A stretch of DNA of 64,000 bases from Membranipora membranacea (taxonomy: Eukaryota > Bryozoa > Gymnolaemata > Cheilostomatida > Membraniporidae). The translations under genes were made by a program, and so were the position numbers. The number at the start of each line of letters is the position of its first letter. Within the stretch, counting starts at the first letter, position 1. This document shows positions 1-64,000 of the stretch, piece after piece. The notes under the pieces are model-generated. The model was not told the origin of the DNA. It did no database searches and saw nothing but the letters and a program-made list of their open reading frames with translations. The DNA is taken from positions 13,144,001-13,208,000 of the forward strand of contig OU612075.1 of assembly GCA_914767715.1 (NCBI GenBank). Direction: 5' to 3'.

Positions 1-549
1 CCTCTCTACACACCTGTGTGCAATTTGTTTGTTTGTTTGTTAGAAAACCCAGCCCCAAGGCTGAGCTTACAACAACAAAATTGCCCTAACTACAGGTCTT
101 GCTGCTACTATACTACAAAATTAATGAGCCTCCAGGTGTTTACCCACCATCCAGAGGTATATTATAATACACAACAACAAGAATACTAGAATTATTTGGG
201 AAGAAATGAGGAAAGTTTGTCGAGAGAAATTAAAAACGCGGCCGCCATGTTTCATGTTTAAATATCAGAGTCTTAGTTTTAAGATCAGTGACTTGTTTTA
301 CCATGCGTTGTATGTGAATATTCTAACTCAGCCTTCTTGTAGACAAATAGGAGGGAAGTATATATCAGTATTATGAGTATCACAATGTTACGACATGCCT
401 AAACTTTTAATTACCATTTTGATCATTTTCCAATACATGATGTTTTTAAAATTTTATTACATGATGATACTCATTGAGCAACAGTATAAAAATTCACAAA
501 GGTATAAATAAAAGGCAATCTCAAAAGGTCTGACAATTGCTTTGACTGG
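1..549. other. No gene seen (left edge, downstream of the first gene)
   Basis: AT-rich DNA downstream of the minus-strand gene that ends at 550. I see no open frame with coding character and no structured RNA. It probably contains the 3' untranslated region of that gene. Confidence 0.4.
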
Positions 550-1741
550 TTAAAATAGACACGAAATTGCTACAGAGATCATAAATAACACACAACCACC
601 ACTGAGAATCGTCCCCTTATTGCAATCATTAACGTCGCAATCAGTTACTGACCACATTGCAGGAGTTGTAACCATACTGGAAACTAGTGGTATAGAGTTG
701 TTTGCTTCTGGTTGTCTTGTGGATATACTGGCAGGTCGCTGAGTGGTGATTGCATCTGTTGATGAGAGATAATAAGGTAGAGTGGTAGGTTGAGTTGTAG
801 TTGTAGACGTAGTCTCCCCTGGTGTAACAAGATCACAGAACTGAGATGTGTAATCTACAATAATATCGAAAATATGAAACAAACTGTTTGGGTGATAAAA
901 CCGGTTGTGGTGGTGCAAAAAGCAATACACATTGCGTAAAACATGAAGAGAAATGACCTGGCAGCTCTCATGTAAGATAATCAGACCTTCATCATTCAAG
1001 CACAGCTTTGCCCAGCTGACTGTGTTTAGAAATGATCAGTTATCAATGTGATTATCATAATCACATTGATAACTCTAAGAGATTATGAGAATAGCATCAC
1101 ACAGAATTGGAACAGGTTCTAGTAATTGGCAAAAGGGGACATGTGGGAGAGAATGATGATACCTACTTGAACAGAAGTCGTCACACCGTCTCCAAGTTGT
1201 GTGACCAGGCTCTACGTTGTTACATATGGCCGCGCAGGATTTCCAGCTATTGTCGTAGTTGTCATGGTAACAGTAGGTTGTATTCTGATCCCTTTGGCAG
1301 TCACTGTTTGATGTCTGGCTTTCAGGACCAACGCAACTCCAATGGCTGTGAGAAATAAAAAATGTGATCGTATCAGTATGATCAAAATAGATTGAATAAC
1401 TACTAGAGTAAATTACTTCTGCGTGTATTACCCTTTCACGATGGAGGATGAATGAAACAATGTTCAATCAATCGGCAAATGATTTTCATCCGAAAATACA
1501 GCAGCTGATCCACATATGACAAAATTATCAAACAAAGAGGTTGAACTGACGAGCATTCTACCATACATACATGTATATAGTTTCAGTATTGGTAAGAGAT
1601 CACAATTTAAATTCACAGGGGAGCCTGTACAGTAACAACTAATTACTCCATGCTCACCTTTTATTTGTTGCGGATGAGGCGGTTGAGATCAAAACAGCTG
1701 TGATAATAAATACGTGTTTACTGTTTTCTCTGGTCCAATAT
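550..1741 (-). CDS. Eight-cysteine ectodomain protein, paralogue A (possibly GPI-anchored); 5' end incomplete
   Basis: I do not recognise the family. Three exons join in phase: 1658-1741 (hydrophobic signal segment running FIITAVLIST), 1167-1345 (cysteine-rich, starting near WSCVGP) and 550-854 (ends in TAA). Introns are GT-AG with phases 2 and 1. The ectodomain has eight cysteines spaced 11-8-11-3-12-3-7, the eighth lying just after the second intron. A Thr/Ser/Pro-rich stalk follows. The protein ends in a hydrophobic run (VLFMISVAISCLF) with no basic residues after it. This suggests GPI anchoring, unlike paralogues B and C, which have a membrane span and a charged tail. The signal exon opens in phase 2, so a short upstream exon with the start codon is missing; I did not find it. 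It was probably duplicated in tandem with B (5900-7085) and C (16723-18136). Secretion and surface location are inferred. Confidence 0.68.
1038..1074. repeat. Perfect palindrome in an intron of paralogue A
   Basis: Two 17-base arms beginning AGTTATCAATG are separated by three bases. It lies in the intron between exons 854 and 1167. No clear target duplication was found, so it may be an old member of the palindromic insertions described elsewhere. Confidence 0.7.
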
Positions 1742-2695
1742 CTAAAAAATATGAACAAAACAGTTGATGTCAGTCTTATGGGAAGCTTGATCTATCGGTG
1801 CTTTACAGTAACTAAACTAACAGCTGTTTGGCTCAGGCACTGATAGAAACTACTTTTGTACAATAATACCAGGAGGCGTCATACATGACAAGTTGGTAGA
1901 CCAAGAAATCAGGAGGTCTCGGCGGACGAACTCCCGACCCGAAGTACCACTCTGCGCGTCCCGCAGTGAGGGATGTAATTCGGCCCTTGTTGTCATTTAT
2001 TTTAAGCCAAAACTAGAGCGTTCATATTATGAAATGCGTTATTTTACCTGATTTTACAAATTATATTGTTGCACTTATCCGAAAGAGGAGAGATAGTATG
2101 TTAACAGACAATTATATATAGGTATATGTACTGTTGGGGTAGGAAAACATAGTTTTTCTTGCAACGAGAAGCTTAAAAAGGCTTCTGGGTGAAGGAAGCT
2201 GAAAAAAGGGAGGAAAAGGGGAGATAGGGAGGAGGTAGAAAATACCCCTAAAAACTGGGAGGCTCCCTACCAAAAAGGGAGACTTGTCAGGTATGGGAGG
2301 CGTACGACGCTTATTTATCTGATAAGAAATTTTCATTAGAAAAACATTGCCTATGGTCTATCTAGTAGCACGATTACCGTTCTAGAAATCAAAATAATTG
2401 CGTCTATTGATATTTGCCTAATACTGGCTGATGGCAGCTCCCTGAAACTGATGTATACACCCACACAGCCACCATTGTCACAGTGATTGCTTATACTGGT
2501 TTGCAATGTTTGAACAAATTGTGTCTTACCTCCTGGTTGTAGGTGGGCTATGTTCAGCCATCATGAATTTTATTCAAGATGATCTTTCAAAACAAGAGCT
2601 AATAAGGATATCCTATTCGACTGGCTGTACAAGTGCTATCAGCGATCTCGCAGTACAAAGTGAATGTTGATATCTGAAGATTTATGAATATATAG

Positions 2696-2732
2696 TCTGA
2701 GCCCCCAGACTTTGCCCCCTGTCCGACGGGTT
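2696..2732. repeat. Dispersed repeat end (AGTCTGAGCCCCC type)
   Basis: The motif begins GTCTGAGCCCCCAGAC. It recurs in reverse orientation at about 18403-18447 and 57330-57366, where the sequence reads into GGGGGCTCAGAC. The common outer end suggests the terminus of a transposon family. I could not pair it with a second terminus. Confidence 0.5.
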
Positions 2733-2865
2733 TTCCAAATTACCAAGCATCTCTTACATCATTACAGCCACATCACATGGTTATCAGCTCATCATATGAC
2801 TTATTGCAATAAGCAGATCGGAAGTATTATTAGGGTTGTCAGTATGACAAACAAAAACATGTTGT

Positions 2866-2895
2866 CACAGAGTAAGGATATATCCTTACTCTGTG
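2866..2895. mobile_element. 30-bp palindromic insertion with 7-bp target duplication
   Basis: A perfect palindrome with arms CACAGAGTAAGGATA. It is flanked by direct copies of ATGTTGT at 2859-2865 and 2896-2902. The element at 58259-58288 differs by only two bases but has an unrelated 10-bp duplication. Confidence 0.85.
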
Positions 2896-3877
2896 ATGTT
2901 GTACTTGAAAGGATAGTTGATGAGACATGCTGAAATATGCCGTATCTGACTCAGAAGTCGCAGGTGTGTTCTGGAGATAAATCTACAGAGTTTGCATATT
3001 AAATTCATTAGTGAACTATAAAGAAGGTTAGTCCACTCTTCAGATATTTTGTGTGTACCCTGTTGTACCTTTTCATACTTTGGTATTATGTCCCTAACCA
3101 TATCCGAAATTGTATTTGTGGTTAGGATTTGAGGCTATGGACTGTGGCGTCTTTGTGATATTGGATTGTTTCTAAGAACTATAGGATTTCAGTCTTTGGG
3201 ATTTCATGGATATTTAGAAGGGAATAGTTCAACGTAGATTTGGGTTCGGATCAATATACTTGTAGCCTAAGTGCTTAGATTAAAGTAGGGTAATGGAAGT
3301 ACAATGGAGATCACAAACTTGAGGCTTTTTCGGCTTTGTTTTTGGTTATCATTAAATATTCCTTTTGATACATTGGGCTGAACGTGCCGTATTGTGTCAT
3401 TGACGCTGATTCATTTTGCTAAAACAGGCATTTGAGAGCGAAGTTCTAAGGATATCGGTGGCCACTGGGCTGGTACATCTTACGGCTTTTCTGCAATACA
3501 TGTTTTGTAGTGACACGGAGGGTGGTTTCTTTATTTTCTTGTGATTAGAAATATTAAAATTTATGAAAAACCATCCCTACAAGCCTAGACAAGGTATATT
3601 TAGAACACAGATTAAGTCCATGGGTGAAACAGCTGTGAAACCCCTGTGGATTGTCTTCTATACAACTTGACCCATTTTTCCTTCAAATTAACCTAGGCTT
3701 GGATAACCATACCATCCTTTTTCAGACGTATGCAAGATATTCTTTTAAGTGGATGCTATGGTGGCTGATGATCTATCAGCTTTTCTGACCGAAAAAACAT
3801 TTCAGGTCACTTGTCAAAATGTGGTACTGTCAAAAGAAGCATGTGTGTTGTTCTTCCCTGTTTTTACAATGATGTAA

Positions 3878-3929
3878 TGGAAAAGATGATGAAATAGATC
3901 ACATGGAAAAGATGATGAAATAGATCACG
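3878..3929 (+). repeat. Tandem duplication of a 26-bp unit
   Basis: Two adjacent, nearly identical copies of a unit starting TGGAAAAGATGATG. No coding content. Confidence 0.75.
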
Positions 3930-5653
3930 GCAACACGAATAATTTTATCGGTACTGTTTGATTTTTTACCATTGAGGCAATCCAAACAGAATATCAGTGC
4001 TTCCATGTAACTTCTTAATTACGAAATTAAATTCACACATATTTACTGCAGTAGTTGAGTCATGGAAAAAGTTTGAGTTTTTGTATAAATAATTGATATA
4101 ACTTATGGGCGCATATCTTTGTATCAATGCGTCCTTTTTTCCCCGGGCAAAACAACAATAACAATTCATCGGTCTTGGTGCCACTAATAATGAGGTCTCT
4201 TTCTATTGTCATGTCAAAAGGAACCTTTTTCAATGCATTTCTGGAGAGAGGTCGGCTTGAATTCTACTTTACAAACTAGCGTTGCGTTCTGACCAGATTT
4301 AGAGGTGTTTGGCACGTCGCCAAACCAGGCCAGGTTGATTCGTGAGCCTAGCAGTGTCGTTGCACAATGCACATGTTAATAGCGAATACACCAAATGAAT
4401 GTGGACACCTTTCATAGGGAGCGTTATATGGTGGCTATGTTTGACAGGGTATCCATCCACATACAATAATTGATTCCCATGCCGAGTGGAGCAGACACCC
4501 TGCTAGAAAAGTCAGGAGCTTAACAATAGAATTCATAACCTGATTGATAGTATAATAGTATCACATATCGAATATTAGTTAGAGAAGCAAGAAGCTTGAC
4601 TGTTGTTATTTTGTTATTACAAAACTTGTATTTTGATTTTTGATAAAGAATACTATTTCTCAAAAACCAGATAGATAAAACCACACTGAAACTTTTTATA
4701 TCTTTCCAAATCAGCAGTAGATTGTAAAGAGGACGTCATTACATATAGAAAAGAATTCACACAGAGGCTCAACACGGACTGGTCAGCAATCAAAAACAGA
4801 TTGCATCAAAAGAAAAAATGTATCTACCTGATGTAGTTGAGACCACAAGCAAGATAAAGTCTTATTGATAGAACAGTGTAGGTACAGTTTCTGATTGAGC
4901 AGATTGAGCAGATGAATAGAGGAAGAGTAAAGCTGAGCTGAACAACCCGTTATATTCCTCACTTACAACCTGAGATGTGTCCCCTACATTGTGGCCAAAT
5001 GATATTTTTTGTTTCAGGGTTGAGTCTACATCATACACTCTCAAACTGCCAATCAATCGTCACCACGACATTTACTATAACTATGCTATGAGAGAGTGTT
5101 CTTTTAAACTTCTGGGGATATATAGCGTTAAGTAAACATGCAATAGGTAATATTATTTTTTAAATCTCTTTAACAACTTTTTATTGTGCTTAGTATGAGA
5201 GAGTCCTCTAGTACACTCATACTTGCACAGTATTTATACAGATTAAGATGATTTGCCTAAGTATACTAATTATAAGTCGACGTAAATCTTACTGCACGGT
5301 CTTATCTTTTCAGAAAAAAACCAGTCGCGGTTAATAATATGAGGACGAGTTTGAAGAGAGAAACGAAGAGTTGTGATGAAAAGTTATGAGTGGCGATGGT
5401 GTCGATGCAATTTTTCGCAAATTGAAAGAGGAGGATCCTAGGACACTGGAGACAATGATATGGCGCATGCAATGAGCAATATGATTGGATGAATGAATTA
5501 GAGAGATGCTTAACATAGGATGTATGAGATACTGACATTGGTGATCTTCACAGCTGTCAGCATTAAGGCGATTTTCCTAAATTGCTCCAGCGTCAGCACC
5601 GTTGTTGTGGTTCACTGAAATAAACAAAAAAAAACTTATAGAGTCATTGAAGT

Positions 5654-5784
5654 TAGCTTAAGTGCGGTGTTTAAGCGGTGTTGGGATAGCTGGTAGTAGC
5701 ATTTCATTATTAACCACTTTGGAGAGTGGTTGATAATGAAATGCTACTACTAGCTATCCCGACACCATTTAAACGCTTAAACTA
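5654..5784. mobile_element. 131-bp foldback MITE-like element with 9-bp target duplication
   Basis: The whole element folds on itself. Ends are TAGCTTAAG and CTTAAACTA, and the core holds GCATTTCATTATTAACCAC and its complement. It is flanked by CATTGAAGT at 5645-5653 and 5785-5793. It belongs to the same family as 7302-7446; the core is also shared with 37392-37493. Confidence 0.88.
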
Positions 5785-5899
5785 CATTGAAGTCAATTCA
5801 CGATCATTTAGATATTATTATGAAACTGAATCTATTGCAGACTTTCTTCAGAATAAGTTCAAGACAAACTTTAACTCATCATTGATTTTATTTTTTAGG

Positions 5900-7085
5900 T
5901 TAAATACCTGCGGAATCCTGAAGGTCATCGGTTGGGGGAAAGGTACGTAAAGCCTCTTTAACTGTGGCTTCTTCTTGGTTTTCAGCGAGGGGTGCCATCT
6001 CATTGCCATTGTTACCGTCTCCGTTCTCAGCCCCATGTAAATCGCCTCTCCTTCTACTGAGCTTGCAAGCTACCATGACAAGATAACAGCATTATATAGA
6101 TATGGCTATGTAGGTAATTGAAAGTAAGCTGCTAGCACATCACAACAAAACTAGTAAAAGTAGATCCTCTACAAACAAGTATACTTAAAAAATAAAAATA
6201 TTCTGGGTTTTATGAGACCTGGCCGAGAATTTAGAAATTAATGCTGAGTTTAGAAATTCTTTTATAAAATCTGTCATTTAGCAGGTCATATTCATCTCAG
6301 CAAGCAACATCAAAGGTATTTTGGCGGATTCTAATTGACTGACCCCCCAGATTAGCAATGGAGGTAATATCATGTAGACACACTAACACCTTAGACTTAA
6401 TAAATTCATCATAATTAAGTCTATGGCATACTGATTGTTATTGGATTGCACATTTTAACTTTGTTAGTAAGATGATCCTCAGTATTCACCTTTTATTCTC
6501 TTGCTGATCTGATGTTTGTACTTTAAGAAGGCATATATCATACCGACAACCAGAATAACACCCAGAAGAGTGCATGTTACTATCGTTGCAATATTTGGAT
6601 CTGTAGAATGAAAGCTCGTCGGTGTGAGATAGCTCCGAGTTATGGGAAAGTCGGAGTCGGTTGTTGGAGTGCTTGGAGTTGTCGGACTACGTATTTCACA
6701 GTGAGAGATCACATATTCTGAAAGAAATCACAAGCATTAAATAAAAACATCGTTTTGGAAATTTTTGTCAGAATCAGGAATCTCACTAGATAAGAAGTAA
6801 GCCTGTTTCAGTATTGTTTTGTTGTTAGTAAATTCCTTAGATCAACTCTTAACTGTCCCCATGAGAATCTAAAAATGTTGCCAGCCTGCCAGGATACGAA
6901 CAAACTTACTTGAGCAGTGATCCAAACATCTATTACCATCAGGCTCAGTAACAAGTTTCCCATTACATATTCCCTGGCAGCTAGTCCATACTAGATCAAA
7001 CCCATCATTAAAGCACACTTCCAGTGATTGTAATATTTGACAGCTTGCATCTGTCTCTTTGCTCCCTGGTCCTTCACATAAGTAT
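5900..7085 (-). CDS. Eight-cysteine ectodomain protein, paralogue B (type I membrane protein); 5' end incomplete
   Basis: Unrecognised family, paralogous to A and C. In-phase exons: 6910-7085 (cysteine-rich, starts near YLCEGP), 6490-6717 (stalk, then a membrane span around IVTCTLLGVILVVGMIYAF, then KYKHQISKRIK) and 5900-6069 (basic and acidic cytoplasmic tail ending DSAGI and TAA). Cysteine spacing is 11-8-11-3-12-3-7. All junctions are GT-AG, with the same phases as in A and C. Without the tail exon, the middle exon would read through to a TGA at 6479; the phase-1 donor AAAG/GTGAAT makes the three-exon form more likely. The signal-peptide exon was not found. A candidate first exon at about 8521-8598 ends ATG ATG ATG AAC CG/GT in the right phase (2). 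Surface receptor or adhesion role is inference. Confidence 0.68.
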
Positions 7086-7301
7086 CTAAAGTAAAAGAAT
7101 TTAAAAAGTGATTGCCATTGTCAAGTGGAAGCATCAGACCTTTTCAAGACCATGCGAAACCAAGAATAAATGGTAAGAAAAACAAATCAAGGAGGGCTGC
7201 TTTATTAAAAATTTTGTTACCCGTTAAGGTAGTGATGGCATCAGTAACTACCATTGGATGAGACTTAAGCTACGAAACAAAAAAACATTAGAGCTTGAGG
7301 T

Positions 7302-7446
7302 TAGTTTAAGCAGTATGAACAGTGTCCAGATAGCTGGTAGTAGCAGCATTTCAATATTAACCACTTTCCCAACCGGTGTTCGGGAAAGTGGCTGATAATG
7401 AAATGCTAATACCAGCTATCGTGACACCGTCTAAGCGCTTAAACTA
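7302..7446. mobile_element. 145-bp foldback MITE-like element with 9-bp target duplication
   Basis: Ends are TAGTTTAAGC and GCTTAAACTA, and the core inverted arms are shared with the element at 5654-5784. Flanked by exact GCTTGAGGT at 7293-7301 and 7447-7455. The target differs from that of the sister copy, which shows independent insertion. Confidence 0.9.
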
Positions 7447-8520
7447 GCTTGAGGTGTATATTTGGTTTATCAAGTTTTAATTAAAATAGAAGCTAATTTT
7501 AGCTGGAAAGACATTATTTGCCTATTGAGGACTGTCATAGATGCGGGGATACATTAGGGACACCGAGAGCAGAAGCAAAATTTATGACGCAGTCCAAACA
7601 ATCAAGGTGAGTGTAGCTATTCAAAATGAGGAAGCATACCCTTGTGAAGTCAGCTGTGAATAAAATGAAAAAACTGGAAATAATCACACTGATGTTATGT
7701 TAGTGCCACATGGAAGTTTTTGCCTGCTAGATAAGTGAAGTCTGTTACAATATGTGAATAAACTGGTTGAAATAGAAGTAGTTTGGTCAGTTTCCTGTTT
7801 TAAAACCGCCATATGAACAGAATAATATGGATGGCCCTTTTTATTTTTTCCAGAATTTTATGCTTTGACAGGGGAAGTTGGAGTGGATGAGACAACTTGG
7901 TCACGATATTATTGATGCTTAAGATTTCATATAGGATATTATTTGAAGACAGGAGTCATAAAGACTGCTCTTGATCAGTTCTGTGTCTGGTATTGTTTGG
8001 AAGTCTCCATTGAGACATCAAGATTTTTCATTTACCAAAATATAGTGACAGGGTAGGTGACACAAAAGCTCACGCTTTTTACTCCAGCCATTTGACTGGA
8101 GCACAGCGTGCTATTCTTGTCAGTCTATATGTATGTAGACTTACAATTATCATCATATGAGGTCTAAAATAGATTAAGGTTGATCCATTTGCCCACATAT
8201 TGAGTTACTTCTCTTCAACTGGTTATGAAAGTAGGGAGGGGGAGAAAATTCAGATGAAGGCAAATGGGTCAAACTTGATATAGGGTGAAAACTATAAATT
8301 GAGTAAAAATTAGATTTTAGCAGTGATCATATATCCTATCCATACCTATCCCGCCAAAAAGGAGTATCCTCTATCATTCTCACACCGGACTAGGCACTAA
8401 GCAGCTGATTGATTTGATGATACCTTTTGCTTTTGAACAATACTAAAATGCCACAACCAAGAATTTCCCAACTGATCAGAGTATGACTTTTCCAACAAAC
8501 ATACATAATGGAAGAAAACC

Positions 8521-8598
8521 TTACCGGTTCATCATCATTAGATGCAAATGTCTAAAGCTATGTCCGCTGTGCTGTGTTTGTGCTTCGTGTATTCCTGA
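8521..8598 (-). other. Candidate 5' exon of paralogue B
   Basis: A good acceptor (TTTTAACAG) precedes a short segment ending in three consecutive ATG codons, AAC, CG and a GTAAGG donor (phase 2). Phase 2 is what the signal exons of paralogues A and C need. The next exon was not located, so the link to paralogue B is tentative. Confidence 0.3.
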
Positions 8599-8729
8599 GC
8601 TGTTAAAATAAACAATACATGAAACATTACTTTTACAACAGATTAAAAATAAATAGTGATGATGGAAAACCCACCAGGTCACTAGATCTCTACAAGACGT
8701 CACTGTTTATTTATAGGTTTGCTATGAGA

Positions 8730-9392
8730 CTTAAAGACTTTGTTTTAGGCTGCTCTTTTGTATCACATCTTATTCTCCATATTTTATTCTATCATGTGAG
8801 CGATTTTCAGCTTTAGAATCCAAATATTGAGGAAGTTATGGCCTCTCAAACTTCCAAGGTGACGGCAATTTATCGGCAGTAAAAATCAGCCGGCAATCCC
8901 TATGGTACGTCACAACCATGATACTTATTACGATACACTAATAAATATGTTGATGATCAAAATGTTCAGATCTGTAACGGTCTCGAACCCAGGTCCAAAT
9001 GGCTTTGCAGGCTACGCCGCTAACACTGAGCTATATTGTCTACAGGCTAACCTAGTTGGTCCAAGTGGTAGGCCTTTAGGTATGGGGACCCGGGTTTGAT
9101 TCCCACCCAGGTTTGAATTTTGATCATCATCTTATCTGTGTGATTATTAGTCTATTGACTATTAACTCATAATAAGTATGACCATAGACAAAACACATGT
9201 CTATGGTTGTGACGTACCCAAGGGGAAACATCCGCTTATTCCCAATGCCGATTGAAGGCAATCACCCTGGAAGTTTGAGAGGCCATAACTTCCTCAATAT
9301 TTGGATTCTTAAGCTGACATCGCTCACATGATAGAATAAAATATGGAGAATAAGATGTGATACAAAAGAGCAGCCTCAAACAAAGTCTTTAA
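8730..9392. mobile_element. Foldback element with about 150-bp inverted arms and tRNA-like interior
   Basis: The arms 8730-8880 and about 9240-9392 are reverse complements with few differences, both containing GGAAGTTATGGCCTCTC. Shorter inverted matches continue inward (GTACGTCACAACCATG at about 8905 and its complement near 9206). The interior carries two tRNA-like stretches in opposite directions (8975-9050 minus; 9055-9105 plus). No transposase frame and no clear target duplication were seen. The right arm contains a small extra palindrome (9182-9206) missing from the left arm. Confidence 0.7.
8975..9050 (-). repeat. tRNA-like (SINE head) sequence inside the foldback
   Basis: On the minus strand an A-box-like TAGCTCAGTGTTAGCGG is followed by a B-box-like GGGTTCGAGACC at normal tRNA spacing. 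Stems are imperfect, so it is a tRNA-derived promoter of a SINE rather than a working tRNA gene. Confidence 0.5.
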
Positions 9393-10770
9393 AGGGTAAT
9401 GGTCAAGATGGCGACCAGTTTGGAAAAAACATAGTTCTCAAAATACTCAACCATTTTAAAAGTTTTGTCCTGTTTACACCTACCAAACAACTATCACTAG
9501 CCAGAGAAGACTGAGGAAACTTATACTGCACTAGCCTAGCCACCCAAATTCCCTCTCCCTCCTCAGATTCGGAACTGCCACTGAAAGAAACCACAATCCC
9601 TTTTCCCGCCATCTCCAAAAATGACCTCACAGAGTTCTGCTGATCTTACACCAACCGATACTCAGTCCCCACTACCTGATCACATCAGAAGCCTCTAACT
9701 ATGTGGAGCCTGCCACCATTCATTGACATGGAATGACCTGGGAGTTCTATGTGATGAGTGCTCACACAGGTAACATAAAAACGACCAGAACATCCACTCT
9801 GCTGAATATTCCGATCTCGATCACTACAGCGTTGTGTGGGCCTGCCTAAACTGCAACTCTAAGAACAATAGTCACATAGAGATACAACTACCCGAGTGAC
9901 TCACATCAGTCTAAACTCATTCGATGGAGATATCATACCAAAGTATGAATCTTCGCCAAAAAGGAGAAAACAAACAAGACAGAAGGGCCAACCTCTTAGA
10001 TTGATTAATGTTAACTGCCAGGCATTTCATATATTAGAATGGCCCATGGAAGAACCTCCTCACAAGCAGCAAGCCTGACATCATCATAGCTACTGAAACG
10101 TGGCTAACAAAGCATATCTGCAATGGTGAAAAAGAAATGGATGACTATCAAATATACCGCCGAGATAGAGAGATAGGACATGGAGAAGGTGTCTTGATTG
10201 CTATCAGTAAAACCCTGAACTCTTCAATACTCCCAATCGAATCAGATTCAGAAACATCAGATTTATCCCCCAAGGACAAGCTGACCTCATTGTCGGGGCC
10301 TGTTATCGCCCACACATTTGTGACCAAACTATCATACCTGCTCTGACAACAAACGCAGATGAAATCCTAGCAAAATCCCACAAAAAACATGATCATTGGT
10401 GGCGATTTTAATCTCCCTGGTATAGACTGGTCCCAACAACAACTCAAGCCGCAAACCCAATATGTTGGCCTCCACCAGGAGTTCATAAAATTTACTAAAT
10501 CCTTTGGATTCTCACAGCTCGATGAGGAGCCAACAAGGTTACACAACACCCTTGACCTCCTTCTGACAAATATACCAGAAAGGATCAACCATACCAAAGT
10601 TCTCCCCTGCATCAGTGACCATAACATCCCATTCACACCAAAAACCAAAGAAAGCAGTTCAATAGGAGCTAAGACAGGAATAAAACGCCTTTGTAGAAAA
10701 TGTCCAAACCGATGACCGTAGAACAACGAGTACCAACAAGAGATTCTGGAATTATGTTAAAAACAGAATA

Positions 10771-11099
10771 TCACATTACAAAATAAAGTACAGTTGTGAA
10801 ATACCCTTTACCAGTGGTTCCTATATATCGTAGCAGCGGGTGGATTGTGTATACCCACAAATGAGTGTAGCAAAAGTAGAGAGCTGAGCCTAGCATACAC
10901 GCGCCCCAGCATGCAATCACATGAATCCAACATGCATTCAGACAAGCACACTTTGCCTGCCATTGTACTCCTTTGTTCACCAAACAAAAGGCCTTTTGTT
11001 ACACAACTGTCATAGGTGCATTGGGGCATGTCTCCCTGACATCGGCCCCCAGGGCCTATCCAGCATACTACAGCATAGGTGTACTTTATTTTGTAATGA
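10771..11099. mobile_element. About 330-bp TIR element nested in the LINE
   Basis: Inverted ends CATTACAAAATAAAGTAC at 10774-10791 and its exact complement at 11081-11098. It splits the LINE frame between the endonuclease and reverse-transcriptase regions. A TA flanks each side, compatible with a Tc1/mariner-type TA duplication. The flank is itself a TA repeat, so this is not proven. No transposase. Confidence 0.75.
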
Positions 11100-12470
11100 T
11101 ATATATATATATAACTCTGGCATTGGTACCCTGAAAGTCGGTAGCAAGTTGATGACAGATCCAGCAGAGAAAGCCCTTAACCAACACATTAAACTAGTCT
11201 TCACCACCAACCATCAGAGCCAACAAAAACACGTATTATCAGCCAACAATAGCACAATGCAACACATCCAAGTCGATACCAATGGGGTTTACCAACAGCT
11301 CAGAAATCTTAACCACAACAAGGCCACCGGACAAGATGATCTTTGCGCTAGACTCCTGAAAGAAACAGCTAATACCATCACTCCCACTCTCAGAAATCTA
11401 TTCCAAATGTCCCTAGACCGAGCAATCGTCCCCAAAGACTGGAGATATGCCAGAGTCTGTGCTATTTTCAAGAAAGGCAACCGATATGACCCAGCAAACT
11501 GCCAACCATTAAGCATCACTTGCCTGTGCAGCAAGATCTTAGAACACATAATCACCAGCCAAATGATGCAAAACCTTGAAGGCAACAATCTACTACACAA
11601 TCGACAGCATGGCTTTCACAGCAAAAGAAGCTGCGAGAGTCAACTGATAGAGCTGACTTCACAATTGTCAGAGTTCCTAGACCAGGTTAAAGAGGTAGGT
11701 GTCATAATGTTAGATTTCAGCAAGGCCTTGGATAAGGTAAACCACTCAAAACGTATCCAGAAAACCCATGACATCAGGATTAACAATCAGGCCGTCAAAT
11801 GGATCCAAAGCTTCCTGGCTAATAGAACTCAGGAGATGGCTGTAGATGGATTCCACTCAAACCACTGCAGTGTCACATCAGGTATATCTTAATGCTCCGT
11901 GATAGGTACATCCTTCTTCATTATACCTATATTAACGACTTACTATCCAAAGTCATCTCAGAGGTGAGGTTGTTTGCCAACGATACTGCAATCTACACGA
12001 CAACAGACAAAAGAGATCAAATATAGAAAGACCTGGAAACTCTTAAAGAGTAGGAGCTGCATTGGGACATGGAATTCAATCTCCTCAAATGTGAGCATAT
12101 CAACTTCGAGAGAAAAAGATCCAACAGAGTAAACAACAGCTTTACTCTACATGATACTACTGTCCATCGTGTACAGGAAATAAAATATCTTGGAGTCAAA
12201 CTAGAACACACCTTACGCTGGAACTGCAACACTGACTATGTAAAAGGAAAGACTGCTGGTAAAGTTGGTTTCATCCGCTGTACCGTACCATACCACCTTC
12301 ACTGACAAAACTTAGAGATAAAGCATACCAGTCACTCGTAAGACCCATACTTGAGAACTCCTCCACTGTATGGGGCTCTTCGCTAACTACTTCGCAAGGA
12401 ACCCAGCTTGAGGCAGTTTAGCGCAAAGAAGCCTGTACTGTGTACAACATACCAAGACAAGCACCACCAG

Positions 12471-12508
12471 CACTGATTTATATTATATATATATATTATA
12501 AATCAGTG
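12471..12508. mobile_element. 38-bp palindromic insertion inside the LINE
   Basis: Arms CACTGATTTATA and TATAAATCAGTG around an AT core, placed in the middle of the reverse-transcriptase C-terminal frame where related proteins run on without it. The flanks ACCACCA and ACCACAA are a near match. Probably a member of the micro-palindrome group. Confidence 0.6.
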
Positions 12509-12830
12509 ACCACAAGCCTCATCTCGGACCTACAATGGGAAAAGGAAGAAGACGCCTGGACATGGTCCGAGCCATGCACTATGGGAAAGTTCCCACACAC
12601 ATCAACGAGTTTCTCACCCCATTTACCCCCACCATCAGGTACTCCAGGCGACACCCCCTACAATACAGAATCCCTCAGTGTAACTCAAAGTCTCACCAAA
12701 AGGGCTTCTTCATAGCTACAGCGAAGGACTGGAACGCCCTCCCCGCCGGCAGTCTCCTACTACCTGGTCCCCCAGTGGCTGGCTTGTTCCCACGCAATTG
12801 GTAAACCACCCAAACCTGTTGATGACTGGA

Positions 12831-15800
12831 ACTTCCTATCGACACACAGTTTTGCCATATTGCCATATTTATCTATGAAGTTGGCGATCATCCATGAAGT
12901 ATGAAGAAGTATAAGTGGGTAACCTACAGCAAGGAGTTAGAGTTGTGTCTATAGCTCCTTGCCTACAGTGATGCTATTTTTTGTAACAAGGAGCCGCCAG
13001 TTCCTTAGTTACACTGTCGCTGAATGTATTCAACTATGGTCACTTGTGAGTCTCAACAGATGAACAAGTGTCAAGATTTTTGAGTGAAGCGGCTGCTGTG
13101 TTTGTACTTACACACGTCTCTTAGGGAAGACAGTCTCTTTTTGCGGGGTGGATACTTGTTTGATGTTTCAATCCTCACCAATTTCTGTCAATAAACGTTG
13201 GATTTGAATGTTGTGTGTTGTTAGTATGCAGCTTGAGCAATGAACTAAACCAGTCGATTGGTTTGAGTCTTGAACTCAACTGATTCATTTCCACATAGAA
13301 AATGTTCTCCATGATTCATTGATGGAAAACCTAAATACATAGACAGAAAACCTAAACTGTAGTTATACTTCCGGTCAGTGCGAGACGGGGCGGCGGTGAG
13401 TTTCCCTGACCACTATAGAATGGAAAAACCCATGAATGAGCAATGGAAATTGGAAAAACCCCTGTTCGAGCACTGCTATTTAATTCCCAATTGCCTTACA
13501 TACAAAAATCAATGTTGACTTCTATGTTGTTTGTGATTGTTTGATAGTTATCTTCTCATCTTAAACGGAAAGACATATTATACAGTTGCCACAGTTACCC
13601 TGTAAAACCAATGAACTGAGCTGAGAGAGTTATCGGTAAAACATAATTGATTGATTTATTGAAGTTTCCTAAATTTATAATCAAAGTAAAATGAGTATAA
13701 TGTGAACAAAGATGTAAGTGATATGCCCTATATACACTGCTTGCTCCCCGACACAACAATCATCCTCAATCCTCATGGTAATAACTAATTAACTATTGAA
13801 GATCAAGAAATAACCATAAACAAACTTCAAACTTACTTACCCGATCTACTGGACAATATCAATGTAAAGTCGCCATTCCTCAGTTGTTTGTGAGTTTTGC
13901 AAGTGCTACTACCGAATGCCGGTGCAATGTAGCTTTGCTAATATACACATACCGAGGGAATACGAATCGAGACTCAGCAATAGGCAATTTGGTTGAGGGA
14001 CCAACGGATGGGGAAATAGTTTTTGGGCTCAAACTAGCAACTGGCGGGGACGGGGGTGGTATGGAATGTTGGCAGAGATTTTGTTTTATTGTGTCAAATA
14101 TTTTTTGAGAGATTTTGGCACTATAATATAACATCTGATAACACCTTGCGTGGTTTATTTAAAACTAGTTACAATAATAATCAGAATCATTCAGAGAAGA
14201 TTAACTAAAATTAAATTCAATACCATGCAGATAATTCCTAGAACAGTACGGCTGCACTCAACAAGCTCTTTGAGGAATGGCTTGGCCCTACTATTCTTAT
14301 ATTCTTTAAACAGCATCGACCATATCAATTAGATTAATAGGCTATCGCCAGCGAAATATATGAACTTCCGTACCAGTTTGTACCAAACAGATATACCCGA
14401 ATTCCCATGTGAGTCATGGAACAGTAAAACTGATAGGATCTGTTTAGCAAACCGGACTTTGACCAGAGTAGGTTTTGATAAACACTCAATAAGATTCGCT
14501 TAATTTTCACTCTGACTCGCGGGATCTTCCCAGTCTAAACGACTGTCATATAAGGGTATAAACATGTATGAGTATCTCAAAGAAGTTATTGTGAACAGCA
14601 AAGCAAAATTCATTTTAACATCATTTCAACAGAATAATATCATAACAGAAAGCTTGTTGACTAGCTAAATGGTAACATCAGACATCAGTTAAAGCTAAAA
14701 CATTATAATGTAAATACTTCATTGTCATACATCTTGTGTAATACAGTTATGATAAATGTAGGATTGAGCAACTTATACTAGGCTCTAGCCTCCCTGCATT
14801 GATACCTGAGCGAATGACAAGCTGTCAGATAAATACCGATATGTATCAATGTCCATCCTATTCACAATGATAGCTCTTGATTTTATAATCATCTGTTATG
14901 ATAAACAATTTTTGTTGATTCTTTATGCTGTTTTCTGGAAGCTTTATTGGTTTTCACACAGAAAAGAATATAGAAAGTAGATGAGTGAGCAGAATGAAGT
15001 AGGGAGTTTGCCGTCGTGTCAGTGGAGGGGGCGAAATCAAACGCTGGCTTATTGGATCAAAGCGGGTCTACCAAAGTCCCTGCATAGATAAGAGGGATGT
15101 TGTAATAATAGTATTTTTACTAATGATGTCTGCAACTGCAATTCAGATAAGAGGAGGAATGACAAAAAGTATGAAGCGCCTGCAATGACAAAAAAGAAAG
15201 GCCATAGCTTGAATGCTGTGAAGTGATGGCTTATGAATAAGATGATAGATTTGAACATAACCTATTGGGCGTAGATGCCATGTTATCAAGGTAAGCAAAG
15301 GAATTATGAGAGTGTAGAGAATTTTTGCTGTGTACATTGATGGCCCATTCCTAAATCCTAATTATGAAAACCTTTGTTAATTATAGTATAAACAACTTGT
15401 TGAAATCTAGTGGTTCTTCGGTATTCAAAGCGGTTAATGGATGAAGATGTTTAGATCAATTACGGGGTGAATCAATGTTTTTGTTGGCCATTCAATGGTA
15501 ACAGATGTAACCAAGAATAGATATTTTGCTGTTTTTATACCGCAGACTGATTCATACTAACTCTGCCGACCTAGATTTTGTTGTTCAGTGTTAGAGAAGG
15601 CGCCATTCCAGGCAGCCACCATTAATAGCTTTCTCTAGCCGAATTGCCATGTCAACAAATTTCACATTTCCAGTTCCATAAATTTATATATATATATCAT
15701 ATCAACGCAACTGCTATATTGACAATTTACCATTTTATGGAGTTAAAACTACCACACTACTACACTAAACAGAAACCTAACACTCTCTGGTAAAAACGCT

Positions 15801-16213
15801 AGAAGGTATGTCTTTATTTTATCCTTTTGCGATGTCACATTTTTACTACTACTGGAGATTTATCTGTGTGTAAATGAAACCTTGCTTTAATTTTTTTTGA
15901 GCTACTTCTTTTGATTTTAAATGTGACAAATCTGATCAACACATTTTACCATCTAACCATACATAATGGTTTGTACCCTTATTGTATTTTGTGATTTTAA
16001 GCAATATTTTACAATTTTAACATACTTTTATTGCACCACATTTATTATATTAACATTATTTTAGTGTCACGAGTAAATAATACCGAGGTCGAGGTCACAA
16101 ACCCAAACTCACAACCCGTACAGTATTTGCTACTCCGTGAACTTAGCCAAAAAACACTAGGGAGCTGTTACAGAGAGGATGCAAGATTTGTGAGAGAATT
16201 GCGCTCTAAGCAG
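12831..16213. other. Region without a supported gene
   Basis: AT-rich DNA between the LINE relic and the plus-strand membrane exon at 16214. It has an inverted CAGCAAGGAG/CTCCTTGC pair at about 12924-12973 and short TA runs near 15688. Overlapping frames on both strands around 13880-14130 lack domains or splice logic. Confidence 0.4.
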
Positions 16214-16422
16214 GTAAATTAGTGATCAGCATCCTCGTTGTTTATCTCTCCGTTGTTCTGGTGGAGCTCATTCTGATTCCTGTTTGCACGATCTGCTTCA
16301 TCTGCAAGGAAAAAAAGAGAATAGGTTGTTTTCTGCGCATCAACCAATGTCGGTTACTTCCAAGGTCAAAGAATCCACATTTCCCAAAAAGGTTCAACAA
16401 TAAATTTCACTCAATCTTGTGA
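16214..16422 (+). other. Possible exon of a plus-strand membrane protein
   Basis: After an acceptor (CTCTAAGCAG/GT) an open frame encodes a strongly hydrophobic stretch (ISILVVYLSVVLVELILIPV), then a Cys/Lys-rich juxtamembrane part (CKEKKR) and a basic tail to a TGA at 16422. This resembles a membrane span plus cytoplasmic tail. I found no convincing upstream exons, so it may be a gene relic or chance. Confidence 0.3.
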
Positions 16423-16722
16423 ATTTTGATTCTCACTGTGAGCCGAGTTATTTACTGTCCCAGTAGCTCAGCACATTTATGACTGTGAAATGCTAATGAA
16501 GGCTTCAAGCGTCAAGTCTCCAATATTTCGACTTGGTAAATGTTTTTTTTAGTTGTTGTTGTTGTTTGAGGCAAATCAAATTATTTATTGAACGTGATCG
16601 CAGTGAATAAATAAACGGGATTCTGCTAAAAATGAGAACTTGTGAGATGAATGAATCATTTTGTCTCCTTTGCCCCCTTGGCTCCAAAGGAAATCTAGCA
16701 TCATTGCTTACTCGTACAAAAG

Positions 16723-18136
16723 CTATTGTATATTCTCTGCTGATAAGACAAACTTAGCATTCAAAGTCTCAAATCTGCTTCAAACCGGTGTAAGAAGCAG
16801 AAAAATTTCCAGTTACAAACAAAATTGGGGACCTTAGTGGCCAATTCTTACCTTGCCGATCTTCAGTCGCCTCGACTGGTTTACTATCTTTGGTTTCAGT
16901 TGTATCGGCCACTTCAGCGAGACGGTCCATGTCGTTACTGCCCGTTGATGACAGCTCAGTGGTCGATCGGGCAACGGGCTTCGCACTATCATCACCTGAA
17001 AGTTTTGTTTGATAGTCAGCTGAGCTACGCGCTCTCCATTCTAAAAAATCAAGAATGATCCAAAAATTTCACATAAAAGGAATATTATGTGTAATTAGTC
17101 GTACATGGCAAGTCAACTGCGTCATCAAATCAGCCAACAAGCTCTATACATGCTTTGCTTGCCTCAATGTTTATTGTAAGAAAAATTGAAGTTCATCTGA
17201 CGTATGGTAGGGAACCTTTCTAAGCTTACTTTTGTAGCATACAAGCGCAATTATACCAACAACCAGCACGAACAGTAGTATAGTGACAGTGGTACCCCCT
17301 ATCTCTTCATCAGTGAGGCCCCAGGTAGTGTTTGGTAGCTGCGTAGTTGAAGGAATTATAGATGTTGTTGTTGCTGTTGATGTTGTTGTTGATGGCACTG
17401 GTACTGTTGATTGAGGTTTGAGATCACAGTAAGCATTTATGTAACCTAAAAAGAGAACTGATAGTGCTAGTTGTTGCAAAATTTTAATAGAGGAAATAGA
17501 AAACGTTTGAGGCTTCTTTATAGGATTGATATTATAACAAGAGTGATATGAAAATATGGGAGTAATTTTTGGCGAGGTATAACTTTGGTGACTCTATACT
17601 TACCACCACATTCATCATGACAGATTTTCCCGGGGACTTCCGATGCGAGCTGGTCATTGCATTGAACAGCACAGCTTCTATAACTTGGATCCACGCCCCC
17701 AAAGTAGCACGCCACTGTGGTTTTGTACTCATCTTTCTGACAGCTGGCATCATTCACATCATTAAAAGGACCGCCGCAGTAGTACCTATGTACATAAATA
17801 ATCTATTTTACAACACTTGTAATCTAGAAAGTATCCCACACCCTTATACTCATAGCTTTTTTTTATCTGTGAATTTTAATTTATATTTTTAAATCTGATG
17901 TCAGCTCAATATCATTTTCAGCTGCATAGAAATTATGTCAAGTTTAACCTCCCTTAAACCTCCCTCCTTCCTCAGAGCTGACACCTCACCAAAAGAATCG
18001 GAGCATCCGAAAATACATGCATATAAAACTGGATATCAGTAGGATGAGGAGGATATGGCTGACATACCTTTTGAGATCCGCGCCTAGTGGTACACCAGCA
18101 GATATAGCTATAGCAGTGACCGTCAGCAATGTCGTG
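16723..18136 (-). CDS. Eight-cysteine ectodomain protein, paralogue C (type I membrane protein); 5' end incomplete
   Basis: Unrecognised family, paralogous to A and B. In-phase exons: 18068-18136 (signal-like, LLTVTAIAISAGV), 17604-17785 (cysteine-rich, near YYCGGP), 17230-17445 (Thr/Ser stalk, then a membrane span around TVTILLFVLVVGIIALVCYK), 16852-16995 (acidic Ser/Thr-rich cytoplasmic tail) and a tentative last exon 16723-16739 (ENIQ then TAG). Cysteine spacing is 11-10-11-3-12-3-7; only the second interval differs from A and B. Intron phases 2, 1, 1 and 1 match the family. Reading past the 17230 donor would stop at 17171. The start codon must lie in a short upstream exon that I did not find. 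Location at the cell surface is inferred. Confidence 0.7.
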
Positions 18137-18402
18137 CTGAAACTGAAGAAAATAGTTGATACATCACCGAATAATAAAACTAGAAATGTTGGAAATGGCT
18201 ACTATACAGATGAAGAGAAGAAGTGTCACGCTGGCATGGCTACAAAAAGCACACTCTCGACAAAACCATACTATATCAGAAGCGCAAGCAATGAACTGAT
18301 GAATCTGCCTCAGCTGCCCAGTGAAACAGTCAAATCGTGCAAGGAGTAAATAAGGTTGATGTTCAAACTAATTAAATCGAAGCCAATTAAGCAAAATATT
18401 GC

Positions 18403-18447
18403 GGGGGGCCGTCGGACGAGGGGCAAAAGTCTGGGGGGCTCAGACTA
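18403..18447. repeat. Dispersed repeat end (reverse copy)
   Basis: Contains CCGTCGGACGAGGGGC followed by GGGGGGCTCAGAC, the reverse complement of the motif at 2696-2732. Also resembles 57330-57366. Confidence 0.55.
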
Positions 18448-18688
18448 GTGAACACAAGATGTGACAACACGAGACTTTTTCAAGCGTATCTGTGGCTGTC
18501 AACTATAACCCAATGATATACAAGGTAGCAAACTTGGGAAGCATATCGCAATTCGCAAGCCATTGGCGCAATGATTTATGTATTTGATGCTACAATACAC
18601 TTATGGCGGTTTTGTCACGGGCAAAGTGCTAATTTTTGCTGTTGTATTATATTGTTACTACTGCGATAGTTATCACTAACTTTACTAC

Positions 18689-18890
18689 CTTTACTACCCA
18701 TACTACCCATACTACCCATACTACCCATACTACCCATACTACCCATACTACCCATACTACCCATACTACCCATACTACCCATACTACCCATACTACCCAT
18801 ACTACCCATACTACCCATACTACCCATACTACCCATACTACCCATACTACCCATACTACCCATACTACCCATACTACCCATACTACCTAC
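18689..18890. repeat. 9-bp minisatellite (CTACCCATA)n
   Basis: About 22 nearly perfect tandem copies of a 9-bp unit. The unit length is a multiple of three, so both strands stay open (Met-Gly-Ser or Thr-His-Thr repeats), but this is a consequence of the repeat and not evidence of a gene. Confidence 0.97.
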
Positions 18891-19288
18891 TACTATAGTT
18901 AACATTAGTACAAAAAGCTGGGTCTCATATCAATGATGTCACCAAAGGATATGACAACTTGCTGACCTTATAAAAAACGTAAGGGTGATGGGTGCAACAA
19001 AGAAAAAAACCACGTTCTGAGCAAAACACGGCAGCTACATAATACAGAACCACGGAACTACAGATCCACAGAACAAAATAAATTAAAAGGCTTGGTAGCA
19101 AAACAAAGGTACTGTGAGCATCATTTTTGTTTCTTTGTTTTATACGCCTGTTGCCTATCCCCATTGGCTATGACCACTTTTGTTACACAACCTGTTTTGC
19201 CAATTCAATCTGATTGCTTTCTATGGCTATCTCAAAATAAATTCAATTCAAAGGTTATGATGCTCATGTTTAGCCAGGGCAGTCTGTC

Positions 19289-19314
19289 GGGATGGGTGGG
19301 TGGGGGGGGGGGGG
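19289..19314 (+). repeat. G-rich tract
   Basis: GGGATGGGTGGGTGGG followed by a run of about twelve G. It has four or more G-triplets with short loops, so G-quadruplex formation is possible. No gene is near enough to suggest a role. Confidence 0.7.
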
Positions 19315-22084
19315 CTCATGCCAAACGTAGGTGACCTGCGGGTTGTCATTGGCAGTGCTTGATAGCTTACCCCTTGAAACCGATTGTTGAATACAGGCTA
19401 AGCATACAAAAGACTTCAAAACTGACTCAACTAATTGAAGCTTCAACCGAAGACTAACAGTAAGAGTAACATTGTCCCCTGTTACTCCTTGATTCAACTT
19501 AGTTCCATTAGATCATACCTCAGGCTCCGACCTAACAAATTAGAAGCCATAATATGCTATATGTATATGTGGCAGTACTGCTATCAGAATATTTTTCAGT
19601 AATTCCAAAATATGTGTATGTGAAAAAATTAATAGTTTTGAAACTAACGTTTTAGACATACCATAGTTTTGCTGTGTCTATATATAAGGCTTTACACAAT
19701 TTAGACCGAAACCAAAACCTAACCTGGAACAGGACAGATTGCCTTAATAATCAAAGTATTATGATCAAATTTAGTCAAAATGGTATTACATCAGTTGGGA
19801 TCGGGATACTACTTCCACTCGAAAACGATAGGCACTGAAACTCTAGTCAACAATATCCTTACGTAGAACTTTTTTATGGATTGGCGAAATAACCAGGGAT
19901 GGTGGGATATACCATCTCCCACCCTCCCTGAAATATCAAACTCAAGCAATTAAATTTGAGTCCATAATTGCAAACAATTTGATATTGTCTTCTACAATAT
20001 AGCTAGTCTACAGGAGCGAACTCTCACTGCAGGAGCCATTGAAAATTTTTGGCAATAACAGGATAATCTCACTATTTGAACCCACCATACACAGACCATT
20101 TATAAGAGATTTTATCAAGTAACATTACATAGCACACTTTCACATGTAAATACCTAGAGATAATAATCAGCCTTCACTCTATTGTTTCTTGGGGGATTAG
20201 GCTTCACATCCATTGTAAACTCAATATCAGTGTAATTTCAAAGAGACAGGAGACACCTATTCTTGTTTAGGTGAACAAACTCAGAGTAGTTTTCACAAGA
20301 AGATTTTTCAGTAACAAACCCAGGTGAAATCACCAAGCAGGGTTTATGGTTATGGTTAATCATCACGTTAGGCCTATTTGAAACGCGGGCAATACACAGT
20401 ACTCAAAACATGTGAAAAATACATAATCAAATATTTACAGCTGAGAAGAAAATATGTGTTTCCCTGATCTGACAAAACACTAGAGTCTACAAGTTTTGAA
20501 ATATTACAACATAACGCAGTGGAATTGCTGTGTGTGCCCCTGTACAATGTAAACTGGTATGAGATACAATGCTTGGATGCTGCTTGAATTTGCTACTCTT
20601 TGACAGGGATTTGCGAGATCTTGTTACGATTGTCATTGCTAATAGTGTTGCTTGATGTGTAAATTTGCTGTAAGGTTATGATCTGGGCAAGATACTGAAA
20701 CTTGGTGGCCATAAAGTGGAAGAGGCAAGCTCATAAGACTTGACAAATTATCTTATAGGTATTAAAAAATGAAGAGTGTACTGTGGTCACATTCATTCAT
20801 TCATTCATTCATGTGTACTGAAATGACTTAGGTAAAATATTGAATAAATCTGCTGGTCCCTGTTTTAGAATCCTAATATTCTCTGTCATGTGGAGGTTTC
20901 TAAAATTACTGGTTTTTCTATCACACCTAAGTAGTTTTTATATTCTGCTTTCACAATTAAATAAGGGTTCCATCTTCATTTTAGGAACAATAATCTAAGT
21001 CAGCATTCGATGCTCATAATCTGTTATCATTTCAAGTGATGTCATGTTAGAAGACAAGACTTCAGGTTCACATCAAATCTTCATTGTGATATTGTATTGT
21101 GCTGGGTGTGAGGCCTCTATACGATTCAATGCTTTTCATTGCTTTAACATTTGGTAAACAAAGGAATCCTTTATATGCTGTGCCTAGTTCTATACATACT
21201 AGTACTAGTACTATACGATAGAGGATAAATGTACCAAGTCAGCTTGCATCAAAAGTTTATATGAGAAAACTGAGAATAAATTTTAATAAATGCTGCATTA
21301 AATGAAGGGAAATAGGGATAGAGTGACCCAAAATGATTCATATATTGATATCGTCATAATGTGGTTAGCAAAAAAATTTGACGCTTCTAGCATATATGTA
21401 GAAGTGCATTTTAATTGAGTCATCTGGTTAAAAGATAATTTTTTGCCAACAATTCATCATTTTTTATGAAATTCATGATTTTTTGCATTCATTTCGTGGA
21501 TTAAATGGTAATTCCACCACAAGCCTGGACAATAACTTTCAATCAATTTGTGATGGTTTCTGCATCAAATTTAAAAAATGTAGGGGGAGATAACGAGGAA
21601 ACCATATAAGTCACTGAGCATTTGTATTCATGAAGGCTTCTTCCTACATTTGTGTATACATAAATCACACTGACTTACGGATGCATAATGATGTTAGTGA
21701 GCGTCAGTTAGCGTTAGTTATGTAACTCTTCTGAGCAGGAAAGCAGATGCCTAAATGAGATTAACAACAAAATTATAAAACATCCACAAGAAATTTGTGT
21801 TTGTGGACTAACAAGTCCAGACAAGTTCAGCTTCACTGGCGAAACATAAGGTAACTTCAATGACTTATTTATAATCTTTGGTAGGGTTGTGAAACTTGTG
21901 TTGCAATAGAAACGAATCTTCGAAATATGAGTCAGCAAAAATACTAAAGATTCCCAATTTTTGGAAAATTCCAATAACTTGGTTTTACATCAATATGGGA
22001 TTAATCCCACCCCCAGCATTTGGCAAGCATGGTGAAACCATCACACTGTAATATTGTCAAATGTAGCTGATGATGTGTTCTAAA

Positions 22085-22126
22085 CATAGACCTACTAATA
22101 ATAGGTTTATTATTAGTAGGTCTATG
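22085..22126. mobile_element. 42-bp palindromic insertion with 8-bp target duplication
   Basis: Arms CATAGACCTACTAATAATA and complement around six bases. Flanked by exact GTTCTAAA at 22077-22084 and 22127-22134. The CATAGAC end is shared with 42482-42517. Confidence 0.88.
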
Positions 22127-22929
22127 GTTCTAAATAATGTAAACTATGAGGAGAGATTTCAGATCGGAAGCTAAAAAGTCTCAGTATTACATCTCAATGG
22201 TAGACAGCATTGTAATCTTCAAAATTTTAGTCAGCAAAGATCCTCATGATTTCAAACCCTATAAATTTCTATGTGTTACATCTTGATAGAAATAATTTGT
22301 ATTCCTGTCATGGCCTAATATGATTCAAACTGCTGCGTAGCAAATAGTGTTGAGAGAGGCTGATGATCTGCCCTGAATCTAGTAACAGATGTCAGCTGAA
22401 TTCCAACCAGATTATATGCTGGAAGAAATCCTACCTCTCATATATCTCAAGGATTGAAACATGAAGCAAAGGAGCCTGAATAGCAACGTGGAAGATTCTA
22501 TGAACAATTGTTAGCCCCTAATTCTATGAATGGTACTAGTTATGTGGGCAGAGCTTGGGCTTACTTACTTACTTACTTCCCAATTGATCCTATTCGCCGG
22601 AATAGCTGGCATAAAGGATATAATAATCAGTCTATTAGTGCGTAATCAGGGTTTTGGAGTTTCTGTGGGCGCTGCTCGGTAGTGTGACCCGCGAAAAAGA
22701 GAGTTAACATTTAGAAAATAAAAAACAAAAAGTGCAGCGTCATAGGCTGTCAAAAAGAGTGACATCTGTAATTGTGGTCCCCATTTTTTCATCTCTGATC
22801 AAATTTTCAAGTCATCCGTTCAGATGATGGTCTGACGGGCACGAAAGTCCCAGTGATAGCTACATGAACATAAATAATACAGTTCAATTTACAAATAGGT
22901 TAGAGACATTTATAGGCGGTTATGGGGAT

Positions 22930-23330
22930 GGAGGAAATATAACCTTGATGTCATGGCGTATGCGGTTGAAGTAACTGAAACGCCATGCATTTGTCCTGTG
23001 TGTCCAGCTGATGGTCTTACCTCTGGTGTTATGATCTGTAGAAAATCTAATGTAACAGTTAAGGTTCAAATCGAATAATCCGGCTTCAGTCTTTCTTAGG
23101 AAGAGTATATAGATCCTTGCGCCTGTCGGACAAAGAAACAATGCTATGACGGTTCATACACTCAGTCACACTATCACGCTTACGTATCCAATAGATCCAT
23201 CTCATAGCTTTACGTTGAACCATATCAATGGACTTACTCAGTCCTGCCTGATGTGGCGACCAAACTTGACTGGCATACTCTAATATCAGAGCACAGGTTG
23301 TAACATCAATTTAATATACAGTGATCTGTT
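22930..23330 (-). pseudogene. LINE reverse-transcriptase C-terminal fragment
   Basis: Minus-strand translation gives LEYASQVWSPHQ, then, after frame breaks, DLYTLFLRKTEAGL and FNRIRHDIKVIFPPSP. These are typical of the region after the reverse-transcriptase core of CR1/jockey-like LINEs. It has stop codons and frameshifts and no 5' part. Its upstream end lies near the left border of the element at 23437. Confidence 0.72.
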
Positions 23331-23436
23331 AGTAACAAGCTAATTCAAGAGATTCAAATGTTGAAATCTTACCTGAGCTGGGGAGACCTGTTGCTGGTAG
23401 AATGTCAATGGAATGAAAGAGCTGTCTGTATCAATG

Positions 23437-24652
23437 GGAAGAACTTGTTAGCCACATAGCAGGGTAGAAGGGGCGTGGCTTGTTTGATTATGAGAGTAAA
23501 GACAACTCCCTATTTTCTATATATATATATATATATATATATATTGACACAAATTAATGTAATGTAATTTCAGATGTTTCGATGTTCTTTCATCACAGAT
23601 TTGATGGTTTCAATCAATGTAGGTATTGTTGCAAAGCTTAGAATAACTGACAATACCTCTTAGAGACCTAAATCAAAGGGCAGTCGGTGTTTGCTAAAGT
23701 CACCAGGATCTAAAATATATATACATCAGTTTGTTCCCTCTGTGGTGGAGGGATATCCCTCTGCGACCACAGAGGGAACAAACTTGTTCTACAATACTTA
23801 TATTCAAATATGGTAAATGCGAACTCTTAGTTGAATATATCTGCAGCTATTTGCTCCCATCATTCAACAGCAGTGGTGTCTCATTGATAACCTCAATATT
23901 TGTGACAGCACCATCGAACGTTGTAATCTATTATTGAATGCAAGTAAGGTAGCACTTGCCGCAACTTAAATAAAAACATATCGAGGCTGCAAAATGCAAA
24001 GAATATTCAGCATCCTCTGAGAACATGTTTGTGCAGTTTTAAAAGAGGCTACTAGGATGATTAATAAGGTACTAACCAAAATTGAGCTCACTAAGTGATG
24101 TTTTCATTTGCTTCGTCGAGTTGTTATTTGTGATATAAAGTCTAACACTAGCTTGAATGTTGGAATTAGCAAAGGTTTAAGTGAAGTTTGAAGTTTGTTT
24201 ATTGCCTTATTTCTAATATCCATCCTGTAATTGGCTGATAGCATCGAAAGTACGGCACATAAGTAACACAAAATAAAAGGAGTCTGAGCTGCATTAGTTG
24301 AAAAATCGTAATAGCATTCAAAAAGGTGTTTTCTCTCTTGGTGGTTCTACATTGGATGGCTGGTATTTATCTATCTTTGCTCTTCAAGCATATTTTCTGT
24401 TTGTATTTTATTTTAATGTGGGAGTTCAGGGGATGTGGTGATCTTAGCTGGCTATTTTAGTGAAGTGTCAGAGGCATACATCATAAAAGCAAATAGAGAG
24501 TATTTGTAGTATTAGTAAGGCACTACATCTATAAAATACATCTAATATAACCATGCGCTTTCACAATGTCTGTATACAAATAAGTAAACCAATGAAACAA
24601 GAGTATCAGTCCACGCCCCTTCTACCCTGCTATGTGGCTAACAAGTTCTTCC
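23437..24652. mobile_element. 1.2-kb non-autonomous Mutator-like TIR element with 9-bp target duplication
   Basis: The terminal inverted repeats are about 42 bp, starting GGAAGAACTTGTTAGCCAC and identical at both ends over that length. Exact direct repeats GTATCAATG flank them at 23428-23436 and 24653-24661. A 9-bp duplication with long TIRs fits the Mutator (MULE) superfamily. I see no transposase frame. The interior carries a TA run (23519-23545) and a 57-bp palindrome (23728-23784), apparently nested. Confidence 0.88.
23728..23784. repeat. Palindrome nested in the Mutator-like element
   Basis: Arms AGTTTGTTCCCTCTGTGGT and complement around a smaller inner palindrome (GGAGGGATATCCCTC). No target duplication is evident. 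Confidence 0.75.
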
Positions 24653-24679
24653 GTATCAATGGAGCACAGTTATACAATA

Positions 24680-24900
24680 AAACACTCTGGTGATTCATTG
24701 TAGCCTGTGGCCTGTTAGTTTTGAGCCAATCATTGGAGAAAGCATATAGCACATCGCTGTAAGAATTGGAACTAAGGCTGTGAATTTCCTTCCAACAAGA
24801 AATGTGATGAAAGGCAAAATACAGTCACTGCATCGTATTAGTGAAAAGGGAAATCCCATGACTACACCATAATTTAAGGTGTAGGGGAAGGTAACTCAAA
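24680..24900. repeat. Diverged dispersed repeat, copy 1
   Basis: Shares ordered blocks with 27515-27755: GGTGATTCA, GTAGCCT, TTTTGAGC, AGGCTGTGAA, GGCAAAATAC, CTGCATCGTA and AAGGTG(T/C)AGGGGA. Unknown element type; no open frame survives in both copies. Confidence 0.6.
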
Positions 24901-25839
24901 ACAAAGACAGCTCCTGAATAAAGGATATTCTACTAAAAGCTAACATCGCCTTCCTTCCATAAATCCAGGGTTCACTTCATTCCACATATTTACCATTAGT
25001 GTGAGGTTCACAATGTATAGTGTATCTTTCATTACATATTGGTTGTGGGACATGGTCACACTTTTACTTACAGTGTAACAGAAAGTGCAAAATCCTAAGA
25101 TAGGATTGAACCTTGAATCTTGTGTGCAATTAAACCTTACAGCTAGTCACATTTTCGCAAACGCCTTTTGGTTTCACAAATCTATCATCCTCATTTTTCA
25201 CTAGATAGGAAGTTTTCATTGCATGATACGGTGGTATTATGTCTGGAGAAAATGCTTTGTCTGGCCACTTTGCACCTTTTAACAGCTGTTAATTTGTTCC
25301 ATTTTGGTGTAGATATTTTTCGATGGTGAGGGGTGAATTAAGAATTATATGCTCTTGTATGTGATAAAAAACAATTTGATCTCTGATGAACAGCCACCGA
25401 ATTCAGTCCAATCCTGGGCTACCCACAGGAAAAATTATTCAGGTCAGGTAAGAAAAAACAGGTCGCACAGTTAAGAATAGTGATATAGCAATCATCTCAT
25501 AATAGAGATTGCCAATCTACTTAATCACAACCATCAGCATACCAGTATATTTAAGATCACTTTTATTACAAAATAACATACATACCTATATGAAAATAAA
25601 TTTGTTCAGCTTTTACCTATTATGGATTATGATAACTATATGTCACTAATAATTTTTGTGGTAACACTCATCAACACTGTCATAAAAAAGGGTATTCAGG
25701 TTTATGTTATTGTGAAACATCATCATCATCATCAACAACATCACTTAGATATATATATATAATATGGATATGTGCAAGCAAGTTGCATACCTGCTGCCAC
25801 ATTGCAACCAATAAGAAGCATTCTATTGGGTTATGAGGA

Positions 25840-25867
25840 AGCCTTGTCACATTGCGTGACAAGGCTA
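25840..25867. mobile_element. 28-bp palindromic insertion with 10-bp target duplication
   Basis: Arms AGCCTTGTCAC and GTGACAAGGCT around five bases. Flanked by exact GTTATGAGGA at 25830-25839 and 25868-25877. The end resembles the element at 42527-42573 (TAGCCTTGTCGC). Confidence 0.9.
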
Positions 25868-27200
25868 GTTATGAGGACGGTTCGATTGTGATACAGCGGT
25901 GCGTTTGGGTAGAGTAACTATATAAAATTTAATAACAAATGAAATTGAATGGCAAAAAAACACGAAATACAGCAGTTAATCAGAGCATAAAAAGAAGAAG
26001 CAGATACTGCGAGTATCTGACATATGGTTATTTCAGCTAGTTGTGTAGTTAAATTACATAACATGGCACTTTGTAATGCATCGCGACACTTACGAAACAA
26101 ATACAGGGTATTGCAGTATAACGGACGGCAGGGTAGACTATAGCGATGTGAAAATGAGCTGAAATTATCATTTTGACTGCACTGAACAGAAAATTATCAA
26201 CATGGCCCTGTAACTCATACTGACTCTCGTGATCTGACTGGGCATGTAGATCACTGATAAACTAGGCTATCATTACCACAAAGCAGGTGTCGTAAGGCTA
26301 AGTATGCATCATTCGTGACCTGAATTTGCGCATGTGCAAGAACAATGAGTTTAGTTTGGGTTCTGATTGCAACTTTGGAAAGGGGAAATGGGATATCCCC
26401 TGCATAAACTGTCAATCAAAATCAGCTAATATTGACAAGAGAGGATAACTATTAATAACAAATCCGCACGCTTTGGGGAGTATGTCACCAGAGCAGGTAG
26501 CCAATCAGATGGCTTCGGAATTCTCTTCAAATTTGCAGAGATCAGCTCATGCCCAGAGCTGAGCACGCGCAGATTGTCTGTAACTAGCCACAAGATGCAA
26601 GTATGGGAGATGTTCTTACAAGGGAAAAATAGACATCCTCAGCTGATTTATGTCAGTTGTACAACGCACGAGTCATGAAATCCATTCCTTATATGCCTAA
26701 TCTTTTGTCTCACACCCCAGCTCTTTAGCCCTTCACAACTACAGCTGCCGCTCAGGAAAATGTCTGTTCATCGAATTCTATATAGATCACTGGTGATAAA
26801 TGAGGCTTCAATCTCAATCTCACTTAATTGAAAAACTATTTCCAGAAACCGATTGCCAAAATCAGGGAGTGAGGTAAATGGCTAAGTGATGATGTAATTA
26901 GTAACCCGTTGAAAAAGTCACTATTCCACCTAGTTCATTGATTTCATACCCTGATTTTGACGCTCAGGTTGTGCAAATTTCCTGTGACAAATCTGAGATC
27001 GAAGCCTCAGTTTGTTACCTTTGAGCTATACAGAATTCAAGGAGCACACATTTCCGTGAGTGGCAGCAGTAGTTTGGAAGAACTGGAGACACTACTCAAT
27101 CGACTAGACATTCAGACACCAGAATAGATGCTGCTGGAAAGAAATCGAAGTGATACAGCATCCATTCTTTTGTTCACTCCCATCTGATAGCAACAGTTGC

Positions 27201-30200
27201 TCAAACATTTGCTTTGATTGTACCAGCGATATCCTGTCGGCAGATAGGACACTGTGTCATGGCTGCAGCACATGAGGTACAACATACTACAAATAAAAAC
27301 AGAACATGTTCATGGTTTTGTTTCCATTTTAGTCATCATGTGACACACGGAAAACAGGGGAACGCTCGACTCGCAGACGTGAACTAAATGCTGGCCAATA
27401 ACAAGACATGTTTACTGAAAGTTATATCAATAAAGTAATCAAATGTTCCACCAAGTACCAGTACCAGTACCAGTACCAGTACCAGTACCAGTACCAGTAC
27501 CAGTACCAGTACCAATCAATAAACAACTATGGTGATTCACAGTAGCCTATCGGTTTTGAGCTTTGACAAATAAACAATCGGTGGAACGAGAGCGTAACAC
27601 ACCATTGTAAATGTGGAACCTAGGCTGTGAAATATTTTCAACAATGAATCTGATGAAATTGGCAAAATACACAAACTGCATCGTAATAATGAAATGGGAA
27701 ACTGGCAATCTAATGACTGCAACTCAACTAAAGGTGCAGGGGAGGTAGGAGATCCATTTTTGTGTACAGATTTACGTTAAATGAAGATTGTGCCTCGCAG
27801 TGTAATCATTTCTATCACACAGCAAAATTGCTATTGAAGATATATTTAAAACTGGTGAAGTATTTGTGAAAAACTTAATTTTTTCACAAAGCCAGGGACA
27901 TATTATTTATATTGCCAATCATCTTAGCAAGCAGAGGTTTTGTCTCACATGAAGGAAAAACAAATGAGAATTGTGTCATCCTTCCTAGAGAACAACTTTA
28001 TTATGACAGTTCACTACTTACCCAGATGAGCACAAGGTAAGAAGATAATTCCCACTGCTGATGATATACAGATTTTACAGGTCAGCTGGTTCATCATCTG
28101 TTTACTCAAGTCTACTCTCTCACCATCTGTCAAATCTGTTATCATATATAAAAGAGTTGTGATGTGTGTTTTCGATGCATCTGGTGGCAGGGTGGCGTAG
28201 TATTTAGGATTTTATCTTCTCAATCTGAGAGTTGCAGGTTCAAATCCCGGACACTACCCATACTGCTGATCGAGGTGAGCTCTGCATACGTATCCCTAGC
28301 TTGCCCACCCTTACCTTGTACAAGGGTGCGCTAAATAGATGAGTCGCATCATTGATCTTAATGTGAGCATATTCTCATTGGCCCCGAAAGGGGTACTGAA
28401 TAGTAAATACAGTGTATATTTTATTTACACCAATATTTTCCAGAGTTTAAATGACAATAATGAATCAATCAAGATTTTTAAATGAAGGCTCATAATATTC
28501 AACCACACACATAATGTATGACATACCTTGCACACTGTTATTAGTACTAGGTTCGGCAGGCTCGACAGGAGTACTAGGATTGATTGGAGGTATAGGGTCA
28601 TCTGGTGGTGTTGGTGGCTACAATCAGGTTGAGGACAAACAATTAATAAATAATACCACCGTGTATTTCAAGAGAACGACATCTAATGATTGGCAGGCTA
28701 TTATATTTGACATATTACTTCTGATCAGTCCTGAAAATATAGGTAGTTTGATTTTCTGCTTTTTTGCTCAGATGAAGACTTTCAAACATAGTGGAACCAG
28801 AGACTATAGATATATCTATAGTCTCTGGTGGAACTTCAAACATTTACACTTGCAGCAGGTTCCCCTAATAGACCATTACCATTACCGGTGTGTCAGGATT
28901 TGAATCGTCAACAATCACAGCGTCGGAGGATCTCGGTTCATGGAGGAGATCAGGTAGTAATAGTTCTCTATGATATTTCATGTCCTTATATTTCAATTCC
29001 AACACATCAAACACCAAATCTTCTGTCTGCGTGTAATCTGGCTTCAGTTTCTGTATTTAAAAGAATAAGAAAATAATTGCATTCGAGGTGTAAATGTTAG
29101 CTTGAGTTTAGTTAAGCTAGTTTGGGGGTGGGGGGCTGGGAGTCTTCAGTCTATATAAAGAGGGTGAGTAAATCTTAGCTAGCATTAAACCAAGCAATTA
29201 AAAAATGTGCGACATGGTGAATTTTTCCTCCTGCATATACTTTGCTCCTGTAGTGGAACTGTCAAAGATGGAGAAGGTATTGAATAGTGAAAAAAAAATA
29301 AAACTTGTGATGAGTGATATTGTATCAGGGTATCTTGACTAATCTCAGCATTATATAAATCCCATCATTAGCCCCAAAACACACTAGTACACATGAGATT
29401 CAATTTACCTTCAGTCGGTTGATGACAGCTGTTTTCACATGTTCTCTGCTATATCCCATACCAATAACAGTCTGTACCACAGTAGCGTCCATACGTGGCC
29501 TGATCATCCTTGTAGTAACATTCTAAACATAACAAATAACAAGCTATAGCAATGCACCGGCAGAAAAATATAGGCAGCATGTTTTCAGAGAAATTGCGCT
29601 TGTTAAATAGTAGAACATCTTCACATTTCAACTGCCTAACTGAGCTCGGACTAAAAGTTAAAATGATGACTTAGATTACAGCTATTACTTATATAGTGTG
29701 GAAGAGTTATCCGATAAAGGAATAAAATTGGTCCAGAAATAATTGGCAGCTGCAACACTGTAAAAGTCCTGTCAATTGGCATCTGATGCAGTGAAATTAC
29801 ACAAGTAGCATGCATGATTTTGGACAGGATGACTTAAAATCATAAGTTTTGTTCTGACCAGGCTAAGTGTGAGTCAATTCCGAAGTTATAAGGTCGAATG
29901 CAGTGCTGAAAGTTTAACCAATGAAAAACATTCCCACCCTTATCCTGTCTTCATCTCTATGGTTTTCAGCCCATAGCCCATGTTCCTCAATAGCTGTACT
30001 TATGAACTCTGATCCCTTCTCATTCAGTACAAACTGACAGGACCTGGAGCTACGCGCGTGTCTGATCCAGGCGTCCTCAGCTACAGACCAGTTACCACAA
30101 ACTACACCACACCAGAAACACGTCACTGAGTCTCTTTTACCTGCAATGAAATAGTAGGCTTTCCATATCAGCAGTAAGTAGGGTTGGAAAAGCGAAATTT

Positions 30201-33200
30201 GAATGGCGCTTTTTTCCAGAAAATAAATGTGCTTGATTGGAAGTGGAATTTCATGTATGAGATATCCTGATGAAAAGCGGTCATCTCAAAAAGTTTTAGC
30301 TACGATTTATTTTCCCGTGGCGAGAAAAAAACGCAGCAGAAACATAATGACTATTTTGAAAGCCTTCAGGCAATAACAGATTCCGTCAAGAAAAAATGTC
30401 ATCTCACTCGTACAGGCAAGTGGGCAATAAAAAGAAACGTCGAGAAAAAGCCAGGCTTGAAAAAAATATGAAAGTCTATGGAATTACCCCATTTACCCGC
30501 AAAGAAGAAACCAGCTGAAGACAACTCCTCTGCTCCCTTTGGATGATCATATGAAACAGTTAGAAAGCTCTCCATTCTCCGATCCAAAACAGCCATAGGA
30601 GGATGTTTAGCGTGTACCGTGGCTATTCCTACACCCTCCAGTTCGCTGCCAACGGTGATCTGTGCAGATGTCATCACTGTACTTGCTTCCCATCTTGAGG
30701 CTCCAGACAGAATTGGTACATTACCTTTAGGCCCTGAAATTATGAACCGGATATGTAAACCTCTATCATTGCTGTTTTGATAATGATAACTTTCATAAAA
30801 ATTAGGTATTTTTTAAATTGAGAGAAAAAAGAAATAACGAAATGTTTAGGCTATACTAAATTAATCGAGTCTGCATCTCCTACCTCGTGGAGAAAATCCG
30901 GGGTGGAAATTTATACACGCAACATAGTTCATCACTCAGAATGATACAAACCACTAAATAAAATTATACTAGCTGGGGAGAGAGTCGGTTAACCTACTGA
31001 TTTGAAAGTAGTGAAAAGGTTCAGAGCCAGACATGGTATGAAAGACCCGTCAAGTCAATTAAAGACGTTGATAGGCAAAACACTGTTACGTTAACACTTA
31101 TGATACTATTTTTAAGGACTTGAGGACACTTACCCAGTTTGGTACCCTGTACAAACGGACAAGCAGGAAACTTAAGCGTGTGTACTTGTAGTGGTGAATG
31201 GTCTTTCTCTTTTGTGAACATTGGAGTTGTATCTTTGGGAACACCATTTATCTTGTTGTCACAGAACGGGCAGGCTAGGGTGAACATTTCTACAGTGGAT
31301 CACAAATTACAATGAGTAAAATTTTACGCAGCAATTCAAATTTATGTAGACATGGAAAAGAAGGAGTTGTTGTGTACTCCAACCAGCCTGCAAACTGATA
31401 GTAACATTATGTCAAACATGGCAGTAAGGACTAAAAGGTAGAGGCATGGGCTCTTTGAATTTCCGCAAAAATCGATTGAAGCCAGTAATTTACCTTTTTT
31501 TAATCATTCATCACAGAGATCACCATGGTTTTGATACAGAACAAATAGTTATCTTACCGTCAGTATCTCTGATCAGGTAGAAGCCTGCACAGGCTAGAGG
31601 CTCTGCAAATCTCTTGTTCCAGTGGTTCTTAATGAAACTCATCAGTCTTGTTAACTCGTGTCTCATTGGATTATCTGGCACCATAAGTGAGTTCTGACCC
31701 AATGAGAGAGACTGTGGGGAAGGTGTTGATTTTGGTGTGGCCAGAGGTTCGGTTCTGAATGAAAACAATGATAAGAGTACAAAAAGAAATCATTACAGAA
31801 AACAGGTGATAGATCTAAGCCACTGAATTAATTTCAGATTTATAAGAAGATCAGAAGGTGACAGGTATAAAGTTGTTTTGTTGCAGCAGTTGCACATGAA
31901 ATACATGGGATTGTGTGCCAAGCTAGAAGCGGTATAAGGGACTCCCTACCTGGTCTCAGAGTGAATGTATCTAGCTTTGATATCACATAGGAGAGCTCCT
32001 CCGCCATCTTGACTATCTTCGAGTTCAGAACTATCAGTGTTGAATGTCAGAACTTGGGCTGCTGCTGCCATAGATGGGTTTTGTGTCACAGATAATGAGT
32101 GAAAACCTGAATCTAGAGGGAGCGTACTACCTGGTGCTCCTTCTTAAATATAAATAAATAAACAGTCATGTAAGTCTGTGCCTACTTTTCTATTGCAATG
32201 TAACGTACACGAGAATCTATAAAATGAATGAGAAGTGTTATTTTTACAATAACTACTTCAAACTCGCACCAGCTCACTAATTCAACGAAACATGGATGTG
32301 AACACATTAGTGAACATAGTGATAGGTCAGAATATCAATTCATAAAACAATTGGTATAAGATAGCCATACCTGCCAGATCCAAGAAACTTTTGCCAATCG
32401 GTGTTAATGGTATGTTGATCTGTGTGTAGTTGATGATGAACTCGCACACCTTCTCTGAGTATGCCCAATGCAAAGCCTTAGCATCAACAGTTGACCTAAA
32501 ATTCCCAAATTTCACCTCGCACCACAAGCAGGCCACTTCGTCGCCTTTCTTACAGCTTATCAGTCCTGCTCTTGACAAGGACGTAGCGGTCATATAGAAA
32601 CTCTTGAAGTCGTCCTGATAAGTGAGTAACCGCTCTGCTTCTTGCTTCAGTTTTGACTTCATGTCACCCACTTCAAAGTTATAGACGGTGCGCGCTTCTT
32701 GTCCGCTCCATTTTCCTGTCGTAACATGCTTCTGAAATATGATATCATCTAACCCTGGCGTATAAATTACATCATTGTCAAATCTTGAGAGCCGATCCCT
32801 TCTTCCATCCCGTCGGTCCTGTTTTCCATCTTTGAGTGGGGTATCACAGACAGCTACAGATTGCCCCCGTTCTCTTTGCACATCAGCAAGATATCTAGTA
32901 ACATCAGAAGATTGAGCATAATCAAAAACAGTGTGGTCTGAATAATTGGTCACACTCAATAGATGAATTTGGTCCTTGTGAGAGTCCAATGATTGCAGGA
33001 TTGCCTTTGTTTGGGGCATACCAGTGACAACCGCCTCATGTAACACTGTGTTTCCCTCATCTCCTCCTTGCAGTTGAAGGGCTCTTATTCGGTTCTCATT
33101 GGTCAATGAATGAAGGAGTAAATGCAATGCTTCCAAATTTGTCAAAGATAGAAAGATAGCATTTTGATGCTGATTACATTGCATGGTTAGAAGCCTATAT

Positions 33201-34537
33201 GCTTCCTGGTCTGTAACAAGGGACAAAATGGCATTTAGCACGGCACTGCTTCCTTGTTGAGCTGCTCTGTGAACAATGGTATAGCCTTCCCCATCAGGTG
33301 TTGATAACACTTGGCTTCGCTCTGTTGGTGCTATATAAGCAAGTAAACTGCTCAATAGCCTTACGGAGGAATCAGTTAAGGTATGCAGAAGGTAATGTAA
33401 TGGAGGAGAGTTTTGTCGGTCAAGAGAGCATAGCAGTTCCAAGCGGTTCTCAGATGACAATGACCGCATAACCAAAATGGCAAAATCTGTGTCCTGATAT
33501 TTCATAATTGAGTGTAAGATTGAGTCACCTTCATCGTTTGCTAACATCAGAGATGCAGATAACTGTGCTTGGTCAACATGGTCAAGGACTTTGTATAATG
33601 CATTGATAATTTGGTATCGCTCTGTGGAAATCTTTGGTAAAGATAATGAGAATTTCATCAGCAAGAATCCAAATTTGGAAGAAACAAGCCAGCCAGAATC
33701 AGAGTTGTCAGCATGCTCTGCCATTGTACATATCACTTCTGAGAACCCTTGTTCTATGATATGTTCCAATATGTTCTGTCCACTCCCAGATAGACTCATT
33801 AGAACCCATGGCCACTCACCAGGGGAGAGATTTTTGAACACAAACTGTAGTAATTCTTCACAAGTTGTGGTGTGTTCTGATGTATTATCAGTTTTACTGT
33901 TTGATTTCATGAAAATATAATCCAGTGGCACTTGTTCCAATCCATTCCTCGTTTTGAGCATCTTTACAATTTCTGTCTGTTCGACATTTCCAAATATGGT
34001 AGCAATAATGTCAGTGGAACGAATACGAAACGCTTTGTGTAAAATGTTGTCTTCTTCATAATCACATATACTGGCAATCTTCGATCCCTTCACCTCCCTC
34101 AATATCATTTTAAGAACCTCAAGGTTGTCATGCTTGGTGAAATACCAATGAAGCGCTGTATATCCTTGCTCATCCTTCATTTGCAACAGGCGCCTATCAT
34201 TCAGGAGAAGCTTAGTAAGGGGAACATGGCCTTCTAGAATAGCAGTATGCAATGCCGTCATCCCGCTTTCGATCCAAAGTATTACCTTCTGACTGTTAAC
34301 AGATCTCTGTAAAATGGCCCGGTAAATTGAAGTTGCAGACCTTCCCCTCACATCCATACATAATTTGGACTTGCTGTTAGAATACTGACTATTCAGGTTG
34401 ATGATAGGTTGAGAACCCTTAGTTTGATCTGCTGTTTTTTTCATCTTTTGTCTATTTGTATATGCTGGACGATTAATGGCTTTGCCCCCAGCATACGCAA
34501 TGCTGGGTTGCTTTAGTGAGGATTGACGACCTTCCAT
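27201..34537 (-). CDS. Ankyrin-repeat inhibitor of apoptosis protein (ANK-BIR-BIR-BIR-UBA-RING), 11 coding exons
   Basis: Likely RING E3 ubiquitin ligase of the IAP (BIRC) family, acting in the cytosol on caspases or immune signalling; that role is inferred from the family. Exons: 32371-34537, 31950-32142, 31558-31754, 31134-31289, 30497-30733, 29938-30140, 29409-29522, 28886-29050, 28527-28617, 28022-28126, 27201-27286. All junctions are GT-AG and in phase, giving 3714 nt (1237 residues plus TGA). Ankyrin-like repeats cover about 91-585 (GMTALHTA, GYTALHWY, GNTVLHEA). BIR1, about 636-702, has C-x2-C-x16-H-x7-C. BIR2, about 805-895, is split over two exons and has a 26-residue C-to-H loop. 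BIR3, about 950-1016, is canonical (CFWC, x16, H, x6, C). UBA is about 1058-1110 (MGYSREHVKTAV). RING is about 1189-1225 with exact IAP spacing (LTCKIC, LPCAHL, CPIC) and ends at the C-terminus like other IAPs. Start: MEGRQ, just after a likely acceptor at 34549, implying an untranslated first exon. Confidence 0.93.
27455..27514. repeat. (AGTACC)n hexamer microsatellite
   Basis: About ten perfect tandem copies in the last intron of the IAP gene. Confidence 0.95.
27515..27755. repeat. Diverged dispersed repeat, copy 2 (IAP last intron)
   Basis: Second copy of the repeat at 24680-24900, placed directly after the hexamer microsatellite. The two copies differ by many substitutions and small gaps, so the duplication is old. 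Confidence 0.6.
28188..28430 (+). mobile_element. tRNA-derived SINE in an IAP intron
   Basis: The first 75 bases look like a tRNA: GGCAGGGTGGCGTAGT (A-box region), an anticodon-like arm, then CAGGTTCAAATCCCGG (B box). About 170 bases of unrelated body follow, including GGCCCCGAAAGGGGT. It is an RNA polymerase III-type retroposon head, not a functional tRNA, because the acceptor arms do not pair fully. It lies in the intron between exons 28126 and 28527. Confidence 0.7.
28798..28827. mobile_element. 30-bp palindromic insertion with 7-bp target duplication (IAP intron)
   Basis: Perfect palindrome with arms CAGAGACTATAGATA. Flanked by exact GTGGAAC at 28791-28797 and 28828-28834. Same length and similar layout (CA, AGA, GATATATC centre) as the element at 2866-2895. 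Confidence 0.88.
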
Positions 34538-34774
34538 ATCTCACTTTCATCTGAAAGAGAAAAAAATCAAGTGACATAGAAAATTCGAACCAATGAGCCC
34601 TAAAGAAACTTGAAGCAATAGGTTTAGTTTGGTCATTAGTTTAGTAGACCCACTTCTATGTTTATGAGTAGACCAGAGTCGCCCTGACTAGACCTGACCT
34701 ATGGAGCTTAAAGAACATTTGTTATCATCATACTTGAAGCGGAGAGAGTTATGCTCTCTTGGGTTCAGGACCCA

Positions 34775-34915
34775 TAGTACTCATGCCGCACCCTATACCC
34801 ATTCCTGCTGTAAACCCGGTTACTCTCCATATCGAAGGGGCGGAGGGGGTTCTTTTTACTGTGTTAGGGGTGTGCAAAGACATAGTGGACCTCCTGTATA
34901 TTCAGTATTATTCTA
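34775..34915 (-). mobile_element. Truncated SINE body fragment
   Basis: Shares ordered blocks with the fuller SINE at 50948-51262: CCCTATACCC, the segment around GGCGGAGGGGG/GGCAGAGGGGG, and ACCTCCTGTAT. The tRNA-like head and A-tail are missing. Confidence 0.6.
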
Positions 34916-36435
34916 TACTGTAAACACAATTTTTAAAATACCGACTTCATTATGACCGTCATTTCATTCTCTGTGGATTAGAGACGTACTATGTCACTAT
35001 GGCAGGATTCAGCTTCAGATCGATTGCGAAATGTATACATTCATATGCACATGTGCTACCGCTGCTCATAATTGAGCTCTACACATATAAGACGAAGCTT
35101 GGCTACTTACAGTATAAAAAGGCCTGGATATGATATTGGCTTGGTCAGAAGTTGGATAGCTATGAGCAAGTATTTGAGCTGTCACTGAATCATAAACATG
35201 GATACAGTTATGAAGAGTAGGTGGTGGTGATAAGGTGCTTAGACAATAATTGAGGTTATCACAAACCCAGTGTTTTGAAAGCTAAAATGGCGATTTTATG
35301 ATTCACGATAACCAGATGAGATTGCTAGCTATAATACTAACCATTGATTTTGCAATTGTTTGGGCCACCAGTAACATGACCCTACCTATTTGATAAAGTA
35401 GAATTGAGGCTACCTGCCTGGAATTTGCTAAATCCATGTACTGCGTGATAAATTATAGATAAATATTCATTGTTTGATCAAGGTTTGGTTTGATGTAGCG
35501 CCTATTATTACAAGCTCAGTAAAAGAATAATGCTGAGCTTGAGATGGTTTTACACAGCTTGGGTAAACAGAAGTTAACACAGGCATGTATACCCCTTTGA
35601 CTCCTCAGTATTGTCACGAGTATTTAGTATCTTTGGTGTTATTGTAATAAATGTTTTTTCTTCCTTTTCACCTTCAATGCTTTATAACTCATGAGATGTG
35701 GTTGCCAAATACGGGTGTGCACCAGTGAGATCATTGATAGAAAAAAAATCCCAAGTCATCTGATCAGTGTGGAGTGGAGTGATGCTGCAAAGCTCTGGAT
35801 TATGCTTACATTGGACGTCATCGACATATCATGTGATATGTATATGATAAGATAACTCATAACCTGTTGTATCCTCCATGTAATGTATGGAGCAAAACGA
35901 GCAGATCATGTACGAAACTGGTGTAACCACCATCTTGCTTTGCAGCCAAAACCAAAATTCTTGCCTAGAGTACTCTACAACTGTGTGTATTCACAGCCAC
36001 CCATCACCACAGCCGCATGGCCTGTTGAGGCTTTCATTATCACGCTGGCTGTAATATCAACAGAACTAAGCAGAGAGCCATCAATGACAAAGTCTTCAGG
36101 TAAGTTGAAACAACCCATCCCTGAAAACTGTATTACCTCCCCCTTCTGTCATTGAAAGGTACGAGAAAGCCAAGTTAAGGAACTTGAACCAAGGCTACGT
36201 TGGATCTTTTGTGAGTAAAAAGCATAGAAAAAACACACAACACTAGACTGGACACTGAGCATCAAAAAGTGTCCTCATTAAATACTGCGACGCAACGACA
36301 TCTCACTGTGGTAGAAAAAGCAAGGATGCATGTGTTTTTCCGGAGTAACCTCCCTTTGATGCAGATAATTTTATAGATTTTATAGAATTAGATACAGAAT
36401 AGCAGCAGCGATCTTCTGCAGCACAAGTCACAGCC

Positions 36436-36808
36436 TTGTCTATATTCTGTCTAACTCATCAAATATTTCGATTAAGCGAAAATGGCATAGAAATATTAGT
36501 TAAACAGCATATCATACTTCCCAAGTAATCTAAATTCAAAAGTGGGAGATTTCAATTTACAGCAATACCGCACGTCATCGCAATGCTCCGAGGGTGCGAT
36601 ATACCCGAGCGATCCACATGGGGGTTTGAGGGCATTGTGATCTCCCAACAGGGTCCAGGATAGAACCCGGCCGCTGATGCTCTGAGAGCGTTTCTAGCCA
36701 CTAGGAAAGGCTAAAAACGCATATCTGACACATTTGTCTATATTCTGTTTTACTCATCACTTATTTTGATTGAGCAAAAAATACATAGAAATATTAGTTA
36801 AACAGTGA
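36436..36808. repeat. Roughly 70-bp direct repeats flanking a 220-bp insert with a tRNA-like motif
   Basis: TCTATATTCTG...CATAGAAATATTAGTTAAACAG occurs at about 36439-36508 and again at about 36733-36808, with a few differences. The DNA between contains GGTTCTATCCTGG on the minus strand, like a tRNA B box. This could be a recombined tandem duplication or a retroposon with duplicated flank. Confidence 0.55.
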
Positions 36809-37391
36809 TTGTAAATATAATGCTGATACTTAGTACCCATTGGAGCCTAAATCATGGTACTGAACATTTTGAAAATGAATGTACCTGCGCGCTACACTGT
36901 CTCATCTCGAAGGCGATGATAACATATATAGCTATTTGCACTTGGAATCAAACCGAGCAACGTTTTTTAGGAATATCCAAGGTTATCCATCAAATACAAT
37001 GATTTGAAGAATCGTTTGACATAATGCCTTAAGAAGATTATTTGGTATGAATTCTTCATTTTATAAGACAACTGCTGATCACTGGGTCACAAAAACCTTG
37101 CTGAAATATACCATAATACATACATAGTGGTTTAATTCTCATCAGTATATAATATCATTAAAGATTTTCTCCCAACCCCCTCAAAGCTCTCTATTTTGTA
37201 TTGTTGGAAGAATGTCATCTTCCCATATTATGCTCCAATTGTTTCATGGGTTAAGTTTCAGGTTTTGTTGTAAAGGATTTGATCTGCTAAAATTCTATAT
37301 TAGATGTTAGGTAATAATCATTAGCCATGAATTCTACATTTCCTAAAACAACGGCTGAGAACAGGGTCACAATTAGTTCAAGTGCTCAAAC

Positions 37392-37493
37392 GGTGCAAGA
37401 TGCTGGTAGAGGCATTTCATTATCAACCTCTTTCTCTCCTCCGATGGGGAGAAAGTGGTTGATAATGAAATGCCTCTACCAGCATCTTGCACC
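37392..37493. mobile_element. Long palindromic element
   Basis: Arms of about 45 bases starting GGTGCAAGATGCTGGTAGAG around a short loop. The inner part GGCATTTCATTATCAACC matches the core of the 131- and 145-bp elements at 5654 and 7302, so it belongs to that family. Target duplication not recognised. Confidence 0.75.
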
Positions 37494-37937
37494 TTTGCTC
37501 CGGAAAAACACATGCATCATTGCTTTTTCTACCACAGTGAGATGTTGGTGCGTCACAGTATTTAATGAGGACATTTTTTGATAGGATGTTTACTACACAG
37601 TGTCCAGCATAGAGTTATTATAATAACACAAACCATCACAGTTCTCTTTAGGTCCAAGCTATACACCAATACCCTGATATACAGGCAGTCCACATGAGTA
37701 ATGTAGAGTAATGCATTATAAACTACTACTAGATACTTGTATTTTGATATCCCTAGGCGTCCATTTTTGTAACCTATGGCTACCTCAGTGCGGGATGACA
37801 ACCATAGCTCAATAATAATGATTGATATTTATTTAAATAATGGAGCCTTCCTAAAATGATGACAGTTTGGGAAATCCATTTGTGCATTCACGCCCATAGA
37901 CCTACAGCAGGTGAAACAGGTAACTTCAAAATCGCCA

Positions 37938-38515
37938 TTACAAGCTATTCAAGGACATGGCATCCAAATGCTCAGACTTACATTTCAAATGCCAATTTGG
38001 ATCTTTAAGGCCAAGCTGCAGATTTTCGAAGCTATGCACCAACAAGTCAAGAGCAAGCTTCAAACTAGGTTCTTCTGACATTGAGATAAAGCATGCGTTG
38101 TCTAGGTCAACTGCTTCTAGTTTTATCAGGTTTATCATCAGGTTGAAAATATTTCCAAACAGCTAAGTTTTTGGTATAGGATTGGCCAAAATACACGCAA
38201 TAATAAGAGCTTGTAAGTGTGAATCCACAGCAAGTGGTCAAGTGACTTGTGTATACACAAGGACAGCAGACAGCAATGCTCGAATCGGTTGGAGCCTAGC
38301 AATGAGGAGAGGCCTTGGCGGACTGGTCAGTGCATAGATGATCCAATAATGTATGACCCGCAAAATTCATCTGTGCTGTCCAGTTGAAGCAATTATATGG
38401 TATATTCTTTACAAATCCAATGATTAAGTGCTCGTGCAGCAACCCTGCCTCGTATACTTCCTTTGACACATAAACATTACCAAGAACTTCCCTGATTATG
38501 CAGGTAGTCACCTTT
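37938..38515 (-). other. Doubtful exon pair, unknown product
   Basis: Two minus-strand open segments, about 38345-38515 (VLGNVYVSKEVYEAGLLHEH) and 37938-38135 (FISMSEEPSLKLALDLLV, ending in TAA), have coding-like amino-acid composition. I cannot assign a domain, and the splice junction between them is weak. They may be exons of an unrecognised gene, a gene fragment, or chance. Confidence 0.2.
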
Positions 38516-41500
38516 ATGTATTTCTTGGTATTCAGAAGCTAGCAGCTGTCAACAGATAACCGTGGGATTTGAGGTAGGCTGGTTAGTTTTTGAGTTACAC
38601 GAATGTTATTACAAATGCAGGAAATCTGCAGTATTGCTCACCTTAGCCACGAACTTGAGATGATATCTCTGGCACGGAAGCTTTCCTCTGCTCCGTGACC
38701 TCAGTAAATAACTACCTAAATCGTAATGTTTCGTAAGTCGGTATAACACTACAATAAATACAGAAAAACAAGGTCAACCTATATGCTGTTCATGTCAATT
38801 TTGAGATACCAATTTGTCACAATGGGGAAAAAGGTGTTCTTGTATATTAAGCACAAAGCGACCCATGTTGCTTTTTTCCATGGATACCATAAAAAAAAGG
38901 TTAGGTACAAGTTAGTAAAGAAATAAACGCATTTATACATATTTTGTGGAATATCACTGCTCTGTAAACATGAACATATAAAGCAATGAGTAAAAAAGTT
39001 CAGTTGCTGTTTTCGTTGAATCAGCGGAGTTTAGCAATTGCGTCCAAAACAAAAATCACTGAATTTACTATAGCTTCTCACTCAAAGTTTTAGCAACTCT
39101 ATCCATCCAAGTAAGGCTCGTAGTTGGAGTGTGTGAGTCAGTCTTGTCTGAAGCAGTTTCATTTTAAACAGTTTCATTAATCATTACTTGCTAGTTTATG
39201 CTTGGTTCACATTGTCCCAGATGACACTAGGATGCCATCCCAGATGCTTATCCCAGTCACATTATAACATGCATCCCAGATAGCCATCCCAGATAGCATT
39301 AGTCATGTTTAATCATATCAGATAAAAAGGTCAAATAACTTGTCATTGGGAAAACAGAAAAACCTTGTGTCATCCTGCTCATTGTTAAAACTCCATGTCA
39401 TGTGCTTATAGTTACATTAGCTCACGTCCCGTCAGGATCATATTAAGTACGGTCTGATAAGAGAGCGTCCATTATGACCTTGTCAGGCTTTGGGAAGTGC
39501 TCCTACCCTGATTTTTCATTTCATGCTATGCTATTCACATAATCTTGGAGTTCCTGACACTGCTTTATATGTCTTATCTTACTATATTTTCCTTACCTTT
39601 ACTGCATCTTGATGATTTGTTATCAACAGTATTGATATAAAAAATGGTAACCAGCAATAGAAATAAACATCTTCCAAATTAATAATTCATCATCTACAAC
39701 AGACCAAAACAACAGTCATCATACCTACTGCTTGCAGTTGAAGATAAGCTATGATCAACAAACATCATAGCCATGTTTTATCAGGTGTCAACTATCCAAC
39801 CCAGTACATGATCATTAGCAGAGCTGTCTATGATGAATACATACCGATATATGTATGTTTTAAAGATTTAATTGGCGAATGTGGTCAATGAGAAGACAGT
39901 GCAGGAACCCGAGTCCGCAAACATCTATGCAGACAAAAGCTCTGAGATAGTATGGTTGCAGAATTAAAAAATGATCTCAAAAATCAAATGCCCTGATGCA
40001 AGATCAATGCTGCCGTGGCAACGCTCTTGATGTAACACCATGGATTGGTGAAACTAGCTGCACAAAAATGAGTCCTTACTGTAATCAGTATCAAGTTTTC
40101 ATTACTTTATATATACCCGAGTGACCGACCACCAGTCAAAGTTTCAACATTGGCTATGAAACAGCTGCTTTTGACTTCAACGCCGAGTTCTTGAATGGGA
40201 GCATCATATGAAGGATGAACATATATACATGCATGCAAGTCCATAGAAAGCATCAGCATCCAAAAATAGGGAGAGTATAAGTAATGGGGCCATGAAAATG
40301 TGACAAGGACACAAAATCACACACAGATTGAAACCGATGAGTTTGGCAGAATTCTCTGAGGTATCATCGATGACAACCTGACACAGGACTCCGGAAACAA
40401 CCTAAAATTAAAACAGGATGAATGTCTCTACAGTGGAAGAATGCAAAACTTGATGGGTACATTTTGATATTATTGGGATCATGGACAGTGTTTTGAGGTG
40501 TTTTTTTTTCTTGGCTTTAACTGAGAGTTGTCTTTTGGTGTGTTAGGGAGAGGGCAACTCCTAAAGTAATGGTACCAACGCAGTTATGAACAGGACGAGA
40601 TTGCCTACTTGACTTGACCATCCAGTAGTTTTTATTTCCAACCTGATCCAATCTCAGGACTTATAAGCCTCTGGCTGACTCTGTACAAAATATCCCTAAG
40701 AATATGTTGGCAACGGGTTGTACAAGCACCCAAGACACCCCATTATCATCGATCTTGATTGACATAGAAAACATAAGTCCTCTACTTGGGCAAGATGTAT
40801 GAATTTCGGTGATGTGACTGGTGTGCTAAAAATAACCTAATGTAAACACAGGAATCTAGTTGACCAGAAGCATAATATGGCAATAAGGACTTAGTAGGAG
40901 CAAGGAGATAGTGTCATTCATGTGACGGCCTACATTCATGCTTGAATAGTGGCTAGTGCATCCTTAGGCCCTCAACTGAAGGATTTTCATTCCTCTCACA
41001 TTGGCTTTTTGTGAATCAAAATATTAAATATTTCAATAATCATTACATCTCAAGTAACTCTCTATACTGGCCAAAGCACTTTCATGCAACCCTCATCAAA
41101 TCTTGATGTTTGTACCAGACCAGGTGGTTACACATCGTAATTTTATATCTCCCTTGGCTCTGCGCTCTGCCAACAAAAGCTATGGTGACAAACGGGCACA
41201 TCACTCAAACTAATCAAACATGGATAAATTGGAACTAAATATTGTGATCAGTATCTCTGATCAGGAAGAACAGCCTATTATCTGATATGTGATATTGACC
41301 ATCCAACTGCCATACTGCACTGGCCCTAGCCTTGTCACTCGGCTACCACTGGCCTTACAAAGATCAACATTACAATTCAAATATTAAACCCTGATCCAAA
41401 ATTGGCAGGGCCAGCGAGCTGGTTGCTGGGATTCACACTAATACCTCTTACAATTTAGGCAACCAGTAGGTAAACGTCAATGTTTTAAGAATCTCTGTGC

Positions 41501-41671
41501 CTCAACCCATGGGTTTCATCACATTGAGGAAAGTTATTGGGATATCTTGCAAGCCTTTGCCACAAGTCAAATCAGAACTATGACAGGAAAATGTAGAATA
41601 TGGATATGCGTTTAGGCGATACAGTTCTAATTATGGCAAGTAAGTTGGCATATATATACACATGTGTGTGT

Positions 41672-41698
41672 AATAATAATAATAATAATAATAATAAA
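41672..41698. repeat. (TAA)n microsatellite
   Basis: Nine copies of a trinucleotide repeat, preceded by a short TA/TG run. Confidence 0.95.
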
Positions 41699-42481
41699 AC
41701 GCCAAAATGCCAAACCTATTCAGTTTAAGGTAGAGTAGAGCAGGCAAAGTTTGTATGACATTTTACTAGGGAGGGTAAGAGGTTAGAGTTTTACAGCTTG
41801 CTCATTTTGATATTTTTGTAGTTTTTTGGCAAAGAAACACTTGATCAACTTTGAGCCTGAGAAAGGTTCCTCTTTATAAATAATTATTGTCCCTTGATGC
41901 AACAGGAAATTTTCTATTATAATTGGCAAAAAATCCTATATTTTTGATCAATCACCCTGTGTAAAATAATTAGAGCTCATGCTCGACCAGAGTTCTACTT
42001 AATTGTCCGAAGTTGTAATGAACAGCAAATGGATAGTGATGAAATAATTATCTATTTGATTACCAATTGACATGATAAAAACTGCATGCCACAGAAAACA
42101 GTGGCATAATCGGCTCTAAGCACTACGGATATGAGGCCCCGAGTGATTATGAGCTCAAAATATATAACAAGACAGCCGCACAATCATTAGCGGTTCGACA
42201 GGGTCAGATTTGAGGTATAAGAGCTTTGTACACACGCATACCACATTACTAGGTTGAAAACCTTTCGTATGTTCAAACTTTCATTCCGTTTCCCCTCTAT
42301 TTCCGTCTATTCCAAAGTATATCTCAAACATATGTCCACAATTGTGTTCCTGTTAAATATAAATTATTTTTGTTTTGAGATTGTAATAATAGATGGATAG
42401 ATTCATTGACAATTTAAAAAGTAATGTGGTGATATTGGTGATAAATACTATCACATAATCTCATAGTTATTTAGTGTGGAC

Positions 42482-42517
42482 CATAGACTTATTAATAATA
42501 ATATTATTAAGTCTAGG
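42482..42517. mobile_element. 36-bp palindromic insertion (first of two in series)
   Basis: Arms CATAGACTTA and TAAGTCTAGG (one mismatch). Preceded by GTGTGGAC (42474-42481) and followed by GTTTGGACA (42518-42526), a near-exact target duplication. Same end type as 22085-22126. Confidence 0.8.
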
Positions 42518-42526
42518 GTTTGGACA

Positions 42527-42573
42527 TAGCCTTGTCGCACAGCTACTTTTTTTGTAGCCATGTGACAGGACTA
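42527..42573. mobile_element. 47-bp palindromic insertion (second of two in series)
   Basis: Imperfect arms TAGCCTTGTCGCACAGCTAC and GTAGCCATGTGACAGGACTA around a T-run. Flanked by GTTTGGACA (42518-42526) and GTGTGGACA (42574-42582). Its end matches the 28-bp element at 25840. Confidence 0.82.
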
Positions 42574-43717
42574 GTGTGGACATCATATGACGCAAAGAGA
42601 ACTGTCTTTATCCCTAGCATATCTGGAAGTGAGTGCACAACTGTACAAGACAGACATTCACTCACAAAGTCATTGCCAAGATTGTCAAGAATTCAACTTG
42701 AAATGACCCAAACCATCGAAAAGAATACAGTGGCTTTTCCAAACAGTCCCTGACAATGCCCTTGGTTTATGGAGCAATACTGAACTTGCCATTCTTGCTT
42801 TCCATTGTTTATCATAACCAGTAGATTAGAGAAGAGTGCACTCATTTGATAACCTCTTTAGTGATAAGTTAGTGTCAAAACAAGGAGTTTGAAACTGTAC
42901 CTCCCTGGTCAAAACAATCAGGTCAGTGGAATACAAGCCGGAATTTGAATGATGTTTAGATTAGAGCCATATAACATATATATTATGATGTGATGCATAT
43001 AATATGTTGCTGTTGGAATGTGTTTTGGTGCCAACCTCTGCAGCATCATGTTCATGTAGCACATGCTTATCCCTGCAGGTATCTAACAAGGCCTCGCAAC
43101 AGTAGTAAGACAGATGATGTATCAGTGGGCAATGGCTCTGTTGCGTATAGGTTGCATTTGAAACATTACTTGGCTCAACTGGCACCTCCTGAACCATACA
43201 GGTGTCACAAGACCCCTTTGCTATTATAACAGCACTCAGTTCTACTTTACACACAAACACTCATTATTGTCACAACATCTGAAAAAGCTAGCTCAGGTTG
43301 TGTCACATTGAAAATGCAACCTCCATGCAAAAAAGTTGAGCTACAGATGCACCATCTGACACACTAACAAAGCTTTGCAGTAACAAAATGTATCCCTGAT
43401 AACATCCAGGATGGAAACCTGCAGGAATAAGTGAGTCTTTAGCACCTAACAAAGATCTGTAGTGTCATGATTCAGCGAAGGGTGTAAACAGGTAATCACA
43501 CACCAAAGTTCACTGTTACTCCTTGTTCTTATTAGGATCTCTAAATAAGAAGCTTTGTAACGTTGCACAACTTTAACTCAATGATCATGATCTAGCATAA
43601 GAACCTCAAAAACAACATGATGATGGGTGAGAAGCCATCAAATTGAGGACAGGTTGGAGAGAAGTGACTGATTGAAACCCACTTTGATGAACTAGCGAAA
43701 TTCCATTTTAGACTCAC

Positions 43718-46700
43718 CTGCAAGAATCTTAGTAAACCACCAAGGTCCGAGTGAAATGAAGCTGATGAGCCCTTTCCTGAGCGAATGCCAAAAGTATTCT
43801 CAGCAAACTCGTCAAACCTATAGGTTTTCCTCAGCTGTAATGAAATGAATTCAAAATGAGCAGCTGCAAGCTAAAGCCATGACTAATACTGGATTTCCCC
43901 CAAAATCCACAAAACTGAGAAGCGCTTTATTATTGGTTCATTTATCCATCAGCAATAAAAAGAGACGGAGCTTAGACTGCAAAGTGGACACATGCTCAGA
44001 AAATGTCTTTAACTCCTTGCTCAGAAACAGTCTCTGTGCTCTAAAGAAGACTGTGGACCGCCCGTACGACATTCAATATTTATCACAAGGATAATAAGTG
44101 GATGCCTACAGTTGAGGACTACCCTATCTAATGACCTCTTTCTCCCTATCTCCGATGTCCTATCAAATCTCTTGCTGCAGCACTGTTCAGATAGAGCTTT
44201 GAATTCTAGTGGCCATAGAAAAGTTTCACAATAATTCATCCAAAAAATATCAAGGAGCAGGACAATTTTTCACACAACCTCATCCAGTATTGTATTTGTA
44301 ATAAGTATTTGTTTTGTATTGAATGATGATCACTTGTCATTTTAGATTTAAGTGTATATGGGAACAGGAGGAGCTCAGGATTTCGCCAGGTTTATAAACA
44401 TAAAGAACTATTGACTTTCGTCATATCTTTAGCAGATTGCATCCTTTTTATCCTTGTGGTATAAATATTATGCAATCCCTATAGGCCTATACACACCTGC
44501 TCAAAAGAGTCACACTCTTCATCTTCTCTTTCTTTCATTACTAATCGCTTCCAATTCAATCTTCTTAATCGAAACCAATACTCCTCAACATCTTCAGTGA
44601 GTCCTGAAAAAGGATGAATTTAGATTTTGCAACAAATTTTCTAGAATCGTCTTTTATTACTGTGAGTGTGTTTTGACAACATTTGATTGAAATGTTTAGT
44701 TTCAAATGAAGTTTGCTGAAATTATTTACGACGAATACGACAAGTTCCAGATATATTTCCCCCATCACTTGAACGTGTGAGGTTTTATTTTGGGTGTTTT
44801 CAGCTGCATAAGCTTTGCGAAAATATGATTTATGAGAATGAATAGGGTCCCCAAGTTTTAACTGAAAATTACTTTCAGGATTATGCAGTGCTTTTCATTG
44901 TGGCTAAGTAGAACTTGATTGTTGGCGGACCAAGGGATCAGTTAAAACTCCACATTATCAGATTCATAACTTTTATATAGAATTTTATATTACTATGCTT
45001 TCCATAGTCCCCTTGTTCAGGTGAGGTTTGTCTGGAGGGGTAGGGGAGAATAGAATCAGAGCTTGTCTAGTTTATGGCAAGGAAGAGTGATTGTATGCAG
45101 AGGAACCCTGTTGTTTGAATTAGCTGATTCCAGGTTCAGAATTGTTGATGTAGGTTTGCATTTGTTGAATATTTTATGTCTATCACAGGCTTTGATATCG
45201 ATGTGAGTTTCTTACCGCAGGAATGCATAGATTGCCATATTTTTTTGCCTGATTAGCAATTAATAATGAGTCGAACCAGTAAAATCTGAGACTGGAACAA
45301 CTGTGCCAGTATATAGGCTATTAATATAGCAAGCATTACAAGGGGGCTATAATAACAAATGCTTATTTTGCAAGAAACAACTGCAATGATACGGTTCACA
45401 TACCTTCAATACATATCATGCCAGGTTTTCCACACATAGAAAAACCATGTAATTTCAGCTCAGACGCCCAGGCTATAATATCACGTCTCTTAAATTTACT
45501 ATATATGTGATGACTGTAGATCCACATCCTAGTAAAAGAACATGGTCCATCCACTGGTGTAGTATCTGGAGCAAATAAAAGAATAATATTGCTCAACTTA
45601 CGGATTTTGACATTCATTCGACAGACATCAAAATAATCTCTTACATAGCGATGACACAGCAGTTTGGGGTTGTCACCTCATTGACCTATACATTCAATGA
45701 GGTGACAACCCCAAACTGCAGTGTCATCACTATGTATGCATTTGAAAATTTATAGAGGAATTTTGAAGCACAATAACACCACTCTCCCTGGTGCAAACAA
45801 GTACTTGGATGAAATCAGCGGTCAAGTTCCTGTAAATATAATATGGATAAGTTTAATAAAGCCCAAGAAACATTACAAAATCAGACAGTTCTTTGTAGCA
45901 TTCAACAATTATAACGGTAAAATATGCATAAAATCTGACAAGATAGCGATGCTTTGGGACTTGGGTGACCCCTCACCCTGAATGTCAGCTTCTGACAGGA
46001 GGTAGTTTGGTAGCTCATCACTTATCCAGTTGAATACAGTAAACAGCATTGCATCTCCTAGCTCAAGCTCATTGATAAATGAGTCCAGTTTCTGTCTGAA
46101 GTTTGCCTGACTAGAGCGAGACTTGAACCCTGTGGCTCTTATAAAGACTAGAGGTAGACTAGACAGAGGATAAGAGTGGGGCAGGTCACATTTAACCTCC
46201 ACTGGATTCTAGAATATAATTAAACATATTGAAAGTAACAAAACCAGGTTAAGAGCCAGCTGGATAAACGATGGCAGGTAGGAGAAGGAGTTCAGCATTT
46301 CACGCAGGCTTCTAATGGAAAAGTTTATGGCTAGCTGAAACTTGCCAAGTCTCATTACATTATATAAACCCCGACTTTAGCTGATTAAATTTGATGCATA
46401 CATTACCCTCAAACTAAACTAATATCTAGGTAATATTTATAATTCCTCCCGATGGTATATTTATATATTGAATGACACACTCAGCGAGGGATTGGGCCTA
46501 AAACTTTACGTAGCAGTTACGCATGATGGCATGCTTATGCAGCATGCTTATACAGCATGATGAATTCCACAAACTTAGGAAATGCAGCCTATAATTTAGC
46601 GAACTTTGAATCCATAATCTGTGACCAATTTTAGGTGAACCAACCTAATAAGACAGCTGTGATGAGCTTGCAACTCAGTTTCCCGCCCTCCCTGTGGGCA

Positions 46701-47621
46701 TTAATCTTAAAAAATATCATAGCAACACTGTGATAAATGTCGTTCACGCTTTGATGCCATTTAAAAATCTTGTTTTTGCAGTGTGTTACTAGCAGTATAG
46801 TTATGAGGCCTGGCAAAAAATGTATACATCTGTCAAGGATTTGAGAGGGTTTGTACATAATGTAGATAAATATGTATCAAACTCACAGCATGAATAAGGA
46901 GTTTGAGAGTGAACCCTAGACGCAGGTCCTCATCTCTCAGCTGTGTGACCACATCTTCTATAACAGCTCCGGAATCTCCACTACCCTCACCAAGCTCACT
47001 GTACGAGAGTACGTACTGAAACATGAAAAGTGATGGGACATATTAACCTCGCAATATCTGTGCTCATGTTATTTATTAAAATAAAGACAAACATCAAAGT
47101 ACAAGAACTTACCCTGTACCATATCTCCTAGCAATAATGCAGTATTAGGATAGTCGCCATTTATGCCTTGAATAAGGAAGCTGGCTGGTATCTTCTGCTT
47201 ACTATGCAGTATCAATTGTAACCAAAATGGTGTCCGTATTACACAATGGTAAGCATTACGGCAATAGATACAGCAAAATATGAGTATGAGAATTGATTGA
47301 TTTTATTTCTTGCTGCTAAAATTCGTAACATGTGCTACTAATCATATAAAGTATGCATTAAAGAACCCATTGGAGGTATTTAGCGAAACAATTTGAACTT
47401 CACAAATATTAAGTCATGCGGGCCTAATTCCTAATAAAAAGTTGTTCTGTAGAACTATTTTTATCCTATGGCTTATTGAGGAACTTGGATCAACATACCG
47501 GTGCACAGTCAGAATCAAACTGCATCTCATCATTAGAGTATATAGACTGTAGCATCTGCAGCTCAGTAAGCTGCTGCTCTGCACAGCTACTCACTGTCTC
47601 CATATGTGACTCAGAGCTCAT
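43718..47621 (-). CDS. RWDD2: RWD domain-containing protein 2-like
   Basis: Orthologue of vertebrate RWDD2A/B by domain layout. An N-terminal RWD domain is followed by the C-terminal region specific to this family (DUF1115). Its molecular role is poorly known; RWD domains bind proteins of the ubiquitin and kinase systems. Exons: 47499-47621 (LTELQMLQSIYSNDEMQF), 46887-47015, 45977-46208 (CDLPHSYP), 45404-45565 (WIYSHHIYSKFKRRDI, GFSMCGKPGMICIEG), 44497-44603 (EDVEEYWFRLRRLNWKRL), 43718-43834. All are GT-AG and in phase, giving 290 codons without a stop. The last exon is uncertain: an acceptor followed by ATG TTG TGA at 43270-43278 would end it at 292 residues, close to RWDD2A length. Exon 1 is open upstream to an acceptor at 47656, so a longer start is possible. 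It is divergent from TMEM185 (50826), 3.2 kb away. Confidence 0.9.
45644..45734. repeat. Long palindrome in an RWDD2 intron
   Basis: Arms of about 40 bases containing GTTTGGGGTTGTCACCTCAT around a short loop, with ends CATAG and CTATG as in the palindromic insertions. No target duplication recognised. It lies between exons 45565 and 45977. Confidence 0.78.
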
Positions 47622-47656
47622 CTTCTTTGTATCACCAAATACAAACTGAGGCTGGC

Positions 47657-48683
47657 CTGAAAACCCAAGAATCGGGGGTATTGTTAAGGACGGGTTTTAT
47701 CTTTAATCATGGGTGTTGTTGTGGGTGAGTATTTCTACTTTACAAGAGCCTAGGCCTGAGATAGTTTGCGAGAATTCAAGATCCAGGAGTCTACTTCATC
47801 ATTGTTCAATCGTTTGCTGATATGATATTGTATTGATTCATTGCTGGCTCTACTACAACCCACTTGTTGAGCCACAAGACAAGACAATTGCATAAGACCA
47901 TTTCAACTGGCCTTCTTCAGATATGGAGCAATCTAAACTTTCAAATTGAGGTGAGAGAGGGGACTGAGGATCTGCAGCCTATATCAACATACCAACAACA
48001 CTGCTCTCATCCATGGTTCATTTCAGTCATTTCATTTGAGTCAGACAGATTCACAACAAGCTATGTTAGATGCCAAGCTCAGTATTTCACCAATCGACAG
48101 TAAACAAGCTCCATCACTGGCAATCATCCTTCATCCGAGTGACAAGGCAGAGGAATGACTTGCCCAACACCAATAGTCCTCTACAACCTTTCAATCGAGT
48201 CAATGTGTTGGCCCTTAGTATCTGATCGGCAATAGAATAAGGCTAAGAGGCATTACAACATTTGCTACCTTCAACCACCTTGCCAAGATGCTGTTCCATC
48301 AATGAACTCCCTCCCTCCAGTCAAGGAGTTAGAGTCTAACACCTTGCTCCAGTTGAGTTTATCAATTGGTTCAAACAAGTTTTTATGCTGGGGGTCTTTC
48401 AATAGGAACCAGCCCATATCGCAATCTGATCGCTCACTCAATGATTGAATGAGTGATACCTGCTAGGCCTTCGTTTTCGGCAAATTGAAAGACCCCCTGG
48501 CTAGAAATGTATAACATCTCCACCAGGGAGCTAGATATTTCTTGGACGCCTTGGTAACATCAGGAAGTGCCTAATAAATTAAGTATCCAATCATCACATT
48601 CAAATCATGATACCATGGGCTTTGATCAGAAGCATGTGCTGTGGAGCTACAAGCATGACATGTGTAGTCTATGTATTTGTACC
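47657..48683. other. Intergenic DNA between RWDD2 and TMEM185, part 1
   Basis: No gene. It contains a hairpin at about 48388-48503, whose outer arms GGGGGTCTTTCAAT and complement enclose a second small palindrome (GCTCACTCAAT). Confidence 0.4.
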
Positions 48684-48776
48684 ACAGGTCTACTCCAAAA
48701 CTTGGGACTTTGGCAATGTTTGACTGTCCCCTTGAGTTTTTGTTGCCAAAGTCCCGGGATTTAGAGTAGATCTGTG
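48684..48776. mobile_element. 93-bp foldback element with 9-bp target duplication
   Basis: Imperfect arms ACAGGTCTACTCC...GGGACTTTGGCAA and complement. Flanked by exact ATTTGTACC at 48675-48683 and 48777-48785. Confidence 0.87.
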
Positions 48777-48895
48777 ATTTGTACCTTGTACCACCATGGC
48801 CAAAATGTACACTCACTCATACTTGTTATTCCATATGCATATGGCTTGGGCTGGTAAGCATAGTGGTGGGCCCCTTGGATTTTCATGCCCATATC

Positions 48896-49004
48896 CATAG
48901 GCATCTGGAGTTACAAGCATGTCCAGTATCAACCACCCCCTTTCCCTCTCAGGGGGAAAGGGGGTGGTTGATACTGGACATGCTTGTAACTCCAGATGCC
49001 TATG
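48896..49004. mobile_element. 109-bp near-perfect palindrome with 8-bp target duplication
   Basis: Arms of about 50 bases starting CATAGGCATCTGGAGTTAC, around a six-base loop (TCTCAG). Flanked by exact CCCATATC at 48888-48895 and 49005-49012. High arm identity suggests a recent insertion or strong arm-to-arm conversion. Confidence 0.9.
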
Positions 49005-50825
49005 CCCATATCTCACCAATGGTTGATTGATACTGGAAATTTGCAAAATAAAGACATGTGTATGTATGTAAGTATGTCCCAGGCCAGGGGCCCATGCTTG
49101 AACACACTATCATCCATGAGCAGCAATGAATGAACTTAGTTCATTGCTATGGTATGAGCAAGCCAAATATATGGTATGAGCAGCTAAATACATGCTTCCA
49201 GATCGGAGTCCCATGTTCAGGTGTTGCCAGTTGCTTTTTTGTGAGGAGCTGAGGATGCTTTGGTGCTGAATGGAAGGCCATGCTGTTTTGACTAGGGATG
49301 ATAAATCCACAGCAAGGGTCCTATATAATAACCCTTGTCCACAGTCTCTAATTTTGCCAACCAAGATTTATTTAGCTTGATAATATTGTTCTGAAAAAAG
49401 TGTAGGAGTCGGGACGATTCAGTCTTAGACTGGGGACCAGTCTTGACATTCTTACCTCTTTATGGAAGAGAAATGATCAAAATTATTATTTTGCTGAAAT
49501 TACTCTTTTTTACACAAATTCTTGCTGTAAACCAGGAATAACACATTATTCCTTGCTGTAAACACTGAACAGTTCATATTTTTTCATCTTATCTTCAACC
49601 CTGTAATCCTCAGAAATATATATTGACCAACAATGATAAGTATTGTTTAAATCAAAGTGCCCCATATTCTCAGAAGGTTACACCACTCTAGTCTAGGGGG
49701 CCAGGGGTAACTCTATTACTCCTGGGATACACCATGTAAACTCCCTGCTCTGTAGTAACCCCTGGGCCGGATCCAGACACCCTACTGAACATTGTTATCC
49801 TAATAAGGCCCTCCTATTATATTCTTTTTCCCTGAGTGTTAAAAATCTTCGTCGAAGAAAGCCATCAGTCAGTGAATTTACTATTACTTTTAGGGCAGTG
49901 GAGGGACTGTAGGTAGCTTTTCTCAAGGATGGGTTAACTGATTAACTCCAAGTTCTTGGTTTGTTGAAATTCCAGTTATTCTCACTTGTTCAAAATATGA
50001 GATAATGCTGGTATTGTGGTAGCCATGTCACATGTGATTTGTGACCAAGGACAATGTATGAAACAGTCCGAGTCCTGATACTCATTGGTATGATGTTGAT
50101 GGTCATTCATTATTGTGTTCTTATTTCTTTAGTGCGTTCTTGTTTGTGAGAGCATTCCCAAATCGTCGAGTCCGCTGATATGGCTCTATGATTATAGGTA
50201 CTCACAATATTTTCAAAGAGAAATGGGCAATAATTATCCTTATCCCTGGTGATAGTCAAAACTGGCCAACTGATGGCACCAAACGCAGATTTGCAGTTTA
50301 ACACCTTCGAAACATCCCGACCAATAAAAGTGAATGCAGTGTTCATTGCACAACAGAACCTTAACTATGTGTATTATAACGTGTAAAAGGGCAGAATTTG
50401 GCCCCGCCAGCATCATGTGTAAGCCAAATTTCAGAGTGAATGTTGATACACTCTTGAGGTGATTGTATATACTCTCAGCCTGTACGCTAGGTTAGAATAA
50501 TCAGGAAAAATTGACCTGGAAAGGAAAGAACTAAACCTCAGTCTCTTGCATCCCAATATAAGATGGATTTGCAATACCAATCAATTTTTCATCTGAACAC
50601 AAATACACAAATTTAACCCACCATAAGTGTTTATTTTCTAAGATTGAGAAGAGTAAGTTAGATATATGTAATCAATTGTGCTCATAATATAAAAGATTGT
50701 CCATGCTAGGTAGTTGTACGAATATGTTGTGTCGTTTTTAGACTAAGCAGTGAGCTAAATCACCGTCAGTTAATGGCTGCAACGAGCTGAGTTGAAATCT
50801 AGCAGGCCTTATTTGTGGATACGTT

Positions 50826-53800
50826 ATGAACTTATCAAAGAGATTCCAGCTGGTAAATACTGGGTAAGTGAGTCGAATATTAGTCTCCATCATATTTCCA
50901 CCAGTTATATACTAGAAATTTGACTCAGTTAAAGTGTCCTGGCACATTTTTTTTTTTTTTTTCTATGCACTAGGTCTTATTTGACCGCCCTATTTAACGG
51001 GCCCCCTTAAGCTTGGGTGGCTTGTGTGGGGTAGTACCCTATACCCTTGCCCGCCGTTGCCGGCTACTCTTTTTTCGAAGAGGCAGAGGGGGATCTTTAT
51101 ACTGCATGCAAGCACACAGTAGACCTCCTGTATTTGTGGTCCTGATCCGAACAGACCTGGCTAGGATGAATGGCTTGCCAGTGCCAAAACAGAAATGACA
51201 GCCGGCGCCGGGAATCGAACCTGGATCATAAGATCACAAGTCCATACCCTTAACCGTCGGGAATTGCTTAGTCCTATTTAACATGCATGCAAATAGCAGG
51301 GAATAAAAGACTCCTTGCAAATAGAAAACGCCTTCACCATAGCAATGTCCACTGCAAGTACTCAGAAAATAGAATGCACTGCTCATTCTTAATAATGATA
51401 ATGATGCCAATAAAGTACAGGTATACTCATTATATTTTTGAAATCGTTAAGTACCAGGCAGACCCAAGGCTGGGATTAATCAAATTGAGTCCTAAGTCTG
51501 TTTAATCCGCTTACAGGAGGTTACTAGTGTACTGTTGTCTGCTCGTGTTCTCGTTCCTGCTCTCATTATGGATGGACAAGGTAATAAAGTGGAGTATATG
51601 GACTGTGTTCTTACCTCTATGGATCTGGAAGATGACTCTCATATTTGGAGCTGTGATTGGAATCATTGTCTGGTGTCGCAAACCAGAGGCTGGGTAAGAT
51701 AGCAAAGCTCGGAGAGCAGACATCTCTTGTATGTCCTGCATCGACAGACGCAGTGATTCATTATCTGTCAGGCAAAAAATTAATGCGTTGCATCGTGTCT
51801 GGATTTTCAACACACTACCTTTAACTACCTAATGCAATACAGGCTACTATATTCCTATCTCCAAATTGAAACCTGCATCTGTATATAATTTCTTTATGTG
51901 ACTATTGTAGATTTGAGAGGAATGACTTTATACAGTTTCGCGCGATGATAATCAGCACATCTATGCATTTATTACTGATCTTATTTGAGATACTAGTGTG
52001 TATCCGTATAGAGAGTGGATCTCCCAGGTTCCCTTGGACTCTAGTCTTTGCTCCACTCATGTTTACTTCTATACTAGCCATTATACTCTGTCTATGGGCC
52101 ATCAAAAACGAGAGGGGGTTTGAGGTGAGGATGCAGTAATATTGACATGTAAATACCAATCATGATGCTCCTACTAGTAATATGATAAATTATTAGTGAA
52201 TTAAATTGATGCATGAATACAGTATATACAGTATATACAGTATATACAGTATATACAGTATATACAGTATATACAGTATATACAGTATATACAGTATATA
52301 CAGTATATACAGTATATACATTAAATTATAAGTTTGCTGCATACTATAACATTAATTAATAACATTCATCTATACCAAAGTGAATCTTGATCAATAATAA
52401 TATTGTCCTGCCTTGTAAAATGAGAAGATAACTACAACTTTTGTTCTGTTTGTTGTAGATGGAGTTGATATTTTCAGTGAACTCGATACAGTTTGTGTTT
52501 GTTGCTATCAAGCTGGACGGATTCATCAACTGGAATTGGCTGGTATGAAAATCATCATTATAAAGCGATAAAATTAACATATGACTACCTTCGCCACCAG
52601 TATAGAAGCAAATTTAGAACTTTTCTGTGGACCAATGCGCACCAATATAAGTATTTGGAAAACAAACATATAAAACTTCATGAATCATCAACACTCACAC
52701 AATCTAAATTATGTATTTTTAGTTGGTGTTGATTCCTCTTTGGGCTGCGCTATCGGTGGCCTTTATATTTATGCTGTATGCAGTGATAGTAGCTCTTATA
52801 CTGATGAGAAACAGTGACGCTCAACCTGAACACAGACATATTACAGTCAATACTGCCATTAGCTATGTCTTCATAGTAATACCTCTTATTGTCTATGCCG
52901 TAAGTATAATGCTTCTCTTTAAGCAGAAATGACAAGTGCAAGGTCACAATATATCATATAGTTAAAAAAGTTATACAAGGTCGTAGGTTCTCAAACTGTG
53001 ACAAGTTCTCTGAGTTCTAAGAATTGTTTGATTTTGAAATCTGTCACATATATATATAAATATGAAAGTGTCAAATTCCCCACTTTACGAGGCAAAACAT
53101 TTGAACTTGGCGCAAATTGAAGGATATTTACCATCTAGATAATTGACATGAGAGGAATATGGTATAATAGAGCAAACTATCTCCCTCCATTGCCAAATAT
53201 TTTGCAGGCAATAATTATACTAAATTGGATGTTACACTAGTGTTTATGAAAGTTATCTTGCAAGTCATAACCAGAACACTTTGGTGCTAGTATAAGGTAA
53301 AAAACCAGTACCACAATGTCCAAGTAATAGCCTGACCAATTTACTAATGCTTACCCCTGTTAGGAAAATATATAATAGATTCATATATAGGAGGTAATGA
53401 TGAAAATTTCACATGGAGCCATAGTTTGGCATGAAGAAGTGTGGTGAATAGGCAATGAACACCAGCTCCCCTTATTGCCAAATATAGTACATCAGAAATT
53501 AACACTACTGATGGTCACCCTAAAGTGATATGATGACTAATGAAGAGAGATTATTCTACAGTGGCAGGCATAGAACGGAGCTGTGATGTTGGAATATTTC
53601 ATAAAACATCCACTGTTGCGTTCTATACATGCCATGTGTATATTACCAAATGGTTATTCACTCCACTGAAATGTTACAACTGCTGAAGTCTTGTACACAG
53701 AGAAATTACAAGACCAAACCAAGAAAGTTAGCTAGTGTAACAGAACTTCCACTGGTTTGTTCTATAGATCTCCCCTGTAAAGTTATCAATACTGAGCTCA

Positions 53801-56800
53801 TCAATTCGGATTAGCCGGGCGTAAAAATCAAACAATGAATGGCAGAGAAAGTTCTGGTGTGATTTAGATAACCACCAGCTCCCTTCATTGCCAATCAATG
53901 TCATCCTTTGTAAATTATTGTGTAAGCCGGCAGCTCCAGCAGCTCCAGGCTTTGTCGCAGTCCGAATAAATAAAACAAACTAGACAGGCAGGAGTTATCA
54001 CAGCCTGTACTGGTGTGTTCTATATATCCTCCTGACCATGTTAAATTCTCCTCCCTTACTCCATACTGTTGTATGCTGTGGAGCTGCTACAATGTCTAGT
54101 CATCTCCAACCATCAAATAGATCCATATCTCTATTCCAAAGATTGGTGGGTAGTAGAGTTGTTTTAGCATCAAGCCCTTCTCCCGCAGTAAGTTAGATCC
54201 ACAATTAACTGATATAAGTTTTAATTGATACCTTACAGCCAGAACAATGTGGTGCTAGTCAAAATTAGATAACACTTGCATCAGATGGTTCTGGGTGTAA
54301 GACATTGTGTATTCAGAGATAGTTGATGATATCCAGAGAGATGCTGTGCTCAGTCTAGGTCAAGCTCAGAGGCTGTTTTGATTTCTAACACCTCAGCGCC
54401 TGGACTTTATACTAACTGTGGCGACACTTGACAGGTTACAAGCAATGGTGACAACACCCAACATAATTATAATTATAGGAAATGTCATGTAATTATTTGT
54501 TTCAGCAATTTCCAAAATCAGTTGCAATAATTGCTCAGTTGGAGTTTTAATCTTTAAATTCAAGCGCTAATTACTAGCTCCCAAAAATTAAGCTGTAGGA
54601 TTAGGGAAAATGGACACCCCATGTGAACAATAGAAAACGCACTCATCCTTTGTCTGTCAGAAGCTTGAATGTGAAAATATCAGAGTCATTTTAGGATTAG
54701 ATTAGCAGAGAATTTCACTCTTGAAACGCTCTTTGTCACTTTCACTTTGCAAACAGTTTGTAAAAAAGTAATATCAGTGCAGAGCAAGAGCTATTTCATC
54801 AGCCAGACCAATGAAGGAACTCTGTTCCAACTGTATATAGCAGTTAACCAAACTGCTAAAAATTTTACCGCCCAAGTCATAAAAATTATGTAGGAGAGAA
54901 GACATCAGTGCTCCTGGTGTCTAACTAAAGACCTCTGTGTTGTCAGTCTTATATGGTGCACACAGATTATCATCACTGTATTTTGTCTCTTATCGCTCAA
55001 ACATTTCAAAGTAGGCTTTGAATATAACTATTTTTGGACTTTCCATAGCTGAGGTGTTAGATAGAGTTTTAAGTGCAGGAATTAATATGTACCTAGAAAT
55101 ACAATTGCATTTCTCCGGTCAACCAACTCCTTGGGTCAACACAAGATAAGCATGATCAAATTTGTCTATATTTAGGGTTTGAGCTGCCGCCGGCTCACCA
55201 TTAGAGTGGGATGCTGGCAATTTGGATCAAACTTTGTCTAGGTCAACACATTTATAAATGTTTTTATGGGGTTTTGACTATTTGCTGGTTACATGACATG
55301 GAAATTAAAATAACAAAAATCTTTAGAACTAAAGTGATTGTGCACAGCATGTGTAAATGTATGTGTGATGCATTATGATATTTGTTTTATGCATGGTCTT
55401 ATGTGTCATTTGTGACTTGATCAGCAAATAAAATTGATATTATGTATTTCATGCCATTCCATTATTGTTTCTAATTGTTAGATATTACTTGTTGAGAAGT
55501 TGGAGGGGATAACTCCGGCTTATTACACGCTGATTGGTATCCCGTTATATATCAGTATAATCACTCTAATAGTCAGCTCATTCTCGTCCCGACCTGGTAA
55601 TATATGTAAGTATGAGTAATTGCATTGATCACTGACTTCAGGATTAATCGTGGATTGCCTGATAAATCTTTTTTTTTCTTTCTAAACTTGATTGTATATT
55701 ATGTTTTGTTTATATGTATATTATTGTATATATAAAAGTGTGCATGCTAGATAAGCGTGTATAGTATGTATGGGCTAGGAATGAAATAGAAGCTTGTTGT
55801 CAAAAGTCTTAGCTAGGAGCAATGGAAGTTTAGAATCAAGTAGCTTCAATATTTCTGGCACTGTTCTTGCCGGTAGGCTTCTTTATGAAACATAAACTTG
55901 TGTGCTTGGTAAGCTTCGAAATTATGTTGTTTAAAATCACAAGGTCAGACTCTGAGTAATATGGTTAATGTTAGTTAGCAGGTAAGTCAGAGCATACCTG
56001 GGGCTTCATCAGAGCCCAGGTGTCAGTAGACTGCAGTTGGATTTGAACCAAGGACCTCAAGCACTGGGCTTTCAAAACTCGCTTGGTTCAAAATGGAATG
56101 AAACATATAAGCCTGGTCTAACTTTAACATTAACTTTGAGAGCTGCTTTTTGCAAAATGATTGGTTTCAGGACTGTTTCAGAAGCATGGCCCCAAAACTC
56201 GATCCCATACATCAAGTGAGGATAAAAGAAAGTATAATTTGAATCCACAATAACTTAGGTATCAACATAAGGACGTACAGGATTAAGCATCCTAGGTTTA
56301 GTTTGTTTGCTACAAGCTTGATAATGTATTTTGAAATTGACATCACTATCTAATATAATGCCCAAGAATTTAGTTTCATATTTTTGATCTAAAAGTGACC
56401 TACCCGTGGAAATTGCATAATTCCTGTCACAGTTAGTTTTTTCTTGGTGCTTTAAATAAAACTTGATGCGTTTTGTCATAATTTATTACAAGCCTATTTG
56501 TAATGCATTATTAATTTACTATAGTGATGTTCCTTATTAAAACTTTACGGTCTTTGCTAAAAATGTGTCATCTGCAATTAAAATCTAACGTAGGTTAGGA
56601 GTTGATTTTAAAAGATCTAGAAATAAAAGAGACCCTAGAACTGAGCCCTGTGGGACATCACTTTTATTGTTACGGTCTCGGATGAGTTTTCACCCAAACC
56701 CACATACTGCTTTGGGACTTTTAAATAACTTGAGATAAGAGACTGAGCAGACATTGAAAATGATAAAATTCTAATTTTTTTGAGTATAATTTTTGTGGTT

Positions 56801-58148
56801 TGAAAAAGGCTTTACCCGTGCTGTCTTAAGAAAGTACGAAAAATTGATGATTAAATTACTAAATCTATCATATTCACTAGCTTGTTAGAGGGTGAATACT
56901 CTAACCAACTGATCTTCCTCCTACTCTCTAGCTACATCATGCAATTAAACAAACCGACACCACGAAGCCGTGTGGCATGACCAAATTTACTTTCACACAA
57001 GTGGAAGTATTTCATAATCATTATTTCCTTGCATTTCCCGGCCCTGGGTACACTCTAGAGGTGCGGAGGTTGTGCTGAAGGTTGGCGAGGGACGCTATCT
57101 GGACACTTTTAGACCAAACAGATACCAATGACTTCAACCATGACGTGTTTAAAACAATATAGCCGATCCATGACTAGATCACTTTCACCATAAAATGTTT
57201 ATTATCTCAGACTTAGAGAGACACTTTCAATGATCTCATGGAGACCAATGCACTCATAGTGTGAAGCCCAAAATATCTTAATTGCTGTTCAGTGGTGATA
57301 ATGACCCCTGAGGTTAGATTCAGAGGAGTGCCGTCTTATGGGGGAGGTCTAGGGGGCTCAGACTAATGTAGAGCCATCCTGTGATTTCTCAACCTTCTGT
57401 CTTCACATCAGGCTTGTAATACTTGACATTAGGCGGAGTCTATGTCACCTTTACACTGAGAGTAGACAGTACACCGCATTATCTGAAATCTCTAAAATAT
57501 CACACCTAGAACAATTTACTGTCTGTGAGATATTTCAAGTGCAAAAATAATTAGTGTAATTAAAATTCTAATCTGAGATTAGTTCTGGAGAAAATTGCTG
57601 CTTAGGACTCGATCTTTGAGCCACGGCTTAAAGCTAGCAATTATATGCATTTATGTTAGCAGCTGTGTAGAGGCCGAAAAACCCAATTGACAGAATGTTT
57701 TCTGGATCGCTCCTAATTCAGGAGATGCTTCTAACATCAACATTTTTGCAGAAAACAATAAGAGCATTTATTGTGGACCCCTTCACCCTCACACCCCAAT
57801 AACAAAGATCCAACTTAAATAGACATGTTGGTTTTCCCTAAAATTTATGTAATCTCTTTGAGTGATTTTCTTTCAGGGTGGTTCGGTCTGAGGAAGGACT
57901 TCTGTCAGTTTCTAGTGTCAGATGCTTGCCCATGTTTACAAGAGTACGGTAATATCTCATACAAGGTACAGTTTAACGAGTGCAGTCAGTCAGATACATC
58001 CACCGAGCCAATCAGAGGGCAGCCTGCTAGTGTTAACGTACAATCAGAACAGTCCTCACCTCTCAGCTCGCCCAAAAGGAAACATAAGAAGTCTGCTAGT
58101 AAAGACACCCTGGTGGCTCCCGTAATGCTCATAGAAATGCCTGATTGA
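50826..58148 (+). CDS. TMEM185: Transmembrane protein 185 (TMEM185/FAM11 family)
   Basis: Complete seven-exon gene, 361 residues (human TMEM185A/B are about 350). Exons: 50826-50863 (MNLSKRFQLVNTG), 51517-51693, 51911-52124, 52459-52542, 52723-52899, 55482-55605, 57877-58148. All junctions are GT-AG and in phase; total 1086 nt. It is a multi-pass membrane protein of poorly known function, probably in internal membranes. Family marks: LLVYCCLLVFSFLL, WTVFLPLWIWK, ILVCIRIESGS, FSVNSIQFVFVAIKLDGFINW, the conserved HITV segment before the later membrane spans, and the C-terminal WFGLRKDFCQFL, EYGNISY and final EMPD. The last exon carries a longer Ser/Gln-rich tail than the vertebrate protein. Intron 6 (2.3 kb) holds a LINE relic. 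Start chosen because the short first exon matches the family N-terminus and its phase-2 donor fits exon 2. Confidence 0.96.
50948..51262 (-). mobile_element. tRNA-derived SINE with A-tail in TMEM185 intron 1
   Basis: Read on the minus strand: a tRNA-like head (about 51262-51195, with GGTTCGATTCCCGG as B box), a 230-bp body, and a run of A (seen as T at 50949-50963) at its 3' end. A truncated relative is at 34775-34915. The head resembles a tRNA but stems are incomplete. Confidence 0.8.
52218..52320. repeat. 9-bp minisatellite (CAGTATATA)n in a TMEM185 intron
   Basis: About eleven perfect copies between exons 52124 and 52459. Confidence 0.95.
56090..56720 (-). pseudogene. LINE reverse-transcriptase fragment in TMEM185 intron 6
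   Basis: On the minus strand: PQGSVLGSLLF (about 56660), a decayed ADDTFLAKT near 56560, then FYLKHQEKTNC, KFLGIILDSDVNFKIHYQ (about 56350) and LMYGIEFWGHA with QKAALKV (about 56160-56210). These are the later reverse-transcriptase motifs and thumb of a jockey/CR1-like element. Frameshifts and stops are present and both ends are missing. It is a different lineage from the plus-strand LINE at 9540, judging by poor protein similarity. Confidence 0.75.
57330..57366. repeat. Dispersed repeat end (third copy)
   Basis: GCCGTCTTATGGGGGAGGTCTAGGGGGCTCAGACTA resembles the reverse copy at 18403-18447; lies in TMEM185 intron 6. Confidence 0.45.
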
Positions 58149-59762
58149 TACCTTGACGCCAACCCAGCACTTCTAGCCAACAAAGCCAGTCAGATATATA
58201 AGTCTAAGCATAATTACTTAAATGAATGATTCAAACTTTTTCAATACCATAAGGACATCACAGAGTTAGGATACATCCTTACTCTGTGATAAGGACATGC
58301 ATACACCATCTATGTTTATGCTACTAGAAAGCTGTTTCAGATCATTCTTTGGTTGCTGTCAAGTTTATGACACACTCAACACTTAGCAGCCTTTACCAAA
58401 AGAGCACAGATGACTATATTTTTCATGTTGTGAATTTGCTCAAAAGCCCACTTTCACAATCTGAGTCAGGGTCGTTATAAGCCAGTCCCCCACTTTATTG
58501 TGCTGGCTAAGTCAAGGTAACTGGCTAGGTCATTAACCTACACCAACGTATAGCAACATTTTATACAATGATGTTTCACTGATGTCCCATTATCTCAGGT
58601 GTGATCAGTGTGCACGTTGGCGTGTCTTCCACTGAATTATTATAGGAGGTATTTTTTCTACTTTTCTTATTGAGGATTTTGATTGCTATTGGATGTTTTA
58701 AAAGCTCAACATGTATCACCACCGGGTACCGTTGCTCATCATCATGATATATGCTCTATCTTGTACTTATTTATATTATTTTTTGTATATCAAACTCCAT
58801 TTCACCTGCTGTAAAGATCTTCGTTCAGATTTTGAATGTGATAGGGTTTTAAAATGAACGATATACCAGCCTTATATTACTACATCATATATATTACTCT
58901 TAATATTGACCAAAATTTAACCTACTTCTTTTCTTTTTATCAATTTACACAATCATTTAATGATACTGGTAGAATTTTGCCATAATAATGAAATTACTGA
59001 TTAGTGGAGGACAATTTTTTTTTAAATATACAGAGTATTTTGCAGTTTTCAATTATATTTAGAATTTAGAAAATGAGAAATTGATTTTGCACATCTTTTG
59101 CATTCAGCGAACATAAAATAGAATATCCCATTTTATATTTATCATTGCTCATATACAGTTATGTCAGAGTTTTTGTCTCATCATATTTTAAGCACAAATT
59201 TGTACATGATCATAATGGTCAATGTTTCTCATATCAACGTTTTCACTCAGGCATCATGTTATTACATAAATAATCAGTTGTTTTATGGTAGCAATGTTGA
59301 CAGGGAAGTACCCTCAGAATCATTGCAGCTATAGGATAAGGGTACACATCTACTCATTATTAGCAAGCCTGCCAAGTAGTGTGACAGTCTGCTCAGTACT
59401 GAGTCACATCAATGTTTGTGATATGGCATCTTAGCTCACTGGATGAAAATTAAAATACTTTTACTTAATTTGGTTTTTGGCGACCTACTCTCCTAGGTAA
59501 TTATTTTTCTAATCTTTGTATCTTGACTTTGTTGTGGCCACTCGTTTTTTTTTCTCTGCATATGACAGCAATCTTGAATGCTGTCACAGTATGGGATTAT
59601 TCACATCGCACTCAGGCTAGTCGTAATATATAATGTCAATTTATGAACAACAATGTAGCAGCATGCCATAAAGCAGCGGTTCACTTGTCGTTTTTAGTTG
59701 ATTGCCAAGAATATTCTGCTGTGACTTTACACTCAGATGAGGGATTAATATCAAACTAGAAG
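58149..59762. other. Intergenic DNA between TMEM185 and the EB-like gene
   Basis: Contains the TMEM185 3' flank and a 30-bp palindromic insertion (58259-58288). No other gene or structured element seen. Confidence 0.45.
58259..58288. mobile_element. 30-bp palindromic insertion with 10-bp target duplication
   Basis: Arms CACAGAGTTAGGAT and ATCCTTACTCTGTG. Flanked by exact ATAAGGACAT at 58249-58258 and 58289-58298. It is the same element as 2866-2895 with two substitutions, in an unrelated target. Confidence 0.92.
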
Positions 59763-61611
59763 ATGAGGAGTGCAGAGTCCATAGCGTCTGCCTTCCTTAT
59801 CCTGTGCTTCGTATTTGTAGCAGTCGAGTCAAGTCGGGGCGTCGAGTTTGGTATGTCATGCCTTATGAGAAGTATATGGTAATAATCACTGATATGAATG
59901 ACCAACTGTTGACAATATTATGCCAGCCCAAAACTTATATGTAACCCTAAGCATGCTACAACCCTACTAGCGTCTAATTGAAGGTGTATCTGTGCTTACA
60001 TCTTTGATCACAAGAAGCTGACCCAACACACCACAGACTTATAGGTTTCCTAAAAAGTTCAGGAACTGTTGCATACTAGAAATTATGTGATTCTTATCCC
60101 CTCTTTTTTACAGCATTTTGTAATGATGATTTGGATTGTGGGAAGTTAGAGAATAGTTACTGTAACTTTGGAGTGTGTGATTGTCTGCCTGGTGCCATGA
60201 AGCTTAGTGCTGGACAATGTATAGGTTAGTCAATCCAAGCTAATAGGATTACCTAAACAATGAGCCAGTCCAAATCTTAATCCATATTGTGAGAGATGCC
60301 ACAAGTTATTTGATAGATCAAAGAAAGTTTCCCCATAGCAAAATGTATCTCTTATAGTTTCAATCGATGCCTTAATTATCAATTCAGCTCAAAGCAGTCA
60401 AGCAAAATACTTCATTTTTTTGATAGTGCCTAGACAAAAAGAGTACTAGTATTCAAAGACAAAATCTTCCTTTAATCATCATAAGTTCCCTATAAGGTTG
60501 CATTATAATGCTTTACCTTACATAAAATGAAAATCAAATGTAATCAAATTTCTCAGTTTTGCGAAATATCCTACTGAGTCAAAATCATGGATAAAACTAA
60601 GTTGAACCACTAGTGAAATAGCATTGTCAAGCCCAAGTGTAAGGTATATCAACGGGGAGTTTATTTTATCCCTACCAATCTTGTACCATGCGCATTCTTA
60701 TGCTTTGATCATCTCTGCTTACAGCAACAGCTAACATGATACGTCCCCCAGGACAAGCTCATAGTAAGGATGGTAGGATCGGTGGATCCTCTGCTCAGGA
60801 TCTGGTACCTGACTGGGCTCTCTATCTCTCGATAGGCTGTGGATTTATCGGCATGTTACTCATCGGTATCGCTGTGGCACAGAGGTGAGTTTATACAGCG
60901 ATCTACACATTCATTATCCTTCTTCCTTTGTTCTGATCTACCTGGTCAAAGGGTGTGACACCTATAGATTTAAAAAAAGATCATATAGTAGGTTTGTGTT
61001 TCTGGAATTGGAGTGACTGATATCCAAGGCCTGAAATTCAGCCAAACTTATGGACATGAGTTGTAAAATTTACGGTCAGTGCTGGTATTTGGGTTACCTT
61101 CATCAGCAGACTAGGGACCCAATCATATCTTCTCATCCCAGCTCATCAATTTCTGTAACCACTCACTTTTCTCCACCAATAGTCCCCCTCCATCCGGTCA
61201 TTTCACCTATCTGCATATCCGCCAGTGTTTTATCTAAAATCACACTATATATACATAGGCATGAAACATGAAATTCACCATTTCAACCAAGTTAAACACA
61301 CTCCTTCCAGCATGAATAATGCTAAAAAATGTTCCATTATTATCGACACATCTCCAGTCTTCACATCATAAATCTCAATTCTTATCCTGTTGCATCCTGT
61401 TTATCTTCTCCCTTCAAAGCTGTTTCATTTAATCTAGATTCGGTCATTGATCACTCTTACCTGATACTCTACTTGCTATAGGAGTCACAATAATGAAGCT
61501 GAACGCAGACTTAGGGCTCAAGGGGACGTCCCTATGCCTCTTACCAATCACAGGAACCTCTCTAAGAACACAACTCCTACTGCTACATACACCCGTACTC
61601 AAAGTGTATAG
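59763..61611 (+). CDS. Small type I membrane protein with EB-like cysteine module
   Basis: Complete four-exon gene, 162 residues: 59763-59850, 60114-60224, 60725-60884, 61482-61611. GT-AG, all in phase, stop TAG. Signal peptide at 1-25 (AFLILCFVFVAV). Residues 31-66 hold six cysteines in the pattern C-x5-C-x7-C-x4-C-x-C-x12-C (FCNDDLDC, YCNFGVCDCLPG), as in EB modules or short EGF-like domains. A linker and one membrane span follow at about 98-117 (LYLSIGCGFIGMLLIGIAVA). The cytoplasmic tail of about 44 residues is basic, then Ser/Thr-rich (TYTRTQSV). No specific function can be given; a cell-surface role is inferred. Start is the first ATG before the signal sequence. Same strand as the Ig gene 0.8 kb downstream, but no sign that the two are one gene. 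Confidence 0.85.
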
Positions 61612-62426
61612 TAATGTGTGGCTAGCCTACACTGAAACTTTCCATTTTGTCTTAAGGTGAAGACAATGTTATTATCTTACTGACTGGAATATATTTTGAG
61701 TACTTTGTCAGCAAGTCTGACTTGGAAATTTAACTTTTATTGCCATCAGCTGATAACCGCACTGTTAGTTGGGGTTCTCTTCAAAATATCTCTTTATATT
61801 TACTGTACATCTATAAATCAAACAAATGAAAGCTAAGAAGTGTTTTGATGAATGCCTGAGCAATGAACTCATTGGCCTGAGCAAGTCAATAAATCACTTA
61901 GGGCTTATTGCCTCCACTAGAGACCTGTGTCATCAAGCGATCTACCTTTTCTATTTGTCACAAAGTTTGTTGTTAATACATACGCCAAGCAATAATTCTG
62001 CCATTTGATCCTCTTCATTAGTAAAAAGCCAACCCACTATAAGTAGCTGAAAAGGAAGGCTGTATACATCAATCACCTCATGTTTGATTCCAAATTCCGC
62101 TCATCTTAATTTTACAAGTTCAAGTTAAAGTTGTTTCCTCCTTGATATTAAGTAGACAACTCCGATATATGTATTCAAATGGAAATGTTATTCCACCCAT
62201 TATTCATTGATTAAACAAAGAGAACTTAATTTGTGTATGGAACAGTGCATCCCTACCAACTGAGCAAATGGCATAGTGAGTTTCATGCATGAGTTAGATA
62301 TTGATGACATGATGACATGATTGTTGTCCCATTCTGATATCGCAAAAGGTCAGCAGCAATGGTGGAATGCGCAACATCAATATCATCCTTATCCTGCTAT
62401 AACAATGATTTCTGTGGACAAGGAGA
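61612..62426. other. Intergenic DNA between the EB-like and Ig-domain genes
   Basis: No exon or repeat recognised. It probably contains the 3' untranslated region of the upstream gene and the promoter of the next. Confidence 0.4.
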
Positions 62427-64000
62427 ATGATTCAACTCAAACACGTTCTGGATATTCTTGTATTACACATAGCATTCATTCTTGTGTCGGGGCAACAGTT
62501 GATCTCAATTAATGCTGGTATTGAGGTGATTATCTCCTCCAACTCGAAGTTCATATCTGGAAATCACTACCTAAAAGAAGTGCTGGAATTCCCGCATTAT
62601 TTTACCTGTAATCTCAATCTCACTTCCATTCAAAATCTGCAGAAGGTTACATACATAGGATATACATATAACAAAGAGGAGACAATCTGTGATCTGAGGC
62701 TAAGAAGTGGGAACTCGAGCCAAACTTACAGCTCAGTATGCCAGTTCCAAGTGGACTTTGATTACAGTGAAAGTGTAGAAATCAGATGGAATGTATCAAG
62801 AATTGACAGACGTGCAGGAGAACACAATGTGTCGTGCACCGCTGGAGTGAAAGCTGAAGAATCAGAGGGCAATGACCCTGTCCCTGTAACAAATCTAAGA
62901 GATACCAAATCTGTGAGATTTTACGAGGTCCCTCAAGCAATCAACATCACCATCTTTCCGCCTCCAACTGCAGACTTCATGTTTCAGGATCAGATATATT
63001 ACAACTTTACTTGTCATGCAGTGGGTGGGTACCCTCCCTCCCGACTTCAGAATCAGTTAATGCAGGATGGATCTGTGCTAGCTGAGGATATACGAGATGG
63101 GGCTTATTCAGGAATCAGGTTTCAGCTAAGAATGTCATCTCATAATGGAGCATACCTAACATGCAAGGATCTGACTCATGGCGATAAATCAAAACATCTG
63201 GCAACTAACACCAAGAAAATAAGAAAATTTGCCTACATCAGACGTAACGATAAGAAATCAGGTCCTGTTATTGTGTATAAGAATGTTGGAGAAAAAAAGG
63301 TGAAATGCTCTGACTATGTTTCATGGTCGGGTACAGTCGAGTTTTTCTGGTTTGGAAGATTTGGTAAATCAAGGAATAAGTTCCCAGATTCAACTACAAA
63401 TTCCTACACTATCAGGTATGTTAGATTTATTTCTTCCTTGTTTAGATGCAAGAAATGGGTAAATTGTCAACGAAAATTAAACATCTTTAAATTTTGGACT
63501 GGAAAATGTCACTCTTCATTGAATTTGACTATTGTTCCTGTATTTTGTCCAATGGATTAATTGTGTTAACATTATATAAGCTAGATAGTTCACTAAACTG
63601 GCCATAAACGCATATATATTTTGGATATTAATAACTTTTTCTCAAGTATTATTAAATTTATCTACAGGTACGTTGATCTACCATATAGACAAGCAAAGGG
63701 CCCGAGTTTTATGATGTGCTCAGTCAGACTGACAGACAGTGCCACTCCGACAGCCATATATGTCAACCTCCCTATCAAGTTCTACCTGGAGAGTCCGTTG
63801 AGTCTCTGGACAACTAGCATACTTTGGAGTTGTGCGGTGTTGGGTGCAGTAGTACTTGTAATCGGCCTTCTAATTTGTATAAAACGAAGAAGTAGAAGAC
63901 GAAAAGTCAACAATAAAGGAATGGGGGGATTGAAACATCTCGCAGCGGTGCAGTCATCTTTAGCCAATACTAAACAGAGTGCTAAGGGACATCCTTTGTG
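62427..64000 (+). CDS. Immunoglobulin-superfamily type I receptor-like protein (cut by window end)
   Basis: Two exons seen: 62427-63415 and 63668 to beyond 64000, joined by a GT-AG intron in phase 2 (AG/G). Signal peptide 1-22 (ILVLHIAFILV). Three Ig-like regions follow. First, C61 to C137, with extra C88 and C105 and a W at 121. Second, C196 to C246, with the typical GAYLTC ending. Third, C294 to about C347, split by the intron. Many N-glycosylation sites (NLT, NSS, NVS, NIT, NFT). One membrane span at about 380-401 (ILWSCAVLGAVVLVIGLLIC) is followed by a strongly basic KRRSRRRK and a tail that continues past the window. Likely a surface recognition or adhesion protein; ligand unknown. Start is the ATG directly before the signal sequence. 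Reading through the first exon instead would stop at 63560, lose the third Ig domain's second cysteine and have no anchor. Confidence 0.85.

What the first reader, a model, noticed from the sequence alone, without database searches (positions are those of the whole stretch)
2859..58298. Mobile micro-palindromes: 28-145 bp foldback insertions with 7-10 bp target duplications
At least nine very short palindromes are bounded by direct repeats, exact in most cases: 2866-2895 (ATGTTGT), 5654-5784 (CATTGAAGT), 7302-7446 (GCTTGAGGT), 22085-22126 (GTTCTAAA), 25840-25867 (GTTATGAGGA), 28798-28827 (GTGGAAC), 48684-48776 (ATTTGTACC), 48896-49004 (CCCATATC), 58259-58288 (ATAAGGACAT), plus the pair at 42482-42573. 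They are almost all terminal repeat with no interior, several only about 30 bp, shorter than typical MITEs. The end families differ (CACAGAG, CATAGAC, AGCCTTGTCAC, TAGYTTAAG) but target length is similar, which hints at one class of transposase or at palindrome formation during transposition. The extreme small size is the surprising part.
Basis: partly seen in the sequence, partly recalled or inferred. Interest (0 to 1): 0.88.

Follow-up and report, generated by a model that had tools for sequence, protein, structure and literature searches.

The report
Transposon departure scars in a bryozoan
The tiny palindromes are most likely scars: when a longer jumping gene left the chromosome it left behind the tips of both its ends, which the cell joined, so they record past departures and are probably not tiny mobile elements themselves.

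Summary
The host is the bryozoan Membranipora membranacea (chromosome sizes). In 364 kb of this genome, 18 palindromes of 14-42 bp with CANNG ends have exact flanking repeats: 13 of 7 bp, 4 of 8, one of 10. A tRNA-Ala paralogue shows the empty site of a 26-bp copy: 26 bp plus a 7-bp duplication. Two families have 612 and 709 copies. For the CANNG class I favour excision scars: ends fixed, lengths varied, 86 of 100 listed copies at most 34 bp, and longer elements with the same ends; on 8.86 Mb of chromosome 1 exact end pairs span 28-36 or 526-703 bp only. P transposase cuts 17 nt inside its ends, and 17+17=34. Unproven: no transposase was seen, parent letters were not read, a predicted join is a minority, and G at end position 5 resembles hAT (recalled).

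The parts
2866..2895 (.). 30-bp CACAGAG scar, repeat ATGTTGT (7)
   Evidence: identical 30-mers at L006:7430 and L033:5389
12930..12961 (.). 32-bp CAAGGAG scar, repeat CCTACAG (7)
22085..22126 (.). 42-bp CATAGAC scar, repeat GTTCTAAA (8)
   Evidence: ends shared with the 483-bp element L005:6261-6743
28798..28827 (.). 30-bp CAGAGAC scar, repeat GTGGAAC (7)
   Evidence: a second, shortened copy at L021:3827 minus strand
42482..42517 (.). about 36-bp CATAGAC scar, repeat GTGTGGAC/GTTTGGAC (8, one mismatch)
48322..48346 (.). 25-bp CAAGGAG scar, repeat CTCCAGT (7)
49313..49337 (.). 25-bp CAAGGGT scar, repeat TCCACAG (7)
58259..58288 (.). 30-bp CACAGAG scar with two changes, repeat ATAAGGACAT (10)
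61861..61874 (.). 14-bp CAATGAAC scar, repeat GCCTGAG (7)
12471..12508 (.). 38-bp CACTGATTT palindrome, repeat ACCACCAG/ACCACAAG (8, one mismatch)
19894..19930 (.). 37-bp CAGGGATGG palindrome, repeat AAATAAC/AAATATC (7, one mismatch); membership uncertain
48683..48776 (.). 94-bp CACAGGTC element, repeat ATTTGTAC (8): longer CANNG element, not a scar
48896..49004 (.). 109-bp CATAGGC near-perfect palindrome, repeat CCCATATC (8): longer CANNG element
5654..5784 (.). 131-bp TAGCTTAAG foldback MITE, repeat CATTGAAGT (9): separate class
7302..7446 (.). 145-bp TAGTTTAAG foldback MITE, repeat GCTTGAGGT (9): separate class
25839..25867 (.). 29-bp (A/T)AGCCTTGTCAC element, repeat GTTATGAGG (9): separate class
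42527..42573 (.). 47-bp TAGCCTTGTC element inside the right duplication of 42482-42517, repeat GTTTGGACA/GTGTGGACA (9, one mismatch)
37374..37510 (.). TAGTTCAAG foldback of the same family as 5654 and 7302; right end diverged, no repeat found

Best explanation
Each CANNG micro-palindrome is an excision scar. A longer DNA transposon (families with ends CACAGAG, CAATGAAC, CAGAGAC, CATAGAC, CACTGATT, CAAGGAG) inserted and duplicated 7 or 8 bp of target. Later its transposase removed it, cutting one strand at the tip and the other strand inside the end, about 17 nt in, as P-element transposase does. The break kept both target copies and the outermost 6-17 or so nt of both ends; end joining, often through 1-4 nt of microhomology, fused the tips into a palindrome. 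Shown: insertion with a target duplication, families with fixed ends and varied lengths, copy number, existence of longer elements with the same ends. Inferred: excision as the route, the 17-nt stagger, a P-like enzyme. The TAG-type palindromes with 9-bp repeats are a different class, ordinary non-autonomous foldback MITEs.
For: Flanking repeats only at 7, 8 and once 10 bp. Empty site in a paralogue. In one family ends are fixed while length runs 14, 20, 25, 26, 26, 39 in the sample (the 20 and 25 with one mismatch in the repeat). The 39-mer is 17+5+17. Of the listed copies 42 of 50 and 44 of 50 are at most 34 bp. The 26-, 20- and 14-mers equal 1-nt-microhomology joins (12,15), (12,9), (9,6) of CAATGAACTAAACCTCA (derived by hand). 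A 31-mer predicted beforehand for join (17,15) exists 5 times. CACAGAG lengths are mostly even, as expected if the self-complementary tip TATA anneals. Longer elements: 3161 exact 15-mer ends against at most about 1418 in the 709 palindromes; on 8.86 Mb of C1, 23 pairs of 28-36 bp and 4 of 526-703 bp, none between (two mispaired rows corrected by hand); 483-bp element with CATAGAC ends and 8-bp repeat. Of 51 non-palindrome ends, 36 have TA at positions 16-17. P biology: cut 17 bp inside the end, NHEJ or recombination at the donor (PMC7776569, passages); 7- or 8-bp repeats in the P relative Galileo (PMC4168063, passages).
Against: No transposase identified: P core has no convincing tblastn hit in 354 kb, PF21787 genome search did not complete. 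Longer CACAGAG elements are known by coordinates only; their target repeats were not read. Three of the 4 long pairs lack TA at 16-17; 43 of the 100 listed ends have no exact partner and are not in listed palindromes. The predicted 31-mer is only 2 of 8 listed 31-mers and all 5 copies lie in one orientation. The toy joining model predicts 31 as main CAATGAAC length; 26 was seen. The CATAGAC 42-mer keeps about 19 and 23 nt of its ends, more than 17 (by hand). TA slippage could also make the even CACAGAG lengths. G at end position 5 in the 6 pentamers of the 18 exact cases resembles hAT (recalled); hAT cutting should not leave the tips (recalled). In 364 kb no CANNG element of 50-8000 bp has an exact 7-bp repeat.
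Confidence: 0.68

Rival explanations
1. The 26-30-bp palindromes are themselves mobile: a transposase in trans moves them as units, perhaps extruded as cruciforms.
For: Identical 30-mers with different repeats at three sites (window 2866, L006:7430, L033:5389) and identical 26-mers at two; strong length modes at 30 and at 26; stable hairpins; no full-length 7-bp-repeat element in the 364 kb.
Against: Lengths vary from 14 to 42 bp with the same ends; a 14-mer has almost nothing left to bind; longer elements with the same ends are abundant; bending 26 bp into one synaptic complex is hard (general knowledge).
Confidence: 0.12
2. Longer foldback elements lost their middle after insertion, by replication slippage between the arms or by aborted gap repair, leaving fused ends in place.
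For: Foldback members exist (483 bp, inverted over its length at 74%; 109-bp near-perfect palindrome); the 42-mer retains more than 17 nt.
Against: No exact pair between 36 and 526 bp on 8.86 Mb, where gradual loss would leave intermediates; sharp modes.
Confidence: 0.12
3. Natural tagmentation: a transposase carrying two unlinked short end fragments inserted both at a new site and the resulting break was end-joined, so no full element ever sat there.
For: Same product as a scar (target repeat, fused tips, variable centre); the empty paralogous site is compatible.
Against: No source of free end fragments is known; ordinary excision explains the same data.
Confidence: 0.04

Closest known systems
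P-element excision footprints (17-nt staggered cut)
   Same: 7-8-bp target duplication, end tips of up to about 17 nt kept on each side, end joining of the donor break
   Different: Seen here in the hundreds per family in a bryozoan; the enzyme is not identified. That fly footprints keep end sequence is recalled; only the stagger and the repair routes were read as passages
Zebrafish Pdre2 / THAP9 P-like transposon
   Same: 8-bp repeats; window element 1880-2295 has ends close to its 13-bp ends
   Different: That window element is not one of the scar families
hAT superfamily
   Same: A at position 2 and G at position 5 of the ends (signature recalled); 8-bp repeats in some families
   Different: 7-bp repeats dominate; hAT excision is not expected to leave end tips (recalled)
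Foldback MITEs / Mutator-like elements
   Same: The TAG-type group: palindromic, 29-145 bp, 9-bp repeats; Muta1 makes 8 or 9 bp (PMC5225508, passages)
   Different: No transposase linked to them here

Membership tests
P superfamily excision scar | 7-8-bp target duplication | tested here: met
   17 of 18 exact cases are 7 or 8 bp, one is 10
P superfamily excision scar | at most about 17 nt of each end retained | tested here: inconclusive
   86 of 100 listed copies are at most 34 bp; the CATAGAC 42-mer exceeds it
P superfamily excision scar | longer elements with the same ends | tested here: met
   by coordinates only for CACAGAG
P superfamily excision scar | P/THAP9-type transposase flanked by these ends | not tested
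   PF21787 search unanswered; tblastn of a P core against 354 kb gave only chance-level hits
hAT | 8-bp target duplication | tested here: not met
   13 of 18 exact cases are 7 bp
hAT | A2 and G5 of the ends (recalled) | tested here: met
   CA ends with A, C or T at position 5 gave no flanking repeat of 5 bp or more
MITE moved as a unit (CANNG class) | copies are one unit of constant length and interior | tested here: inconclusive
   identical 30- and 26-mers exist, but lengths vary
Foldback MITE (TAG class) | inverted ends with a constant target duplication | tested here: met
   9-bp repeats exact in 4 and with one mismatch in 2 of the 8 rows; L008 matches 7 of 9; the L016 row was entered out of register and reads 9 of 9; window 37374 has lost its right end

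The most novel reading that the evidence does not exclude
The 26-30-bp palindromes are themselves transposing DNA, moved as cruciforms or laid down as two unlinked transposon end fragments (natural tagmentation); they would then be the smallest transposing units known to me.
Probability: 0.16. Interest if true: 0.92.

Novelty: new variant of a known kind. Interest (0 to 1): 0.62.

Why it matters
If right, these palindromes are a countable and datable record of transposon departures, and each shows how the cell repaired that break; the edge near 34 bp would reveal the cutting geometry of an unseen transposase. It also warns that a short palindrome with a target duplication need not be a mobile element. 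Scaling the 10 exact cases in the 300 kb fetched outside the window (one lies in a stretch not chosen at random) gives very roughly 11,000 in the genome (inference, wide error).

Tried and rejected
One class of element with 7-10-bp targets: rejected, two classes. Footprints made of flank sequence only (hairpin-opening type): rejected, because unrelated sites share the same end sequences. Chance: rejected. Structured RNA: no Rfam match; no tRNA in the window. Prokaryote and viral collections: searches had no match; one search gave two contigs that look unrelated, one Clostridium contig. The single end at L021:7045: the next 10 kb was fetched, no right end was found, but another 30-mer was. Toy joining model: weights arbitrary, fits CACAGAG better than CAATGAAC. 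Papers: no description of such genome-wide scars in the listings; the library is open-licence only.

[quoted passage not shown] one search showed it identical to PDB 6p5a. A predicted 31-mer was typed; the other patterns came from window or locus letters. In one search the flanks of 25 insertion sites were joined in a script to look for empty sites; the adjacent stretches L021 and L033 were joined. Fetched from the window's own genome, unnamed at the time: 30 stretches of 10 kb; one search was sent before genome search had answered. One search also could not cut out its loci. After that I used only counts and coordinates from pattern searches without loci (99, 117, 128, 139) and worked out lengths from coordinates; plain patterns were echoed back. 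This yields facts about stretches whose letters I could not fetch; one search tests whether two given bases follow a known 15-mer. The genome search was unreachable in 44 tries and answered 5 (81, 99, 117, 128, 139). Its message asked for the same request again, not another form; several times I sent a different query instead (for example a pattern at 12 after a DNA query, DNA again at 31, families at 94, 101 and 102), which went against that message. Searches failed on short terms; 97 is a paper not held. Scripts only waited; 95, 98, 104, 116, 130, 138 and 140 also waited.
Full report
WHAT AND WHERE. The window is C11:13144001-13208000 of a 339,339,785-bp assembly in 18 contigs. Contigs C1-C4 are 41.07, 39.53, 35.04 and 35.00 Mb, which matches Table 2 of the genome note for the bryozoan Membranipora membranacea (PMC10290214, passages; that note gives 21 scaffolds, 339.4 Mb). 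Among listed proteins with a species name, the best match of a zinc transporter from L014 is the bryozoan Watersipora subatra at 58%.

OBSERVATION. All nine palindromes and the pair have the stated repeats. Random spans give a comparable repeat in 21 of 5400 tries. In 354 kb, 13 of 58 palindromes have an exact flanking repeat against 0.05 expected; 45 have none. I fetched 30 further 10-kb stretches of this genome; 29 were chosen by position only, L033 because it adjoins L021. In the joint 364 kb, CANNG palindromes of 10-48 bp have flanking repeats of 7 (12), 8 (4) or 10 bp (1), one of 4, and 233 have less than 4. Ten other end motifs had no repeat of 7 bp or more except tandem repeats (L004, L017), with single cases of 5 and 6; the reversed sequence had none. 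L033:5389-5418 is a further exact case that one search did not list, making 18.

TWO CLASSES. CANNG ends: 14-42 bp, repeats 7 or 8 (one 10), with longer members of 94, 109 and 483 bp that have 8-bp repeats. TAG-type ends: 29-145 bp, 9-bp repeats: exact in 4 and with one mismatch in 2 of 8 rows; L008 matches 7 of 9; the L016 row was entered out of register and reads AGTTTGAAG on both sides. The 42482 pair is a TAGCC element inside the right duplication of a CATAGAC palindrome.

INSERTION. L017:6265-6290 (26 bp) lies upstream of a tRNA-Ala gene. A second tRNA-Ala copy about 1.7 kb away shares the flank and has a single CTGCACC and no palindrome. The difference is 26 bp plus a 7-bp duplication. 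This is one paralogous empty site, not an allelic one.

FAMILIES AND SIZES. CAATGAACTAAA arms with a gap of 0-30: 612 places, backward control 0. CACAGAGTAAGG arms: 709, control 0. Only the first 50 places of each are listed, all on C1. Lengths: 26 (16), 27 (2), 28 (2), 29 (7), 30 (4), 31 (8), 32, 33, 34, 35, 39 (1 each), 41 (4), 45, 50; and 26 (3), 27, 28 (5), 29, 30 (26), 32 (5), 34 (3), 35, 36, 38, 40, 41, 43. Two CAATGAAC rows are a shorter palindrome nested in a longer one. Copies under 24 bp are invisible to the pattern; the sample also has 14- and 20-bp copies.

LONGER ELEMENTS. CACAGAGTAAGGATA occurs 1597 + 1564 times, control 0; 709 palindromes account for at most 1418 of these ends. 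The first 100 listed ends cover 8.86 Mb of C1. One search paired 27; two of its pairs (1715 and 2090 bp) wrongly took an arm of a 30-bp palindrome, and corrected by hand there are 23 palindrome pairs (28-36 bp), 4 long convergent pairs (526, 696, 702, 703 bp) and 46 ends without an exact partner, of which 3 belong to palindromes with one altered arm, leaving 43. Of those 43, 34 carry TA at positions 16-17, and of the 8 ends of the long pairs 2 do. So most single ends agree with the sequence expected from the scars, but three of the four long pairs do not. A further convergent pair spans 1683 bp at C1:11550828-11552510. Their letters and target repeats were not available.

MECHANISM. Fixed outer ends, variable centres, few copies above 34 bp among those listed, intact target repeats and many longer elements point to scars joined from two end tips. 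The P transposase cuts 17 bp inside its ends, leaving 17-nt extensions, and the donor break is repaired by recombination or NHEJ (PMC7776569, passages; also PMC10983969, passages). Galileo, a P relative, makes 7- or 8-bp repeats with consensus GTATTAC or GTANTAC (PMC4168063, passages). Here the thirteen 7-bp repeats have T at position 2 in 7 and A at position 6 in 10, a similar leaning. The 30-mers fit 17+17-4 with TATA annealed; the 39-mer is 17+5+17. A 31-mer predicted in advance was found 5 times, all in one orientation, but is only 2 of the 8 listed 31-mers, and the toy model misses the main CAATGAAC length, so the joining rules are not understood. TA slippage could also explain the even CACAGAG lengths. 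G at position 5 resembles hAT ends (recalled). The superfamily therefore stays open.

HAIRPINS. The two 30-mers fold as single DNA strands into 13-pair hairpins at -12.3 and -10.7 kcal/mol, which cruciform models need but which proves nothing.

NOVELTY. Excision footprints are a known kind. A genome with hundreds of them per family beside longer elements with the same ends was not described in the listings, which cover an open-licence library only.

Noticed in passing
window 1880-2295: 416-bp element with 8-bp repeat GGAGGCGT whose ends (CATACATGACAAG / CATACCTGACAAG) resemble the 13-bp ends of zebrafish Pdre2, suggesting P-superfamily elements in this bryozoan.
   Followed up: partly
window 42482-42573; L006:7356-7459; L016:5456-5539: Three cases of a CANNG palindrome in or within about 15 bp of the target duplication of a TAG-type element, a hint of shared target preference.
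   Followed up: no
L027:7995-8106: 112-bp TAGTTTAAG foldback, an almost perfect palindrome with no spacer; against window 37374-37510 its tip looks trimmed symmetrically.
   Followed up: no
window 8829-9295: 467-bp foldback whose inverted flanks continue well beyond the AATATT repeat.
   Followed up: no
window 32330-34540 and 29917-30285, minus strand: Long open frame with ankyrin repeats and a BIR (IAP) domain, and a second BIR stretch nearby.
   Followed up: partly
window 10371-11889: Degraded non-LTR retrotransposon with endonuclease and reverse transcriptase stretches.
   Followed up: no
window 58259-58288: The only 10-bp duplication among the 18 exact CANNG cases; unexplained.
   Followed up: no
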